Positions 1-50,538 of a stretch of 50,538 bases of DNA are shown here, piece by piece. The stretch lies in NCBI GenBank assembly GCA_027451345.1, contig DAIDJO010000120.1, forward strand, positions 1 to 50,538, given 5' to 3'. Source of the stretch: Solirubrobacterales bacterium (GTDB lineage: Bacteria; Actinomycetota; Thermoleophilia; Solirubrobacterales; Solirubrobacteraceae). The position numbers and the translations under genes were made by a program. Below the pieces are notes generated by a model. The model saw only the letters and a list, made by a program, of their open reading frames with translations, was not told where the DNA came from and did no database searches. Positions within the stretch are counted from its first letter, which is position 1. Each line of letters opens with the position of its first letter.

Positions 1-359
1 GCGTCGAGGCTCTCGCCGATCGCCGGCTTGGCGACGAGATCGAAGGCCCCCTCCGCGAGGGCGTCAACGGCCCGGGCCCCCTGCGTCGGGGAGAACGCGG
101 AGACGACGATCACCGGGAGCTCCGAGCGGCCCCGCTGGCGCAGCGCCCGCAGCACGCCGATGCCGTCCAGGCCGGGCATCGAGAGGTCGAGCATCAGCGC
201 GTCCGGCCGCTCGCGGTCGCAGGCGGCGAGCGCCTCATCGCCGTTCGCCGCGCTGGCGACGATCTGGACCCCGGCGCGCGACAGCGATGATGCGACGATC
301 CGTCGCATCATCGCGCTGTCGTCGGCGACGACGACACGTGGCGGGGTCTCGACCGACAT
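1..359 (-). CDS. cheB: CheB-type receiver domain (partial; continues past left edge)
   Basis: The N-terminal 119 residues of a response regulator are encoded here and the reading frame runs off the left edge. The receiver fold is intact: acidic pair D13-D14, phosphoacceptor D58 in LDLSMPG, S87 and K111 in the VAKP motif. The segment EGAFDLVAKP is typical of CheB, the protein-glutamate methylesterase that removes methyl groups from chemoreceptors and is activated by CheA phosphorylation. The methylesterase domain would lie outside the window, so a stand-alone CheY-like protein is not excluded. The ATG lies 22 nt downstream of the cheW stop, and the two are probably co-transcribed. The spacer contains a short GAGAC repeat and no classical Shine-Dalgarno (SD) sequence. 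Confidence 0.72.
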   Translation of the reverse strand, partial: MSVETPPRVVVADDSAMMRRIVASSLSRAGVQIVASAANGDEALAACDRERPDALMLDLSMPGLDGIGVLRALRQRGRSELPVIVVSAFSPTQGARAVDALAEGAFDLVAKPAIGESLD

Positions 360-381
360 CGTCTCGTCTCGTCTCGCGTCC

Positions 382-831
382 CTAGGCGGCCTGGGCCAGC
401 TGGCCGGAGCCGAGGCCGAGGAAGATCGTGCCCGGCTTGAGCAGGACGACGAGCCGGTCCCCGATCTTGGCGATCGCCTCGATCAGCTCCGAGTCGGCAC
501 CCGGCACCTCCTCGAAGTCGGCCTCCTCGACCGTCAGGACCTCCTCGACCTCATCGACGATCACGCCGACGGTCTCGTCGGCGGACTCGACGATGACGAT
601 CTTCGTCGCCTCACTCAGCTCCGAGGCGAGGCCGAGGCGGGCGGCGAGGTCGTACACCGGGACGATTCGCCCACGCAGGCTGATGACGCCGCGCACCCAG
701 GCGATCGGCGACGCGACCGAACGCGGCTCGTTGTAGCGGATGATCTCGTGCACCTGCTCGATCGGCAACGCGTACTGCTCGGCTCCGAGGGTGAAGACGA
801 CCAATTGCCGCGCTTGGTTCTCGTCCGACAT
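382..831 (-). CDS. cheW: Chemotaxis coupling protein CheW
   Basis: CheW is the cytoplasmic adaptor that links chemoreceptors to the CheA kinase. The 149-residue protein shows the CheW fold: LVVFTLGAEQYALPIEQVHEI at the start, then WVRGVISLRGRIVPVYDL in the middle, then VGVIVDEVEEVLTV. The ATG at 831 was chosen over an in-frame ATG 30 nt upstream because AGGAGG lies 6 nt before it and the homology begins there. Its length is normal for the family. It is the first gene of a cheW-cheB unit with its own FliA-type promoter (892-918), so it is expected to be a late flagellar gene. Confidence 0.93.
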   Translation of the reverse strand: MSDENQARQLVVFTLGAEQYALPIEQVHEIIRYNEPRSVASPIAWVRGVISLRGRIVPVYDLAARLGLASELSEATKIVIVESADETVGVIVDEVEEVLTVEEADFEEVPGADSELIEAIAKIGDRLVVLLKPGTIFLGLGSGQLAQAA

Positions 832-891
832 TGGAATCCTCCTGATTGACTTGGCGGGCAACCACGCGGCGAGCGCGAACCCGTACCCCGA

Positions 892-918
892 TCTTCGGCG
901 CGCGCGGGCAGAGCTTTA
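892..918 (-). promoter_or_regulatory. Putative FliA (sigma-28) promoter of cheW
   Basis: Reading the minus strand, TAAAGCTC is followed after exactly 11 nt by GCCGAAGA. The known sigma-28 consensus is TAAAGTTT-N11-GCCGATAA. It lies 60 nt upstream of the cheW ATG in the 170-nt spacer after fliN, so cheW-cheB appears to be a separate transcription unit. Confidence 0.75.
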
Positions 919-1000
919 GCCCCGGGGTGGGCTGTGGGAGGGCCGGTGAGCGCGGCGGAGCCGGGCGCCGAAGCAGCGGCGAGGCGCCCGCGGGGAAGGG

Positions 1001-1363
1001 CTAGCTCGCGGCGTCGGCCGCGGGCTCGGAGCCCGCGACCGGGGGCGGGGTGGGACGGGCTCCCGCGGCGCCGACCACCTCGGTGATGCGCACCCCGAAC
1101 TGCTCGTCGACGAAGACGACCTCGCCGCGGGCGATCGGGGTCCCGTTGACGAGCAGATCGACCGGCTCGCCGGCCATGCGGTTCAGGGTGAGGATCGAGC
1201 CCTGACGGAGCTCAAGCGTCTCGCCGACGGTCAGGCGGGTGCGCCCGATCTCGACCGTGAGATCGATCGGCACGTCACTGAGGCGCCGCAGATCCGCCAT
1301 CCCGGGCGGGTCCTGGGCGGCGCCGGTGTCGGTCAGTTGCTCGAGCTCGACGGGTTCGGACAT
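1001..1363 (-). CDS. fliN: Flagellar motor switch protein FliN (short form)
   Basis: FliN forms the base of the cytoplasmic C-ring that controls rotation direction and helps dock export substrates. The 120-residue protein has the surface-presentation-of-antigens (SpoA) domain at about residues 30-100: DVPIDLTVEIGRTRLTVGE, LNRMAGEPVDLLVNGTPIARGEV and VDEQFGVRITEVV. The N-terminal 25 residues are acidic and the last 20 are Pro/Ala-rich. It follows fliL by 18 nt at the end of the motA-motB-fliL-fliN run. A FliM gene, usually beside fliN, is not present between fliL and cheW and must lie elsewhere. Confidence 0.9.
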   Translation of the reverse strand: MSEPVELEQLTDTGAAQDPPGMADLRRLSDVPIDLTVEIGRTRLTVGETLELRQGSILTLNRMAGEPVDLLVNGTPIARGEVVFVDEQFGVRITEVVGAAGARPTPPPVAGSEPAADAAS

Positions 1364-1381
1364 ACGGACACGGTAGACGGT

Positions 1382-1816
1382 CTACTGGACCGCCACATCC
1401 GTGAAATAGATGTTGTTCACCTTCGTGTCGGTCTGCGCGCGGATGTCGGCGAGGATCCGGTGCTCGAGCGCGCGCCGGCCCGGCTGGGTGACGAGCGCGC
1501 TCGCGGGCTGATCCGTGACGTCGTTGGTGATGATCGCGCGGATCACCGCCTCCTCGGTCAGGCTGCCGAAGCCGGTCGGAGGCGGGTTCGTCGGGCTGGT
1601 CACCCCGATGCTCTGGGTCGGCGCCAGCAGCAGGGCCACGGTGAGGGTCGCGTACTGGCCGCCCCGCATGTTCAGGGTGAACTGCTTGGGGAGGATGTAG
1701 ATCGTGCCGTCGACCTTCACCTTGGCGTGCTTCTTGGGCATCGCGAACGTGTAGCCGGCGAAGCCGACGACACCCACGATGACGACGATGATGGGAATGA
1801 GGAGCTTCTTGTTCAT
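1382..1816 (-). CDS. fliL: Flagellar basal body-associated protein FliL
   Basis: FliL is a single-pass inner-membrane protein that surrounds the stator units and stabilises or activates them. The 144-residue sequence has one membrane helix at about residues 5-26, followed by a periplasmic domain. The C-terminal part, LTEEAVIRAIITNDVTD and RRALEHRILADIR, is the stomatin-like region of FliL. It starts 2 nt before the end of motB's stop-codon region, so translation is probably coupled to motB. Gene order motA-motB-fliL supports the call. Confidence 0.87.
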   Translation of the reverse strand: MNKKLLIPIIVVIVGVVGFAGYTFAMPKKHAKVKVDGTIYILPKQFTLNMRGGQYATLTVALLLAPTQSIGVTSPTNPPPTGFGSLTEEAVIRAIITNDVTDQPASALVTQPGRRALEHRILADIRAQTDTKVNNIYFTDVAVQ

Positions 1817-1818
1817 GG

Positions 1819-2688
1819 TTATGCGCCTGGGTTAGGTACCGGGTACTTGCGTTCGAAGACGACCTCCACCCGCCGGTTCTGAGCCCGGCCGGCCGGGGTG
1901 GCGTTGGAGGCGACGGGGTGCTCCTCGCCGTAGCCCTGGGAGCTGAGGCGAGCCGCCGGCACGCCGCGGTCGAGCAGGTACTGGAGCACGACGTTGGCCC
2001 GCCCGCTCGAGAGCCACCAGTTGCTCGGGAACTGCGAGTCGGCGATCGGGACGTTGTCCGTGTAACCCTCGACCACGACCGGATGGTCCTCGACGTCGAG
2101 GTTGATCAGGGTGGCGATCTCGGTGAGCAGCGGGTAGCTCTGCGGCTCGAGCGCGTCCTGCCCGGAGGCGAACAGCAGGTTGTCGGTGAGGACGGTGACG
2201 ACGAGGCCCTGCTGGTTGATCTGCGCCTTCACCTGGTTGGCCCAGCCGTGCGCCTGCGCGTAGGCGTTCAGGCGATGCTGCAGGGCGAGGAAGTCGCTGT
2301 TCTCCTGGGAGGCGTTCTGCGCCTCCTTGAGCAGCGCGTTGATCTGCGCCTGGCTCGCCTGTGCCCCGCGGTCGGTCGGCTTGGGCACGGTCGGGGTGAG
2401 CGGGACGATCGCCGGGATCACCGTGTTGTTCGGGGAGTTCCGGGCGGTCGAGTCGGCGCCCGCGTTCAGGATCGAGCTGCCGCCGTTGAGGATCGCGCCC
2501 GAGAAGGCGGCCTTCAACGACTGCTGCAGGCTGACGTACTTGGAGATGTTCACCGAGGAGATCGAGAACAGCACGACGAACAGCGCCAGCAGCAGCGTGA
2601 TCATGTCCGAGTAGGTGAGCAGCCATCGTTCTCCGCTCTCGTGCTCTCCGCCGCCGTCGGCGCCCCGGCGTCGCGATCCGCGGGCCAT
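1819..2688 (-). CDS. motB: Stator protein MotB
   Basis: MotB is the peptidoglycan-anchored half of the proton- or sodium-driven stator. It carries the N-terminal plug/membrane segment with LLTYSDMITLLLALFVVLFS, in which D28 is the ion-binding aspartate. A low-complexity linker covers about residues 75-125 and a C-terminal OmpA-like peptidoglycan-binding domain about residues 165-280 (VVVEGYTDNVPI, RANVVLQYL, GYGEEHPVA, NRRVEV). At 289 residues the length is normal. The ATG overlaps the motA stop by one base (TGATG), which indicates translational coupling. Whether the ion is H+ or Na+ cannot be read safely from the sequence. Confidence 0.95.
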   Translation of the reverse strand: MARGSRRRGADGGGEHESGERWLLTYSDMITLLLALFVVLFSISSVNISKYVSLQQSLKAAFSGAILNGGSSILNAGADSTARNSPNNTVIPAIVPLTPTVPKPTDRGAQASQAQINALLKEAQNASQENSDFLALQHRLNAYAQAHGWANQVKAQINQQGLVVTVLTDNLLFASGQDALEPQSYPLLTEIATLINLDVEDHPVVVEGYTDNVPIADSQFPSNWWLSSGRANVVLQYLLDRGVPAARLSSQGYGEEHPVASNATPAGRAQNRRVEVVFERKYPVPNPGA

Positions 2689-3500
2689 CAGGCGGCCTCG
2701 GCGCGCTCACGCTGCCCGACCTGCGCGACCGGCGGCTCCTCCTCGCTCACGCGGTCGATCGGGGCGATGTAGGAGTTGAGCTTCTCGGCGACGACGCGGG
2801 GGTTGTCCCCGGCCTGGACGGCGAGGATCCCGTCGAGGGTGAGTGTGCGCAGCTCGACCTCCGCCTTCGACAGGCCCTCGAGACGGCCGGCCACCGGCAG
2901 GTAGATCACGTTGGCCGAGCCGATGCCCAGGAGCGTGGCGACGAACGCGCTCGAGATCGAGGGGCCGAGCGTGGAGGGGGCCGACAGGTTCTGGAGCACG
3001 TGCACCAGGCCCATCACCGTGCCGATGATGCCCATCGTCGGGGCGAAGCCGCCGGCCTTGGTGAACATCGCCGAGCCGTGGTGGTGGCGCGCGATCATGC
3101 CGTCGATCTCGGCCTCGAGGACGTCGCGGACGAGGTCCGGGTCGATGCCGTCCACGACGAGCTGCAGCCCCTTGCGGGTGAACTCGTCGTCGATCTGATT
3201 GACGCGCTCGTCGAGCGCGAGCAGGCCCTCGCGGCGCGCCTGTTCGGCGAGCGAGACGAGCAGCGCCACGCGCTCTCCCACGTCCGGCGGCTTGCTCTTC
3301 AGGGCGACCTTGTAGAGCGGGATGATCTTGCTCATCGTCTCCGGGCCGACGCTCGCGCCGGTCGCGCCGGCCGTGCCGAGGAAGATGATCAGCACCGCGG
3401 GGATGTCGAGGAACGACGCCGGGCTCGTCCCGCCCATCAGGGCGCCGAGCAGAATGCCCACGAAGGCCATGCCGATGCTCAGACCCGTGGAGAGCTTCAT
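2688..3500 (-). CDS. motA: Stator protein MotA
   Basis: MotA forms the ion channel with MotB and pushes on FliG. The 270-residue protein has four hydrophobic segments: two near the N-terminus (residues 5-50) and a pair around FAPTMGIIGTVMGLVHVL and AFVATLLGIGSANVIYLPV. The cytoplasmic loop between them contains ARREGLLALDERV, typical of MotA. The start at 3500 (MKLSTG) was chosen over an in-frame ATG at 3536: homology starts here, and a FliA-like promoter (3508-3535) covers the longer form's start codon. That promoter would give an essentially leaderless message. Confidence 0.93.
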   Translation of the reverse strand: MKLSTGLSIGMAFVGILLGALMGGTSPASFLDIPAVLIIFLGTAGATGASVGPETMSKIIPLYKVALKSKPPDVGERVALLVSLAEQARREGLLALDERVNQIDDEFTRKGLQLVVDGIDPDLVRDVLEAEIDGMIARHHHGSAMFTKAGGFAPTMGIIGTVMGLVHVLQNLSAPSTLGPSISSAFVATLLGIGSANVIYLPVAGRLEGLSKAEVELRTLTLDGILAVQAGDNPRVVAEKLNSYIAPIDRVSEEEPPVAQVGQRERAEAA

Positions 3501-3507
3501 AGGCCCT

Positions 3508-3535
3508 ACATCGGCCGCCCGCGCCGATTTCTTCA
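3508..3535 (-). promoter_or_regulatory. Candidate FliA (sigma-28) promoter of motA
   Basis: On the minus strand TGAAGAAA is followed after 12 nt by GCCGATGT. The -10 ends 7 nt before the motA ATG. The spacer is one base longer than the classical N11 and the -35 is weaker, hence moderate confidence. It is supported by similar sites elsewhere in this cluster. Confidence 0.5.
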
Positions 3536-3635
3536 ATTCCGATGGACGTCAGGACGCCTCCGGCGCGCGCGGGCGGGCCCGGGACGGAGCGGCGGCGGGT
3601 GCGGCGGAGCTCGGCGGTGCGCCGTGGGGCGGGGC

Positions 3636-3968
3636 TCAGGTGCCGTCGGCCGGCTCGACCGGGTCCGGCGCGGGTGCGTCGGCCTCGGCTCGGTCGAGCG
3701 AGAGGAGCATGCCCTGGGCGGCGCGACGCGCGTGGACGCCGTGCGGCTGGGCGCCCTCCTGGCGGCGCCGGTTGAGCGCGCCGGAGAGGACGTCGACCCG
3801 GTGGTCGCGAATGTCCTGCACCACGCGCTCGGGCGACTCGGCCACGACGATCTTGGTGCCGGTCGTGAGCGTGATCACCGTGTCGGGATTGGCCTCCACC
3901 GTGACGATCAGATCGGGATTCAGATGAAACTCCTCGGCCTGGTGGCCGAGGCGGTGCAGCGAGATCAT
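3636..3968 (-). CDS. flbD: FlbD family flagellar protein, with C-terminal extension
   Basis: This small protein is usually found next to flgE or motA in Gram-positive flagellar clusters (B. subtilis SwrD/FlbD family) and is linked to flagellar power. The first 65 residues fit the family: MISLHRLGHQAEEFHLNPDL, VEANPDTVITLTTGTKIVVAES and ERVVQDIRDHR. Family members are usually about 70 residues, whereas this one has 110. The extra 40 residues are Arg/Ala/Pro-rich and not recognisable. The ATG at 3968 was chosen because the family starts at MI(S/T)L and AGAGGA lies upstream. The alternative in-frame ATG at 3998 adds ten residues with no homology. Confidence 0.8.
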   Translation of the reverse strand: MISLHRLGHQAEEFHLNPDLIVTVEANPDTVITLTTGTKIVVAESPERVVQDIRDHRVDVLSGALNRRRQEGAQPHGVHARRAAQGMLLSLDRAEADAPAPDPVEPADGT

Positions 3969-4080
3969 CGCCTGCGTCCTCTCTCCTCGGTGCGGCACAT
4001 GATGACAGCGGGCGGCGCCGGACCGTCGGCGCCGCCCTTAACCATCGGCTCGAGGAGCCGTTGGCCCAAGTCCCGACGGA

Positions 4081-5082
4081 TCAGGCGCCCGTCATCTGGA
4101 TGAGGGTCTGCATCATCTGGTCGGCGGTGCTGATCACGCTCGAGTTGGCCTGATAGCCGCGCTCGGCCTCGATCATGTTCGTGAACTCGGTGGCCATGTC
4201 GACGTTCGACTGCTCGAGCTCGCCGGAGATCGTCTGCGTGTTCACGAAGGGGCCGCTGTCCGGGGTGCCGTAGCTGGCCGAGCCCGAGTTGGGGGAGGCC
4301 GACCAGGCGGTGCCCGCCTCGCGGGCGAGCCCGGCCTGGTTCGGGAAGGAGGCGATCGCCAGGTAGCCGGCGAGGCAGGTCTGGCCGTAGTTCGTGTCCG
4401 CCGGGTTGTTGTCGGTGTAGGTGACCGCTCCACTCTGACCGATCGACACGTTCGTCGATCCCGGCGGGATGTAGATGTAGGTCGCGCCGGTCGCCGTCTG
4501 CGCGGCGGCGCTGCCCGGCGCGGCGGTCTGCGCGGCCGCCTGGGGCGTGGCGTAGCCGATCACGTACTGGCCGCCGGCGGTGGTGAGGAAGCCCTGTGCG
4601 TCGGTCGTGAGGTTGCCGGCCCGGGTGTAGCTGATCGCCGTCGGCAGCGACGCCTTGGTGACGCCCGCGCTCGTGCTGTTGGCATTGATCGCCACGGCGG
4701 CGTTGCCCGAGGCCAGCGGCGGCGTGTACGTGCCCGCGGTCGGCGCGGTCGGTGCGCCGGTGCTCGTGCCGACCACGAGGAAGCCATCGCCCTGCAGGCC
4801 GACGTCGAGGGCGTTGCCCGTGTTCTGGAAGGAGCCGGCGGACATGATCTGGTCGATCGAGCCGACCCCCACGCCGAGGCCGACCTGCTCCGGGTTGGTG
4901 CCGCCGTTGGACGCGGTCTGCGACGACCCGCCGGAGATCAGCATCGACAGCTCCGACTCGAACGTCGTGCGCTGCGCCTTGTAGCCGATCGTGTCGACGT
5001 TGGCCAGGTTGTTGGCCGTGACGTTGAGCATCTGCTGGTGGGCTTCGAGTCCGCTGATCGCGGAGTACATGCCTGGCATCAT
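4081..5082 (-). CDS. flgE: Flagellar hook protein FlgE
   Basis: FlgE polymerises into the hook that joins the rod to the filament. The 333-residue protein has the N-terminal rod-type motif (MYSAISGLEAHQQMLNVTAN then NLANVDTIGYKAQR) and the matching C-terminal coiled region (LEQSNVDMATEFTNMIEAER, GYQANSSVISTADQMMQTLI). The central region contains the F/GDGFLVV motif common to FlgE/F/G and a Thr/Ala/Gly-rich variable domain. It is short for a hook protein, since many exceed 400 residues. FlgG is a weaker alternative because true flgG and flgF/G genes occur on the plus strand. AAAGGAG lies 11 nt upstream of the start. It follows flgD and the TIGR02530-like gene, which is the usual hook gene order. 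Confidence 0.9.
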   Translation of the reverse strand: MMPGMYSAISGLEAHQQMLNVTANNLANVDTIGYKAQRTTFESELSMLISGGSSQTASNGGTNPEQVGLGVGVGSIDQIMSAGSFQNTGNALDVGLQGDGFLVVGTSTGAPTAPTAGTYTPPLASGNAAVAINANSTSAGVTKASLPTAISYTRAGNLTTDAQGFLTTAGGQYVIGYATPQAAAQTAAPGSAAAQTATGATYIYIPPGSTNVSIGQSGAVTYTDNNPADTNYGQTCLAGYLAIASFPNQAGLAREAGTAWSASPNSGSASYGTPDSGPFVNTQTISGELEQSNVDMATEFTNMIEAERGYQANSSVISTADQMMQTLIQMTGA

Positions 5083-5164
5083 CTGTCCATCAACTCCTTT
5101 GAGCGGCTTCCTCGAGGAGGTCCGGCCGCGGTTCGTGTCCTGTTGGCTGGTTGATCCGTGGCGC

Positions 5165-5575
5165 CTAGGCGATCACGGCACTGTCGATGTTGGTGAAGAC
5201 GTGAGACCTCATGGCCTCCGGGGTCACCGCGGTGATCACGGTGTTGTTCTGGACCGAGGCGACGAAGGCCGTCCCGTCCACGAAGACCACTGAGTTGCGC
5301 GCGCCCTTGCCGGCCGCGCGCTGGATGCCCTCGGTCAGGCGACCGAGGGTCTGGGTGTTGAGATCGACGCCACGGCGCGACAGGCGCTCCAGGGCGTGCT
5401 TGGAGAACGTCGGGGTCGTGCCGCCGACGCCCTGCTGAGCCAGGACCTCGGCGAACGAGGGTCCACTCGCCGGGGTCTGTGGCGCCTGCGGGCCGGCCGG
5501 CCGACCGGCCGGGGCGGGCGCCCCGGCCGCCGTTCCGGGCGGGATCAGGGCGGGGTTGTTGATCAGGTCGCTCAC
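5165..5575 (-). CDS. Flagellar operon protein, TIGR02530 type
   Basis: This 136-residue protein resembles the conserved 'flagellar operon protein' found between flgD and flgE in many Gram-positive and spirochaete clusters. The first 50 residues are Pro/Ala-rich. The conserved core follows: FSKHALERLSRRGVDLN, LTEGIQRAAGKGARNSVVFV and DGTAFVASVQNNTVITAV. No enzymatic motif is visible and the function is unknown. A role in hook assembly is inferred only from position. The start is GTG, overlapping the flgD stop by 4 nt (GTGA), so translation is probably coupled to flgD. Confidence 0.85.
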   Translation of the reverse strand: MSDLINNPALIPPGTAAGAPAPAGRPAGPQAPQTPASGPSFAEVLAQQGVGGTTPTFSKHALERLSRRGVDLNTQTLGRLTEGIQRAAGKGARNSVVFVDGTAFVASVQNNTVITAVTPEAMRSHVFTNIDSAVIA

Positions 5576-6090
5576 GGGACCGTGGTGGTGGTCGTGCCGG
5601 TGGTCGTGCCGGTCGTGGTGCCGGTCGTCGTGCCGGTCGTGGTGCCGGCCGCCGTGACGTTGAGGATCGACCCCAGGTGGACGCCCGCGGTGCCGGCGAC
5701 GGTCAGGGTCGGGCCCGAGCTTGTGATCTGCACGCTGGAGACGGTGCCGGTGACCTTGTTGCCGGTCGCCTGGTCGAGATAGGTCACCGAGTCGCCGATC
5801 AGGCTGATCGCCTGGCTCACCGACTGCGCCTGCGCGGTCGTCTGCGTGTTCTGCGCGGTGTTGGTCTCCTGTTCGACGGCCGTCATCTGCGCCAGCTCGG
5901 TGAGGTACTGGGTCGGATCGCTCGACGACGGGTTCAGCGGATCCTGGTGCTGGAGCTCGTCCATCATCAGGTTCAGAAACTGGTTCGTGTTGAGGGCCAG
6001 GGAGCTGCTGTTGCTGATCGTTGAGCCCGCCGTGCCCTGCTGGGCCTGGCCCGAGGCGTTGGTGGTGGCGGGCGGAGTTGAGATGCTCAT
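5572..6090 (-). CDS. flgD: Hook-capping scaffold protein FlgD, with Gly-Thr repeat tail
   Basis: FlgD caps the growing hook so that FlgE subunits can polymerise. The conserved N-terminal export/capping region is present at about residues 35-90: LNTNQFLNLMMDELQHQDPL, NPSSSDPTQYLTELAQMTAV, then EQ and LIGDSVTYLD. The C-terminal beta-domain is short, and the protein ends in five GTTT units. At the DNA level this is a 12-bp imperfect repeat at 5577-5648. At 172 residues it is shorter than the enterobacterial protein but similar to other Gram-positive FlgD. A GAGGGAAC ribosome-binding site (RBS) precedes the ATG, 16 nt after the fliK stop. Confidence 0.9.
   Translation of the reverse strand: MSISTPPATTNASGQAQQGTAGSTISNSSSLALNTNQFLNLMMDELQHQDPLNPSSSDPTQYLTELAQMTAVEQETNTAQNTQTTAQAQSVSQAISLIGDSVTYLDQATGNKVTGTVSSVQITSSGPTLTVAGTAGVHLGSILNVTAAGTTTGTTTGTTTGTTTGTTTTTVP
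5577..5648. repeat. 12-bp imperfect tandem repeat encoding the FlgD tail
   Basis: The unit is close to GTGGTCGTGCCG on the plus strand, repeated about six times with third-position changes (GTC/GTG/GTT alternate). It encodes the (Gly-Thr-Thr-Thr)n tail of FlgD. The degeneracy at third positions suggests it is old rather than a freshly expanded array. Confidence 0.75.
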
Positions 6091-6106
6091 CGCGAGTTCC
6101 CTCGGC

Positions 6107-7666
6107 TCATGCGAGCACGTCGACGAGCACGCCGGAGCGCAGCTCGACCGTCAGCTCGGTCGGAGTTGATGTCGTGTCGTCCACGCCGGGCGAGGCGGCG
6201 GCGCCGTTCCAGCGCCCGCTCGTGCCCGATCCGTCGCCCGTCGATCCCGCGAAGCTGCCCGTGCCCGGCTGGCCGGAGCTCCCGATGTCCAGGCGCAGCA
6301 GGGACATCCCGCTGTCCTCGAGGGAACGCTTCAGATCGGCCGCGCTCTGCTGCAGCGTCGCGACCGCCTCCGGGTGATCGGCGGCGACGCGGGCGACGAG
6401 TCCGGCCGGCGTCTGGGCGAGCGAGATCCTGATGCCCCCCAACGACTCCGGCGCCAGGGAGATCCGCGCGGTCGAGATGCCCGCCTGGTTGGCCGCCGTG
6501 AACGTGGCCCTCACCGTGTCGACCGCATCTCGCAGCGACACGCCGCTGAACGCGAGTTCGCGCCCCTGGCCGCCCGTCGGCGTGGCGCCGCGGAGCGGAT
6601 CGGCGGCGGAGGTTCCCGGGACCGAGACGGCGTTCGCGGACGGCGTCGTCGACGGGGAGGTCGACGCCGGCGGGCCCGCGGCACTGCCGTGCTCGGTCGT
6701 GGCCGCGGGGTGGCCGGCCGAGCCAGCGCCCGAGTGGGCGCCCGGATCCGCCATGCCGTGCGGTGTCTGCGCAGCGCCCGAGGCGCCCGTCGTGGCCGAC
6801 GAGGTCGTCGTGGCTGTCGGGGAGGCGGCGGCTCGGGCCGGTGAGGCGGTTCTCGACGGGGCGGTCGCGGTGTGCCCGCGGCCCTCCGGTTGTGGACTCG
6901 CCACCGAGGTCGGCCGCGCCCCGTCGCCACCGCGTGCGTCGGTCGGTGAGGTCAGGGTTCCGGCCGGCGCCGCCGAGCTCGCGGCGGGCTGGCCGCCCGC
7001 CGCGGCGGGGGTGGCGCCAGCCGCCCCCGGCGTTCCCGACGCGGGGTCGGTGCCGCGCTGCGGCGCGACCGTCTGCCCGGGCGCCGCGCCGCTCGGCATG
7101 ACGTGGATCGATCCGACCGGCGCCGCCGGCGTACCACCCGCCGTGCCCGAGGGCGACGCCGCGTCGGCCGACGCGGAGGCGGGAGTGGAGCCGCCGGCGG
7201 ACGCGGCGTGGGTGCGGGAGGCCGTTGACGGCGCCGTGGAGGACGTGAGCGCCGCGACGGTGCTGAGCGTCGTGTCACTCGTCGATGCGCTCGAGGATGA
7301 CCCGCTGGCGCTCGCGCCGGCGCCGGGGGACGCGGGCTGGCCCGGCGTCGCCGGTGCCGCGGCCGCGGCTGCGGCTGCGTTTGCGGCGTCAGGGTCGGTC
7401 TGTGACGTCGAGGCCGCATCGCCGTCGGCGCGACGGTGGGTCGAGGAGGCGCCGCGTGAGCGCACCGCCCGTCCGTTGTTCGCGTGGTCACCGACCGTCG
7501 TGCCGGTGTCCCTGTGGCCTTCCGCAACTGCGGTCCGGGCCGAATCGAGCATTGTTCCGAACGGTTCTCCGCCTGGGGGAGAGCCGCCCGGAGGTCCGCC
7601 TCCGGGGGGCGCCGCCGTCTGCGGCGAGCCGACCGGAGCGGGGGGTGCCACCGCAGGTGGTGTCAT
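6107..7666 (-). CDS. fliK: Flagellar hook-length control protein FliK
   Basis: FliK acts as the exported molecular ruler that ends hook growth and triggers the substrate switch through FlhB. The 519-residue sequence has a long disordered Ala/Pro/Ser/Thr/Gly region (about residues 1-370) and a C-terminal FliK/Flg_hook domain: RELAFSGVSLRDAVDTVRAT, ISTARISLAPESLGGIRISL and AATLQQSAADLKRSL-like helices. Such a domain layout and the position between fliJ and flgD are characteristic. The ATG overlaps the fliJ stop (ATGA). The disordered region makes a GC-rich open antisense frame that is not a gene. Confidence 0.9.
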   Translation of the reverse strand: MTPPAVAPPAPVGSPQTAAPPGGGPPGGSPPGGEPFGTMLDSARTAVAEGHRDTGTTVGDHANNGRAVRSRGASSTHRRADGDAASTSQTDPDAANAAAAAAAAPATPGQPASPGAGASASGSSSSASTSDTTLSTVAALTSSTAPSTASRTHAASAGGSTPASASADAASPSGTAGGTPAAPVGSIHVMPSGAAPGQTVAPQRGTDPASGTPGAAGATPAAAGGQPAASSAAPAGTLTSPTDARGGDGARPTSVASPQPEGRGHTATAPSRTASPARAAASPTATTTSSATTGASGAAQTPHGMADPGAHSGAGSAGHPAATTEHGSAAGPPASTSPSTTPSANAVSVPGTSAADPLRGATPTGGQGRELAFSGVSLRDAVDTVRATFTAANQAGISTARISLAPESLGGIRISLAQTPAGLVARVAADHPEAVATLQQSAADLKRSLEDSGMSLLRLDIGSSGQPGTGSFAGSTGDGSGTSGRWNGAAASPGVDDTTSTPTELTVELRSGVLVDVLA

Positions 7667-8100
7667 GCGGCTCGCCTCCAGTATCCGTTACCTGCGATTT
7701 CATCGAGCAGGTTCTGCTCGACCCGGGCGGCCTCACGGTGGTGATCGTGGAGGCCCTTCTCCTTGAGGCGTTCGAGCGCCTCGAGATCCTGTGACGCCTT
7801 GGTCAGCTCCGCGAGGCGCGCCGCGAGCTCGACCTCGCGGCGGGCGAGCTCCTGCAGCGCGAGGTCGAGTGCATGCTCGAGGCGCTCGACATAGGACTGA
7901 TGCGCGCGCAGCTCGGCGCCGCTCGCCTGCAGCTGGGCGGCCCGGGCCGACGCGATACGCGCCCGCACCTCGACGACCTCGTCCTGGCCGAGCTGCTGGG
8001 CGCGCAGGGCGACGGCGAACTCCTGCTTCGCGCGCTCCTCGCTGCGCTCACGCAGCGCCCGCACACGTTCCAGGCGGAAGCGATACGAGGGCCCGTTCAT
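7663..8100 (-). CDS. fliJ: Flagellar export chaperone/ATPase stalk protein FliJ
   Basis: FliJ is the coiled-coil subunit that inserts into the FliI hexamer and escorts export chaperones. The 145-residue protein is almost entirely helical and rich in Arg, Glu, Ala and Leu. It starts YRFRLERVRALRERSEERAK, the usual FliJ opening. The start at ATG 8100 (MNGPSYRF) was preferred over ATG 8106. A FliA-like -10 ends at 8109, so transcription would begin near 8100-8103, leaving only the second ATG on the message. The gene follows fliI by about 50 nt and overlaps fliK. Confidence 0.88.
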   Translation of the reverse strand: MNGPSYRFRLERVRALRERSEERAKQEFAVALRAQQLGQDEVVEVRARIASARAAQLQASGAELRAHQSYVERLEHALDLALQELARREVELAARLAELTKASQDLEALERLKEKGLHDHHREAARVEQNLLDEIAGNGYWRRAA

Positions 8101-8108
8101 GCTCATCG

Positions 8109-8135
8109 TGATCGGCAGATCGTGATCGAACTTGA
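8109..8135 (-). promoter_or_regulatory. Putative FliA (sigma-28) promoter inside the fli operon, before fliJ
   Basis: On the minus strand TCAAGTTC is followed after exactly 11 nt by GCCGATCA, close to the sigma-28 consensus. It lies in the only sizeable gap (about 50 nt) between fliI and fliJ. The FliJ ATG at 8100 is 8 nt after the -10. It would let fliJ-fliK-flgD-flgE be transcribed independently of flgB-fliI. Confidence 0.7.
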
Positions 8136-8149
8136 GCAGCGGCGAGCGG

Positions 8150-9580
8150 TCATGCGAGGCTCAGCGACGGGATCGCGCTCGGGCCGCCGGCGGGGGAGGC
8201 GGTCTGCACGTCGGGGCTCGGGGTCTCGGCGGCGCGGGGCGCCGCGGCGAGCTCCGCACCGAGGGCACCGCCGATCTCGAGCAGGCGCGTGTCGGCGTCC
8301 TGTGCCCCCGTCGGATCGTCGACGCGCTGACGCAGGAACGCATCGATCGAGCCACGTTGGTCGAGCGCCACATCGACGAGCGGATCGCTGCCGCGCTGGT
8401 ACGCGCCGATCGAGATCAGGTCCTCCTTGTCCCGGTAGGCCGCCAGGGCGGCTCGCATCTGCTGTCCCGCGGCCTGCACCTCCGGCGTCACGATCTCTCC
8501 GACGAGGCGCGAGACGCTCTGCAGCACGTCGATGGCGGGGGAGTGGCCGGCGTGGGCCAGCGACCGCGTGAGCACGATGTGCCCGTCGAGGATCGAGCGC
8601 ACCGCATCCGCGATCGGCTCGTTCATGTCATCGCCGTCGACCAGCACGGTGTAGAGGCCCGTGATCGAGCCCTCGGGGCTCGTTCCCGCTCGCTCGAGCA
8701 GGCGGGGCAGCAGGGCAAAGACGCTCGGCGTGTAGCCGCGGGTCGCGGGTGGCTCGCCGATGGCCAGCCCGACCTCGCGCTGCGCCATGGCGAAGCGGGT
8801 GACCGAGTCCATCATCAGCATCACGTCGTTGCCCTGATCGCGGAAGTACTCGGCGATCGTCGTCGCCGTGAACGCGGCACGGATCCGGACCAGCGCCGGC
8901 TGATCGGAGGTCGCCACGACCACCACGGAGTGCGCGAGCGCGTCACCCAGGTCGCGCTCGATGAACTCGCGAACCTCGCGGCCGCGCTCGCCGACGAGCC
9001 CGATCACGTTGACCTGGGCGGTGGTGGAGCGGGCGATCATGCCCATCAACGAGGACTTGCCCACGCCGGACCCGGCGAAGATGCCCAGGCGCTGACCGCG
9101 TCCGCACGGGACGAGCGCGTCGAGGGCGCGCACACCGAGCCCAACGCGCTCGGTGATGCGCGGCCGGGTGAAGGCGTCCGGGGGCGGGGCGGTCGTCGAG
9201 CGCCAGCCGTCGGCGAGGATCGGCCCGCGGCCGTCGAGGGGGCGGCCGAGCCCGTCGATCACACGCCCGCGCAGCGCCTCGCCGACCTCCACACGGAACG
9301 GCGAGCCCGTGGGCACGACCGGCGTGCCCGGACCGATCCCCCCGAGTTCACCGAGCGGCATCAGCAGCGTGCGGCCACCGCGGAAGCCGACGACCTCCGT
9401 GGGGACCGGCTCCTCGCGCCGGCCATCACCAACGAGGCACAGCTCGCCGATCTCGGCCTCGATGCCGGTCGCCTCGATGATCAATCCGATGAGGTCTCCG
9501 ACCCGGCCGCGACGCCTGGCCAGATCGGCCGTGCGGATCGCCCGTCCGGCTCGCGCGAGGGCCTCGGGATCAGCGTTCAT
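8150..9580 (-). CDS. fliI: Flagellar export ATPase FliI
   Basis: FliI is the F1-beta-like ATPase that energises flagellar type III export in the cytoplasm. The 476-residue protein has the P-loop AGSGVGKSS at residues 169-177, the Walker B region NDVMLMMDSVTRFAMA, and the signature GEPPATRGYTPSVFALLPRL. The C-terminal about 60 residues extend beyond the usual end with an Ala/Pro/Ser tail. The ATG at 9580 (MNADPEAL) lies inside the fliH end (11-nt overlap). Longer in-frame starts add an Arg/Ser-rich stretch with no homology. Confidence 0.96.
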   Translation of the reverse strand: MNADPEALARAGRAIRTADLARRRGRVGDLIGLIIEATGIEAEIGELCLVGDGRREEPVPTEVVGFRGGRTLLMPLGELGGIGPGTPVVPTGSPFRVEVGEALRGRVIDGLGRPLDGRGPILADGWRSTTAPPPDAFTRPRITERVGLGVRALDALVPCGRGQRLGIFAGSGVGKSSLMGMIARSTTAQVNVIGLVGERGREVREFIERDLGDALAHSVVVVATSDQPALVRIRAAFTATTIAEYFRDQGNDVMLMMDSVTRFAMAQREVGLAIGEPPATRGYTPSVFALLPRLLERAGTSPEGSITGLYTVLVDGDDMNEPIADAVRSILDGHIVLTRSLAHAGHSPAIDVLQSVSRLVGEIVTPEVQAAGQQMRAALAAYRDKEDLISIGAYQRGSDPLVDVALDQRGSIDAFLRQRVDDPTGAQDADTRLLEIGGALGAELAAAPRAAETPSPDVQTASPAGGPSAIPSLSLA

Positions 9581-10241
9581 CGTCGAAGGACGGCGGTTCG
9601 GCGGCGCCGTCCGCCGGCGCGTCGAGCGAATCGCCTGCGAGCGTCGCGGCGACGAGCTCACGGGCGGACTGCAGCTGCGCGCTGATCGTCACGTCGATCT
9701 CGCCGTACGTGGTTCGGGCGACCGCGCCGCCACGCGCGATCCGCCGATCCGCCTGCACATCGAGGTGCTCGATGCCGCCGAGCTGCGCCTGCAGCGCCGT
9801 GGCCGACCGCGAGAGCAGCTCAAGGTCGTCGGGATTGACCAGCGCTGTGACATGGTGACGCTCGGAGAGGCGGCGCAGAGCGCCGCGCACGACGTCGACG
9901 ATGCGCTCGGGCTCGACGTCAATCGCGCCGGCGATGATCTGCTCGGCGGTCAGCAGCGCGAGCTCGGCCGCCTGGGCCGTCAGGGTCTCGGCCAGCTCCT
10001 CGCGGGTGTCCGCGACGGTTCGGGCGGCGTCCGCCAGCGCAGCGAGCAGGGGAGCCGCCTCGGTGCGGGCGAGCTCCAGCCCGTCCGCGTACCCGGCGGC
10101 GTGGCCCTCCGCCTGCGCTCGCTCGCGGATCGCCTCCGCCTCCGCCTGCGCGTGGGCCACGACCTCGGCGGGGGAGTGGCCGGTCGAGCTCGTGCGCTCG
10201 AGCTGCCGGAAGGCATAGGTGTTGATCGTCTGGGTCGACAC
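9570..10241 (-). CDS. fliH: Flagellar assembly protein FliH
   Basis: FliH is the peripheral-stalk-like regulator that dimerises, binds FliI and anchors it to the C-ring through FliN. The 223-residue protein has a helical middle rich in Ala/Glu with GxxxG-like spacing (EGHAAGYADGLELARTEA). The C-terminal domain shared with V-ATPase subunit E contains RIARGGAVARTTYGEIDVTI. The GTG start at 10241 gives MSTQTINTYAF. The gene lies 17 nt downstream of fliG and overlaps fliI. Confidence 0.88.
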   Translation of the reverse strand: MSTQTINTYAFRQLERTSSTGHSPAEVVAHAQAEAEAIRERAQAEGHAAGYADGLELARTEAAPLLAALADAARTVADTREELAETLTAQAAELALLTAEQIIAGAIDVEPERIVDVVRGALRRLSERHHVTALVNPDDLELLSRSATALQAQLGGIEHLDVQADRRIARGGAVARTTYGEIDVTISAQLQSARELVAATLAGDSLDAPADGAAEPPSFDDER

Positions 10242-10258
10242 GCGGCGCTAGCGGTCCA

Positions 10259-11317
10259 CTAGAACATCACGTCGGCTTCGCTGCGGGAGAGGACGATCGC
10301 GCCGGCCTCCTCGAGGCGTCGCACGATGGCGACGATCCGACCCTGGGCCTCCTCGACGACACGCTTGCGCTGCGGCGGCTGGTATTCCATCTCCTCGAGC
10401 AGCATCTGGGCGCCGCGCTCGGACATGTTGTTGAGCACCCGGGTCTTGACCTCGTCGCTGACCCCGCGCAGCGCGAGGGCCAGATCCTTCTGGTCGGCCT
10501 CGCGGAGGACGAGCTGGATCGAGCGGTCGTCGATCTTGACGATGTCCTCGAACACGAACAGCAGGCGCCGAACCTCGGCGGCGAGCTCCTCGTCGGTCTC
10601 GGTGAGCGAGTCGAGCACGTTGCGCTCGGTCGGGCGGTCGGTGTGGTTGAGGATCTCGGCCAGGGACTTGACCCCGCCCGTCGTCGTGTACTCGTTCTGC
10701 ACGATCGTGGCGAGCTTGGCCCGCATCACGTCCTCGACCTGTTTGACCACATCCGGGCTCGTCTCGCCCATGCGCGCGATGCGCAGGGCGATCTCCGCCT
10801 GCTCGTCCTCCGGGAGGTTGGCGAGCACCTGCGCGGCGAGGGTCGTGTGAAGGTTCGCGACGACCAGGGCGATCGTCTGCGGCGCCTCGTTGCGCAGGAA
10901 GGCGACGATCTGCTCGGGGGCCGTGCGCCGCAGGAACTCGAACGGCCGCATCTCGATGACGGAGGAGAGCCGGCCGATGATCTCGGCGGCACGGTCCTGG
11001 CCGATCGCGCGCTCGAGCACCTCGCGGGCGTATTCGACGCCGCCGGCCGCGATCGAGTCAAAGGCGGTCACGGTGGCCGCGAGCTCCTCCATGATCCGCG
11101 TCGTCATCGTTGGCTCGACGTGCTGCATCTTGGCCATCTCGAGCGACAGCGACTCGATCTCCTCGTAGTGAAGGTGCTTGAACACCTCGGAGGCGCGCTC
11201 CGGGCCGAGGGCGACGAGCAGCATGGCCGCCTTCTTGCGGCCGTTGATCTTCGGGCCGCCGACCTTCGGCGCCGCCGGTGCCGGGGCCTGCGGCTGCTGG
11301 TAGAGCTCGACCGCCAT
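10259..11317 (-). CDS. fliG: Flagellar motor switch protein FliG
   Basis: FliG links the MS-ring to the C-ring and contacts MotA for torque. The 352-residue protein shows the three FliG domains: an N-domain (KAAMLLVALGPERASEVFKH), a middle domain with the EHPQT-equivalent EAPQTIALVVANL, and a C-domain with the torque helix LVFVFEDIVKIDDRSIQLVL-like segment. Charged residues such as those in DDRSIQLVLREAD are retained. The ATG at 11317 overlaps the fliF stop by one base (TGATG). An upstream ATG at 11335 would extend into fliF without homology. Confidence 0.96.
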   Translation of the reverse strand: MAVELYQQPQAPAPAAPKVGGPKINGRKKAAMLLVALGPERASEVFKHLHYEEIESLSLEMAKMQHVEPTMTTRIMEELAATVTAFDSIAAGGVEYAREVLERAIGQDRAAEIIGRLSSVIEMRPFEFLRRTAPEQIVAFLRNEAPQTIALVVANLHTTLAAQVLANLPEDEQAEIALRIARMGETSPDVVKQVEDVMRAKLATIVQNEYTTTGGVKSLAEILNHTDRPTERNVLDSLTETDEELAAEVRRLLFVFEDIVKIDDRSIQLVLREADQKDLALALRGVSDEVKTRVLNNMSERGAQMLLEEMEYQPPQRKRVVEEAQGRIVAIVRRLEEAGAIVLSRSEADVMF

Positions 11318-12864
11318 CAGTCCTCGGTCATCCACTGACGGAGCTGCAGCGCGACGCGCTCCGGGTCACGATCGACGAGGTCCTCCACCTGCTCACGCGC
11401 GACGTTGACCGGGGGTCGCAGGCGCGTGATCACCTGTGGCCCGTCGAGGTCGAGCATCTGCGTCTGGGCCTCGATCTCGGCGAGCGAGCGGGGCTGCTCG
11501 AGCTCACGCAGCCACGTCGGCTGACCGGCGAACGGCTCGGTCTCCCGCCGGCGCAGCATGCGGCTCATCATGAACAGGAAGACGAGGGCTCCGACGCCGA
11601 CCAGGCCGTACTTGGCGTCGCTCATCATGCTCGTGGTCGAGGAGGACGCGGCCGCCGGGCTGGCGATCTTGGCGAACGGGAGCGAGCCGATCGAGATCGT
11701 GTCGCCGCGCTTGGCGTTGAAGCCGACCGCGTTCTCCACCGTCTGACGGATGATCGGCAGCTCGCTCGCCGGGACCTTCTTGCTGTTGATCAGGACCGAG
11801 ATGCTCTGACGGTTGATCGCTCCGGGCGCCACGACGGTGCGGGAGATCGTGTGGCTGACGTCGTTGATCGTCGTGGACGTGCGATTGCTGTAGTTGGAGT
11901 TGCCGCCGCCCGCGGCGCCGGCGATGCCGGCGAGGTTGGTCGCGCTGTTGCCGGCGGTGCCGCCCGGGCCGGCCCCTCCACCCTTCAACGACTCCTGCGT
12001 GACCGCCGTGGAGGCGGGGGTGACCTTCTTGCTGTAGGTCACCGACGCGAGGTTCTCCTGATTGGCGTTCAGGTCCGCGTTGACGTTGGCGATCGCCATT
12101 CCCGGCCCGAGCGTCGCGGCGAGCGTCGCGTCGACCTGGTCGGCGAGCTGCTGGTCGTAGGCGTTCTGCGCCGACTGCTTCGCGGTCAGGGAGGTGCTGA
12201 GGTTGGAGTTGGACGAGCTGGGCCAGAGCACGTCACCGTTCTGATCGGTGATCGTGATCCTGTTCTGGGACAGACCGCTCACGTCGCCGGCCACGAGCCC
12301 CGCGATGGCCTTGACCGCCGTCGGGCTCAGCGTGCTCGAGGTGTTGAGGAGCACCGATGCGGTCGGTTGGGTGTTCGTCCCCGTGAACAGGTTGTTCGCC
12401 TGGTTGGGGATCGCAAGCTGCACCTGGGCGATGTTGATCCCGTTCATCCCCTCGATCGTCTGATCGAGCTGCTGCTCGATCGCCGAGGTCGTCTGCTCCT
12501 GCTGCTGGAACTGGCTCTCGCCGAGGCTCGTGGAGCCCATGTAGGAGCTGAGGCTGCCCGCCGTGCCGGCGAGCAGGCCCTGGACGTCGAGGAGGTCACG
12601 CGCCTTGCCGACGTCGCTCGGATTCACCATGACCGCGGTGCCGTTGTTCGACAGCTGGTAGGCGATGCCGCCGGTCGAGAGGGCCGAGGTGATCTTCTCG
12701 GTCTGGGCCGGTGTCTCACCGGCGACGAGCGTCGCGTAGCTGGGGGCGGAGGCGAGGCTCATCAGCAGGTAGATGAAGAGCACGCCGACGATCGCGGCGG
12801 CTCCGACCGTCAGCCAGCCCTTCGGGGAGAGCTTGGCGGCGATGTCGCGGAAGTTGAGGTTCAT
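11317..12864 (-). CDS. fliF: Flagellar MS-ring protein FliF
   Basis: FliF forms the membrane-embedded MS-ring, the base on which the motor and export gate assemble. The 515-residue protein has transmembrane helices at about residues 17-37 and 419-437. Between them lie the YscJ-like ring-building domain (YATLVAGETPAQTEKITSAL, LDVQGLLAG, AQVQLAIP) and the D3 region with GDTISIGSLPF. The last 78 residues form the cytoplasmic tail that binds FliG, ending in DRDPERVALQLRQWMTED. The gene is 12 nt downstream of fliE and its stop is coupled to fliG. Confidence 0.96.
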   Translation of the reverse strand: MNLNFRDIAAKLSPKGWLTVGAAAIVGVLFIYLLMSLASAPSYATLVAGETPAQTEKITSALSTGGIAYQLSNNGTAVMVNPSDVGKARDLLDVQGLLAGTAGSLSSYMGSTSLGESQFQQQEQTTSAIEQQLDQTIEGMNGINIAQVQLAIPNQANNLFTGTNTQPTASVLLNTSSTLSPTAVKAIAGLVAGDVSGLSQNRITITDQNGDVLWPSSSNSNLSTSLTAKQSAQNAYDQQLADQVDATLAATLGPGMAIANVNADLNANQENLASVTYSKKVTPASTAVTQESLKGGGAGPGGTAGNSATNLAGIAGAAGGGNSNYSNRTSTTINDVSHTISRTVVAPGAINRQSISVLINSKKVPASELPIIRQTVENAVGFNAKRGDTISIGSLPFAKIASPAAASSSTTSMMSDAKYGLVGVGALVFLFMMSRMLRRRETEPFAGQPTWLRELEQPRSLAEIEAQTQMLDLDGPQVITRLRPPVNVAREQVEDLVDRDPERVALQLRQWMTED

Positions 12865-12876
12865 GGCGGGAGGGGG

Positions 12877-13200
12877 TTACACCTGGGTCTGGAAGATGGT
12901 GGTGGCGGCGGTGTCGATCTGGTTGCGGATCTGCGATGCGAAGTCCATGGCCAGCGCCGCGTTCTCGACCGTGGCGATGACCTTGGTCGGATCGGTGGCC
13001 TGGCCGGTGGCGAGCTGCTGCGCCGCCTGGGTGGCGTTCGCCTGGGAGGTCTCGAGGGACCCGATTGCGCCGGCGAGCGCGTCGCCGAAGCTCTGGCCGC
13101 CGGGCGTGCCCGCGCCGGTCGCGCTGGGCGACGGAAGGCTCGCGCCCAGGCCGCCGATGCTGGCCCCGAGCGGGCCGATGCCGAGGGAGGGGGTGATCAT
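12877..13200 (-). CDS. fliE: Flagellar hook-basal body complex protein FliE
   Basis: FliE is the rod component that connects the MS-ring to the proximal rod. The 107-residue protein has a Gly/Ser-rich N-terminal third and the helical C-terminal signature VIATVENAALAMDFASQIRN. The order flgB-flgC-fliE-fliF is the near-universal arrangement. The ATG overlaps the flgC stop (ATGA). Confidence 0.92.
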   Translation of the reverse strand: MITPSLGIGPLGASIGGLGASLPSPSATGAGTPGGQSFGDALAGAIGSLETSQANATQAAQQLATGQATDPTKVIATVENAALAMDFASQIRNQIDTAATTIFQTQV

Positions 13201-13637
13201 TTCAGGATCTGGAGGGTCTCGGAGTACATCTGCTTTGCGGTGGTCATCGCCGTCACGTCCGCCTGGTACGCGTTCGATTCGGAGATCAGGTTCGTCATCT
13301 CGGTCACGGGCTGGATGTTCGGCTCCTTCACGTAGCCCTGGGCATTGGCCTGCGGGTTGCCGGGGTCATAGACGAGCTGGTCGGGGACGTTCTCGGTGAC
13401 GATCCCGGTCACCTGCACGCCGCCCGGCGTCGGCGCGCTCCCGCCGAGGGCGGAGCTGAGCTGGGCCTGGAAGTTGTTGCCGGAGCCGACGGCGGAGAGC
13501 TCGACGGCCTGCGGCTTGTAGGGGTTGCCGTTGTTCGTCGACTGGGCGTTCGCCAGGTTCTCGGCCGTGACGTCCATCTGCATCCGCTCGGCGGTGAGGC
13601 CGGTGGCGGAGATGTTGAGCGCGTCGAAGAAGCTCAT
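13197..13637 (-). CDS. flgC: Flagellar basal-body rod protein FlgC
   Basis: FlgC is a proximal rod subunit. The 146-residue protein starts with the rod motif (FDALNISATGLTAERMQMDV, then ENLANAQST) and ends with the pairing C-terminal helix (PVTEMTNLISESNAYQADVT, then AKQMYSETLQILK). The FlgC hallmark GYVKEPNIQPVTEM is present. It overlaps both neighbours by 4 nt (ATGA), so the rod genes are translationally coupled. Confidence 0.96.
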   Translation of the reverse strand: MSFFDALNISATGLTAERMQMDVTAENLANAQSTNNGNPYKPQAVELSAVGSGNNFQAQLSSALGGSAPTPGGVQVTGIVTENVPDQLVYDPGNPQANAQGYVKEPNIQPVTEMTNLISESNAYQADVTAMTTAKQMYSETLQILK

Positions 13638-13993
13638 GCCGAGGTGGTGGCGTTCATCGCGGTGGTGAGGATCCCCTCGCGCTTGGCGGCGATCTCGGTG
13701 AGGTCCTGGTAGAGCAGGCCATTCGCGGCGATCTGCGCGTTCACCGCGTCGGAATTGACGCCGTTGCCGTCGGCCGAGTTGACGACGTTCTCCGTGAACG
13801 GTGTGAAGGTCACCGACGTCGGCGACTGACCCGAGGCCATCGCGCCGGCCAGCGTCTGCTGGAAGTTGACGTCCTCGGGCCGGAAGTTCGGCGTGTTCGC
13901 GTTGGCCAGGTCGTTGGCCAGGACGGATTGGCGGAGCATGGATCCGCTCATGGCGGACTCGAGCGCCAACTGGGTGTTGTCAAGGAGGGACAT
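13634..13993 (-). CDS. flgB: Flagellar basal-body rod protein FlgB
   Basis: FlgB is the first proximal rod subunit. The 119-residue sequence carries the motif LRQSVLANDLANANTPNFRP at residues 21-40 and a C-terminal helix DLTEIAAKREGILTTAM. The length is slightly short (usually about 130). It is the first gene of the large flgB-flgC-fliE-fliF-fliG-fliH-fliI run. The FliA-type promoter 80 nt upstream (14074-14100) is unusual for basal-body genes, which are class II in enteric bacteria. Confidence 0.95.
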   Translation of the reverse strand: MSLLDNTQLALESAMSGSMLRQSVLANDLANANTPNFRPEDVNFQQTLAGAMASGQSPTSVTFTPFTENVVNSADGNGVNSDAVNAQIAANGLLYQDLTEIAAKREGILTTAMNATTSA

Positions 13994-14073
13994 GCGGGTA
14001 CCTCGTCGGGCACGGTGTTCAAGCCCTCCCTGGGCTGTTCATCCAAGACCGCGCTCCGTGGCGGTCACACCGG

Positions 14074-14100
14074 TTATCGGCGTCGTGGATCGAACCTTGA
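14074..14100 (-). promoter_or_regulatory. Putative FliA (sigma-28) promoter of the flgB operon
   Basis: On the minus strand TCAAGGTT-N11-GCCGATAA is present. The -10 is a perfect match to the sigma-28 consensus and the spacer is exactly 11 nt. The element sits in the 200-nt gap between the HD-GYP gene and flgB. The rest of the gap is GC-rich with no other feature seen. Confidence 0.8.
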
Positions 14101-14194
14101 GCGTCGCCTCGGGCGCGTCACCGCCGCGGCCCGCACGCCGACCCCGGAGCCCGGCCTCGCCCCGGCGGGGAGGGTCGAGGGGGAGCGGAGTACG

Positions 14195-15340
14195 TCAGAC
14201 CGAGACGGTCGAAGGGAGCGGGCTGTGCTCCCAACCCTTGATCCCGAGGCACGGGTCGTCGAGGAGCGAGACCTCCTCATCCGCCATCCCGTCCCGGCTG
14301 ATCAGGCGCACGACCGGGCGGTCGAGGGCCTGATCGGGCACGCTGGCGACGATGCCGATTCGCCCGTCGGTGAGCTCGACCTCGGTGCCGGCCGGAAACG
14401 GCGCCACCACCTGGAGAAAGGCATCGACGACCGCCGGCTCGAACAACGTCCCGCGCCCGGCCATGATCGCCCGCACGCCCTCGTGGGCGGGCTGCGCCGG
14501 GGCGTAGAGCCGCTCCGAGGTGATCGCGTCGAACACGTCGGCGACGGCGGCGATGCGCGCCATCTGGTGGATCTCGGTGCCGACCCGGCCGTCGGGATAC
14601 CCGGCGCCGTTCCACCGTTCATGGTGTCGCAGCACGACGGCCTTCACCAGCGGGCTCCATCGGCTGCCGTCGAGCATGTCGACGCCGGCGCGCGGGTGGG
14701 TCTTCATGATCGACCACTCCTCCGCGGTCAGTTTGCCCGGTTTGTTCAGGATGCCGAGCGGGATCGCCAGCTTGCCGATGTCGTGCAGGAGCAGGCCGAC
14801 GCCGAGGATCGAGAGGCGATCCTCCATCTCGTCGAAGCGCGACTCGCCCCGGAAGTTCACCCACCCGTGCGTGTTGAAGTACCGGGACCCGATGAGCAGG
14901 CCGAGCGCGGTCACGTCGATCGAGTGCTGGAAGGTGTAGCCGTCGGCCGAGGAGAGGTCGGCCAGCGCGCGCGCCGCCCCGCCCGAGGATTCGATCTGGG
15001 CCATGATCCGCCGGACGACGTCCTCGAGTTCCCGCACCGCCTCGGGGGCCAGGCGCCGGCCACGACCGAGCGAGTCTCGGGCCGTCGTGTAGGCGCCGGA
15101 CACCGCCCGGGTGGCCACCTCTCTGGTCTGGTCGTCGATGATCGGGTCGACGGCGATTCCGGCGCTCACGTCGTCCTCGACATAGATCGCCGAGATGCCG
15201 GCGCGGGCGAGCAGCTCGCGGTAGCGCGGGGTGATCGTCACCCCGGCGCGCAGCAGGGGAACCCCGTCCGGCCGTCCGATCAGAACGTCCCGTCCGAGTT
15301 CGGCTCCGTCTTCTGCTCGGGCCAGCGAGATCAGGCGCAT
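14195..15340 (-). CDS. HD-GYP domain c-di-GMP phosphodiesterase
   Basis: HD-GYP proteins hydrolyse cyclic di-GMP, a second messenger that represses motility. The 381-residue protein has an N-terminal region of about 120 residues without a recognised sensor domain. The catalytic domain carries H139 (FQHS), H186-D187 (LLLHDIGKL), H215 (THPRAG) and the diagnostic HHERWNGAGYPDG at 239-251. All metal ligands visible in the family seem to be kept, so it should be active. No membrane segment is present. Position between fliT and flgB, and a candidate FliA promoter 8 nt before the ATG, suggest it lowers c-di-GMP when the flagellum is built (inference). Confidence 0.9.
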   Translation of the reverse strand: MRLISLARAEDGAELGRDVLIGRPDGVPLLRAGVTITPRYRELLARAGISAIYVEDDVSAGIAVDPIIDDQTREVATRAVSGAYTTARDSLGRGRRLAPEAVRELEDVVRRIMAQIESSGGAARALADLSSADGYTFQHSIDVTALGLLIGSRYFNTHGWVNFRGESRFDEMEDRLSILGVGLLLHDIGKLAIPLGILNKPGKLTAEEWSIMKTHPRAGVDMLDGSRWSPLVKAVVLRHHERWNGAGYPDGRVGTEIHQMARIAAVADVFDAITSERLYAPAQPAHEGVRAIMAGRGTLFEPAVVDAFLQVVAPFPAGTEVELTDGRIGIVASVPDQALDRPVVRLISRDGMADEEVSLLDDPCLGIKGWEHSPLPSTVSV

Positions 15341-15348
15341 TGCTCAGT

Positions 15349-15376
15349 TAGTCGGCGCAAACCAACGCCGGCTTGA
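15349..15376 (-). promoter_or_regulatory. Candidate FliA (sigma-28) promoter of the HD-GYP gene
   Basis: On the minus strand TCAAGCCG-N12-GCCGACTA lies with its -10 ending 8 nt before the ATG at 15340. The spacer is one base longer than consensus and the second half of the -35 is poor. The arrangement is the same as at motA. Confidence 0.45.
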
Positions 15377-15457
15377 GTTGCGGGCGGTTGTGCGGTCTGC
15401 GACCGGTCGTGCCGGCAGCCGCCGGAGCGCGGGACATGGCGGGTGCGGAGTCGATGA

Positions 15458-15784
15458 TCAGGCTGAGGTCGAGATCCGCGCCGAGGGCTGGCCGCTGTAG
15501 CGCCGGGCGATCTTCCGAGCCCGCCGGAGGCTCGAGCGGGAGTGCTCGATGCTCTCCTGCAGGCGCCGGGTCTCGATCGTCACCCGCCGGCGCAACGCAT
15601 CGGCGCGCAGCAGCAGCGGCCGAGCCGACTCCGGTGCGGGGACGGGCAGCGTGGCGAGGAGCTCCCCGGTTCGGTCGACGGCCTCCTCCAGCTCGTCGAT
15701 CAGGCCCCGGCCGGCCAGCTCGAGCTCGCGCTCGATCAGCTTGACGAGCGTTCGGTACGGGGCCTGCTCGTCGTCCCGCGTCAT
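15458..15784 (-). CDS. fliT: FliT-like flagellar protein
   Basis: This 108-residue, largely helical protein follows fliS with an ATGA overlap, the position of the FliT chaperone of FliD. Visible features are YRTLVKLIERELELAGRGLI and a run of Leu/Arg/Glu heptads up to residue 95, ending in Arg-rich RRARKIARRYSG. Sequence similarity to FliT is weak by eye and the name rests mostly on position and size. It could also be another small export chaperone. Confidence 0.6.
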   Translation of the reverse strand: MTRDDEQAPYRTLVKLIERELELAGRGLIDELEEAVDRTGELLATLPVPAPESARPLLLRADALRRRVTIETRRLQESIEHSRSSLRRARKIARRYSGQPSARISTSA

Positions 15785-16158
15785 GCGGTGGCGATCTGCG
15801 ACCAGGCGTCGCGGAGGGTCCCGAGCAGCCGGCGAACCTCGTCGATCGGCTCGGGGTCGGAGTTCAGGCGGGCCTGGTTGAGGTGACGCTGACAGAAGAG
15901 GTAGATCGAGGCGAGCCGGGGAGCGATCTCGCCGCCACGCTCGAAGTCGAGGGACGCCTGCAGGTGGCCGATGATCAGTTCGGCCCGGCGGAGCTTGTTG
16001 TGCGCCGCCTCGATCTGGCGCTCGCCCATCGCCACCGCCGCCTGAGCGAGATAGCGGCCGGCGCCGTCATAGAGCATCACGATCAGCTGCTCCTGAGTGG
16101 CGGTCAGGACCGCTGAGCGCTGATATTGGTCACGTGGGGCGGTGTAGTTCGTGGCCAT
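15781..16158 (-). CDS. fliS: Flagellin export chaperone FliS
   Basis: FliS binds the C-terminus of flagellin and prevents premature polymerisation in the cytoplasm. The 125-residue protein shows the FliS signature: a QYQRSAVLTATQEQLIVMLY opening (YxxxxVxTAxPxxLIxMLYDG), then IEAAHNKLRRAELIIGHLQA and LASIYLFCQRHLNQARL. The length is typical. It is preceded by its own FliA-type promoter. No SD is seen in the 15 nt before the ATG. Confidence 0.95.
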   Translation of the reverse strand: MATNYTAPRDQYQRSAVLTATQEQLIVMLYDGAGRYLAQAAVAMGERQIEAAHNKLRRAELIIGHLQASLDFERGGEIAPRLASIYLFCQRHLNQARLNSDPEPIDEVRRLLGTLRDAWSQIATA

Positions 16159-16173
16159 CGAGGTCTGAACATG

Positions 16174-16200
16174 TATTCGGCATCTGCCCGGCGTGCTTTA
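16174..16200 (-). promoter_or_regulatory. Putative FliA (sigma-28) promoter of fliS
   Basis: On the minus strand TAAAGCAC-N11-GCCGAATA is present, with both boxes close to consensus and an exact 11-nt spacer. The -10 ends 15 nt before the fliS ATG. Confidence 0.8.
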
Positions 16201-16256
16201 GCGTCGGGCGAGCACGGGATACGGCGGCGGGGGCTCCGGCCCGTCAGCCCACGGGT

Positions 16257-16278
16257 ACGGCGGCGCGCCGTCCGCCGT
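16257..16278 (-). terminator. Possible weak terminator after fliD
   Basis: A perfect 7-bp stem (ACGGCGG / CCGCCGT) with an 8-nt loop lies 15 nt beyond the fliD stop and before the fliS promoter. There is no U-tract, as is common in actinobacteria, so the function is uncertain. Confidence 0.35.
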
Positions 16279-16292
16279 CGCTCGCGGTGCGC

Positions 16293-17828
16293 CTACCCGC
16301 CCGTCGTGGAGGAGCCGCTGGACGAGCCGCCGGAGAAGATCGACAGCGACGACTTCTGGCTGTTCAACTTCGCGAGCGTCGCCTCGATCGTCGCCCACTG
16401 CGCCTGCAGCGCCTTCTCCTCGTTGTTGAACATCTGCTGCTGGGTGACGAGCTGGCTGTTGAGGTCGGTGATCTCGGTGTTGTTGCCCGCGATGCGCGCC
16501 TGCAGCGCGCCGTACGGCCCCGATGCCGCGTTGACCACGGTCTGGAACTGGCTCGACCAGGACGCGAGCGCCGCCTGCACCGCGCTCGGGTTGGCCTGGA
16601 GGGCCGCGGTCAGCTTCGTGGTGTCGAGGGTCAGCATTCCGGCCTTGGAGGCGGCGTTGACGGTGCCGGTCGACGCGCCCGTGGAGATGCCGAGGTCCTG
16701 CAGTGACTGATACCCCACGGTGAGGGTGGGGTCGGAGGTGTAGACGGCGCTGCGGATCGAGGACAGCATGTTCTCGAGCTCCGGGTCGCCGAACAGCGAT
16801 CCGCTGTAGCCGCTCGCGGCGGCCGAGTTCGTCTCGCTCGCGGGCGGCGTGTTGATCGCGCTCTCGACGCCCTGGATGGCGCTGTTGTAGTCGTTGACGA
16901 ACTGCTGCACCGCGGCCACGATGTTGTTCGTGTTCGGAGCGGGGGGAGAGGTGGTGATGGTGACCGGGGCGTTGGTCGGCGTCACCCCGTTCAGGGTGAG
17001 GGTCACCCCGGGCACCGCGTCGGTGATCGTGTCGGTCGGCGAGTAGGTGGGGCTGCTCGTCGCGCCGTTGATCACCACCTCGGCATCCTGTCCGGCCTGT
17101 GAGCTGACCGGGGTGATCGCCCCGGAGGTTGAGGAGGTGAGGGTGATCGGGTTGCCGTTGCCGCTCGCCGTGCTGCCTCCGTTGCCGGTCGTGCGCGAGG
17201 AGATCACGAGCTGCCCGTTGCTGAGCACCGTCGCGTAGGCGATCCCTGAGTTGTCGCTGTTGATCGCGTCGGCGATGTTGGCGTTGCTCTCCCCGGCCGT
17301 CACGCTGATCTGCTGGGTGCCCTGATCGTTCTGGATGGTCAGCGTGTCCGCGCTGCTCGCGGGCGCGGTGTAGGCGAAGGTCGCCTGGGATGCGCTCGCC
17401 AGCGACAGGACAGAGACGGTCGTGGAGCCGATGACCGCGCCGACGTCCATCGTCGCCGCCGCGGTCACGAGCGAGGGGTCGCTCGAGGTGACGGTCTGGG
17501 CCTGGAAGAAGAGGCTTGGCTGGCCCAGGTCGAGCGCATCGAAGGAGACGTTCTGCAGGCCCGTCTGCATCATGCTCAGCTGCGTGTTCTGCTCGTTGAG
17601 CGCCGTGATGCTGTCCTGCATGTTGATCAGCGGCAGCTCCTTGAGGGCGAGCTCCGCCTGAATGAGCTGGTTGGTGTTGATCCCCGAGGCGAGCCCCGTG
17701 ATCTGCAGCTGTCCCCCGGCGCCGTTGTTGGTCAGCGTCGAGGTCGACGTGAGGCCGCCGGAGCTGCTGATCGTCGTCGGGGTGAGGAGCCCGGAGGAGG
17801 TCGAGCTCGAGACGCCTGAAGTTGCCAT
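16293..17828 (-). CDS. fliD: Flagellar filament cap protein FliD
   Basis: FliD forms the pentameric cap under which flagellin polymerises. The 511-residue Ser/Thr-rich protein has the N-terminal FliD domain (LQITGLASGINTNQLIQAEL, ALKELPLINMQDSITALNEQ). The C-terminal domain contains DLGISTGASTGTVNA, GMLTLDTTKLTAALQANPSA and the coiled-coil ending LVTQQQMFNNEEKALQAQWA. The length is within the family range. GAGAGGA precedes the ATG. It lies 17 nt downstream of flaG and probably shares its promoter. Confidence 0.94.
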   Translation of the reverse strand: MATSGVSSSTSSGLLTPTTISSSGGLTSTSTLTNNGAGGQLQITGLASGINTNQLIQAELALKELPLINMQDSITALNEQNTQLSMMQTGLQNVSFDALDLGQPSLFFQAQTVTSSDPSLVTAAATMDVGAVIGSTTVSVLSLASASQATFAYTAPASSADTLTIQNDQGTQQISVTAGESNANIADAINSDNSGIAYATVLSNGQLVISSRTTGNGGSTASGNGNPITLTSSTSGAITPVSSQAGQDAEVVINGATSSPTYSPTDTITDAVPGVTLTLNGVTPTNAPVTITTSPPAPNTNNIVAAVQQFVNDYNSAIQGVESAINTPPASETNSAAASGYSGSLFGDPELENMLSSIRSAVYTSDPTLTVGYQSLQDLGISTGASTGTVNAASKAGMLTLDTTKLTAALQANPSAVQAALASWSSQFQTVVNAASGPYGALQARIAGNNTEITDLNSQLVTQQQMFNNEEKALQAQWATIEATLAKLNSQKSSLSIFSGGSSSGSSTTGG

Positions 17829-17845
17829 GTCGGTGTTCCTCTCGG

Positions 17846-18079
17846 TTATCTGAGTCCGTGGCCCGCGGCCAGTTGCAGCGCGTCGCTGGGACTGAGTCGC
17901 GTGACCCGGGCCCCCGTCAGATCCCGCAGCTCGATGGCCACGGTCCCGGCGGTCGTGTCGAGACCGAAGTGCACCCGTCGTCCACGCGAGCTCAGTTGCT
18001 CGTATGCCTCCGCGGCCGCCGCGATGTCACGCAGGACCTCGAGCGGGGGTGCATCCGGCAGATCAACCTCAGAACTCAA
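17846..18079 (-). CDS. flaG: FlaG family protein
   Basis: This 77-residue protein fits FlaG, a small protein encoded just upstream of fliD in many bacteria and linked to filament length. The core is YEQLSSRGRRVHFGLDTTAG followed by VAIELRDLTGARVTRLSP, similar to FlaG's 'L.F..ddetg..vVkv.D..TgeVIRqIP'. The chosen start is TTG at 18079, giving MSSEVDLPD, with AAGGAG about 10 nt upstream. No ATG or GTG is available in a better place. The long upstream extension of this frame has no family support. Confidence 0.72.
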   Translation of the reverse strand: MSSEVDLPDAPPLEVLRDIAAAAEAYEQLSSRGRRVHFGLDTTAGTVAIELRDLTGARVTRLSPSDALQLAAGHGLR

Positions 18080-18145
18080 TGGGATCGCACTCCTTGTGCC
18101 TCTCGGTGCGCGGTCGCGCACCACAGCCCACAGCTTCAACTCGTG

Positions 18146-18173
18146 TGATCGTCCGGGCGCCGGCCAAACTTGA
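18146..18173 (-). promoter_or_regulatory. Candidate FliA (sigma-28) promoter of flaG-fliD
   Basis: On the minus strand TCAAGTTT is followed after 12 nt by GACGATCA. The -35 is very close to consensus and the -10 differs at two positions. It lies 66 nt upstream of the flaG start, in the gap after the glycosyltransferase stop at 18265. Confidence 0.55.
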
Positions 18174-18264
18174 AGGCTCTGGACAAACGATGGACACCCT
18201 GGCCCGCCGGTGCCCGGCGACGCCCAGCTCCGCGTGGTTCGGGGATGGCGCGGGCGCCGACCGT

Positions 18265-20775
18265 TCAAGCGGCGACCGGCTCCCGCCGCGGCTCGGCCAG
18301 TCGAGCGTCGGCCCGTCCGAGCACGGCTCGCGCGTCCTCGTCGCGCGGGTCGAGCTGGACCGCCTGGCCCGCGAACGTGCGGGCGGTCTCGGGCTGGTCG
18401 TTGGCCAGCGCCACCCGAGCCAGCCCGACGAGCGCACGCGCATCGGGCTGCTGCTCGCAGACGGCCATCCATTCGCGCCCCGCCGAGCGCAGGAAGCCGC
18501 GCCGCAGATACATCTGGGCGAGGAGCTCGCGCCGCTCCCGCTCGCTCAATGGCGCCGCATCGAGCAGCGGCAGCAGCGCTTCGAAGTTCTCGAAGTCCCG
18601 CACCCGGAGCAACGACTCGAGCATCAGGGCCAGCAGGGGCACGCCATCGGCGGGCGGCAGCGGTGCCGCCTCGCCGCGCCGCGCCGCCAGCCAGCTGGCG
18701 TACAGCCCGCGCTCGCCGGCGGGCAGGCCGACACGCTGAGCGCGCTCGAGCGCCGCCTCGGCACCCGTCAGGTCGCCCGCCAGCAGGCGCGCGAACAGTT
18801 CGCTGCGCACCACCACGACGGCAAAGCCACCGTCCTCGGAGGTGCGCTCGGCCTCCTGTGCGGCCTCGGCGTAGCGGCGCTGGTACATCAGTGACTCGAC
18901 GAGCGCCGCCCGGGCGGCGGAGCCATGCGGCTGGCGCTCGAGCACCTGCCGGAACTGTGCCTCGGCCCCGTCCGCGTGCCCCTGTTCGAACAGCGCGGTG
19001 CCCAACATGAAGCGCCCGGCCGCCGGCAGCCGCTGACTGACGGCCTCGATCCTCGCCACCACCGCCGCCGGCTCCACGCCGGATCGCAGCAGCGCCGTGG
19101 CATACGGGTAGATCGTCCCGATGTGCTCGGTGTGGTGTTCGATGCACCACGCCAGCAGCTCGAGCGCCGGTTCCCACTCGCCGCGGTTGAGATGGACGGT
19201 GGCCAGGATGATCCTCGGCATGAACGTGCCCGCGCCGACGGTCGCCGTGTACCGGGCCGGAGCGTCGCCCATCTCCATGGCACGCCGCATGTGCGCCTCG
19301 GCGGCGTCGGCGCGCTCGAGCGCGAGGCAGGCCATGCCCTGCTCGTAGACGAGGTCCGTGAAGCCCGGGAAGCGCTCCAGGCCCAGAGTCGCTCGGCTCA
19401 GCGCGTCCTCGAGGCGGCCGGCGGCCCGCAGTGCCTTGACCGATCGCAGGACCAACGACGGCGCGTACTCGTGCCAGAAGGTGCCGTCCGTCTCCAGGCG
19501 GCGGAAGCCGGTCTCGTACTCGGCCACCGCCTTCTCGACCTCGCCGGCGGCGAAGTACTCGGAACCGAGGTTGTAGTGGAAGAAGGCGTTCAGCTCGTGC
19601 GCGGGCGTCTCGCGCTGTTGCGCCAGCAGCAGCTCGAGGTTGCGGCGCGCCTTGTCCTTGGACTCCCGGACGACCCCGAGGTAGCCGTAATGGTTGACGC
19701 GCACGGTCGACTGGGCGACGCGCTCGGGCAGATAGGCCGGCAGGTGGTAGGCGATCTGCTCATGCAGCCGCCCGGTGAAACGGTAGTTGGGCCGGTTGCG
19801 GAACATGCGCAGCGCGCTGTGCACGATCGAGACGCCGGTGCCCTCGTCGTTACCGGTGAAGTTCGTCTCGTGCAGGAAGAAGGCCTCCCGCCAGGTCTGT
19901 CCCGCCAGCGCTCGCAGGGCCTCGACGTCCTCGCTGACGAGGACCTCATCGGCGTCGAGGTAGATGAACCAGTCACCCGTCGCGGCCTCCAGTGACGCGT
20001 TGCGGGCGTCGCTGAACGAGCCGGTCCATTCCCGCTCGATCACCTTCGCACCGAAGGATCGGGCGATCTCGATCGTCGCGTCGGTGGAGCCGGTGTCGAC
20101 CACGATGATCTCGTCCACCGCGGGACGGACGGCCTCGAGGGTGCGGGGGAGCATCTCCTCCTCGTCGCGGACGATCATGACGAGGCTGATGCGCTGATCG
20201 GAGGCGGGCTTGGCGCGGGCGGCGACGCGCCGTGCCCGCTTGGAGAGGTCGGCGAGCACGGGGTGGAACGAGAGCTTGCGATGCTGGGCCGAGCGACCGC
20301 GGTTGGCGATCTCGCTCAGGTTTCGATCGAGATGCGGCAGCTCCGGGTCGAGTCGCTTGGCGGCCTGGAACAGCGCCCTGGCTCCGTCGAGCGCCCACAG
20401 CTCGTAGAGCACGACGCCGGTGTAGTTGAGGAGCACCGGCTCGGCGGGATCGGCCTCGAGGACGGCCAGGGCGGCCCGGGCCATCGCCAGCAGCAGCTCG
20501 GTCGCGCGCTTCTCGCTCAGCGTCGGAAGCGCCGCGAGCCCGCGCTCGAGCAGCAGCTTGCGGACCTGGTAGACCCGCTGGGGGTTCTCGAGCTCGCCCG
20601 CCTCGCTGAACAGCTGGATGTACTGGGTGAGCTCGCCCGCGCTGATGAACGCGCCGGCGCGCGTGAGGAACCCCTGGACCTGCAGGTTCTCGGCGTGATA
20701 GGCATGCTGCGCCGCCTCGGCCTCCGAGGGGCCGGGGCTGGCGGGCAGAGAGGTCTTGGTCAGGCGAAGGGCCAT
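18265..20775 (-). CDS. TPR-containing family 2 glycosyltransferase (probable flagellin or surface glycosylation)
   Basis: The 836-residue protein has a helical N-terminal part (residues 1-190) with TPR-like repeats. A GT-A glycosyltransferase domain follows at about 196-400, with ISLVMIVRDEEEMLPRTLEA, VDTGSTD at 226-232 and the metal-binding DADE at 274-277. The C-terminal half consists of many TPR-like units (for example HYNLGSEYFAAGEVEKAVAE). This layout is like other cytoplasmic protein-modifying glycosyltransferases with TPR scaffolds. ATG 20775 was chosen because AAGGA lies upstream and a FliA-type promoter lies 34 nt before it; an ORF extension to 21141 crosses that promoter. A FliA promoter and position next to flaG-fliD suggest flagellin modification, but this is inference. 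Confidence 0.82.
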   Translation of the reverse strand: MALRLTKTSLPASPGPSEAEAAQHAYHAENLQVQGFLTRAGAFISAGELTQYIQLFSEAGELENPQRVYQVRKLLLERGLAALPTLSEKRATELLLAMARAALAVLEADPAEPVLLNYTGVVLYELWALDGARALFQAAKRLDPELPHLDRNLSEIANRGRSAQHRKLSFHPVLADLSKRARRVAARAKPASDQRISLVMIVRDEEEMLPRTLEAVRPAVDEIIVVDTGSTDATIEIARSFGAKVIEREWTGSFSDARNASLEAATGDWFIYLDADEVLVSEDVEALRALAGQTWREAFFLHETNFTGNDEGTGVSIVHSALRMFRNRPNYRFTGRLHEQIAYHLPAYLPERVAQSTVRVNHYGYLGVVRESKDKARRNLELLLAQQRETPAHELNAFFHYNLGSEYFAAGEVEKAVAEYETGFRRLETDGTFWHEYAPSLVLRSVKALRAAGRLEDALSRATLGLERFPGFTDLVYEQGMACLALERADAAEAHMRRAMEMGDAPARYTATVGAGTFMPRIILATVHLNRGEWEPALELLAWCIEHHTEHIGTIYPYATALLRSGVEPAAVVARIEAVSQRLPAAGRFMLGTALFEQGHADGAEAQFRQVLERQPHGSAARAALVESLMYQRRYAEAAQEAERTSEDGGFAVVVVRSELFARLLAGDLTGAEAALERAQRVGLPAGERGLYASWLAARRGEAAPLPPADGVPLLALMLESLLRVRDFENFEALLPLLDAAPLSERERRELLAQMYLRRGFLRSAGREWMAVCEQQPDARALVGLARVALANDQPETARTFAGQAVQLDPRDEDARAVLGRADARLAEPRREPVAA

Positions 20776-20809
20776 GCGGCGCGATCCTTGATCGAGTTGG
20801 GCCCTCTGG

Positions 20810-20836
20810 TCATCGGCACGGGGACCGAGACCCTTA
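20810..20836 (-). promoter_or_regulatory. Putative FliA (sigma-28) promoter of the glycosyltransferase gene
   Basis: On the minus strand TAAGGGTC-N11-GCCGATGA is present, with an exact 11-nt spacer. It lies 34 nt upstream of the ATG. It shares a 353-nt divergent region (20776-21128) with fliA. The remainder of that region is GC-rich and holds only the fliA candidate promoter. Confidence 0.72.
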
Positions 20837-21037
20837 ATCCCGGTCTGCACGGCCCCTGCGCCTCGGTCCCCGCCCGGGGGCCGGTCAGGGGGGCGTCGGG
20901 CGAAGGTCTGCGGCCCGACCCCAGCGGTGTGCGGGTTTCCCGCAAAACGCCTGCTCAGGAGCACTTCGGACCGCGGCCAACCGGCGTCGCAGCGCGCCAA
21001 AAGATGGCGGATCGGCCCGTGGAGCGCTCCGGCCCCT

Positions 21038-21065
21038 TCAGGTTCTCCCCGGCGCGCGCCGATGT
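21038..21065 (+). promoter_or_regulatory. Candidate FliA (sigma-28) autoregulatory promoter of fliA
   Basis: TCAGGTTC is followed after 12 nt by GCCGATGT on the plus strand, 63 nt upstream of the chosen fliA GTG. The match is weaker than at the other sites. If real, it would be a positive feedback loop. Confidence 0.38.
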
Positions 21066-21128
21066 AGCAGCTGCCGGCGGCGGGGGCGTCGGCTCCGAGA
21101 AACCTTCGTGACGTGCCAGGAGTCACCA

Positions 21129-21935
21129 GTGACGCGAGCAACAGCCGAGCGGGCCAGCAGCGAGACCGTTCAACAGCTATGGGAGCAGTACCACTCGACG
21201 GGCGATGCCGGCCTGCGGAACCGATTGGTGCTCACCCTCGCGCCGATGGTGAAGTACATCGTCTACCGCAAGGCACGCGAGATCCCCGCGCGCTGCGACG
21301 TGGAGGACTTCGTCTCCTGCGGTCTCGAGGCGCTGATGCGCTCGCTCGATCGCTACGACCCCGCCAAGGGCGCGACGCTCGAACAGTTCGCCTGGACGCG
21401 CATCCACGGCGCGGTGCTCGACGAGCTGCGGCGCAACGACTGGGCGCCGCGGTCCCTGCGCCGCTGGGAGCGGGACATCTCGCGGGCCCGTGAGAAGTTC
21501 ATCGCGCTCTACGGTCGCGCCCCCAGCCACGAGGAGCTCGCCGACTCGGTCAACCTGACCCGCGCGGAGCTCGACCGTTGGCTGCGGGACATCCATCGCT
21601 CCGACGTCGGCTCCCTCAACGTGCTCGTCCTCGGTGACGACGACACGACGATCGAGCGGATCGACACGCTCTCGAGCCAGGATCCGAACCTCGATCCCGA
21701 GCAGCGCGTCGTGCGCGAGCACGCCAAGGAGCGCTTCCGCGCCGCCTTCGAGCAGCTGCCCGAGCGTGAGCGCCAGGTCGCCGTCCGCCTGTACCTGCAC
21801 AACATGACCCTGCGCGAGATCGGGGACGCGCTCGGTGTGACGGAGAGTCGCGTCTGCCAGATCCACGGTCAGCTGCGGCGCCGGCTGCGCGAGCTCCTGG
21901 CCGCCGACGAGCAGCTGTTCAGCGAGGTCGCGTAG
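21129..21935 (+). CDS. fliA: Flagellar sigma factor FliA (sigma-28)
   Basis: FliA directs RNA polymerase to late flagellar promoters. The 268-residue protein has region 2 (MVKYIVYRKAREIPARCDVE, DFVSCGLEALMRSLDRYDPA, LEQFAWTRIHGAVLDELRRN), region 3 (RAREKFIALYGRAPSHEELA) and region 4 with the helix-turn-helix LREIGDALGVTESRVCQIHG. LDELRRNDWAPRSLRR is the typical FliA/WhiG segment. The GTG at 21129 was chosen because AGGAG lies 7 nt upstream; another GTG at 21108 has no RBS. It is transcribed alone, divergently from the glycosyltransferase gene. WhiG-type sigma factors are close relatives, but the flagellar context decides. Confidence 0.95.
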   Translation: MTRATAERASSETVQQLWEQYHSTGDAGLRNRLVLTLAPMVKYIVYRKAREIPARCDVEDFVSCGLEALMRSLDRYDPAKGATLEQFAWTRIHGAVLDELRRNDWAPRSLRRWERDISRAREKFIALYGRAPSHEELADSVNLTRAELDRWLRDIHRSDVGSLNVLVLGDDDTTIERIDTLSSQDPNLDPEQRVVREHAKERFRAAFEQLPERERQVAVRLYLHNMTLREIGDALGVTESRVCQIHGQLRRRLRELLAADEQLFSEVA

Positions 21936-21990
21936 GGGTCGTCGCCGGCTCGCGTGGCCCTCGGGAACGCCGCGGGCCGGGCGCGAGGCA

Positions 21991-22281
21991 TCACGACACG
22001 GTTCGGCGCCCGCCGGCCTCCGCATCGAGCCGGTAGGCCCAGGCGAGCGTCTCCGCCACCGCCCGGTACATCGCCTCCGGGACCTCGGTCCCGAGGTCGA
22101 GCGCCGACAGGGCTCGGGCGAGCCCCGGGTCGGAGCGCACCGGCACCCCCGCCTCGCGCGCGGCGGCGATGATCCGCTCCGCGATCTGCCCCCGCCCGGA
22201 CGCCACCAGGCGTGGAGCGGCATCTCCCGCGTCGTAGCGAAGCGCGGCCGCCTCCCTCGGCGTGTCGGGCCGGTCGGTCAC
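21991..22281 (-). CDS. flhX: FlhB C-terminal paralogue (FlhX / YlqH type)
   Basis: This 96-residue protein corresponds to the cytoplasmic C-terminal domain of FlhB, the export-gate component that controls the hook-to-filament substrate switch. Conserved parts are AALRYDAGDAAPRLVASGRG, EAGVPVRSDPGLARAL and VPEAMYRAVAETLAWAYRLD. The NPTH autocleavage motif of full FlhB is missing, so the protein begins just after the cleavage point. Such paralogues occur as flhX or B. subtilis ylqH. The start is GTG, overlapping the upstream FliK-like gene by 4 nt (GTGA). Confidence 0.85.
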   Translation of the reverse strand: MTDRPDTPREAAALRYDAGDAAPRLVASGRGQIAERIIAAAREAGVPVRSDPGLARALSALDLGTEVPEAMYRAVAETLAWAYRLDAEAGGRRTVS

Positions 22282-22871
22282 GCGAAGACCTCGACCGGCT
22301 CGCGCCGGGTCACGACCGTGACGTTCGTCGGCCGCTCGGTCGCCGCCACGAGTGCCGACCGCAGCGCCTCGGTCCGGTCCTGGGCCGGCGCAAGCGCCCC
22401 CGGTGCGACGGCCACCGTCACGGCCAGCGCACCCTCGGACAGCGTGAGGTGCAGGTCGATCGGTCCCAGGCTCGGCGCGTCGTAGCGCAGCCTGAGCGCG
22501 TGCGTCCTCTCCTCGCCGGCGGCGCCCCGTCGCCGGTCGGCGTCCCGCTCGGTCACCCGCACCGACCCGCCGCCCGGCAGTGCGATCCGCTCGTGCTCGA
22601 CCGCCACCGGCGGCACCGCCTGGGCCTCGCCGCGGATCGCCAGGATCACCTTCTCCGGCGTGAGCGCCCGAACCTGCAGACGCAGCTCCTCACCGGCACG
22701 GACGTTGGCGGGCAGCTCCGCGTCGAGCAGGATCCCCGCCAGGCTGAGCACGCCGCGGCCGTCCGCCGTCACGGAGGCGACGCGCACCATCAGCTCTCGG
22801 CCGACGGCCAGCCGTATGTCGGCGGCCAGGACGGTGCGCAGCAGCGCGGCATCGACGGCGAGCGGCTCCAC
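22278..22871 (-). CDS. Small FliK-like protein (hook-length control family C-domain)
   Basis: The 197-residue protein ends in a segment like the FliK C-domain: LRLRYDAPSLGPIDLHLTLS, GALAVTVAV and ALRSALVAATERPTNVTVV. Its N-terminal half resembles other FliK/YlqG-type proteins (VGRELMVRVASVTADGRGVL). It is paired with the FlhB-like gene by a 4-nt overlap, as ylqG-ylqH is in B. subtilis. The GTG at 22871 was chosen: a CACACT -10 box lies 6 nt before it, fitting the leaderless pattern of this genome. An upstream in-frame start at 22904 adds 11 residues and crosses that box. Function is inferred from family and pairing. Confidence 0.68.
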   Translation of the reverse strand: MEPLAVDAALLRTVLAADIRLAVGRELMVRVASVTADGRGVLSLAGILLDAELPANVRAGEELRLQVRALTPEKVILAIRGEAQAVPPVAVEHERIALPGGGSVRVTERDADRRRGAAGEERTHALRLRYDAPSLGPIDLHLTLSEGALAVTVAVAPGALAPAQDRTEALRSALVAATERPTNVTVVTRREPVEVFA

Positions 22872-22877
22872 GCTCGC

Positions 22878-22883
22878 AGTGTG
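22878..22883 (-). promoter_or_regulatory. -10 box CACACT of the FliK-like/flhX pair
   Basis: The hexamer ends 6 nt before the GTG at 22871. It lies within 20 nt of the divergent FliA promoter of the rod genes. Confidence 0.5.
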
Positions 22884-22900
22884 GCAAGCCGACGTGGGAC

Positions 22901-22927
22901 TCAAGGATTGGCGGCGCGAGCCGATTA
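22901..22927 (+). promoter_or_regulatory. Putative FliA (sigma-28) promoter of the plus-strand rod operon
   Basis: TCAAGGAT-N11-GCCGATTA matches the sigma-28 pattern with an exact 11-nt spacer. The -10 ends 9 nt before the ATG at 22937, so the mRNA would be leaderless or nearly so. No SD is seen. Confidence 0.75.
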
Positions 22928-22936
22928 GACAGAACG

Positions 22937-23626
22937 ATGGATCTTGGGCTGAACATCGCCTCGGCCGGCATGCTCGCCGAGCAGGTGCAGGAGGACCAGA
23001 TCGCCAACGACCTGGCGAACGCGTCCACGCCCGGCTTCAAGGCGGCATCCGCGGCGCAGCAGAGCTTCGATTCGCTCCTGCTCCAGAACACCGCGACCGG
23101 CCAGACGGTGGGCTCGATCGACATGGGGGTCCGGGTGATGAAGGCTCAGACGAACCTCGCGCAGGGCCCGATGCAGACGACCGGCCGCCCGCTCGACTTC
23201 GCCGTCGCGGGGACCGGCTTCTTCGCCGTGCGCACCCCGACCGGGGTCCAGTACACCCGAAACGGCCAGTTCAGCGTGAGCAACCGGGGCGTGCTCGTCG
23301 ATCAGTACGGCAACGACGTGCTGTCCCAGACCGGGGCGCCGATCCCGGTCGGAGCGGCCGGCACCGTTCCCACGACCGCGCTCGGACTGTTCAACGTGAC
23401 CAACCCGTCGCAGCTCGGGAACAACAACTTCAGCGGCACGGCCGCCGCCGGTCGCGCCAGCGGGCAGATCTACTCCGGGCAGCTCGAGGGCTCGGGTATC
23501 GACCCGATCCAGGAGATGATCCGGATGGAGTCGGCGCTCAACGCGTACACGGCCGGCCAGCAGACGATCGGCACGATCAGCCAGACGATGCAGGAGAGCG
23601 CCCAGACGGTGGCGCAGGTGCCCTGA
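22937..23626 (+). CDS. flgF: Flagellar basal-body rod protein, FlgF/FlgG type
   Basis: The 229-residue protein has the N-terminal rod motif (EQVQEDQIANDLANASTPGF), the FlgF/G core (GRPLDFAVAGTGFFAVRTPT, YTRNGQFSVSNRGVLVDQYG) and the C-terminal helix (ALNAYTAGQQTIGTISQTMQ). It is shorter than the next gene product and fits a proximal/distal rod component. FlgF is the best guess because the next gene is the better FlgG. It heads the operon that runs to fliW. Confidence 0.85.
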   Translation: MDLGLNIASAGMLAEQVQEDQIANDLANASTPGFKAASAAQQSFDSLLLQNTATGQTVGSIDMGVRVMKAQTNLAQGPMQTTGRPLDFAVAGTGFFAVRTPTGVQYTRNGQFSVSNRGVLVDQYGNDVLSQTGAPIPVGAAGTVPTTALGLFNVTNPSQLGNNNFSGTAAAGRASGQIYSGQLEGSGIDPIQEMIRMESALNAYTAGQQTIGTISQTMQESAQTVAQVP

Positions 23627-24354
23627 TGCTCGAGGGGCTCTACTCCGCAGGGGCCGGGATGGAAGCGGCACAGGAGCAGCTCAGCGCCGTGGCCAACAAC
23701 ATGGCCAACATGGACACGCCCGGGTACCAGGCGGAGATCCTCGGATTCCACGACCTGCTCTACACCACCGACAACGCCGCGCCGTCAACGGCGATCGTCG
23801 GCGCCGGATCGAGTGCGCAGACCCTCGGGTTCAGCCAGGCGCAGGGTTCCCTGCAGCCGACCGGGAACCCGCTCGACGTCGCGCTCAGCGGGCCCGGGTA
23901 CCTCCAGGTGCGCCAGCCGGACGGGACCACCGCCCTCACGCGCAACGGGACCCTCCAGATCAACGCGCAGGGCCAGATCACCACGTCGCTCGGCATGGAA
24001 CTGGTGCCGCCGCTCACCCTCCCGAAGGGCACGCAGCCGCGGGACGTCGCCATCGCCTCGGACGGGACGGTGACCGTCGCCAACCAGAAGGTCGGCCAGA
24101 TCAAGATCGTGCAGGTGACGGCGCCCGACCGCCTGCTGCCGCAGGGGAACAGCGTGTACGGCGTCACCGCCGCAAGCGGCCCCGCGCAGACCGCACGGGG
24201 CGTGACACTGCAGCAGGGGTACCTCGAGCAGTCCAACGTCGACGTCAACACCGAGATCACCGACATGATGACCGCGCAGCAGGCCTACGACATGGGCAGC
24301 CGGGCGGTCCAGATGGAGGGGCAGCTCGGCCAGATCGCGGCCACGCTGAAGTGA
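23626..24354 (+). CDS. flgG: Distal rod protein FlgG
   Basis: FlgG builds the distal rod. The 242-residue protein begins MLEGLYSAGAGMEAAQEQLS followed by NNMANMDTPGYQ, the FlgG-type start. It has NPLDVALSGPGYLQVRQPDG and ends YLEQSNVDVNTEITDMMTAQ plus QAYDMGSRAVQ, again FlgG-like. The ATG overlaps the previous stop by one base (TGATG). A longer version of this frame, starting near 22660, overlaps the FlgF gene and is rejected. Confidence 0.9.
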   Translation: MLEGLYSAGAGMEAAQEQLSAVANNMANMDTPGYQAEILGFHDLLYTTDNAAPSTAIVGAGSSAQTLGFSQAQGSLQPTGNPLDVALSGPGYLQVRQPDGTTALTRNGTLQINAQGQITTSLGMELVPPLTLPKGTQPRDVAIASDGTVTVANQKVGQIKIVQVTAPDRLLPQGNSVYGVTAASGPAQTARGVTLQQGYLEQSNVDVNTEITDMMTAQQAYDMGSRAVQMEGQLGQIAATLK

Positions 24355-24752
24355 TGTCCGCCACCCCGTCCCCCATCTCCCTGGGCACGATCGGCTCCGA
24401 CGCCGGCATCCCCAACCTCAATGTCGCCACCGTCCCGGCGGAGATCCGTCACGGTGACGCCGCGGCGATGCGCGCCTACAGCGAGGGGTTGGCCTTCGAG
24501 GACATGCTCGTCAACGAGCTGACCCAGCAGGTGTCCAAGGCGATGTTCGACGGGGCGGGGAGTGGGGAGGCGGGAGCGAACGCCGCCGACGCTGGTCCCG
24601 GGTCGCCCGGCGGGCTGCTCGGCGGCGCGGGCGCGTACGCGAGCATGGTGCCCCAGGCGCTCACCTCGAGCATCATGGCCGACGGCGGCCTCGGAATGGC
24701 GCGGAGCTTCGCTCAGGAGCTCGATCCGGCGCTGCGGGGGTTGGGCCGATGA
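24354..24752 (+). CDS. flgJ: Rod-binding protein, FlgJ N-terminal domain only
   Basis: The 132-residue protein matches the rod-capping N-domain of FlgJ (FEDMLVNELTQQVSKAMF, then YASMVPQALTSSIMADGGLG and MARSF). The muramidase domain of enterobacterial FlgJ is absent, as in many Gram-positive bacteria, so peptidoglycan would have to be opened by another enzyme. The start is ATG 24354 overlapping the flgG stop; a GTG directly before it is possible. The linker in the middle is Gly/Ala-rich. Confidence 0.8.
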   Translation: MSATPSPISLGTIGSDAGIPNLNVATVPAEIRHGDAAAMRAYSEGLAFEDMLVNELTQQVSKAMFDGAGSGEAGANAADAGPGSPGGLLGGAGAYASMVPQALTSSIMADGGLGMARSFAQELDPALRGLGR

Positions 24753-25291
24753 GCTCGGCGACCGAGCAACACCACGCACCCGGGAGTGCGGCGGGCGACC
24801 CGCTGCTCACCCGCGACGTGCTCGCCCACCTCGGGACGCAGCTCGAATCGGCCCGTCGCATGCTCGCCATCGTGCTCGAGCAGGCCGCGGCGATCCGCGG
24901 GCGCGCGGTGCCGGAGGTCGTCCGGCTCGCCACCTCGCTGCAGACCGAGATGCACCGCCGCGAGGTGATCGAGGCCGAGCGACTGCAGCTGCTCGATCGT
25001 GCCGGTGCGCACCTGCACGTCAGCCCGAGCGACGTCAGCATCACGATGCTCGCCAACCTGATGGACGAGGATTCGGCGGCGATCGCCCGCGACCGGACGG
25101 CCGAGCTGCGCGGGATGCTGCTCGAGATCCAGCGCGAGCACACGACCAACCGGGCGCTCATGCAGCAGGAGCTCGCGTTCCTCGACCATCTCCTGCGGCT
25201 CGCCGGGAACGCCGGCGGGTACGACGCGGGCGGCGAGCAGGGCCGTCGCCGGCCGCTGATGCACCGGCCGGTGTTCGACCTCGAGGCATAG
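24749..25291 (+). CDS. flgN: FlgN-type chaperone for hook-filament junction proteins
   Basis: The 180-residue protein is helical from residue 20 to 155 and lies directly before flgK and flgL, the substrates of FlgN. Features that fit are VLAHLGTQLESARRMLAIVL near the start and AELRGMLLEIQREHTTNRAL plus LMQQELAFLDHLLRL toward the end. The last 25 residues are Gly/Arg-rich. It overlaps the flgJ-like gene by 4 nt (ATGA). The call depends partly on position. Confidence 0.75.
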   Translation: MSSATEQHHAPGSAAGDPLLTRDVLAHLGTQLESARRMLAIVLEQAAAIRGRAVPEVVRLATSLQTEMHRREVIEAERLQLLDRAGAHLHVSPSDVSITMLANLMDEDSAAIARDRTAELRGMLLEIQREHTTNRALMQQELAFLDHLLRLAGNAGGYDAGGEQGRRRPLMHRPVFDLEA

Positions 25292-25302
25292 GGCGGGGCG
25301 AA

Positions 25303-27024
25303 ATGTACATCTCGAGCTATCTGACGCTCAACACCGCCCTGAGCGGGGTGGAGGCGGCCCAGGAGCAGCTGGACACGACCGGCCAGAACATCAGCAACGC
25401 GAACACCCCCGGCTACGCCGAGCAGACCGTCAACCTCGTCGAGTCGCCGTCCCTGAACATCGCCGGCTCCGCCGCTGACGGCGCGCTGCAGCTCGGCACC
25501 GGCGTCGACGCCATCAGCATCACCAACAGCGGCGATCCGTATCTGGATGCGGCCTGGCGGCAGACGAACGCCACGAGCACCGGCGCCAACGCGACCCAGA
25601 CGTTCATGCAGCAGATCCAGACGGCCCTGAACGAACCCTCGGGGCAGGGGATCAGCACCCAGCTGGCCACCTTCTGGAAGGACTGGAACGACCTGGCCGA
25701 CAACCCGAACAGCTCCGCCGCCCAACAGGCGGTGGTCCAGCAGGGGCAGGCGGTCGCCAGCGCCTTCAACTCGCTCAGCGGCGAGCTGAACGGCCCCGAT
25801 CCGGGCAATCCGACCGATCCCACCAACTCGGCATCGATCCTCGGCCAGGTGAACAGCCAGTACATGGCGACGATGGAGGGCCCGACGGCGGCCGGCGCCT
25901 CCGGTGGCACGCTCTACAACGCCGCCTACAACATCGCCTCGCTCAACTACTCGATCGTGCAGGCGCAGGCGGCCGGGCAGAACCCCAACGACTTGATCGA
26001 CCAGCGCAACGCCGCCCTCGACAGCCTCTCCTCGCTCGGCAACGTGCAGGTGCAGAACAACACCGACGGCTCGGTGACGGTCCATTTCGGCGGCGTCACC
26101 GGCACCGCGCTGATCAACGACCCGGCCGGCATCCGTCCCGGCGGCCCGGTGCCGCCCGGCGACAACTTCGGGAGCTACGGGGCCGGAGGGACGTCGACCG
26201 GCACGGGCTGGGCGGCCGCCTGGCAGTCCCAGTTCTCGACCGCCGCCTCGGCCGGCACCTCGGCGGCGTCGCTCGCCAGCACGGTCGGAGGGACCCTCGG
26301 CGCGCTGATCGGCCTCGCCGACTACTCCGCGTCCGGCTTCGGCAACCTCGGGGCGGCCACCTTCGCCTCCGGCGTGACCAGCTACAGCACGCCGACGCCG
26401 GCCACGCAGCTCGGGACGGTCGGGACGATCACGAGCTCGCTGGATGGCGTCGCGGCCAGCCTCGCCGCTGAGGTGAACAACCCGACGGTCACCGGCAGCA
26501 CGACCAAGCTGACCCTGAATGCGCCGTTCTTCGTCGCCTCGAGCGGCAGCTCCATCACGGCCGGCACCCTCTCGGTCTCCTCGAGTCTGCAGGCGGCCGC
26601 CCAGGCGGGCATCGTCCCGCAGGCGGTCTCGTCCTCCACCCCGGCCGGTGGCAACACGCAGGGCACGACCAACGTCCAGGTCTCGAGCCTCGCGGTCGCG
26701 CCGCCGGCCACGGTGGCGAGCAACGCGAGCGACAACGACGTCGCCCTCGATGAGGCCGCGAACGCGGGCGGAACGGCCGACACGGCGTACCAGGCGTTCG
26801 TCCAGCAGGTCGGCTCGCTCGCTCAGGGCGCGAACACCGAGGCGACGACTCAGTCCGCGCTGAAGACCCAGATCACGAATCAGCGCACGAGCGTCGAGGG
26901 CGTCGACCTCTCGCAGGAGATGGCCAACCTGATCACCGAGCAGCAGACCTACCAGGCCTCGGCGAAGGTGATGAACGCGTTCAGCACGGTGATGGACGCG
27001 CTGATGTCCACGGTCGGACTGTGA
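25303..27024 (+). CDS. flgK: Hook-associated protein 1 (FlgK)
   Basis: FlgK is the first hook-filament junction protein. The 573-residue product has the N-terminal motif TLNTALSGVEAAQEQLDTTG followed by QNISNANTPGYAEQTVNLVE. The helical core includes QTALNEPSGQGISTQLATFW, typical of FlgK. The C-terminus (EGVDLSQEMANLITEQQTYQ, ASAKVMNAFSTVMDALMSTV) is the classical FlgK end. The middle is a Ser/Thr/Ala-rich variable domain. The ATG lies 11 nt after the flgN stop, with a weak GGGGCGA RBS. Confidence 0.96.
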   Translation: MYISSYLTLNTALSGVEAAQEQLDTTGQNISNANTPGYAEQTVNLVESPSLNIAGSAADGALQLGTGVDAISITNSGDPYLDAAWRQTNATSTGANATQTFMQQIQTALNEPSGQGISTQLATFWKDWNDLADNPNSSAAQQAVVQQGQAVASAFNSLSGELNGPDPGNPTDPTNSASILGQVNSQYMATMEGPTAAGASGGTLYNAAYNIASLNYSIVQAQAAGQNPNDLIDQRNAALDSLSSLGNVQVQNNTDGSVTVHFGGVTGTALINDPAGIRPGGPVPPGDNFGSYGAGGTSTGTGWAAAWQSQFSTAASAGTSAASLASTVGGTLGALIGLADYSASGFGNLGAATFASGVTSYSTPTPATQLGTVGTITSSLDGVAASLAAEVNNPTVTGSTTKLTLNAPFFVASSGSSITAGTLSVSSSLQAAAQAGIVPQAVSSSTPAGGNTQGTTNVQVSSLAVAPPATVASNASDNDVALDEAANAGGTADTAYQAFVQQVGSLAQGANTEATTQSALKTQITNQRTSVEGVDLSQEMANLITEQQTYQASAKVMNAFSTVMDALMSTVGL

Positions 27025-27038
27025 ACGGGAGCTAGCTG

Positions 27039-28019
27039 ATGACGGAGCGCATCACCTCGCAGATGGTCGGCAACTCGACGGTCGCCACGATCGAGACCGA
27101 CCTCAATCAGCTCGACCAGACCCAGCAGCAGCTCTCCACGGGACTGCAGATCAACCAGCCGTCGGACAACCCGTACGGTGCCGCGCTCGCCATCTCGCTG
27201 AACGGTCAGGTCGCCGCGTACAGCGCCTACCAGTCCAACGTCGCGCAGGGCACGGCATGGGTGCAGAGCGCGTCCGCCAGCCTCCAGTCGATCCAGCAGA
27301 CGACGCAGACGCTCCGAGAGCTCGTCGTTCAGGCGGCGAACGGCACGATGAGCCCGACCGACCTCCAGGACATCGGCCAGGAGGTCCTGCAGTACACGGC
27401 GCAGATCAAGCAGTCGGCGGACGCCCAGTACGACGGCTCCTACATCTTCGCCGGGGACAACGTGACCCAGCAGCCCTGGGTGCCGACGGCGACCGCCTCG
27501 CCGCCACCGGGCCAGGACGCGTTCTCGGGCAACCAGAACTCGATCAGCTATGCGATCGGTCCGAGCACGCAGATCAAGGTGACCGCCAACCTCTACGAGG
27601 TTCTCGGCAACGGCAACACGGGGGGGACCGCGGGCAGCACGAGCAGCGGCGGCGGTGCCGTGAACGCCGACGGCTCAGGTGGCCTGCTCGCCACGCTGCG
27701 CTCGGTCTACAACGACCTGACCGGCACCGCCGGCGGGACCCAGAACGACCTTCAGAATCAGCTGAAGAACCTCGACACCAACATCAGCGCACTCGAGGGG
27801 CTCCAGGCGAGCATGGGGGCGACGCAGGACAGCCTCCAGATGGCCTCGACCCGCCTGACAGCGCTCAGCACCTCGGCGCAGACCGACGCCGGCAACGTGG
27901 AGGACACCGACATGGCCAAGGCCACCGTGCAGTTCTCGACCGAACAGGCCGGCTATCAGGCGGCCCTTCAGTCGGCCGCTGACATCATTCAGACCTCGCT
28001 GCTCAACTTCCTCAAGTGA
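27039..28019 (+). CDS. flgL: Hook-associated protein 3 (FlgL)
   Basis: FlgL is the second junction protein and belongs to the flagellin superfamily. The 326-residue protein begins MTERITSQMVGNSTVATIET, has LSTGLQINQPSDNPYGAALA (flagellin-like N-domain) and ends TVQFSTEQAGYQAALQSAAD followed by IIQTSLLNFLK. GGGAG lies 8 nt before the ATG. The stop is coupled to fliW (TGATG). It could be mistaken for flagellin, but the position after flgK and the FlgL-type C-terminus make FlgL clear. Confidence 0.95.
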   Translation: MTERITSQMVGNSTVATIETDLNQLDQTQQQLSTGLQINQPSDNPYGAALAISLNGQVAAYSAYQSNVAQGTAWVQSASASLQSIQQTTQTLRELVVQAANGTMSPTDLQDIGQEVLQYTAQIKQSADAQYDGSYIFAGDNVTQQPWVPTATASPPPGQDAFSGNQNSISYAIGPSTQIKVTANLYEVLGNGNTGGTAGSTSSGGGAVNADGSGGLLATLRSVYNDLTGTAGGTQNDLQNQLKNLDTNISALEGLQASMGATQDSLQMASTRLTALSTSAQTDAGNVEDTDMAKATVQFSTEQAGYQAALQSAADIIQTSLLNFLK

Positions 28020-28528
28020 TGACCGCCACCTCCGTGTTCACCCGTGGGGCCGCCACCGGCCTCGACCATCCGCTCCCGACGGAGACCTTTCCGACCGCCC
28101 GGTTCGGGCCCGTCGAGGTGATCCTCGACAGCATCATCGAGTTTCCCGACGGATTGATCGGCCTCGGGGGGAGCCGCTACGCGCTGCTCAGCACCGACGC
28201 GACGAGCCCATTCCTCTGGCTGCAGTCGCTCGACGACGCCTCCGTGGCACTGCCGGTCACCAACCCCCACCGCTTCTTCAGCGACTTCGCCGTCGAGCTC
28301 GCGGACGGCGACGCGGCCGCGCTCGGGTTCGACGATGGGATCCCGGCCGACGTCTACGTCACGGTGACGGCATCGAGCGTGGTGACCGAGATCACCGTCA
28401 ACCTGAAGGCGCCGATCCTGATCCGCGACGGGCGGGGACACCAGGTGATCAACCAGATCTCCACGGCCGCCGTGAAGACGCCGCTCTTCCCGGCGATCCC
28501 TCCCGGAGCCACGGTGGCGGCTGCCTGA
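28019..28528 (+). CDS. fliW: Flagellar assembly factor FliW
   Basis: FliW binds CsrA allosterically and relieves its repression of flagellin translation; it is released when flagellin binds it. The 169-residue protein has the FliW features IIEFPDGLIGLGGSRYALLS, SPFLWLQSLDDASVALPVTN and VNLKAPILIRDGRGHQVI. It has an N-terminal extension of about 30 residues. Start ATG 28019 overlaps the flgL stop; a GTG immediately before is possible. The csrA gene follows, the usual partner pair. Confidence 0.95.
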   Translation: MTATSVFTRGAATGLDHPLPTETFPTARFGPVEVILDSIIEFPDGLIGLGGSRYALLSTDATSPFLWLQSLDDASVALPVTNPHRFFSDFAVELADGDAAALGFDDGIPADVYVTVTASSVVTEITVNLKAPILIRDGRGHQVINQISTAAVKTPLFPAIPPGATVAAA

Positions 28529-28532
28529 CCGT

Positions 28533-28567
28533 CCCCGGAGCCGGTCGTTTCACCCGGTCTCCAGGGG
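28533..28567 (+). terminator. Imperfect hairpin between fliW and csrA
   Basis: Three stem blocks (CCCC/GGGG, GGAG/CTCC, CCGG/CCGG) separated by single-base bulges close a 9-nt loop. The hairpin may terminate the rod-fliW operon before the separate csrA promoter. GGA motifs in and after the stem could also bind CsrA. No U-tract is present. Confidence 0.45.
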
Positions 28568-28599
28568 AAACGAGGAGTGCCGGCAGCCGTCCCACCCCC

Positions 28600-28605
28600 T
28601 AAGCT
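28600..28605 (+). promoter_or_regulatory. -10 box TAAGCT of csrA (leaderless)
   Basis: The hexamer ends 6 nt before the csrA ATG, which predicts a message starting at or next to the AUG. Confidence 0.6.
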
Positions 28606-28611
28606 TCCACC

Positions 28612-28845
28612 ATGCTCCGTGTGACGCGTCGTGCCGGCGAACGAGTGATCGTCGGAGGTGAGGTCGTGATCGAGGTACTCGAGGTGCGCGGCGCCACCGT
28701 CCGGCTCGGCATCGAGGCGCCGCGGTCGGTATCGATCTACCGGGAGGAGCTCTGGCTCGAGATCAAGCGGGAGAACGAGGCGGCGGCCAGCGCCCCGCTC
28801 GAGCTCCCGGCGCTGCCGGATGGCTTCGGCGGCGAGTCCGGCTGA
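28612..28845 (+). CDS. csrA: Translational regulator CsrA
   Basis: CsrA binds GGA motifs in mRNA leaders and represses translation, including that of flagellin. The 77-residue protein matches the family: MLRVTRRAGERVIVGGEVVI, then GATVRLGIEAPRSVSIYREE and LWLEI. The last 20 residues are an acidic/Pro-rich tail beyond the usual end. It lies 83 nt after fliW with its own -10. The gene that follows is convergent. Confidence 0.95.
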   Translation: MLRVTRRAGERVIVGGEVVIEVLEVRGATVRLGIEAPRSVSIYREELWLEIKRENEAAASAPLELPALPDGFGGESG

Positions 28846-28863
28846 CCGTCGCGCGGTCCCCGG

Positions 28864-30324
28864 CTAGGCCGAGACCTCGGCGTCGTGGGGCAGGTCGGCC
28901 TCCGTGGGGGCGGATGAACCCGGGCCGCCGCCCGACCAGAGCCCGTCGGGCGCGGGCGGCTCGACCGGCGTCGTCGGCAGCCGGAGCGTGAACACCGCCC
29001 CGCCGTCCGGGGCGTTGGCGGCGCTGACACTTCCCCCGTGCTGCGCTGCGGCCTGGCTGACGATCGCCAGGCCGAGCCCACTGCCCTGCCGCGAGCGCGA
29101 GCTGGCTCCCCGGTAGAAGCGGTCGAACACGTGCGACAGGTCCGCCTCCGAGAGGCCGTCGCCGTGGTCGCGGACGGTCACCCCGGTCTCGTCGACGGTC
29201 ACCTCGACCGGTCCGCCGTGGCTCGCGTGCAGCGCCGCGTTGTCGAGCAGGTTGTTGATGGCGCGCATCAGGCGATCCGCGTCACCCCGGACCCAGACGG
29301 GGGCGAGGCGCTCCTGGAACTCGATCTGGGGGGCGTTGCGCCGCGCCCGGTCCAGTGACTCCTCGGCAAGCCGGTCGAGCCGGATGTCCTCGACGCTCGT
29401 CGGCGGCGTGTCGCCCCGGGCGACCTCGATCAGATCGGAGACGAGGGTGGAGAGCTCCTCGCTCTGCTCGACCACGTCGGTGAGCAGCCGGTGGCGATCC
29501 TCCTCGTCGAGGTCGCCGCCGGAGAGGAGCACCTCGATGTTCGTCCGCAGGCTGGTGACCGGGGTGCGCAGCTCGTGCGACGCGTCGGCCACGAGCTGCC
29601 GCTGAGCGGTCACCGAGGCGTCGAGCTGCCTGCGGGACCCCTCGAGCCGTTCGAGCATCTCGTTGAAGCGAATGGCGAGCTGACCCACCTCGTCGGCCTC
29701 GTGGACCGCGATCCGCCGACTGAGATCATCGGTCTCGGCGATCAGCCGAGCCGTCGCCGTGACCTCTGCGAGGGGACGCATCACCCGCCGCGTCGCCATT
29801 CGCGCGAGCTGAGCGGCGAGGCCGACCACGAGCAGGAACACGAGCGCGAGCACCCAGCGCAGCGTTCGCAGCACGTTGTCGGTCGCGGCGAGCGGACGGG
29901 CCAGCTGCACCGCGAACGCCGTCTGGCCCCCGAAGGATCGGATGATCTGGAAGGTCCCCATGCGCAGTCGCGCGCCGTTCACCGTGACGTCGGTGATGAA
30001 TGGCGGCGCCGTGCCGTTGGCCACGTACCGCGCCCGCTGGACGAGGGGGAGGGCGAACTGGCCGGGCGGCGCCACGACCTCGCCGGGCTTCTGCCCGACG
30101 AACTGGGAGTAGGGGGCCGAACCGCCCGCCCCGGCGCCGAGCCCCGGCAGCGGCCGGTTGTACTGGTAATCCTGCTCGATGACGGCCGCCTGGTTGCGCA
30201 GCTCGCTGTCGATCTGGCCGACGAGCTGGTCCTTGACGGCGACGTAGGAGATGAGCACGGCGATCGCCACGGCGAGCGCCACGGTCGCCGCCGCCACCAG
30301 GCTGATCCGTCTGCGCAGGGGCAT
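28864..30324 (-). CDS. Two-component sensor histidine kinase, MprB-like
   Basis: The 486-residue membrane kinase has a helix at about residues 8-30, an extracytoplasmic sensor region (31-153) and a second helix at 155-175. A HAMP domain follows (MRPLAEVTATARLIAE), then a HisKA domain with H250 in DASHELRTPVTSLRTN and an HATPase domain with NLLDNAALHA (N-box), DHGDGL (G1), FDRFYRG (F-box) and GSGLGLAIV (G2). The domain order and H-box resemble mycobacterial MprB, an envelope-stress sensor. The last 40 residues are Pro/Gly-rich. The gene is 8 nt downstream of its response regulator and convergent with csrA. Confidence 0.92.
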   Translation of the reverse strand: MPLRRRISLVAAATVALAVAIAVLISYVAVKDQLVGQIDSELRNQAAVIEQDYQYNRPLPGLGAGAGGSAPYSQFVGQKPGEVVAPPGQFALPLVQRARYVANGTAPPFITDVTVNGARLRMGTFQIIRSFGGQTAFAVQLARPLAATDNVLRTLRWVLALVFLLVVGLAAQLARMATRRVMRPLAEVTATARLIAETDDLSRRIAVHEADEVGQLAIRFNEMLERLEGSRRQLDASVTAQRQLVADASHELRTPVTSLRTNIEVLLSGGDLDEEDRHRLLTDVVEQSEELSTLVSDLIEVARGDTPPTSVEDIRLDRLAEESLDRARRNAPQIEFQERLAPVWVRGDADRLMRAINNLLDNAALHASHGGPVEVTVDETGVTVRDHGDGLSEADLSHVFDRFYRGASSRSRQGSGLGLAIVSQAAAQHGGSVSAANAPDGGAVFTLRLPTTPVEPPAPDGLWSGGGPGSSAPTEADLPHDAEVSA

Positions 30325-30332
30325 CGCCCGAC

Positions 30333-31010
30333 TCAGTCTCGCAGGACGTACCCGATCCCACGCACGGTGTGCAGCAGGCGGGGCTCGCCACCCTCCTCGG
30401 TCTTCCGACGCAGGTACCCGATGTAGACGCCGAGGGCGTTCGAGGTCGGACCGAAGTCATAGCCCCAGACGTTCTCGAAGATGGTTGACCGCGTCAGCAC
30501 CTGGCGGGGGTGCTTCAGGAACAGCTCGAGGAGCAGGAACTCCGTCTTGGAGAGCTCGATCAGACGCTCCCCACGGTGCACCTGGTGGGCGACCGGGTCG
30601 AGCACGAGGTCGCCGAAGCGCAACGTCTCGGTGCCGCCGTCGTCCTCGCCGGTCCGCCGCAGCAGCGCGCGCAGCCGGGCCTGCAGCTCGCGCAGGGCGA
30701 ACGGCTTGACCAGGTAGTCGTCGGCGCCGACGTCGAGCCCGAGCACGCGGTCATCGATCGCGTCGCGGGCCGTCAGCATCAGCACCGGCGTGCGGTCGCC
30801 GGAGGCCCGCAGGCGCCGGCACACCTCGAGGCCGTCGACCCCCGGCATCATCACGTCGAGGATCACCGCATCGACCGGCCGCTTGGCGAGCTGGTCGAGC
30901 GCCTCCTCGCCGTCGCTGGCGAGCTGCACCTCGTACTTGTCGAGGCGCAGCGCCCGCTCGAGCGCGCGGCGGACCGCCGGCTCGTCATCCACGACCAGAA
31001 TCTGTGCCAT
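30333..31010 (-). CDS. OmpR-family response regulator, MprA-like
   Basis: The 225-residue protein has a receiver domain (D8-D9, phosphoacceptor D52 in ILDVMMPG, T80, K102 in VKPF) and a C-terminal winged-helix DNA-binding domain ([60 protein letters not shown]). It resembles MprA. The start MAQILVV at 31010 was chosen because the receiver begins there; a TTG three codons upstream is an alternative. The downstream kinase is its likely partner. Confidence 0.92.
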
Positions 31011-31081
31011 TGGCAGCAATGGTCGGCTGCGTGTGTGAACGTTTCCGAAGAAACCGCGGTCCCGGGTGGGCGCGGCCGGGT

Positions 31082-31579
31082 TCAGCTGAGCGGTCGGATG
31101 ACCCCGCTGTGGAACACGAGGGCTCCGCTCTCGGCGAGCCCGTGCAGCTCGAGCACCTCGCCGAGCACGAGCCAGTGGTCTCCCGCCTCGTAGCGCTGGT
31201 AGATCCGGCAGTCGATCCAGGCTGCGACGTCGTCGAGCAGGGGGGAGCCGGTGGCGGGCGCCGGCGACCAGCCGACGCCGGCGAACTTGTCGCCCCCGGA
31301 GCGCGCGAACCGCCGCGCCAGCTCCTCCTGCCCTTCGCCCAGGACGTTGGCGCAGAAGCGTCCCTCGGCCTCGATGGCGGGCCAGCTCGTGGAGGTCCTG
31401 GACACGCAGACCGCGACGAGCGGAGGCTCGAGCGACACCGACATGAAGGAGCCGACGACGAGCCCGCTGGGGTGCTCCCGATCCCCGCCGGCGACCACGA
31501 CCACCCCCGTCGGCAACCGGCCGAGCACCGTTCGGAAGTGCTCCGAGATGGGGCGGGTCAGCTCCGAGCGGTCAGGCAC
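31082..31579 (-). CDS. Flavin reductase domain protein
   Basis: The 165-residue protein fits the flavin reductase-like (HpaC/DIM6) family, which uses NAD(P)H to reduce FMN or FAD for a partner monooxygenase. Seen motifs are [50 protein letters not shown] and [18 protein letters not shown]. The ending [13 protein letters not shown] is also typical. No monooxygenase is adjacent; the nearest flavin-dependent oxidoreductase is at 46311, too far to pair. The GTG start lies 6 nt after a TAGCCT box. Confidence 0.88.
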
Positions 31580-31585
31580 GGTCCG

Positions 31586-31591
31586 AGGCTA
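31586..31591 (-). promoter_or_regulatory. -10 box TAGCCT of the flavin reductase gene (leaderless)
   Basis: On the minus strand the hexamer ends 6 nt before the GTG at 31579, in the 18-nt gap to the exonuclease gene. The -35 would lie inside the end of that gene. Confidence 0.55.
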
Positions 31592-31597
31592 CCCGAA

Positions 31598-32377
31598 TCA
31601 CAGGCCGATCCACACGAGCAGCGGCGCATGATCGGAGGGTCTGAAGCCCTTGCGGAAATCGCGGTCGATCCCGGCCGCCATCAGCCCGTCGGCCAGGGCG
31701 CTCGAGACGAGGACGAGATCGATCCGCATGCCGAGGTTCTTGTGGAAGTTCCCCGCGCGGTAGTCCCACCAGGTGAACTGCGCCTCCGCCGGATGCACGT
31801 GCCGGTAGGCGTCGATCAGGGCCCCGCTCTCCTGGATCGCGCGCAGCGCGGCGCGCTCGGGCTCGCTGGTGTGGGTCGAGCCGATGTAGACGGCCGGGTC
31901 GTACACGTCGCCGTCGTCGGGAGCGACGTTGAAGTCCCCGGCGATGACGAGGGACGACTGCTCCTGACGGATCGCCGCGGCCCGCTTGGCCGCGGCGTCC
32001 ATGAACCCGAGCTTGCGCGGGAACTCGGGACTGTCGAGCGTGCGCCCGTTCGGCACGTAGGTGCTGACGAAGCGGACGCCCGCCACGGTCGCCTCGCACC
32101 ACCGGGCCTCCGTCGGCACCGTGTCACCGGGGAGGCCGAGGAGGGGAAGGTCCGGCGCCAGCGGGCGCCGGACGAGCAGGGCCACCCCGGCCCACTGGCC
32201 GCCCGAGTGGTGGACGACGTCGTACCCCGCCGCGTCGAGTTCGACGAGGGGGAAGTTCTCCGGGCCGCACTTCGTCTCCTGGAGCGCGACGACGTCCGGC
32301 TGATGGGCCTCGAGCAGCTCGAGAACCCGCGGCAGGCGCGCGCGCAGGGAGTTCACGTTCCAGGTGACGAACAGCAC
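31598..32377 (-). CDS. xth: Exodeoxyribonuclease III
   Basis: This is an AP endonuclease and 3'-5' exonuclease of base-excision repair. The 259-residue protein carries the ordered family motifs TWNVNSLRAR, ALQETKCG, STYVPNGR, IAGDFNVAP, MRIDLVLVS and SDHAPL, which hold the metal- and phosphate-binding residues. The GTG at 32377 was chosen because homology starts at LFVTWNVN and a TAATCT -10 lies 7 nt upstream. The longer open frame upstream overlaps a divergent gene. Confidence 0.95.
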   Translation of the reverse strand: MLFVTWNVNSLRARLPRVLELLEAHQPDVVALQETKCGPENFPLVELDAAGYDVVHHSGGQWAGVALLVRRPLAPDLPLLGLPGDTVPTEARWCEATVAGVRFVSTYVPNGRTLDSPEFPRKLGFMDAAAKRAAAIRQEQSSLVIAGDFNVAPDDGDVYDPAVYIGSTHTSEPERAALRAIQESGALIDAYRHVHPAEAQFTWWDYRAGNFHKNLGMRIDLVLVSSALADGLMAAGIDRDFRKGFRPSDHAPLLVWIGL

Positions 32378-32384
32378 CGGCGCC

Positions 32385-32390
32385 AGATTA
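32385..32390 (-). promoter_or_regulatory. -10 box TAATCT of the exonuclease III gene (leaderless)
   Basis: On the minus strand the hexamer ends 7 nt before the GTG at 32377. It is part of an 82-nt divergent promoter region. Confidence 0.55.
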
Positions 32391-32443
32391 GGCGGTGATC
32401 CGGCCGCCCGGCCGCTTCGACCCCGCGTTTCGGCGCAGACCAC

Positions 32444-32449
32444 TAGGAT
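32444..32449 (+). promoter_or_regulatory. -10 box TAGGAT of the small gene at 32460
   Basis: The hexamer ends 10 nt before the ATG at 32460. No SD is visible. Confidence 0.5.
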
Positions 32450-32459
32450 CAAGCCTCGG

Positions 32460-32750
32460 ATGGACCAGATCAAGCTGCGCAACCGCCTGCTCGTCGCCAC
32501 CGGGATGTGGCGCGAGACGACCGGCGAGCCGCTTCCCAAGATGCCGCCGGGCGAGCCGCTCGACCAGATCGAGGCCTTCGAGCTCAAGCTCGTCGACCGG
32601 CTGTGGGAGCTCGCCACCCCGGAGACCGCGCGGGAGATCGCCGACCGCACCTGGGACCTCGTGCACGACCGGCCGGACTCCGACCCGGTCAAGCAGCGCG
32701 TCGTCGAGTGCCACGAGGCGCTCGCCCGGATGACGCACCTCGGCGACTGA
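32460..32750 (+). CDS. Conserved-looking hypothetical protein, 96 residues
   Basis: I do not recognise this protein. It is soluble, mixed charged and helical, with three parts: LRNRLLVATGMWRETTGEPL, a segment LDQIEAFELKLVDRLWELA, and a C-terminal helix VKQRVVECHEALARMTHLGD. No cysteine pair, signal peptide or membrane segment is present. Codon usage is like its neighbours. The chosen ATG lies just after a TAGGAT box; a longer frame starting at 32364 would cross both divergent promoters. It is convergent with ftsH, 12 nt away. Confidence 0.65.
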   Translation: MDQIKLRNRLLVATGMWRETTGEPLPKMPPGEPLDQIEAFELKLVDRLWELATPETAREIADRTWDLVHDRPDSDPVKQRVVECHEALARMTHLGD

Positions 32751-32762
32751 CGGTCCGGCGGC

Positions 32763-34853
32763 TCAGTCCGCCACCGCCGCGCTGTCCGGAGCGCGGGCGG
32801 GCGCGTCGATGCCGACCGCGGCGTAGGCGTCGGCCATGTCGAGCGTCTCGTTCTTGAGCAGCGAGGCGACGAGGTCATCGAGCTGGGGTCGGTGCTCGCG
32901 CAGGAGCGTCAGGACCTCGCGGTGCGCCTCCTCGACGATTCGATGCACCTCCTGGTCGACCAGCTCCTGGGTGCGCTGCGAGGTCTCCGAGACGCCGGGG
33001 AGCAGCATGCTCGTGCCCTCCTGGGGAAGCACCGCGATCGGGCCGATGGCGGTGCTCATCCCCCAGCGCCCGACCATGAAGCGCGCGATGCGCGTGAGGT
33101 GCTGGATGTCCGATTCCGCTCCGGTCGTCAGGTCCCCGAACACGATCTCCTCGGCGCAGCGGCCGCCGAGGGCGACCTTGATCTGGGCGAGCAGATGGCG
33201 CTCGTCGAGGTTGAAGCGGTCGGCGTCGGGAGCCGAGAAGGTGACGCCGAGCGCCTGCCCGCGCGGGATGATCGAGACCTTCCGCACCGGGTCGGCGCCC
33301 GGCGTCAGCATCCCCACGATCGCGTGACCCGCCTCGTGATAGGCGGTACGGCGGCGATCCTCGTCGCTGATGACGACGCTGCGCGCGGCGCCGAGCACGA
33401 TCCGTTCGAGGGCGTCGGTGAAGTCCTGCTGGGCGACCACGGGGTGGCTGCGCTTGGCGGCCAGGAGCGCCGCCTCGTTGACGAGGTTGGCGAGGTCCGC
33501 GCCGACCATGCCCGGGGTGGTGGAGGCGATCTGCCCGAGGTCGATCTCGGGGGCGAGCGGCACCGAGCGGGTGTGGACCCGCAGGATCGCCTCACGCCCG
33601 ACGCGGTCCGGCGGCTGGACGACGACACGCCGGTCGAACCGGCCCGGGCGCAGCAGCGCCTGGTCGAGGATCTCGGGACGGTTCGTCGCCCCGAGCACGA
33701 TGACGCCCGTGCGCGCGTCGAAGCCGTCCATCTCGGTGAGGATCTGGTTGAGCGTCTGCTCCCGCTCGTCGTGGCCCCCGCCGATGTTCGGCCCCGCCGA
33801 GGAGCGCGAGCGGCCGACGGCATCGAGCTCGTCGACGAAGATGATCGCCGGGGCCGCCTCCTTGGCCTGGGCGAAGAGGTCGCGCACCCGTGACGCGCCC
33901 ACGCCGACGATCATCTCGACGAACTCCGAGGCGGACATCTGGAAGAACGGAACCCCCGCCTCGCCGGCGACCGCGCGCGCGAGCAGCGTCTTGCCGGTGC
34001 CCGGGGGGCCGCTGAGCAGCACGCCACGCGGGATCTTCGCGCCGAGCGCCAGGTACTTGTCCGGGCTCTTGAGGAAGTCGACGATCTCATGGAGCTCGTC
34101 CTTGGCCTCGTCGATCCCCGCCACGTCGGCGAACGTGACGGGCAGATCGGCACCCTCGACGCGCCGTGCCCGCGAGCGGCCGAACGACATGAGGCCGCCG
34201 GCCCCGCCGCCCGCGGCCGCGCGCCGCATGATCAGGAAGAACACGAGCACGAACAGCACCGTCGGCCCGAAGCCGAACAGGATGCTCTCGATGATCGAGG
34301 GACCCTGGTTCGGGTTCTGGGCGTTGATCGTCGGGACCTTGTCGAGGATCAGCCGCTTCAGGGTGGGGTCGCTCTGGTAGAGCTGGGGGATCTGGGTCGA
34401 GAACTCCTTCGCCGGCGCCGAGCCCTGGTAGCGGATCGGCGTCTTGAACGTCCCCTGGTAGGCGAGGGAGGTGCTGGAGATCGACGCCACGTTGCCCGCC
34501 CGCAGCTGGTCGATGAACGTCGGGCTGTACGGGATCCGCACGCTGTTGGGGCTGAGGGCGGCCGAGGAGACCCAGAGGTTGATGGCCAGGAGCACCCCGA
34601 CGATCGCGGCCAGGATCACCCACTGGTTGCGCGGGCCCGGTCCGCCCTGCCCGCCGCTGCCGCCGCGCATGCTGCTGTTCGTCTGCCGGTTCGCCGGGGG
34701 CGGCGTCACGCGCCAGTTCGGCCCCCCGTCCGGACGCGCCCGGCCTCCCGGCTGGCGGCCGGGCTGCAGGCGGTTGCCCCGCTCCGCGACGGGCCGCAGC
34801 CAGCCGCTCGCGGGCCGGTCGGGCGGGCGAGCTGGGTTCTCCTGATCAGCCAT
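32763..34853 (-). CDS. ftsH: ATP-dependent zinc metalloprotease FtsH
   Basis: FtsH is a membrane-bound AAA+ protease that degrades misfolded membrane and regulatory proteins. In the 696-residue protein a Pro/Arg-rich cytoplasmic N-terminus (1-76) comes first. Then come a membrane helix at 79-100, an extracytoplasmic FtsH_ext domain (101-195) and a second helix at about 197-213. The AAA module has GPPGTGKT at 282-289, IIFVDE near 337-342 and arginine fingers in [10 protein letters not shown], and the zinc site is HEAGH near 506-510. The pore motif reads MIVG where E. coli has MFVG. The long N-terminal extension before the first helix is unusual for the family. A GACAAT -10 lies 8 nt before the ATG. 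Confidence 0.95.
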
Positions 34854-34861
34854 CGTGCTGC

Positions 34862-34867
34862 ATTGTC
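34862..34867 (-). promoter_or_regulatory. -10 box GACAAT of ftsH (near-leaderless)
   Basis: On the minus strand the hexamer ends 8 nt before the ATG at 34853. No SD is visible. Confidence 0.45.
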
Positions 34868-34910
34868 GCAACCGCGCAAGGCGTTCCGGGTGGCCGCCGC
34901 CTCGGCCGCG

Positions 34911-35285
34911 TCACAGCGACTCGATTCTCGACCGAAACGAGTCGGCCCGTTCGACCGTCGCGCCATGGGCCGTCGCCCGTTCGCCGAGACCCCGGTCGGA
35001 GGTGACGACGCGGACCGCGTGCGGCGCGGCCTCGGCTGCGAGCAGGCGCACGATCTCGTCGTCGGCGGCGTGCGCCTTGGGCTTCGGCGCGTGGGTGACC
35101 TCGATCACCGTGGAGTGGATCGGCGGGGACGGCCGGCGCTCGAAGACGACCACCACCTCCTCGCCCTCCGCCGCCGCCCAGCGCTCGAGCTGATCGACCA
35201 GCTTGAGCATCGCCGCGTCCCGGTCCCGCCACCAGTTGTCCGGCCGCGTTCCGATCACATTCATGCCGTCGACGAGCCAGCGCAT
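34911..35285 (-). CDS. NYN (YacP-like) domain ribonuclease-like protein
   Basis: The 124-residue protein has the PIN/NYN fold acidic motifs: WLVDGMNVIG at the start, the AADDEIVRLL region, and VVTSDRGLGERA near the end. NYN/YacP proteins are predicted or shown RNases with a metal site made of such aspartates. No partner domain is present. The ATG at 35285 was chosen as the family begins (M)xxLVDGxN. A GGAGG RBS and a CAGAAT -10 box overlap just upstream. Confidence 0.85.
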   Translation of the reverse strand: MRWLVDGMNVIGTRPDNWWRDRDAAMLKLVDQLERWAAAEGEEVVVVFERRPSPPIHSTVIEVTHAPKPKAHAADDEIVRLLAAEAAPHAVRVVTSDRGLGERATAHGATVERADSFRSRIESL

Positions 35286-35292
35286 CGCCTCC

Positions 35293-35298
35293 ATTCTG
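35293..35298 (-). promoter_or_regulatory. -10 box CAGAAT of the NYN gene
   Basis: On the minus strand the hexamer ends 7 nt before the ATG. GGAGG in between could also serve as an RBS if transcription starts a little earlier. Confidence 0.45.
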
Positions 35299-35442
35299 GC
35301 GGCTCGGACGGGCGCGTCCGCTGCATATGCAACTGCTGAGGTGCGTCCGGCGACCGGGCTCGCGGCCCGCGGTGGCCCGTTCCTCGTGTGAAGATGCCGT
35401 AAACCCGGGTCCTGACGGCTCGTAATGGCCGTGACGTCGTGC

Positions 35443-35448
35443 TAGCGT
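35443..35448 (+). promoter_or_regulatory. Candidate -10 box TAGCGT of the cold-shock gene
   Basis: This is the best TAnnnT hexamer in the 273-nt region before csp. It predicts a 5' leader of about 105 nt. No convincing -35 is seen. Confidence 0.4.
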
Positions 35449-35461
35449 GCGCCCACGTAAG

Positions 35462-35550
35462 GTCGCCGAAAACGGCGACGCAGAGCAGGTGCAGGCACCG
35501 GTGGTCGGGAGAGACGTCCTCGCGGTAGAAGCACTGATAGCTACGGAGGA
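35462..35550 (+). promoter_or_regulatory. Structured 5' leader of the cold-shock gene
   Basis: The leader starts with a perfect 7-bp hairpin, GTCGCCG-AAAA-CGGCGAC (35462-35479). A smaller hairpin GGTG-CAGG-CACC follows at 35488-35499. TCCTC at 35517-35521 can pair with GAGGA of the strong SD at 35546-35550. This is compatible with a temperature-responsive leader as in E. coli cspA, but this is inference from pairing by eye. Confidence 0.45.
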
Positions 35551-35558
35551 ATCTCCAC

Positions 35559-35762
35559 ATGCCAACCGGAACAGTCAAGTGGTTCAGCGACGAGAAGGGC
35601 TTCGGCTTCATCACGCCTGACGAGGGCAGCCGCGACCTCTTCGTTCACCACACGTCGATCTCGGCGGACGGCTACCGCTCGCTGGCCGAGGGCTCGAAGG
35701 TCTCCTACGAGGAGGAGGCCGGTCCCAAGGGCCCCAAGGCGATCAACGTCATCAAGCTGTAG
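35559..35762 (+). CDS. Cold-shock protein (CspA family)
   Basis: This is a 67-residue single-domain RNA/DNA chaperone. It shows [11 protein letters not shown] (RNP1) and DLFVHHTSI (RNP2), the two nucleic-acid-binding motifs, and ends in the usual beta-strand [17 protein letters not shown] lies 8 nt upstream of the ATG, the strongest SD in this part of the window. This contrasts with the leaderless genes around it and fits a gene regulated at translation. Confidence 0.96.
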
Positions 35763-35849
35763 CGCCTCTTCAGGCGAGGACCTTCGGCGGCGTCAGCACG
35801 GCTGACGTCCCACCCACGGGCCACGGCGGAGCTTCCGTCGTGGCCCGTG
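35763..35849. terminator. Three consecutive hairpins between csp and the rhodanese gene
   Basis: Directly after the csp stop come a 5-bp stem (CGCCT/AGGCG, 35763-35776) and a perfect 7-bp stem (CGTCAGC/GCTGACG, 35791-35807). A long nearly perfect 16-bp stem with a 3-nt loop follows (35815-35849). The last is likely the terminator and can work for both convergent genes. No U-tract is present. Confidence 0.65.
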
Positions 35850-35916
35850 TGCCGTTGCGGGCTCCGGCCCCGCGGCCCGCGGTGCGGGGGACGAGCGCCG
35901 ATCAGCCCGACGCGAC

Positions 35917-36243
35917 TCAGACCACGGTGCCGTCCGCCGGCTCGAGCGCGAGACCGGCGGCGTGCCAGTCGAGCATGCCACCCGCCATGTTGTGCGCGTC
36001 GTAGCCGGCCTGCAGGAGCGCTTCGGTCGCCATCGCGGAGCGGGCGCCGCTTCGGCAGTACAGGACGACCGGACGGTCGCGGTCGATCGTCCCCGCCTGC
36101 ATCGGCAGCTCGGAGAGCTCGATCAGGCGCGTGCCCGGGATGTGGCCCGCCGCGTGCTCGTGCGCCGTGCGCACATCGATGACCTGCCACCGGTCGTCGG
36201 CCAGGAGGTCGGCCACCTGCTGTGGGGAGAATTCCTCGCTCAT
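35917..36243 (-). CDS. Rhodanese-like domain protein
   Basis: The 108-residue single-domain rhodanese has the N-terminal signature VIDVRTAHEHAAGHIPGTRL and active-site C63 in LYCRSGARS. The six-residue loop after the cysteine fits a sulfurtransferase rather than a phosphatase. The substrate is unknown. The ATG at 36243 lies 8 nt after a TAGCCT box. The long upstream open frame crosses a riboswitch on the other strand and is rejected. Confidence 0.92.
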   Translation of the reverse strand: MSEEFSPQQVADLLADDRWQVIDVRTAHEHAAGHIPGTRLIELSELPMQAGTIDRDRPVVLYCRSGARSAMATEALLQAGYDAHNMAGGMLDWHAAGLALEPADGTVV

Positions 36244-36251
36244 GGGCGCAG

Positions 36252-36257
36252 AGGCTA
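36252..36257 (-). promoter_or_regulatory. -10 box TAGCCT of the rhodanese gene (leaderless)
   Basis: On the minus strand the hexamer ends 8 nt before the ATG at 36243. Confidence 0.5.
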
Positions 36258-36396
36258 GCCGCGAGCCGTCGGCGACAGCGCTCGTGCAGCGCTCAGGTCC
36301 GGGCGGCGCCTGCCGATCAGCTGAGTTAAATGGCGCGAAGTGCGGCCATTTCACGGAACTTCGGCGAATTGCTGGCGTTCCGTGTTGAGGTCTTGT

Positions 36397-36402
36397 TATG
36401 CT
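36397..36402 (+). promoter_or_regulatory. Candidate -10 box TATGCT before the c-di-AMP riboswitch
   Basis: A good TAnnnT hexamer at the right distance to start transcription just upstream of the riboswitch. The -35 is not clear. Confidence 0.45.
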
Positions 36403-36424
36403 GCCCGCCAGCACACCCAGCCGA

Positions 36425-36578
36425 GTCCCGGACGGCGCCGCCGAACGGGAGCGGGGGAACCCAGTTGTTGAGTCGCAATAGCGGCTCTTGGGGCGAATCG
36501 CCACATGGATAGTGGCGTAGCGCAACCTCTTTCAGCGCGAGCCCGACAGCTAACCCCGTAGGCGCGAGAAAGAGAAAG
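36425..36578 (+). ncRNA. c-di-AMP riboswitch (ydaO/yuaA type) upstream of the peptidoglycan hydrolase
   Basis: The hallmark conserved segments of the ydaO motif are present in order: GCCGAACGGGAGCGGGGGAA plus CCCA near 36439-36463, GGGGCGAATC at 36490-36499, and CGACAGCTAACCCCGTAGGC at 36544-36563. They are joined by helices such as GCCAC/GTGGC. The end of the element is 8 nt from the start codon. Members of this class bind cyclic di-AMP and usually turn gene expression off; in actinobacteria they often precede cell-wall hydrolase genes, as here. Exact ends are approximate. Confidence 0.92.
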
Positions 36579-36585
36579 GGTTGGT

Positions 36586-37632
36586 TTGTCGTATTCGAAT
36601 GCTGTGACCGGTTGGCGCCGTCTCGCAGCCATCACCGTCCTCGTCTTCGCGGCCGCCGCCGGGCCCGCCGCTGCGGCGGGAGCACCGAGTGGTGGCGGGG
36701 GAATCGGCTCCGGATCGAGCGCCCCGACCTCGGTCGCCACCTCGACGACACCAACGACGACGTTTCAAGCGCCCGTCGCCCCAACGAAGCGGCCGGCGAA
36801 GCGCCCGGCCCTCAGCTCGCCCAGCTTCGGCACGCGGATGCTCCAACTCGGCATGCGGGGCCCCGACGTCACCATCCTGCAGCGGGATCTCGCCGCGCTC
36901 AACTTCAGGATCCCCGCCACGGGACGGTTCAACCGTCCGACGCTGATGGCCCTGCGTGCATTCCAGCGCCGGTACCACCTCACCGCCGACGGCGTGGCCG
37001 GTCCAACGACGATCAGCACGCTCAAGCGTCTGCTCAACTCGGGCCTGCACATCGCCGAGAGCGCGACGATCGCCCGGGAGCTCGCGCACGGCATCGCCGT
37101 CACGGCGACGACACCGCAACCCCTTCCCGCCGGCGACTCCGGCCTCTCCGGCGGCGTCGGGCTCGGCGCGACCGCCACGACCGGGACCACGACCCCCACC
37201 ACGACGGTGCAGGACGCGACGCTGATCGGCGGCATCGCCGTACCGGCCCCGGGCACGCCGGCGCCGGTCGTGCGAATGCTCGAGGCGGCGAACAGCATCG
37301 CCTTCGACCCCTACATCTACGGCGGCGGGCACGGGTCGTTCATCTCGCCCGGTTACGACTGCTCGGGCTCCGTCAGCTACGTGCTGCATGCCGGTGGCCT
37401 GCTCGCCACCCCGCTGGACTCCGAGCAGTTCCTTCAGTACGGGCTCCCCGGCCCGGGCAGCTGGATCACGGTCTACACCAACGGCCCGACCCACGCCTAC
37501 ATGGAGATCGCCGGGCTCTGGTTCGACACCGCGGCGCAGACCGCGTTGAACGGCAACGACCGCTGGTCGCTGACCCGGATCGCCGAGCCGGGGTACGGGA
37601 CGTTCATGGCCCGTCACCCGGCGGCCTGGTAG
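36586..37632 (+). CDS. Secreted peptidoglycan hydrolase: PG-binding domain plus NlpC/P60-like domain
   Basis: The 348-residue protein has a signal peptide (RRLAAITVLVFAAAAGPAAA, cleavage near residue 31) and a Ser/Thr/Pro-rich linker. A PG_binding_1 domain lies at about 84-150 (LGMRGPDVTILQRDLAALNF, LRAFQRRYHLTADGVAGPTT), then a second linker, and a C-terminal NlpC/P60-like cysteine peptidase domain. The latter shows YDCSGSVSYVL with C259 and a candidate catalytic H303 in PTHAYMEIAG. It should cut wall peptides outside the cell. The start is TTG at 36586 after AGAAAGGG; a GTG six codons later is possible. Control by c-di-AMP follows from the riboswitch. Confidence 0.85.
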   Translation: MSYSNAVTGWRRLAAITVLVFAAAAGPAAAAGAPSGGGGIGSGSSAPTSVATSTTPTTTFQAPVAPTKRPAKRPALSSPSFGTRMLQLGMRGPDVTILQRDLAALNFRIPATGRFNRPTLMALRAFQRRYHLTADGVAGPTTISTLKRLLNSGLHIAESATIARELAHGIAVTATTPQPLPAGDSGLSGGVGLGATATTGTTTPTTTVQDATLIGGIAVPAPGTPAPVVRMLEAANSIAFDPYIYGGGHGSFISPGYDCSGSVSYVLHAGGLLATPLDSEQFLQYGLPGPGSWITVYTNGPTHAYMEIAGLWFDTAAQTALNGNDRWSLTRIAEPGYGTFMARHPAAW

Positions 37633-37644
37633 CGCCCGCCCGCG

Positions 37645-37681
37645 CCGAGGCGACCCGCCGGGATCACCCGGCGGGCCTCGG
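37645..37681 (+). terminator. Rho-independent-like hairpin after the hydrolase gene
   Basis: A perfect 9-bp stem (CCCGCCGGG/CCCGGCGGG) with ATCA loop is extended by CCGAGG/CCTCGG across a 3-nt bulge. It starts 12 nt after the stop codon. No U-tract is present. Confidence 0.7.
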
Positions 37682-37748
37682 CCCGCGCGGACCCCGGCGC
37701 CCCGCGCCGGCCCGGCCACGGCTGGTCCCCGAGTGGGTCGCGCGGGGG

Positions 37749-37754
37749 TAGCAT
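37749..37754 (+). promoter_or_regulatory. -10 box TAGCAT of the acyl-CoA dehydrogenase gene (leaderless)
   Basis: The hexamer ends 7 nt before the GTG at 37762. Confidence 0.6.
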
Positions 37755-37761
37755 TGATGCT

Positions 37762-38916
37762 GTGGCCGCGCTCGCCGACCTCTACACCCTCCCGCAGGAA
37801 CATCTCGACCTCCGGGATACGATTCGCCAGATTGCGGTGGAGCGGATCGCGCCGAGGGCGGCGGAGATGGACGAGCGGGCCGAGTACCCCCACGACCTTC
37901 GCCGACTGCTCGCCGAGCAGGACATCCTCGGCCTGCCGTTCGAGGAGGAGCACGGCGGCACCGGCACGGGCACGCTGATGCTGAACATGGCGGTCGAGGA
38001 GATCGCCAAGGCGGACGCCTCCACGGCGCTCATCCTCATGATCCAGGAGCTCGGGACGCTCCCGATCAAGCTCCACGGCTCCGAGGAGCTGAAGCGACGC
38101 TTCCTCCCGCGCTGCGCGACCGGCGAGTGGTCGCCCGCGTTCGCCCTGTCCGAGGCCGAGGCCGGCTCGGACCCGGGGGCGATGATGACGGTCGCGCGCC
38201 CGGACGGCGACGAGTGGGTGATCAACGGCAGCAAGGCGTGGATCACCAACAGCGGCGTGGCCGATTTCTACTGCGTCTTTGCGGTCACCGACCGTGAGGC
38301 CGGACACTCCCGCGGCATCACCGCCTTCGTGGTCGAGGCCGACCGGCCCGGTTTCAGCGTCGGGAAGCTCGAGCACAAGCTGGGGATCCGGGCCTCGCCG
38401 ACGGGCTCGCCCGTGTTCGAGGACGTGCGCGTCCCCGCCGCGAACGTCATCGGCGAGGTCGGGCAGGGGTTCAAGGTGGCGATGAGCACGCTCGACCGCT
38501 CGCGGCTCGGGGTCGCCGCGCAGGCGCTCGGGATCGCGCAGGGCGCCACGGACTACGCCGCCGCCTACGCGCGGGAGCGTCGCGCCTTCGGCCAGCCGAT
38601 CAACAGCTTCCAGGCGATCCAATTCAAGCTCGCCGACATGGAGACGAAGTGCGCCGCCGGTCGCGAGCTGCTCTACCAGGCCTGCTGCAAGGTCGACCGC
38701 GGCGACGCCGACCTCGGCAAGTACTCGGCCATGGCGAAGCTCTTCTGCTCGGACGCGGCGATGGAGGTGACGGTGGAGGCGGTCCAGATCCTCGGTGGGT
38801 ACGGATACGTGACCGAGTACCCGGTCGAGCGCATGATGCGCGACGCGAAGATCACGCAGATCTACGAGGGAACGAACGAGATCCAGCGCCTGGTCATCGC
38901 CAGGACGCTCCGGTAG
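37762..38916 (+). CDS. Acyl-CoA dehydrogenase
   Basis: This FAD enzyme carries out the first oxidation step of fatty acyl-CoA (or branched-chain acyl-CoA) breakdown. The 384-residue protein has the full domain order: N-terminal helices, AFALSEAEAGSDPGAMMTVA (family signature 1), WITNSGVADFYCVFAVTD, and FGQPINSFQAIQFKLADMET. QILGGYGYVTEYPVERMMRD is signature 2, and QIYEGTNEIQRL contains the likely catalytic E369. The chain-length preference cannot be read from sequence. It is followed 2 nt later by an unrelated small membrane protease-like gene. Confidence 0.95.
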   Translation: MAALADLYTLPQEHLDLRDTIRQIAVERIAPRAAEMDERAEYPHDLRRLLAEQDILGLPFEEEHGGTGTGTLMLNMAVEEIAKADASTALILMIQELGTLPIKLHGSEELKRRFLPRCATGEWSPAFALSEAEAGSDPGAMMTVARPDGDEWVINGSKAWITNSGVADFYCVFAVTDREAGHSRGITAFVVEADRPGFSVGKLEHKLGIRASPTGSPVFEDVRVPAANVIGEVGQGFKVAMSTLDRSRLGVAAQALGIAQGATDYAAAYARERRAFGQPINSFQAIQFKLADMETKCAAGRELLYQACCKVDRGDADLGKYSAMAKLFCSDAAMEVTVEAVQILGGYGYVTEYPVERMMRDAKITQIYEGTNEIQRLVIARTLR

Positions 38917-38918
38917 CC

Positions 38919-39590
38919 ATGCGCCGACCACCGACGAGCCCCCGCACGATCATCGCCTCGGCGCTGGCCGCCCTCGTCTCGGGCTTCGGCATCTTCGCGC
39001 TCGCCACCGGGTTCGACGCCGTCGGGTTGCTGCGGGTGGTCGAGGTCACGTCGGTCATCGTCCTTGGCGCCTCGATCGTCACGGGCGTGATCGTGCTGTC
39101 GCTCGTCCGCTTCGCCGACTGGCAGTCGCCCGCCTCCGAGGATGACTTCGAGGTGCTCGTCCAGCGGGCCGAGCGCCTGGCCGTCGAGGATCCCTGGAAC
39201 CTCGAGGACGGCGGTGACGACGACACCGACGAGTACGACGCCGTCGTGCTCGACAGCGAGGAGGACTTCCGGGCGCTCGTGCGCTCCGCGCTCGACGAGC
39301 TGCCGCTCGAGTTCCACCGCGCTCTCGAGCACGTCGCGGTCGTGATCTCCGACGGTGGCGCCGGGGTGCGCACCGGTCGGGGCCGTCGCGGCGCCTACGG
39401 CCTCTATCAGGGCGACACGATCGTCCAGAACCACTTCCATGAGCGCATCGTCATCTTCCGCGACACCCTGTTGCGCGACTTCGGGCACGACCCCGAGCTG
39501 CTGCGCGAGCAGGTCCGCCGCACCGTGCGCCATGAGCTCGCCCACCACCTTGGCTGGAACGAGCGTGGGGTGGAGGGCCTCGGCCTGTAG
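38919..39590 (+). CDS. Membrane-anchored zincin-like metallopeptidase family protein
   Basis: The 223-residue protein has two membrane helices at about residues 11-31 and 43-62, an acidic linker and a C-terminal domain of the Zincin_1 family. Its zinc motif VRHELAHHLGWNE has H205, E206, H209 and a downstream E as possible third ligand. LPLEFHRALEHVAVVISDGG and GLYQGDTIVQNHFHERIVIF also fit the family. The family's substrate is unknown. The two N-terminal helices are not usual in the small soluble members I know of. It is probably co-transcribed with the acyl-CoA dehydrogenase gene. Confidence 0.8.
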   Translation: MRRPPTSPRTIIASALAALVSGFGIFALATGFDAVGLLRVVEVTSVIVLGASIVTGVIVLSLVRFADWQSPASEDDFEVLVQRAERLAVEDPWNLEDGGDDDTDEYDAVVLDSEEDFRALVRSALDELPLEFHRALEHVAVVISDGGAGVRTGRGRRGAYGLYQGDTIVQNHFHERIVIFRDTLLRDFGHDPELLREQVRRTVRHELAHHLGWNERGVEGLGL

Positions 39591-39629
39591 ACCGCTGGGT
39601 TCGGAGCGGACCCCAGGGAGCGGCCGTGC

Positions 39630-40361
39630 TCAGTCGGTGGGCGTGGTCGGCGGGGCGTCCATCTCGCCGACGCGGTAGCGCAGGAACAGCGTCCCCTCCC
39701 GTTCGAGCGCCCCGAGGAGCGCCAGCTCCTCGGGGTCCGCGTCCGTCGCGGGTCCGCCGACCAGCGACGGTGCCGACGCCCCCCCGACGAGCATCGGCGC
39801 CACGGTGAGAAAGAGCTCGTCGACCAGCCCGGCGCGCCACAGCGCCCCGAACAGGGTCGGCCCGCCCTCACAGAGCAGGGTGGCGACACCATGGTCACGG
39901 CGGAGCGTGGCCAGGACGGCGTCCAGTGGGACGCCGTCCCCGTCGATCACCAGCACGCGATCGGGCGCGTCCCGGAAGAGTGGAATGTCACGTGGAACCG
40001 GCCCGCTGCGGGTGACGGTGACCGCGAGCGGCTCGGCGGGGCGTCCCGCGGCGCGCCGGCGCTCGCGCCGCTCGGCGGCGGGGAGCATCCGCTTGTACCG
40101 CTCGGCGGCGAGCGTGCGCGGTCCGATGAGCACCGCGTCGACGCGCTCCCGCAGGGCGTAGAAGAGCTCCCGGTCGGCCGTCCCGGAGAGCCGGCGCGAG
40201 TCCTCGCCGACGGTCGCACGGCCGTCGGCGCTCGTCACGAAGTTGGCCAGGACGTACGGACGGCCGGGCCGCGCTTCCCCCAGTTCGAGCTCCCGCGTGT
40301 AACGCAGGGCATCGGTATCCGGGCCGGCCGGGAACAGCCGACGATAGGGGGTGCCTTCCAT
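39630..40361 (-). CDS. RibD C-terminal-type pyrimidine reductase family protein
   Basis: The 243-residue protein belongs to the RibD_C/dihydrofolate reductase-like family, which uses NADPH to reduce a ribosyl-pyrimidine in riboflavin synthesis or related substrates. Motifs are VLANFVTSADGRATVGEDSR, LSGTADRELFYALRERVDAV, LIGPRTLAAERY and the later LLCEGGPTLFGALWRAGLVD. The deaminase domain of bifunctional RibD is absent, and no other rib gene is nearby, so the real substrate is open. The ATG at 40361 lies 8 nt after a TACCGT box; a longer frame to 40547 runs through the divergent gene. Confidence 0.87.
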   Translation of the reverse strand: MEGTPYRRLFPAGPDTDALRYTRELELGEARPGRPYVLANFVTSADGRATVGEDSRRLSGTADRELFYALRERVDAVLIGPRTLAAERYKRMLPAAERRERRRAAGRPAEPLAVTVTRSGPVPRDIPLFRDAPDRVLVIDGDGVPLDAVLATLRRDHGVATLLCEGGPTLFGALWRAGLVDELFLTVAPMLVGGASAPSLVGGPATDADPEELALLGALEREGTLFLRYRVGEMDAPPTTPTD

Positions 40362-40369
40362 CGCGTCGA

Positions 40370-40375
40370 ACGGTA
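40370..40375 (-). promoter_or_regulatory. -10 box TACCGT of the RibD-like gene, overlapping the glpX -10
   Basis: On the minus strand the hexamer ends 8 nt before the ATG at 40361. Its last two base pairs on the right side (40374-40375) are shared with the divergent TAGCCT box. Confidence 0.5.
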
Positions 40376-40379
40376 GCCT
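40374..40379 (+). promoter_or_regulatory. -10 box TAGCCT of glpX (leaderless)
   Basis: The hexamer ends 7 nt before the glpX ATG. The whole divergent intergenic region is 25 nt, so each -35 must lie inside the opposite gene. Confidence 0.6.
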
Positions 40380-40386
40380 GCGAGAC

Positions 40387-41388
40387 ATGGCATCCATCGA
40401 GACCTCGAAACCCGATCGCAACCTCGCCCTTGAACTCGTGCGCGTCACCGAGGCGGCGGCGCTCGCCGCCGCGCGCCAGATCGGTCGAGGCGACAAGGAG
40501 GCGGCGGACCAGGCCGCCGTCGACGCGATGCGCCAGGTGCTCGACACCGTGTCGATGGACGGGGTGGTCGTGATCGGGGAGGGCGAGAAGGACGAGGCGC
40601 CGATGCTCTACAACGGCGAGCACATCGGCGACGGCACCCCGCCGCTCGTCGACATCGCGGTCGACCCGCTCGAGGGCACGCGGCTCACGGCGCTCGGCAT
40701 GCCGAGCGCCCTCACCGTGATCGCGCTCGCCGAGCGCGGCGCGATGTTCGACCCGGGCCCGTGCGTGTACATGGAGAAGCTCGCCGGCGGACCGGACATC
40801 GCGGACCTGCTCGACCTCGAACGTCCCCTGCCGGAGACGCTGCAGCTGATCGCCGACCGGCGCGGCAAGAGCGTCCGGGACGTGATCGTGGTGATGCTCG
40901 ACCGTCCCCGTCACCACGAGATGATGGCGGCGGTCCGCGCGGTGGGCGCCCGGACGCGCCTGATCGTCGACGGCGACGTCTCCGCCTCGCTGCTCGCCGT
41001 CTCCGACAACTCGCCCGTGGACGTGCTGTGGGGCATCGGCGGGACGCCGGAGGGCGTCATCTCCGCCTCCGCGATCAAGTGCCTCGGCGGCCAGATCCTC
41101 GGTCGGCTCTGGCCCCGGGATGAGGAGGAGCGTCAGCGCGCGGCGGCGGCCGGGTACGAGCTCGGGCGAGTGCTGACCAAGGACGACCTCGTCCAGGGCG
41201 AGCACGTGTTCTTCGCCGCCACCGGCGTCACCGACGGGGACGTGCTCCAGGGTGTCCGCTACCACAGCGGCGGCAAGGCCTCGACCGAGTCACTCGTGAT
41301 GCGCACGCGTTCGGGCACCGTCCGTCGAATCAGCGCCCGTCACGACCGCGCCAAGCTCCGCGCGCTGAACGCCGGGTTCGACATCTGA
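40387..41388 (+). CDS. glpX: Class II fructose-1,6-bisphosphatase GlpX
   Basis: GlpX hydrolyses fructose 1,6-bisphosphate in gluconeogenesis and is the main enzyme of this kind in actinobacteria. The 333-residue protein shows IGEGEKDEAPMLYNGEHIG and DPLEGT (residues 93-98), which hold the metal-binding acidic residues, plus IGGTPEGVISASAIKCLGG and FFAATGVTDGDVLQGVRY. The length is normal. ATG 40387 (MASIETSK) was chosen because of the -10 box 7 nt upstream. The next gene is convergent. Confidence 0.96.
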   Translation: MASIETSKPDRNLALELVRVTEAAALAAARQIGRGDKEAADQAAVDAMRQVLDTVSMDGVVVIGEGEKDEAPMLYNGEHIGDGTPPLVDIAVDPLEGTRLTALGMPSALTVIALAERGAMFDPGPCVYMEKLAGGPDIADLLDLERPLPETLQLIADRRGKSVRDVIVVMLDRPRHHEMMAAVRAVGARTRLIVDGDVSASLLAVSDNSPVDVLWGIGGTPEGVISASAIKCLGGQILGRLWPRDEEERQRAAAAGYELGRVLTKDDLVQGEHVFFAATGVTDGDVLQGVRYHSGGKASTESLVMRTRSGTVRRISARHDRAKLRALNAGFDI

Positions 41389-41408
41389 GGCGCCCGCCGG
41401 ACGGCGCG

Positions 41409-42071
41409 TCAGGTCCTCTGGCGCAGCCGCCCCACCTTGGACTCCGCCAGCTCGAGGCTCGCCAGCGAGCGGAGGAAGGCGTGCGTGACGAGCACGTGCA
41501 CGAGCGACTGGGTCCACCGGTAGACCGGGGTGCCGAGGCGTGAGGCGATCGACGGATAGAAGTTCGCCACCTCGACGTCGACGTCGAGCTTCGCCGGCTC
41601 GCTGACGGCGCTGTCCCGGCTCACCCGCAGCGCCAGGAATCCCGATCCGCGACCGGCGTGCGAGACGAGGAGACCGTCGCGAATCGCCCAGCGGATGGTG
41701 CCGCGATGCGCGTCGAAGGTGTAGTCCGGCGGGTCGAAGCGGAGCAGCGTCAGCGGTTTGGTGAGCAGCGCGACCGACCGGTCCTCCTCGGTGTAGAAGA
41801 CGCGGATGAGGCCGAGCGTGGCGCGGGTGAGGAAGCACCAGTACGTGCGGCCGAGGTTCTCGAGATGCTCGGGCGACCAGAGGCGCTCGAGCTCCGAGCG
41901 CGGAAGCTCGAGGTGCGCCGATTGCACGGAGTGGACGGAGCGATCGGGGGCGACGCGGGTGGAGCGCCGGGGCGAGACGATCGATGCGCGGGCGGGCCGG
42001 CGACGGCGCCGCCGGTCGCGGACGAGGACCCATGCGATGAACGCGCCGATGGCGCCGACGGCAGCTGGCAC
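41409..42071 (-). CDS. Hypothetical membrane-anchored protein, 220 residues
   Basis: I do not recognise this protein. It has one N-terminal membrane helix (PAAVGAIGAFIAWVLVRD) followed by a very basic stretch (RRRRRRPAR), so the rest should be cytoplasmic. The remainder looks like a beta-rich domain: YWCFLTRATLGLIRVFYTEE, LLTKPLTLLRFDPPDYTFDA, RGTIRWAIRDGLLVSHAGRG and FLALRVSRD, ending in an amphipathic helix. The GTG at 42071 lies 6 nt after a CACAAT box, so it has its own promoter although the RlpA-like gene lies just upstream on the same strand. Confidence 0.7.
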   Translation of the reverse strand: MPAAVGAIGAFIAWVLVRDRRRRRRPARASIVSPRRSTRVAPDRSVHSVQSAHLELPRSELERLWSPEHLENLGRTYWCFLTRATLGLIRVFYTEEDRSVALLTKPLTLLRFDPPDYTFDAHRGTIRWAIRDGLLVSHAGRGSGFLALRVSRDSAVSEPAKLDVDVEVANFYPSIASRLGTPVYRWTQSLVHVLVTHAFLRSLASLELAESKVGRLRQRT

Positions 42072-42077
42072 CCGTCG

Positions 42078-42083
42078 ATTGTG
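42078..42083 (-). promoter_or_regulatory. -10 box CACAAT of the gene at 42071 (leaderless)
   Basis: On the minus strand the hexamer ends 6 nt before the GTG at 42071, within the 44-nt gap after the RlpA-like gene. Confidence 0.5.
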
Positions 42084-42115
42084 CAACAGCGCCCCGCGGG
42101 GAGCTCGGCGGGGTC

Positions 42116-42988
42116 TCAGCCGCGGGTGGCGCGACCGGCGGTGAGGGCGGTGGTGAGGGCGCCGATCGTCGAGGTCCCGGTGATCCCGAGCGCGCGGCCG
42201 GTCGCCATCGTGAGGTCCCAGGTGACGCCGTGCGCGAACGGTCCGCGGTCGATCACCGGCACGGTGAGCGCGCGGCCGTCGTAGAGGATCGTGACGCGGG
42301 TGCCGCAGCGCAGGGTGCGGCTGGCGACCCCGAGGGTCGCGTGGGTCAGGCGTTCGCCGCAGGCGGTGTGGTGCCCCCAGAATCCCGGGCCGTACAGGGT
42401 GGCCACGGAGTCGCGGAAGATCGGGATGGTCACCGGGGAGGTGGTGACCTGGCCGGAGGCGGCCGAGCCCGTGATGCCCGCCGACCCGGAGATGCCCGCC
42501 GACCCGCTCGTGCTGAGCGTGGCGCCGGCACCGTGCGGGAGCAGCACGGCCCGCAGCCACACGCGGCCACCGGTCGATGGCGTCCACTGCGCCGAGAACG
42601 CTCCGCCGGAGCCGATCGTGGCCGTGGCCACCTGTTGCCAGACGGTGGACTGCGGACGGGCCGCTTCGATGGCGATGATCTGGCCGGTGTCGGCCGCCGG
42701 GCTGGTGCCGGTGACGGTGAGTGGCCGGCCGAGCGTGCCGGCGGCAGCGACGGTGAACGTGATGCCGTTGCCGCTGGCGTTCACCACGCCGCCGAGGGCG
42801 AGGACGGCCGGGCGGCCTGGGCGGGCGGACACGGTGCTCGTCAGCCCGCCGCCGCCGGTCCCGCTGGTCGCTCCGCTGCCGCCGCGCGGCATCCGCGCCG
42901 TGGCCGCCGTCGGGAGGGCCAGGAGCGCACCGACCCCGCCAAGGCAGGCGGCCTGGAGCGTACGACGAAGCGTGGCTGGGATGCCCAA
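42116..42988 (-). CDS. Secreted RlpA-like double-psi beta-barrel protein
   Basis: The 290-residue protein has a signal peptide (RRTLQAACLGGVGALLALPT, AATA) and a Gly/Ser/Thr-rich region. An immunoglobulin-like stretch with PLTVTGTSPAADTG comes next. The C-terminal RlpA-like double-psi barrel has LYGPGFWGHHTACGERLTHA, LGVASRTLRCGTRVTILYDG and VPVIDRGPFAHGVTWDLTMA. RlpA proteins act on peptidoglycan glycan strands or bind them. The start is TTG at 42988 with weak GAGAA upstream. A longer frame begins at 43141 but runs through the riboswitch and is rejected. Confidence 0.82.
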   Translation of the reverse strand: MGIPATLRRTLQAACLGGVGALLALPTAATARMPRGGSGATSGTGGGGLTSTVSARPGRPAVLALGGVVNASGNGITFTVAAAGTLGRPLTVTGTSPAADTGQIIAIEAARPQSTVWQQVATATIGSGGAFSAQWTPSTGGRVWLRAVLLPHGAGATLSTSGSAGISGSAGITGSAASGQVTTSPVTIPIFRDSVATLYGPGFWGHHTACGERLTHATLGVASRTLRCGTRVTILYDGRALTVPVIDRGPFAHGVTWDLTMATGRALGITGTSTIGALTTALTAGRATRG

Positions 42989-43019
42989 GGGTTCTCGCTG
43001 TGAGGTTGTGGAACGACGG

Positions 43020-43172
43020 TACGGCTGGGTGCCTACGAGGTGAGCTGACGGGCTCGCGCGTCGTGCGCTACCGATGCAGAGGCATCGGATTCGCCCCTGC
43101 GACGCCCGGCAAGGCGCCGCATTGGTTCCCCCGCCGACCATCCGCTGACGGACGATCGCTCGGCGATATGAC
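43020..43172 (-). ncRNA. c-di-AMP riboswitch (ydaO/yuaA type) upstream of the RlpA-like gene
   Basis: On the minus strand the motif segments appear in order: GCCGAGCGATC near the 5' end, GGCGGGGGAACCA, GGGGCGAATC, a hairpin around GATGCC/GGCATC-like pairs, and CCCGTCAGCTCACCTCGTAG plus GC. This is the same order as in the copy at 36425-36578. A perfect TATAAT lies just upstream. The distance from the end of the element to the TTG start is about 30 nt. Boundaries are approximate. Confidence 0.9.
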
Positions 43173-43179
43173 GGACCGG

Positions 43180-43185
43180 ATTATA
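43180..43185 (-). promoter_or_regulatory. Promoter -10 box TATAAT of the riboswitch/RlpA-like transcript
   Basis: A perfect TATAAT on the minus strand, 8 nt before the riboswitch 5' end. TTGTGC lies 18 nt upstream as a possible -35 (43204-43209). Confidence 0.65.
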
Positions 43186-43338
43186 CGCGGACGGGTGGCG
43201 CGCGCACAAGCCCTCGGGGGCCGCGGTCCTCGGGGGCCGAGCCGCTGGGATGCTGGGTCGGGCAGCCGCGGTGGCGGGTCGGGCTGGCCTACGCGCCAGC
43301 CGCCCGCGTTCGGGCTCGCGAGCGCCCGGCCGGCGGTG

Positions 43339-43785
43339 TCACGGGTGGGGGAGACGGGAGACCGCCGAGCGGAGCGCTCGCGCGGCGACGGTCAGACCGA
43401 TCTCGGTCAGCTCCGCCCCGGCGCGCACGAGCGTTGTGGCGACCTCGATCCCGTCGATCGTTCGGACGGTGCGCAGCGGCGCCCGCCGCGGCGCCGGCGG
43501 CTCCGGCGTGGCGGGCGGCTTCAAGATGGCCCGGGGTTTCGGGGCGGACTGGGCCTTCGAGGTGGGCTGGGGTGTCGCGGCCCGGGGCTTCGAGGCGCCC
43601 CGGGGTTTCGGGGTGGTCCGTGCTTTCGGGGTGCCCTGCGCGCCGGCGGTTGGGGCGGCCGAACCGCTCTCCCGTGCCGCCCCGTCATCGGCCGACGCCG
43701 CCCTGACGGCACGCTTTGCGCTGCGGCGCTGGGGCCGGGAGCGCGGCAGGGACCCGATGACGGTGGGCTTCGGTTTCTCGCTCAC
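43339..43785 (-). CDS. Lys/Pro/Ala-rich hypothetical protein
   Basis: The 148-residue protein has three parts: a basic N-terminus, a low-complexity middle with repeated (S/T)(A/P)KPR units (about residues 45-100), and a C-terminal amphipathic helix GIEVATTLVRAGAELTEIGL. The basic repeats resemble histone H1-like tails in high-GC bacteria, but no specific family is recognised. DNA binding or envelope binding are both possible. The GTG at 43785 lies 8 nt after a TAGGAT box. At the DNA level the middle is an imperfect repeat. Confidence 0.6.
   Translation of the reverse strand: MSEKPKPTVIGSLPRSRPQRRSAKRAVRAASADDGAARESGSAAPTAGAQGTPKARTTPKPRGASKPRAATPQPTSKAQSAPKPRAILKPPATPEPPAPRRAPLRTVRTIDGIEVATTLVRAGAELTEIGLTVAARALRSAVSRLPHP
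43528..43641. repeat. Imperfect tandem repeat within the Lys/Pro/Ala-rich gene
   Basis: Units of about 24 bp contain the plus-strand core CCCGGGGTTTCGGGG or variants. They encode the KPR-type repeats of the protein. No spacer pattern like that of CRISPR is present. Confidence 0.6.
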
Positions 43786-43793
43786 TCCGGAAG

Positions 43794-43799
43794 ATCCTA
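43794..43799 (-). promoter_or_regulatory. -10 box TAGGAT of the Lys/Pro/Ala-rich gene (leaderless)
   Basis: On the minus strand the hexamer ends 8 nt before the GTG at 43785. Confidence 0.5.
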
Positions 43800-43954
43800 T
43801 TGACGCGCCGGCGGCCTCGACGAACGCCGGACTACTCTCTTGCCGACCGTGCAATATTTCCAACAATCGGCGGGTCGAGACGTGCAGCAGGCCCCTTCGG
43901 GCTTCAGCTCGGCAACCATCGGGCCGTTAGTGCAAAAGTAGGTATGGGGCGAGA

Positions 43955-43960
43955 TAGAAT
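43955..43960 (+). promoter_or_regulatory. -10 box TAGAAT of the rpoD transcript
   Basis: The hexamer ends 7 nt before the ATG of a short upstream ORF and 108 nt before the RpoD start. GCAAAA lies 17 nt upstream in the -35 place. Confidence 0.6.
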
Positions 43961-43967
43961 CGCCAAC

Positions 43968-44078
43968 ATGGTTGAGTGGGTGGAGTGCGCGATCCTCGAG
44001 TCGTGCAGCCACTGTTCGAGCGCCGGCGACCCGCCCGCGCGCTGGGAACACGACGGAAACGGAACCAGATGTCAGTAG
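43968..44078 (+). CDS. 36-residue upstream ORF overlapping the rpoD start
   Basis: A leaderless-type ATG 7 nt after TAGAAT opens a 36-codon frame. Its TAG stop overlaps the rpoD start in ATGTCAGTAG (10-nt overlap, different frame). The predicted peptide starts [16 protein letters not shown] and has cysteines at 7, 13, 16 and 35, including a CSHC pair. There is no strong SD for rpoD itself, so ribosomes finishing this frame could restart at the RpoD ATG. It could be a leader peptide, a real small protein, or just untranslated leader. Confidence 0.45.
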
Positions 44079-45169
44079 CGGAACTGCAGGAACTCGAAGA
44101 GGTCAAGGCCCTTGTGAACCGGGGCCAGCAGCTCGGTGTACTCACCTTCGCCGAGATCAGCGGGGCGGTCTCGGAGTTGGACCTCGATGAGACGGACCTC
44201 GAGGAGCTGCACGTCTACCTCGAGCGGGCCGAGATCGAGCTCGTCGAGGAGGTCGATCCAGCCATTGCCGAGGCCGAGGTCGAGCGCGCCCCCGACAAGC
44301 GCGGCCGGCGCCGGTCAAAGACGGCACTGGACCTCAAGCCGGACATGACGACCGACTCGCTGCAGCTCTTCCTCAAGGACATCGGCAAGGTGCGGCTGTT
44401 GACCGCGCAGGAGGAGGTTGACCTCGCCAAGCGGATCGAGCGCGGCGACCTCGACGCGAAGCAGAAGATGGTCGAGTCGAATCTCCGGCTCGTGGTCTCG
44501 ATCGCCAAGAACTACCGCAACCAGGGGCTTCCGTTCCTCGACCTGATCCAGGAGGGAACGCTCGGCCTCGTGCGGGCCGCCGAGAAGTTCGACTACCGCA
44601 AGGGCTTCAAGTTCTCCACGTACGCGACCTGGTGGATCCGGCAGGCGATCGCCCGCGCGCTGGCCGACAAGGCCCGCACGATCCGCATCCCCGTGCACGT
44701 CGTCGAGAAGCTCAACAAGATCGGTCGCGCTGAGCGCAAGCTCGTCACCGAGCTCGGGCGTGAGCCCACCGCGGAGGAGATCGCCGAGGTCACCGGCATC
44801 GAGCCCGAGGAGGTCGAGTCGATCAAGCGCTCCGCGCAGGCGCCGGTCTCGCTCGAGAAGCCGGTCGGTGACGAGGAGGAGTCGGAGTTCGGCCAGTTCA
44901 TCGCCGATGAGCGCGCCGAGTCGCCGTATGAGCGCGCTGCCGAGATCCTGACCAAGGAGGCGCTGCGCGAGGCCCTCGAGAACCTGAGTTACCGGGAGCG
45001 TCGCGTGCTCGAGCTCCGCTACGGCCTCGGTGGAGAGCATCCGCGCACCCTCGATGAGGTTGGACGCACCTTCAACGTCACGCGTGAACGCATCCGCCAG
45101 ATCGAGAACCAGTCGCTGAAGAAGCTGCAGTCGCTCGCTGAGGCGCAGAAGCTGCGCGACGTGGCGTAG
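44069..45169 (+). CDS. rpoD: Primary RNA polymerase sigma factor RpoD/SigA
   Basis: The housekeeping sigma factor of 366 residues has a short acidic N-terminal region 1.1-like part ([20 protein letters not shown]). Region 1.2 ([20 protein letters not shown]) and region 2 follow, with the -10-binding helix [20 protein letters not shown]. Region 3 is [20 protein letters not shown] and region 4.2 is [20 protein letters not shown]. The ATG at 44069 (MSVAELQ) starts the homology; a GTG-initiated extension at 43976 has none. It is transcribed alone and followed by a strong terminator. Confidence 0.97.
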
Positions 45170-45189
45170 CGCCCGGTGTCATTTGTCGT

Positions 45190-45219
45190 GCGAGGGCGGG
45201 CCTTCGGGCCCGCCCTCGC
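45190..45219 (+). terminator. Strong terminator hairpin after rpoD
   Basis: A perfect 13-bp GC-rich stem closed by a TTCG tetraloop starts 20 nt after the rpoD stop. The flanking sequence has no long T-run. Confidence 0.85.
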
Positions 45220-45298
45220 CGGTTAAACCCGCACGTTGCGGCCACTCCGTGCGAGGGAGGGGGGCCGACCGACCTCGCTCACGCCTCCATTGGAGGTG

Positions 45299-45343
45299 AG
45301 CGACGTACGGCGAGGGCGGCGGTGAACGACGCACGGCGAGGGC
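45299..45343 (+). repeat. Direct repeat of about 20 bp before the DUF559-type gene
   Basis: ACGACG(T/C)ACGGCGAGGGCG-like sequence occurs at about 45299-45318 and 45324-45343, with one or two differences. The region 45220-45360 holds nothing else recognisable. Its role is unknown, but an operator is possible. Confidence 0.5.
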
Positions 45344-45360
45344 GAAGCGATGGGACTTCT

Positions 45361-46266
45361 GTGCAGAATTCGGCACGGAAGCTCCACGAGCTGGCGGCGA
45401 GGCAGGGCGGTCACGTCACCCGGACGCAGCTCACGGAGTGCGGGCTGGCGGCTCGCACCGTGGCCAACTGGGTGCGGGCCGGCGGGCTGATCCGGGTCCA
45501 TCGAGGGGTGTACGCCGTCGGCCATCGTCCGCGCGATCCGTTCAGCGCCGCTCATGCGGCGCTGTTGGCCGGAGGCGACCGCTGTGCCCTCGCGGGCGCC
45601 TGCGGCCTCGTCCTGTGGCGCCTGCGGCCGGTCTGGCCACGACGGCTCGAGATCGTGATCGCGGACGACCGGCGCCCGACCGGCCTGATCGTGCATCACT
45701 CGAGCACTCTGCTCAAGCGGGATATCCGGGTCGTGCAGGGCCTCCGGGTGACGAGCCCCGCTCGGACGCTGCTCGATACGGCGCACCGACTCTCGCCCGA
45801 GCAGCTGACGCGCGCGGTCAATGACCTGCGCCTGCGCGACCTGCTCACCCTCGGCGACCTCCGGGACGTGTTGGCACGCAACCCGACGCATCGGGCGGTC
45901 CGTCTGCTGAGGCCGCACCTCGAGCAGGCCCAGCGTGAGCCCACGCGCTCCGTGCTGGAGGACCGCTTCCTCCCGCTGCTGCGGCGCCACGGCCTGCCGA
46001 CGCCGCTCATCAACGTCCACCTCTGCGGCGTGCGGGTCGACGCCTACTTCCCGGACCACCAGCTCGTCGTCGAGCTCGATGGCTGGGGATCGCACCGCAC
46101 CCGTCACCGCTTCCGCGAGGACCGCCGCCAGGATCTCACGATCCTCGCGGCCACCGGGATCCCGACGGTGCGCCTCGCGGCCGAGGACGTGGCCGACGCG
46201 GTCGTGCCCCAGCTCCGGGACGCGCTCGCGCAGGCCGGACGGCGGAGACCGGGCGCCAGCGGATGA
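45361..46266 (+). CDS. AbiEi-like winged-helix plus DUF559 (Vsr-like fold) protein
   Basis: The 301-residue protein begins with a winged-helix domain of the type in AbiEi antitoxins (LAARQGGHVTRTQLTECGLA, VHRGVYAVGH). It continues with a middle part seen in the same group (SPARTLLDTAHRLSPEQL) and ends with a DUF559 domain related to very-short-patch-repair nucleases (VVELDGWGSH, RRQDLTILAATGIPTVRL). Such proteins are common and multi-copy in this kind of actinobacterium. Function is not known to me. No toxin partner is adjacent. The GTG at 45361 was chosen because homology starts about there; a GTG at 45322 is possible. Confidence 0.75.
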   Translation: MQNSARKLHELAARQGGHVTRTQLTECGLAARTVANWVRAGGLIRVHRGVYAVGHRPRDPFSAAHAALLAGGDRCALAGACGLVLWRLRPVWPRRLEIVIADDRRPTGLIVHHSSTLLKRDIRVVQGLRVTSPARTLLDTAHRLSPEQLTRAVNDLRLRDLLTLGDLRDVLARNPTHRAVRLLRPHLEQAQREPTRSVLEDRFLPLLRRHGLPTPLINVHLCGVRVDAYFPDHQLVVELDGWGSHRTRHRFREDRRQDLTILAATGIPTVRLAAEDVADAVVPQLRDALAQAGRRRPGASG

Positions 46267-46298
46267 CCGGGATGGCCACGGGCCGTCGATGACGGGAC

Positions 46299-46304
46299 TA
46301 CGAT
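46299..46304 (+). promoter_or_regulatory. -10 box TACGAT of the luciferase-like gene (leaderless)
   Basis: The hexamer ends 6 nt before the ATG at 46311. Confidence 0.55.
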
Positions 46305-46310
46305 GGTTGC

Positions 46311-47390
46311 ATGCGCAAGCGAATCGGCTTCCTCAGCTTCGGTCACTGGCAGGACTCGCCGCTCTCCCAGACGCGGACGGCTGCGGACGCGCTGCATCAG
46401 ACGATCGAGCTGGCGCAGGCCGCCGAGGCGATCGGCCTCGACGGCGCATACGTCCGGGTCCACCACTTCGCCCGGCAGCTGGCCTCACCGTTCCCGCTCC
46501 TGGCGGCGATCGCGGCCCGCACGAGCCGGATCGAGATCGGGACCGCGGTGATCGACATGCGCTACGAGAACCCCCTCTACATGGCCGAGGAGGCGGCGGC
46601 GGCCGACCTCATCGCCGGCGGCCGGCTCCAACTTGGGTTGAGTCGCGGTTCGCCGGAGCCCGCCCGTCATGGGGCGCGCGCCTTCGGCTACGTCCCCAAC
46701 GACGGGGAGACCGACGCCGACCTCGCCCGTGCCAAGACCGCCCGCTTCCGGGCGGCGCTCGAGGGACGCGGCATGGCCGCGTCGGACCCGGCGGTCACCG
46801 GCGGGACCTTCACCCTGCCGATCCAGCCCCAGTCACCCGGGCTGAGCGACCGCATCTGGTGGGGCTCCGGCACCCGGGAGACGGCTCGCTGGGCCGCGGC
46901 AGAGGGGATGAACCTGCAGAGCTCGACGCTCCTCTCCGAGGACACGGGCGTGCCGTTCGGTGAGCTGCAGGCCGAGCAGATCGACCTGTACCGCGACGCG
47001 TGGATCGCGGCGGGATGGGAGCGTGAGCCGCGCGTGTCGGTCAGTCGCAGCGTCCTGCCGATCGTCAGCGACGAGGATCGGAGGTACTTCGGCGGCCGCG
47101 ACGAGGCGCGGGACCAGATCGGGCGCCTCGAGGGCACGATCGCCCGGTTCGGCCGCAGCTACGCGGGGGAGCCGGATCGGATCGCGCAGGAGCTCGCCGG
47201 CGACCCGGCCGTGCAGCTGGCCGACACCGTGCTGCTGACCGTGCCCAACCAGCTCGGCGTCGAGTACTGCGCCCGGATGCTCGAGGTGATCGCGCGGGAG
47301 GTCGCGCCCGCGCTCGGCTGGTCGCCGGCCGCAAAACCCGTGCACGATCGCACTTCAGACAGTGAAGTAGCCGCTAGAATCGCGCGGTAG
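46311..47390 (+). CDS. Luciferase-like (LLM) flavin-dependent oxidoreductase
   Basis: The 359-residue protein belongs to the bacterial luciferase-like TIM-barrel family that uses FMN or F420. Motifs are IGFLSFGHWQ at the start, AQAAEAIGLDGAYVRVHHFA, ARTSRIEIGTAVIDMRYENP and LYMAEEAAAADLIAGGRLQL plus GLSRGSPEP. WWGSGTRETARWAAAEGMNL is the later signature. Substrate and cofactor cannot be told. The last 14 codons overlap the operator and promoter of the following HxlR gene, which starts right after the stop codon. Confidence 0.88.
   Translation: MRKRIGFLSFGHWQDSPLSQTRTAADALHQTIELAQAAEAIGLDGAYVRVHHFARQLASPFPLLAAIAARTSRIEIGTAVIDMRYENPLYMAEEAAAADLIAGGRLQLGLSRGSPEPARHGARAFGYVPNDGETDADLARAKTARFRAALEGRGMAASDPAVTGGTFTLPIQPQSPGLSDRIWWGSGTRETARWAAAEGMNLQSSTLLSEDTGVPFGELQAEQIDLYRDAWIAAGWEREPRVSVSRSVLPIVSDEDRRYFGGRDEARDQIGRLEGTIARFGRSYAGEPDRIAQELAGDPAVQLADTVLLTVPNQLGVEYCARMLEVIAREVAPALGWSPAAKPVHDRTSDSEVAARIAR
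47352..47368 (+). promoter_or_regulatory. Probable HxlR operator (inverted repeat)
   Basis: ACTTCA-N5-TGAAGT is a perfect 6-bp inverted repeat. It covers the -35 position of the HxlR promoter, 6 nt before the TAGAAT -10. HxlR-type regulators bind short palindromes of this kind near their own promoter. Confidence 0.65.
47375..47380 (+). promoter_or_regulatory. -10 box TAGAAT of the HxlR gene
   Basis: The hexamer ends 10 nt before the ATG at 47391 and lies inside the 3' end of the preceding gene. Confidence 0.6.
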
Positions 47391-47741
47391 ATGTCGAACG
47401 CCGACACATGTCCGGTCTGCCGCACCGCCGAGGTCGTCTGCGGCAAGTGGACCCTGCTCCTCGTCAAGGAGCTCGCCGAGGGCCAATCCCGGTTCTGTGA
47501 GCTCGAGCGCGCGCTCGAGGGCATCAGCCCGCGGACGCTCTCCCTGCGGCTGCGCGCCCTGGAGGAGGAGGGCGTGGTGGCCCGCACCACGTTCCCCGAG
47601 GTTCCGCCGCGGGTCGAGTACTCCCTGACCGAGAAGGGCCGCGCGCTCGTCCCGCTGATCGAGGACATGCGCGCCTACGGACTGCAGTGGCTGTCCGAGG
47701 GGTGCGACGCCACGGCGGACATCGCGCTCGCGTCGGTCTGA
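47391..47741 (+). CDS. HxlR-family transcriptional regulator
   Basis: The 116-residue winged-helix protein shows the HxlR signature: CPVCRTAEVVCGKWTLLLVK at the start, FCELERALEGISPRTLSLRL, RALEEEGVVARTTF and VEYSLTEKGRALVPLIEDM. C7 and C10 plus C17 may take part in redox or electrophile sensing, as in the related HypR/YodB group. It probably represses its own gene through the inverted repeat upstream. It may also control the flanking oxidoreductase. Confidence 0.93.
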   Translation: MSNADTCPVCRTAEVVCGKWTLLLVKELAEGQSRFCELERALEGISPRTLSLRLRALEEEGVVARTTFPEVPPRVEYSLTEKGRALVPLIEDMRAYGLQWLSEGCDATADIALASV

Positions 47742-47775
47742 GCCGCGTCGGTCTGACCCGCGTCGGTCCGATCGC
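47731..47775 (+). repeat. Three tandem 15-bp repeats at the end of the HxlR gene
   Basis: CGTCGGTCTGAGCCG, CGTCGGTCTGACCCG and CGTCGGTCCGATCGC follow each other directly. The first contains the HxlR stop codon. They look like a recent small duplication. Confidence 0.8.
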
Positions 47776-47848
47776 CTCGGCCGACGAACGCCCCGCCGGC
47801 GCCACAGGACGCTGCAAGCTCCCGTTCACCCGGAGGAGCTGAAACGCC

Positions 47849-47865
47849 GCTGCCGAAACGGCAGC
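47849..47865 (+). promoter_or_regulatory. Hairpin between SD and start of the gene at 47867
   Basis: A perfect 7-bp stem GCTGCCG-AAA-CGGCAGC ends one base before the GTG start. GGAGGAG lies at 47832-47838, 28 nt from the GTG. The folded hairpin would shorten the effective distance to about 11 nt. Confidence 0.5.
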
Positions 47866-47866
47866 T

Positions 47867-49162
47867 GTGAGAAACCTGACCCTGCACGGACTGCTCGAGG
47901 CCTTCACGACCGACGCCGGGATGCGCCTCGATCTCGCCGCCGCCGACGGCGACGAGATCCCCTTCGAGGTCGTCCAGAGTGACGGCGGCCGCAACGGCCG
48001 GATCCCGCTCTACTGCTACCGCCCACTCACCGGCGAGTTCATCCGCGCACGCCTCGGCCTGCTCGTGGCACTGCCCACCTACGCGCCCGTGGCGCGCACC
48101 CTCGAGGGCGTCGGCGGGCTCGAGGCGTACCTGCGAGCGCGGGGCCACGGACGGATTCCGGAGGCGCCGCGTGAGCAGGCCGACGAGGTGCTCAGGGACT
48201 TCCTCGCCCGGGTCTTCGAGGAGCGCAGCGACTTCGCCTTCGACGCCGATCGGTTCGAGACGGCGTACCTCGAGCTCGAGCGCGCGATCTATGAGGGCCG
48301 CTGCGTCACGGAGGTCGTCGCGCCGTTGCTCGGCATCGACCTCGACCCGCGGACCGACGAGCTGGCGCTGGGAGACGGTCTCTCGATCGTTCGCAGCACC
48401 GCGCTGGCCGGCGCCCCGGCCGAGTTCACCGGACAGGACCAGCCGCCGCTGCTGCTCGTGCTGCGGGTGGCGCACGACCGGCTGCAGCAGCCGTCGGTCT
48501 CCTACGCCCGGACGCGGTTCCGCCGCGTGCTCACCGCGCTGCGCCTGTTCGAGCGCGGCGGGTACGCCATCGGCCCGATCGGTCACTCGAGGATCGACGA
48601 CGGCCCCTGGTCACCGATGCCACTCGGCGCGAGCGGCCGCCCGCGCCTGCTGAAGCTGATCCCCAGCGCGAGCGAGGACGAGCTGCGCGGCTTCTGCAAC
48701 CTGATCGCCCGGCGCCTGCCCACGGCCGCGCGGGGGCGCGGACCCGACACCTCGGGGGCGGGCGAGGTGGCCTGGGCGCTCGCCCGCTTCGAGATGGGGT
48801 GCGAGCGGGTCGCGCCGTTCGAGGCGCTCACCGACTACCTGCTCGCGCTGCGCGCGCTGCTCGAACCGGAGGGTCCCTCGAGCGGGCGCCTCGCGCAGCG
48901 GCTGTCGATGATCTGCGCCGCTCCCGACGCCCGCGCCGCGCTCGCCGAGCGGGTCGCGCACGCGATCTCCCTCGAGCGGGCGGTGATCGCCGGACTCGCG
49001 CCGGCGCAGACGGGTGTCGACACCCTCGTCGAGGAGATCGCCGAGCATCTCCGCGCGATCCTGCGAGACGTCCTCTGCGGTCACCTCGATGCCGACGTCC
49101 GCGGCGTGGCCGACGAGCTGCTCGCCGAGGCGGCGGGACCGGCGGCCGCGGCCGCCGTCTAG
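47867..49162 (+). CDS. Hypothetical protein with HEPN-like C-terminal region, 431 residues
   Basis: No firm family is recognised. The N-terminal about 130 residues are mixed alpha/beta (FEVVQSDGGRNGRIPLYCYR). The middle contains LLLVLRVAHDRLQQPSVSYA and a helical part. The C-terminal about 120 residues (LTDYLLALRALLEPEGPSSG, AQRLSMIC, AHAISLERAVIAGL, LRAILRDVLCGHL) resemble Apea-like HEPN domains. There the pattern is a helix with R-S-x-x-V-H-G; here it reads ERAVIAG, so the histidine of the RNase motif is missing. This suggests a non-catalytic HEPN-like fold, if related. The GTG start was chosen because it follows the SD-hairpin arrangement. Confidence 0.6.
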   Translation: MRNLTLHGLLEAFTTDAGMRLDLAAADGDEIPFEVVQSDGGRNGRIPLYCYRPLTGEFIRARLGLLVALPTYAPVARTLEGVGGLEAYLRARGHGRIPEAPREQADEVLRDFLARVFEERSDFAFDADRFETAYLELERAIYEGRCVTEVVAPLLGIDLDPRTDELALGDGLSIVRSTALAGAPAEFTGQDQPPLLLVLRVAHDRLQQPSVSYARTRFRRVLTALRLFERGGYAIGPIGHSRIDDGPWSPMPLGASGRPRLLKLIPSASEDELRGFCNLIARRLPTAARGRGPDTSGAGEVAWALARFEMGCERVAPFEALTDYLLALRALLEPEGPSSGRLAQRLSMICAAPDARAALAERVAHAISLERAVIAGLAPAQTGVDTLVEEIAEHLRAILRDVLCGHLDADVRGVADELLAEAAGPAAAAAV

Positions 49163-49226
49163 AGAACGGCCACCCCACCGCCACCCGCGACCGCTCGCCG
49201 CCACCGCGACCGCGGGCACGGGCGTG

Positions 49227-49232
49227 TAGGGT
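49227..49232 (+). promoter_or_regulatory. -10 box TAGGGT of the gene at 49241 (leaderless)
   Basis: The hexamer ends 8 nt before the ATG at 49241. Confidence 0.5.
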
Positions 49233-49240
49233 CCCGGCCG

Positions 49241-49750
49241 ATGTATCACGTCGAGCTGCGCATGAGCATGCAGGTCGTGCGGGAGTTCAACCTCACCGAG
49301 CGACGGCTGTGGACGGGCGTGCTCGCCCCGCTGCTCGCCGACCGGGAGTTCACGATCGAGGGACAGGAGTTCGTCCCGCGCCAGACGCGCCTGAAGGTCT
49401 ACGAGGGCCCCGAGCTGCGGCCCGATCAGCTCGGGCTCGGGCGGGGGTGGCAGAACGTCGAGCGCACCGGGGTCGACGTCACCGAGCGCGTCCTCCGGCG
49501 CGCCCGGGAGCACGTCGCGTCCGCCGGCTCGGGCGCGGTCGCGGCGGAAGCGACGCCCGGGGTCGACCTGCTCCGCGAGCGGCTGATCGGGCGTCTGAGC
49601 GCAGGACCGCTCGCCGCCGAGGAGATCGCCGGGATCGCGGCGGAGCTGCTGCCCGAGGCGGACGAGCGCGCACGGGCCAGGCTCGCCGAGCAGGCCGTGT
49701 GGGCGCTGCTGGAGCGGGGCGTCGCTCAGCTGACGCCCAACGGCAGGTAG
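49241..49750 (+). CDS. Hypothetical protein, 169 residues
   Basis: I do not recognise this protein. It starts with a beta-rich segment of about 75 residues (VELRMSMQVVREFNLTERRL, EFVPRQTRLKVYEGPEL) followed by a helical C-terminal half made mostly of Ala, Glu, Leu and Arg. No signal peptide or membrane helix is visible. It has its own -10 box, so it need not belong to the same unit as the gene before it. Its last 25 bp overlap the 3' end of the convergent moeA gene. Confidence 0.65.
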   Translation: MYHVELRMSMQVVREFNLTERRLWTGVLAPLLADREFTIEGQEFVPRQTRLKVYEGPELRPDQLGLGRGWQNVERTGVDVTERVLRRAREHVASAGSGAVAAEATPGVDLLRERLIGRLSAGPLAAEEIAGIAAELLPEADERARARLAEQAVWALLERGVAQLTPNGR

Positions 49751-50538
49751 CCCACCTGCGAGCCGGCCGGCAGCGTCCCGGCGCCCGCCGGGATCCGGGC
49801 GAGGCCGTCCGAGAGGGCGCTCAGCGCCAGCTGGTGAGATTCCTGGCCGCGGAGCGGCTCGATCCGGCCGTCGGCGTGACGGCGCACCCGGATCATCTCG
49901 TCCCGCTCCGGATTGCGCGGCACGGCCACCGCCAACGTCGCGGGCACGACGGCCGGCCGGGGATGCCCGGCGCCCTGCAGCGCGGCGAGCGCGGGGCGGA
50001 CGAACAGCTCGAAGCAGACGAGCACCGAGACGGGATTGCCCGGGATCCCGAAGACGAGCGTCCGCTCACCGGGCGCCGGCTCCCAGACGCCGAAGGAGAG
50101 CGGCTTCCCGGGCTTGAGCGCGACCCGCCAGAAGAGCTCGCGCACCCCGAACTCCCGCTCGATCTCGCGAACGAGGTCGTGCCCGCCGACCGAGACGCCG
50201 CCGGTGCTGAGGACGACGTCATGCTCGAGCGCCTGCTCGATCGCGGCACGGTGCGCCGCGGGGGTGTCGGCGGCCGTGGCGAGGACCACCACCTCGGCGC
50301 CGGCGCTGGCGAGCGCGGCCCGCAGCAGGGGCCCGTTGGAGTCGTAGATCTGGCCCGGGCCGAGCCGCTGGCCGGCGGGGCGCAGCTCGCTGCCGGTCGT
50401 CAGAATCGCGACGCGCGGGCGCCGCCCGCAGGGCAGCGAACTGAGACCGAGTGACGCGGCGGCGCCGATCTGGCCGGGACCGAGGCGGATCCCAGCCGGG
50501 AGCACCTCATCGCCGTGCCGGACGTCGCTTCCGGCCCG
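49726..50538 (-). CDS. moeA: Molybdopterin molybdenumtransferase MoeA (partial; 5' end beyond right edge)
   Basis: MoeA inserts molybdate into adenylylated molybdopterin. The visible 270 residues begin inside the protein (GSDVRHGDEVLPAGIRLGPG) and reach the natural stop. The MoCF-binding domain is complete: RPRVAILTTGSELRPAGQRL, IYDSNGPLL, VVLSTGGVSVGGHDLVREIE, and KPGKPLSFGV followed by GIPGNPVSVLVCFELFVRPA. The C-terminal domain IV (ERDEMIRVRRHADGRIEPLR) follows. The N-terminal part lies outside the window. Confidence 0.95.
   Translation of the reverse strand, partial: RAGSDVRHGDEVLPAGIRLGPGQIGAAASLGLSSLPCGRRPRVAILTTGSELRPAGQRLGPGQIYDSNGPLLRAALASAGAEVVVLATAADTPAAHRAAIEQALEHDVVLSTGGVSVGGHDLVREIEREFGVRELFWRVALKPGKPLSFGVWEPAPGERTLVFGIPGNPVSVLVCFELFVRPALAALQGAGHPRPAVVPATLAVAVPRNPERDEMIRVRRHADGRIEPLRGQESHQLALSALSDGLARIPAGAGTLPAGSQVGYLPLGVS

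What the first reader, a model, noticed from the sequence alone, without database searches (positions are those of the whole stretch)
892..22927. A FliA regulon read from sequence: ten sigma-28-like promoters across the flagellar cluster
Ten upstream regions share the pattern T(A/C/G)A(A/G)G...GCCGA with an 11-12 nt spacer between 8-nt boxes. The exact N11 sites are before cheW, fliJ, flgB, fliS, the glycosyltransferase gene and flgF. The N12 sites are before motA, the HD-GYP gene, flaG and possibly fliA. The -35 variant TCAAGG(T/A)T recurs. Even early basal-body genes (flgB operon) appear FliA-dependent, unlike the enteric hierarchy. This is a testable regulon model for a poorly studied lineage.
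Basis: partly seen in the sequence, partly recalled or inferred. Interest (0 to 1): 0.72.

Follow-up and report, generated by a model that had tools for sequence, protein, structure and literature searches.

The report
Cluster-wide sigma-28 control of flagellar genes
In a soil actinobacterium and its relatives, flagellar operons from the inner engine to the outer filament carry the same kind of genetic switch, so flagellar genes appear to be turned on together by one dedicated factor rather than in the stepwise order known from E. coli.

Summary
In detail: all ten sites are present (nine with GCCGA; flaG has GACGA). They fit the textbook sigma-28 promoter TMAAGTTT-N11-GCCGATAA (recalled), so the consensus is not new. 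A matrix from that recalled consensus, not trained here, finds sites upstream of 144 of 187 orthologous operon heads in Solirubrobacterales, against 7 of 291 operon-internal genes and at most 7 of 187 with 40 scrambled matrices. The basal-body site before flgB passes in 22 of 22, flgF in 28 of 28. In relatives the export-gate operon (fliO, 9 of 10) and flagellin (5 of 5) carry it too. A cluster-wide regulon is well supported; FliA dependence is untested. The genome has a second sigma-28-family factor, WhiG-like, with a similar region 4.2; only FliA tracks flagella (12 of 12 flhA+, 5 of 29 flhA- genomes). Additions: flgF, motA, fliJ and HD-GYP sites lie mostly 7-12 nt before the start codon, predicting leaderless mRNAs; the FliA clade lacks the glycine with which WhiG contacts c-di-GMP (0 of 39 against 30 of 30). 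One-sigma control is already reported for Actinoplanes (recalled), so this is a variant of a known design.

The parts
892..918 (-). sigma-28-type promoter TAAAGCTC-N11-GCCGAAGA before cheW (leadered; AGGAGG before the start)
   Evidence: score 18.2; sequence; 8 of 9 cheW upstreams pass
3508..3535 (-). sigma-28-type promoter TGAAGAAA-N12-GCCGATGT, -10 end 7 nt before the motA ATG
   Evidence: score 14.9; 12 of 12 motA upstreams pass; 7-10 nt from the start in 8 of 12
8109..8135 (-). sigma-28-type promoter TCAAGTTC-N11-GCCGATCA, 2 nt before the first ATG of the fliJ frame and 8 nt before the second, which I take as the likely start
   Evidence: score 21.8; 6 of 11 fliJ upstreams pass, all 6 within 12 nt of a start codon
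14074..14100 (-). sigma-28-type promoter TCAAGGTT-N11-GCCGATAA, 80 nt before flgB (presumed operon flgB-flgC-fliE-fliF-fliG-fliH-fliI)
   Evidence: score 24.6, best in the window; 22 of 22 upstreams pass
15349..15376 (-). sigma-28-type promoter TCAAGCCG-N12-GCCGACTA, 8 nt before the ATG of the HD-GYP gene
   Evidence: score 13.0; 3 of 6 orthologues pass, at 8-10 nt; two more have weaker sites at 8-9 nt
16174..16200 (-). sigma-28-type promoter TAAAGCAC-N11-GCCGAATA before fliS
   Evidence: score 17.8; 21 of 23
18146..18173 (-). sigma-28-type promoter TCAAGTTT-N12-GACGATCA before the flaG-like gene and fliD (-10 departs from GCCGA)
   Evidence: score 20.2; 20 of 24
20810..20836 (-). sigma-28-type promoter TAAGGGTC-N11-GCCGATGA before a large glycosyltransferase gene; the scan prefers the same place read as TTAAGGGT-N12
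   Evidence: score 16.8; 10 of 13
21038..21065 (+). weak candidate promoter TCAGGTTC-N12-GCCGATGT before fliA
   Evidence: score 13.3; 14 of 39 fliA upstreams pass, 8 of 39 on the reverse strand
22901..22927 (+). sigma-28-type promoter TCAAGGAT-N11-GCCGATTA, 9 nt before the flgF ATG
   Evidence: score 21.5; 28 of 28 pass, all 28 at 7-12 nt
21108..21935 (+). fliA, sigma-28-family factor, presumed reader of these promoters (start codon uncertain)
   Evidence: TIGR02479 192.6 bits, cut-off 189.6; FliA-like factors in 12 of 12 flhA+ genomes
14195..15340 (-). HD-GYP gene (predicted c-di-GMP phosphodiesterase), in the proposed regulon
   Evidence: Pfam HD_5 and HD; HD at residue 186, HHE at 239, GYP at 247

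Best explanation
A cluster-wide sigma-28 regulon. FliA, encoded within the cluster, binds core RNA polymerase and recognises TCAAG-type/GCCGA-type sites with an 11-12 nt spacer at the head of nearly every flagellar transcription unit: the flgB unit (rod, M-ring, switch, ATPase), fliJ (hook-length and hook genes), flgF (distal rod and hook-filament junction), flaG/fliD, fliS, motA, cheW, an HD-GYP gene and, in relatives, the export gate (fliO) and flagellin (fliC). The structural genes are thus switched on together rather than in an enteric-type cascade; any order would come from promoter strength, leaders and export control. Shown here by sequence: the sites, their conservation and their restriction to unit heads. 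Inferred: that FliA, not its WhiG-like paralogue, reads them; the extent of the operons; that transcription starts about 6-8 nt after the -10 box; and that flgF, motA, fliJ and HD-GYP mRNAs are therefore leaderless.
For: 144 of 187 head upstreams pass with a textbook matrix not trained on these genomes; reverse strand 11 of 187; operon-internal genes 7 of 291; 40 scrambled matrices mean 1.8, max 7 of 187. flgB 22/22, flgF 28/28, motA 12/12, fliS 21/23, flaG 20/24, cheW 8/9, GT 10/13. In G024, closest by MotA (92%) with the cluster on one contig, 13 of 17 sites at score >=13 over 64 kb lie at unit heads, including fliO and flagellin. fliO 9 of 10 evaluable, fliC 5 of 5, both counts including G024. 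Window FliA passes the FliA/WhiG cut-off; FliA-like factors (by score band 178-216 bits) occur in 12 of 12 flhA+ but 5 of 29 flhA- genomes (Fisher P 8e-7). In the sister class Rubrobacteria, 12 of 20 predicted sites of this consensus lay just upstream of mapped start sites (PMC8325347, passages).
Against: No transcription data for this lineage. fliA itself is weakly supported (14/39, reverse 8/39), and fliJ (6/11) and HD-GYP (3/6) are not conserved everywhere. The genome has a WhiG-like factor whose region 4.2 resembles FliA's. Genome-wide counts of a tight pattern separate flhA+ from flhA- genomes only modestly (means 13.3 and 9.8, P 0.01). Other promoters before the same operons were not tested. 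The head of the own export-gate operon is off its contig and the own flagellin was not looked for, so those two rest on relatives. The genomes compared are related, so counts are not independent.
Confidence: 0.8

Rival explanations
1. The promoters are read by the WhiG-like paralogue (G000:C116:17862-18539), or by both factors, so flagellar expression would be gated by the RsiG/c-di-GMP switch known for WhiG.
For: A WhiG-like factor is over the family cut-off in 38 of 41 genomes and is the stronger match in the own genome (280 against 193 bits). The consensus of region 4.2 is similar in both groups. WhiG shares the flagellar promoter consensus, and Conexibacter woesei RsiG binds its WhiG with c-di-GMP (PMC8325347).
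Against: WhiG-like presence does not track flagella (38 of 41 genomes, 12 with flhA), whereas FliA does. The FliA clade has Tyr, Phe or Thr where all 30 WhiG-like proteins have the Gly that I equate with the c-di-GMP-contacting one (0 of 39), so RsiG gating of FliA itself looks unlikely. No RsiG was found, but only loci held at that time were looked at.
Confidence: 0.15
2. The sigma-28 sites are real but, for early operons, secondary: housekeeping or activator-dependent promoters drive flgB and fliO first and FliA only boosts them, so a conventional hierarchy survives.
For: fliA has no well conserved sigma-28 promoter (14 of 39), and in sister genera its upstream seems to carry another element, so something else may start the circuit. 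A FlgM-like protein is encoded, which in enterics goes with late-only FliA control (recalled). Other promoter types were not scanned.
Against: flgB carries the strongest site in the window and the second strongest in G024, and passes in 22 of 22 loci; fliO carries one in 9 of 10.
Confidence: 0.2
3. The pattern is a chance product of GC-rich sequence and motif hunting.
For: The degenerate pattern occurs 79 times in the genome, mostly outside the cluster, and was chosen after seeing the sites.
Against: Shuffles give 0.7 sites against 10; scrambled matrices max 7 against 144; flgF sites lie 7-12 nt from the start in 28 of 28.
Confidence: 0.01

Closest known systems
Actinoplanes missouriensis flagellar gene cluster (Jang et al. 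2016, J Bacteriol)
   Same: As recalled from its abstract (paper not held): eleven mapped starts share CTCA-N15-17-GCCGAA and one sigma factor is inferred for all flagellar genes. A passage of PMC8325347 says WhiG-like flagellar sigma factors direct its flagellar genes.
   Different: That species has three FliA-family factors tied to sporangium formation and dehiscence (passages) and, as I place it, belongs to the later classes reported to lack FlgFG, FlaG, FlhF and FlgM (PMC10746217 section 7). The present cluster has flgF, flgG and a flaG-like gene, its genome a FlgM-like gene and an flhF-like match; -35 is mostly TCAAG.
Enteric sigma-28 (FliA) class 3 regulon
   Same: Same promoter consensus and spacing; FliA-family factor; FlgM-like protein present.
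   Different: Enteric FliA mainly drives late genes while FlhDC with sigma-70 drives basal body and export gate (recalled); here flgB, and in relatives fliO, carry the sigma-28 box.
Rubrobacter WhiG/RsiG regulon (PMC8325347)
   Same: Sigma-28-family promoters of the same consensus in a sister class.
   Different: There 3 of 12 confirmed promoters lie in the type IV pilus cluster and 5 before c-di-GMP enzyme genes; the window factor is a different paralogue that tracks flagella and lacks the glycine.

Membership tests
Sigma-28 (FliA-type) promoters | -35 TMAA(G) and -10 GCCGATAA with about 11 nt between 8-mers | tested here: met
   130 passing sites (9 genes, fliA not counted): spacer 11 in 106, 12 in 23, 10 in 1; C-G-A of the -10 in all 130. 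The matrix embodies this consensus and only spacers 10-12 were allowed, so letters and spacing are partly imposed.
Sigma-28 (FliA-type) promoters | Placed upstream of motility operons more than elsewhere | tested here: met
   144 of 187 heads against 7 of 291 internal genes
Sigma-28 (FliA-type) promoters | Transcription start a few nt after the -10 box | not testable with these tools
   no transcript data for this lineage
FliA sigma factors (TIGR02479 FliA_WhiG) | Family model over curated cut-off | tested here: met
   192.6 bits against 189.6
FliA sigma factors (TIGR02479 FliA_WhiG) | Linked to flagellar genes | tested here: met
   encoded within the cluster; FliA-like factors in 12 of 12 flhA+ and 5 of 29 flhA- genomes, assigned by score band
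WhiG partner of RsiG | Lys-x3-Gly-Arg that contacts c-di-GMP | tested here: not met
   Gly in 0 of 39 FliA-clade proteins, 30 of 30 WhiG-like; columns matched by motif and alignment, not by structure
Single-sigma (non-hierarchical) flagellar regulon | Early genes lose expression without the flagellar sigma factor | not testable with these tools
   needs a fliA mutant
Single-sigma (non-hierarchical) flagellar regulon | Sigma-28 box before basal-body and export-gate operons | tested here: met
   flgB 22 of 22; fliO 9 of 10 evaluable, all in relatives
FlgM-checkpoint systems | FlgM present and tracking flagella | tested here: inconclusive
   FlgM-like match in own genome (28.3 bits, cut-off 25) and, at E <= 0.001, in 6 of 12 flhA+ and 13 of 29 flhA- genomes; 15 of these 19 genomes reach the cut-off

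The most novel reading that the evidence does not exclude
FliA sits at the top, not the bottom, of the flagellar programme in Solirubrobacterales. It drives the export gate that would be needed to expel its own FlgM-like inhibitor, so the classical hook checkpoint cannot work as in enterics and the inhibitor would be a global on/off brake. FliA also drives an HD-GYP phosphodiesterase, which would lower c-di-GMP, and it makes leaderless flgF, motA, fliJ and HD-GYP mRNAs that a CsrA blocking ribosome-binding sites could not touch, splitting one simultaneous regulon by leader type rather than by promoter class.
Probability: 0.25. Interest if true: 0.62.

Novelty: new variant of a known kind. Interest (0 to 1): 0.42.

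Why it matters
It gives a conserved, testable regulon for the flagella of a deep-branching actinobacterial class. The listings of eight searches of an open-access library showed me no regulatory study of flagella in this lineage; most listed papers were not opened and subscription papers are not held. If FliA drives the basal body and export gate, the stepwise logic taken from enterics is not general, and single-sigma control may be old in Actinobacteria rather than a zoospore speciality. The paralogue comparison suggests that the c-di-GMP-sensing contact is kept in WhiG and absent from the flagellar factor.

Tried and rejected
Chance/composition artefact: rejected by shuffles, scrambled matrices and operon-internal controls.

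c-di-GMP/RsiG gating of the window FliA: considered after PMC8325347; disfavoured because the contact glycine is absent in 39 of 39 FliA-clade proteins. No RsiG gene was seen in the loci held; most of the genome was not looked at for it.

Genome-wide regulon by pattern alone: the tight pattern gives 14 matches in the own genome (4 for its reversed control) and means of 13.3 and 9.8 in 12 flhA+ and 29 flhA- genomes (P 0.01); most matches look like chance, so no regulon outside the cluster is claimed. The 36293 (+) match, 266 nt before a SleB-like gene, is left as probable chance.

FlgM as proof of a checkpoint: matches are weak and occur in 13 of 29 flhA- genomes too; left unexplained.

A conserved element upstream of fliA in sister genera: tested against shuffles with a typed 24-mer; 8 of 40 loci reach 15 of 24 matches, single loci barely exceed shuffles, and the window does not have it. 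Recorded only as noticed.

Leader classes are not clean: by first in-frame start codon, fliS (10 of 21), flaG (14 of 20) and GT (2 of 10) also fall within 12 nt, but several of their starts are uncertain. With flaG counted as leadered, SD-like sequence is 24 of 50 against 10 of 49 (P 0.006); without flaG it is 18 of 30 against 10 of 49 (P 0.0006).

Rows dropped before counts: L030 (same strain as L029); hits whose alignment began after residue 25; upstreams shorter than 200 nt; flgE queries that hit flgG in the fliA loci; flgG (28 rows; 15 of 29 passed, where L030 was still in) and orf238 (5 rows), put in neither group. In one search: one short fliO upstream (L157) and one hit that I take for flgL (L152, 30% identity) among fliC hits.
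Full report
Where it is. The window is the whole contig C120 of a 3.31-Mb, 133-contig genome, 85% complete. The nearest relatives by FliA are MAGs labelled Actinomycetes or Solirubrobacterales, then Conexibacter and Solirubrobacter isolates. Pfam and NCBIfam identify, on the minus strand, cheW, fliN, fliL, motB, motA, flbD, flgE, a small Flagellar_put gene, flgD, fliK, fliJ, fliI, fliH, fliG, fliF, fliE, flgC, flgB, an HD-GYP gene, fliS, fliD and a large glycosyltransferase; on the plus strand fliA, flgF/flgG, flgN, flgK, flgL, fliW and csrA. The flaG-like and flgJ-like genes are named by position only; neither matched Pfam.

The observation. All ten sites exist as described, except that the flaG -10 box is GACGATCA. 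So the pattern confirms sigma-28-type promoters rather than defining a new consensus. Against block shuffles, 1-22927 has 10 sites for 0.7 expected. A degenerate pattern, chosen after the fact, is enriched there (7 found, 0.48 expected).

I scored 200 nt upstream of orthologous genes in the window, in 38 fliA-centred loci (39 fetched; L030 dropped as the same strain as L029) and in stretches from 11 genomes, some of which are the same organisms. The matrix came from the recalled consensus, not from these sites. The threshold was the 99th percentile of 2555 shuffled upstreams. Operon heads pass in 144 of 187, reverse strand 11 of 187. By gene: flgB 22/22, flgF 28/28, motA 12/12, fliS 21/23, flaG 20/24, GT 10/13, cheW 8/9, fliJ 6/11, HD-GYP 3/6, fliA 14/39. 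Twenty operon-internal genes pass in 7 of 291. Forty column-scrambled matrices find on average 1.8 and at most 7 of 187. The genomes are related, so these are not independent counts, but the head/internal contrast cannot come from relatedness. The 130 passing sites outside fliA have spacer 11 in 106, 12 in 23 and 10 in 1; only 10-12 were allowed.

The whole machine. In G024, closest by MotA (92%), the cluster lies on one contig with 17 sites over 64 kb. Thirteen sit at heads: flgF, fliA, GT, flaG/fliD, fliS, HD-GYP, flgB, fliJ, motA, cheW, fliO, flagellin and a second glycosyltransferase. Four do not. The fliO site (export gate, followed by fliP) is present in 9 of 10 evaluable genomes and the flagellin site in 5 of 5, G024 included. 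In the own genome flhA lies on a 5.4-kb contig whose first frame is open at the left end, so that operon's head could not be read; the own flagellin was not looked for.

Leaderless transcripts. For flgF the -10 box ends 7-12 nt before the start codon in 28 of 28 loci. For motA it is 7-10 nt in 8 of 12, and 15-22 nt in four genomes of another family. fliJ is within 12 nt in 6 of 6 passing sites (8 nt in the window if the second ATG is the start), HD-GYP at 8-10 nt in 3 of 3. flgB (2 of 22) and cheW (0 of 8) mostly have leaders; fliS (10 of 21), flaG (14 of 20) and GT (2 of 10) are mixed, with uncertain starts. SD-like sequence is rarer in the first four genes (10 of 49) than in flgB and cheW (18 of 30; P 0.0006) or in flgB, cheW and flaG (24 of 50; P 0.006). 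If starts lie 6-8 nt after the box, these mRNAs begin at or next to the AUG. Two literature searches on leaderless flagellar genes returned 5 and 3 papers, which I did not open, so I claim nothing about precedent. A FlgM-like gene on contig C18 has the same layout (10 nt) but a 13-nt spacer; among the matches examined only one other locus, L062 from G024, shares it.

Which sigma factor. The genome encodes two sigma-28-family proteins over the cut-off: the window FliA (192.6 bits) and a WhiG-like one on C116 (280.4 bits), 38% identical. The latter matches 6pfj/6pfv, which I recall as Streptomyces WhiG with RsiG, far better than the window FliA does (305 against 150 bits). They form two fully supported groups in a tree of 39 and 30 sequences. 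Over 41 genomes the WhiG-like factor is in 38. FliA-like factors, assigned by score band (178-216 bits), are in all 12 flhA+ genomes and in 5 of 29 flhA- ones (G002, G011, G018, G019, G037; G018 has motA and is 73% complete) (Fisher P 8e-7). This makes FliA the likely reader, but region 4.2 is similar in both, so cross-recognition is open. PMC8325347 (abstract, passages, Results part 1 of 4 and section 10) shows WhiG held by RsiG and c-di-GMP through Lys-x3-Gly-Arg. Matching that motif by alignment, the WhiG-like proteins keep the glycine in 30 of 30; the FliA clade has Tyr, Phe or Thr in 39 of 39.

Known or new. As recalled, Jang et al. 2016 mapped one shared promoter type for all flagellar genes in Actinoplanes missouriensis; the paper is not held. 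Passages of held papers confirm that WhiG-like/FliA-family factors act there. PMC10746217 (passages and section 7) describes basal actinobacterial classes as keeping FlgFG and the later ones as also lacking FlaG, FlhF and FlgM. The present case is therefore a single-sigma-type regulon in a lineage that keeps the fuller gene set and a FlgM-like protein. I call it a new variant of a known kind. What is shown is sequence conservation; FliA dependence, start sites and the simultaneous switch are inferred.

Noticed in passing
fliA upstream in L017, L018, L019, L020, L023, L024, L026, L028, L031, L033, L034, L043: A conserved-looking stretch like TACCCCAAA-CGGG-GAT lies shortly before a CCGATA-type box; the window lacks it. 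It could be a site for an unknown activator of fliA, but single loci barely exceed shuffles.
   Followed up: partly
G000:C18 (L058:1525-1695) and L056, L057, L059-L063: Small FlgM-like proteins occur in 13 of 29 flhA- genomes as well as 6 of 12 flhA+ ones; their sigma partner in genomes without flagella is unclear.
   Followed up: partly
14195-15340: HD-GYP protein with intact HHE...GYP motif directly upstream of flgB with its own sigma-28-type site, suggesting a c-di-GMP-lowering feedback.
   Followed up: partly
21991-22904 (-): A FlhB C-terminal-like gene (FlhX-type, my label) and a weak FliK-like gene, below Pfam's cut-off, sit between fliA and flgF on the opposite strand; no site of score 6 or more was printed around their start.
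   Followed up: partly
28612-28845 (+): CsrA gene just after fliW; leaderless mRNAs of the same regulon would escape a CsrA that blocks ribosome-binding sites.
   Followed up: no
18265-20775 (-): Large glycosyltransferase with TPR-like matches (SunS-like, below cut-off) with a conserved sigma-28-type site (10 of 13); perhaps a flagellin glycosyltransferase.
   Followed up: no
36293-36319 (+): A sigma-28-type match outside the cluster, 266 nt before a SleB-like gene; probably chance.
   Followed up: no
flgG upstream in L017, L018, L020, L021, L023, L024, L026, L031, L034, L041, L043: In Conexibacter, Solirubrobacter and other genera flgG has its own sigma-28-type site, so splitting of the flgF unit seems to go with a new promoter of the same type.
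   Followed up: no
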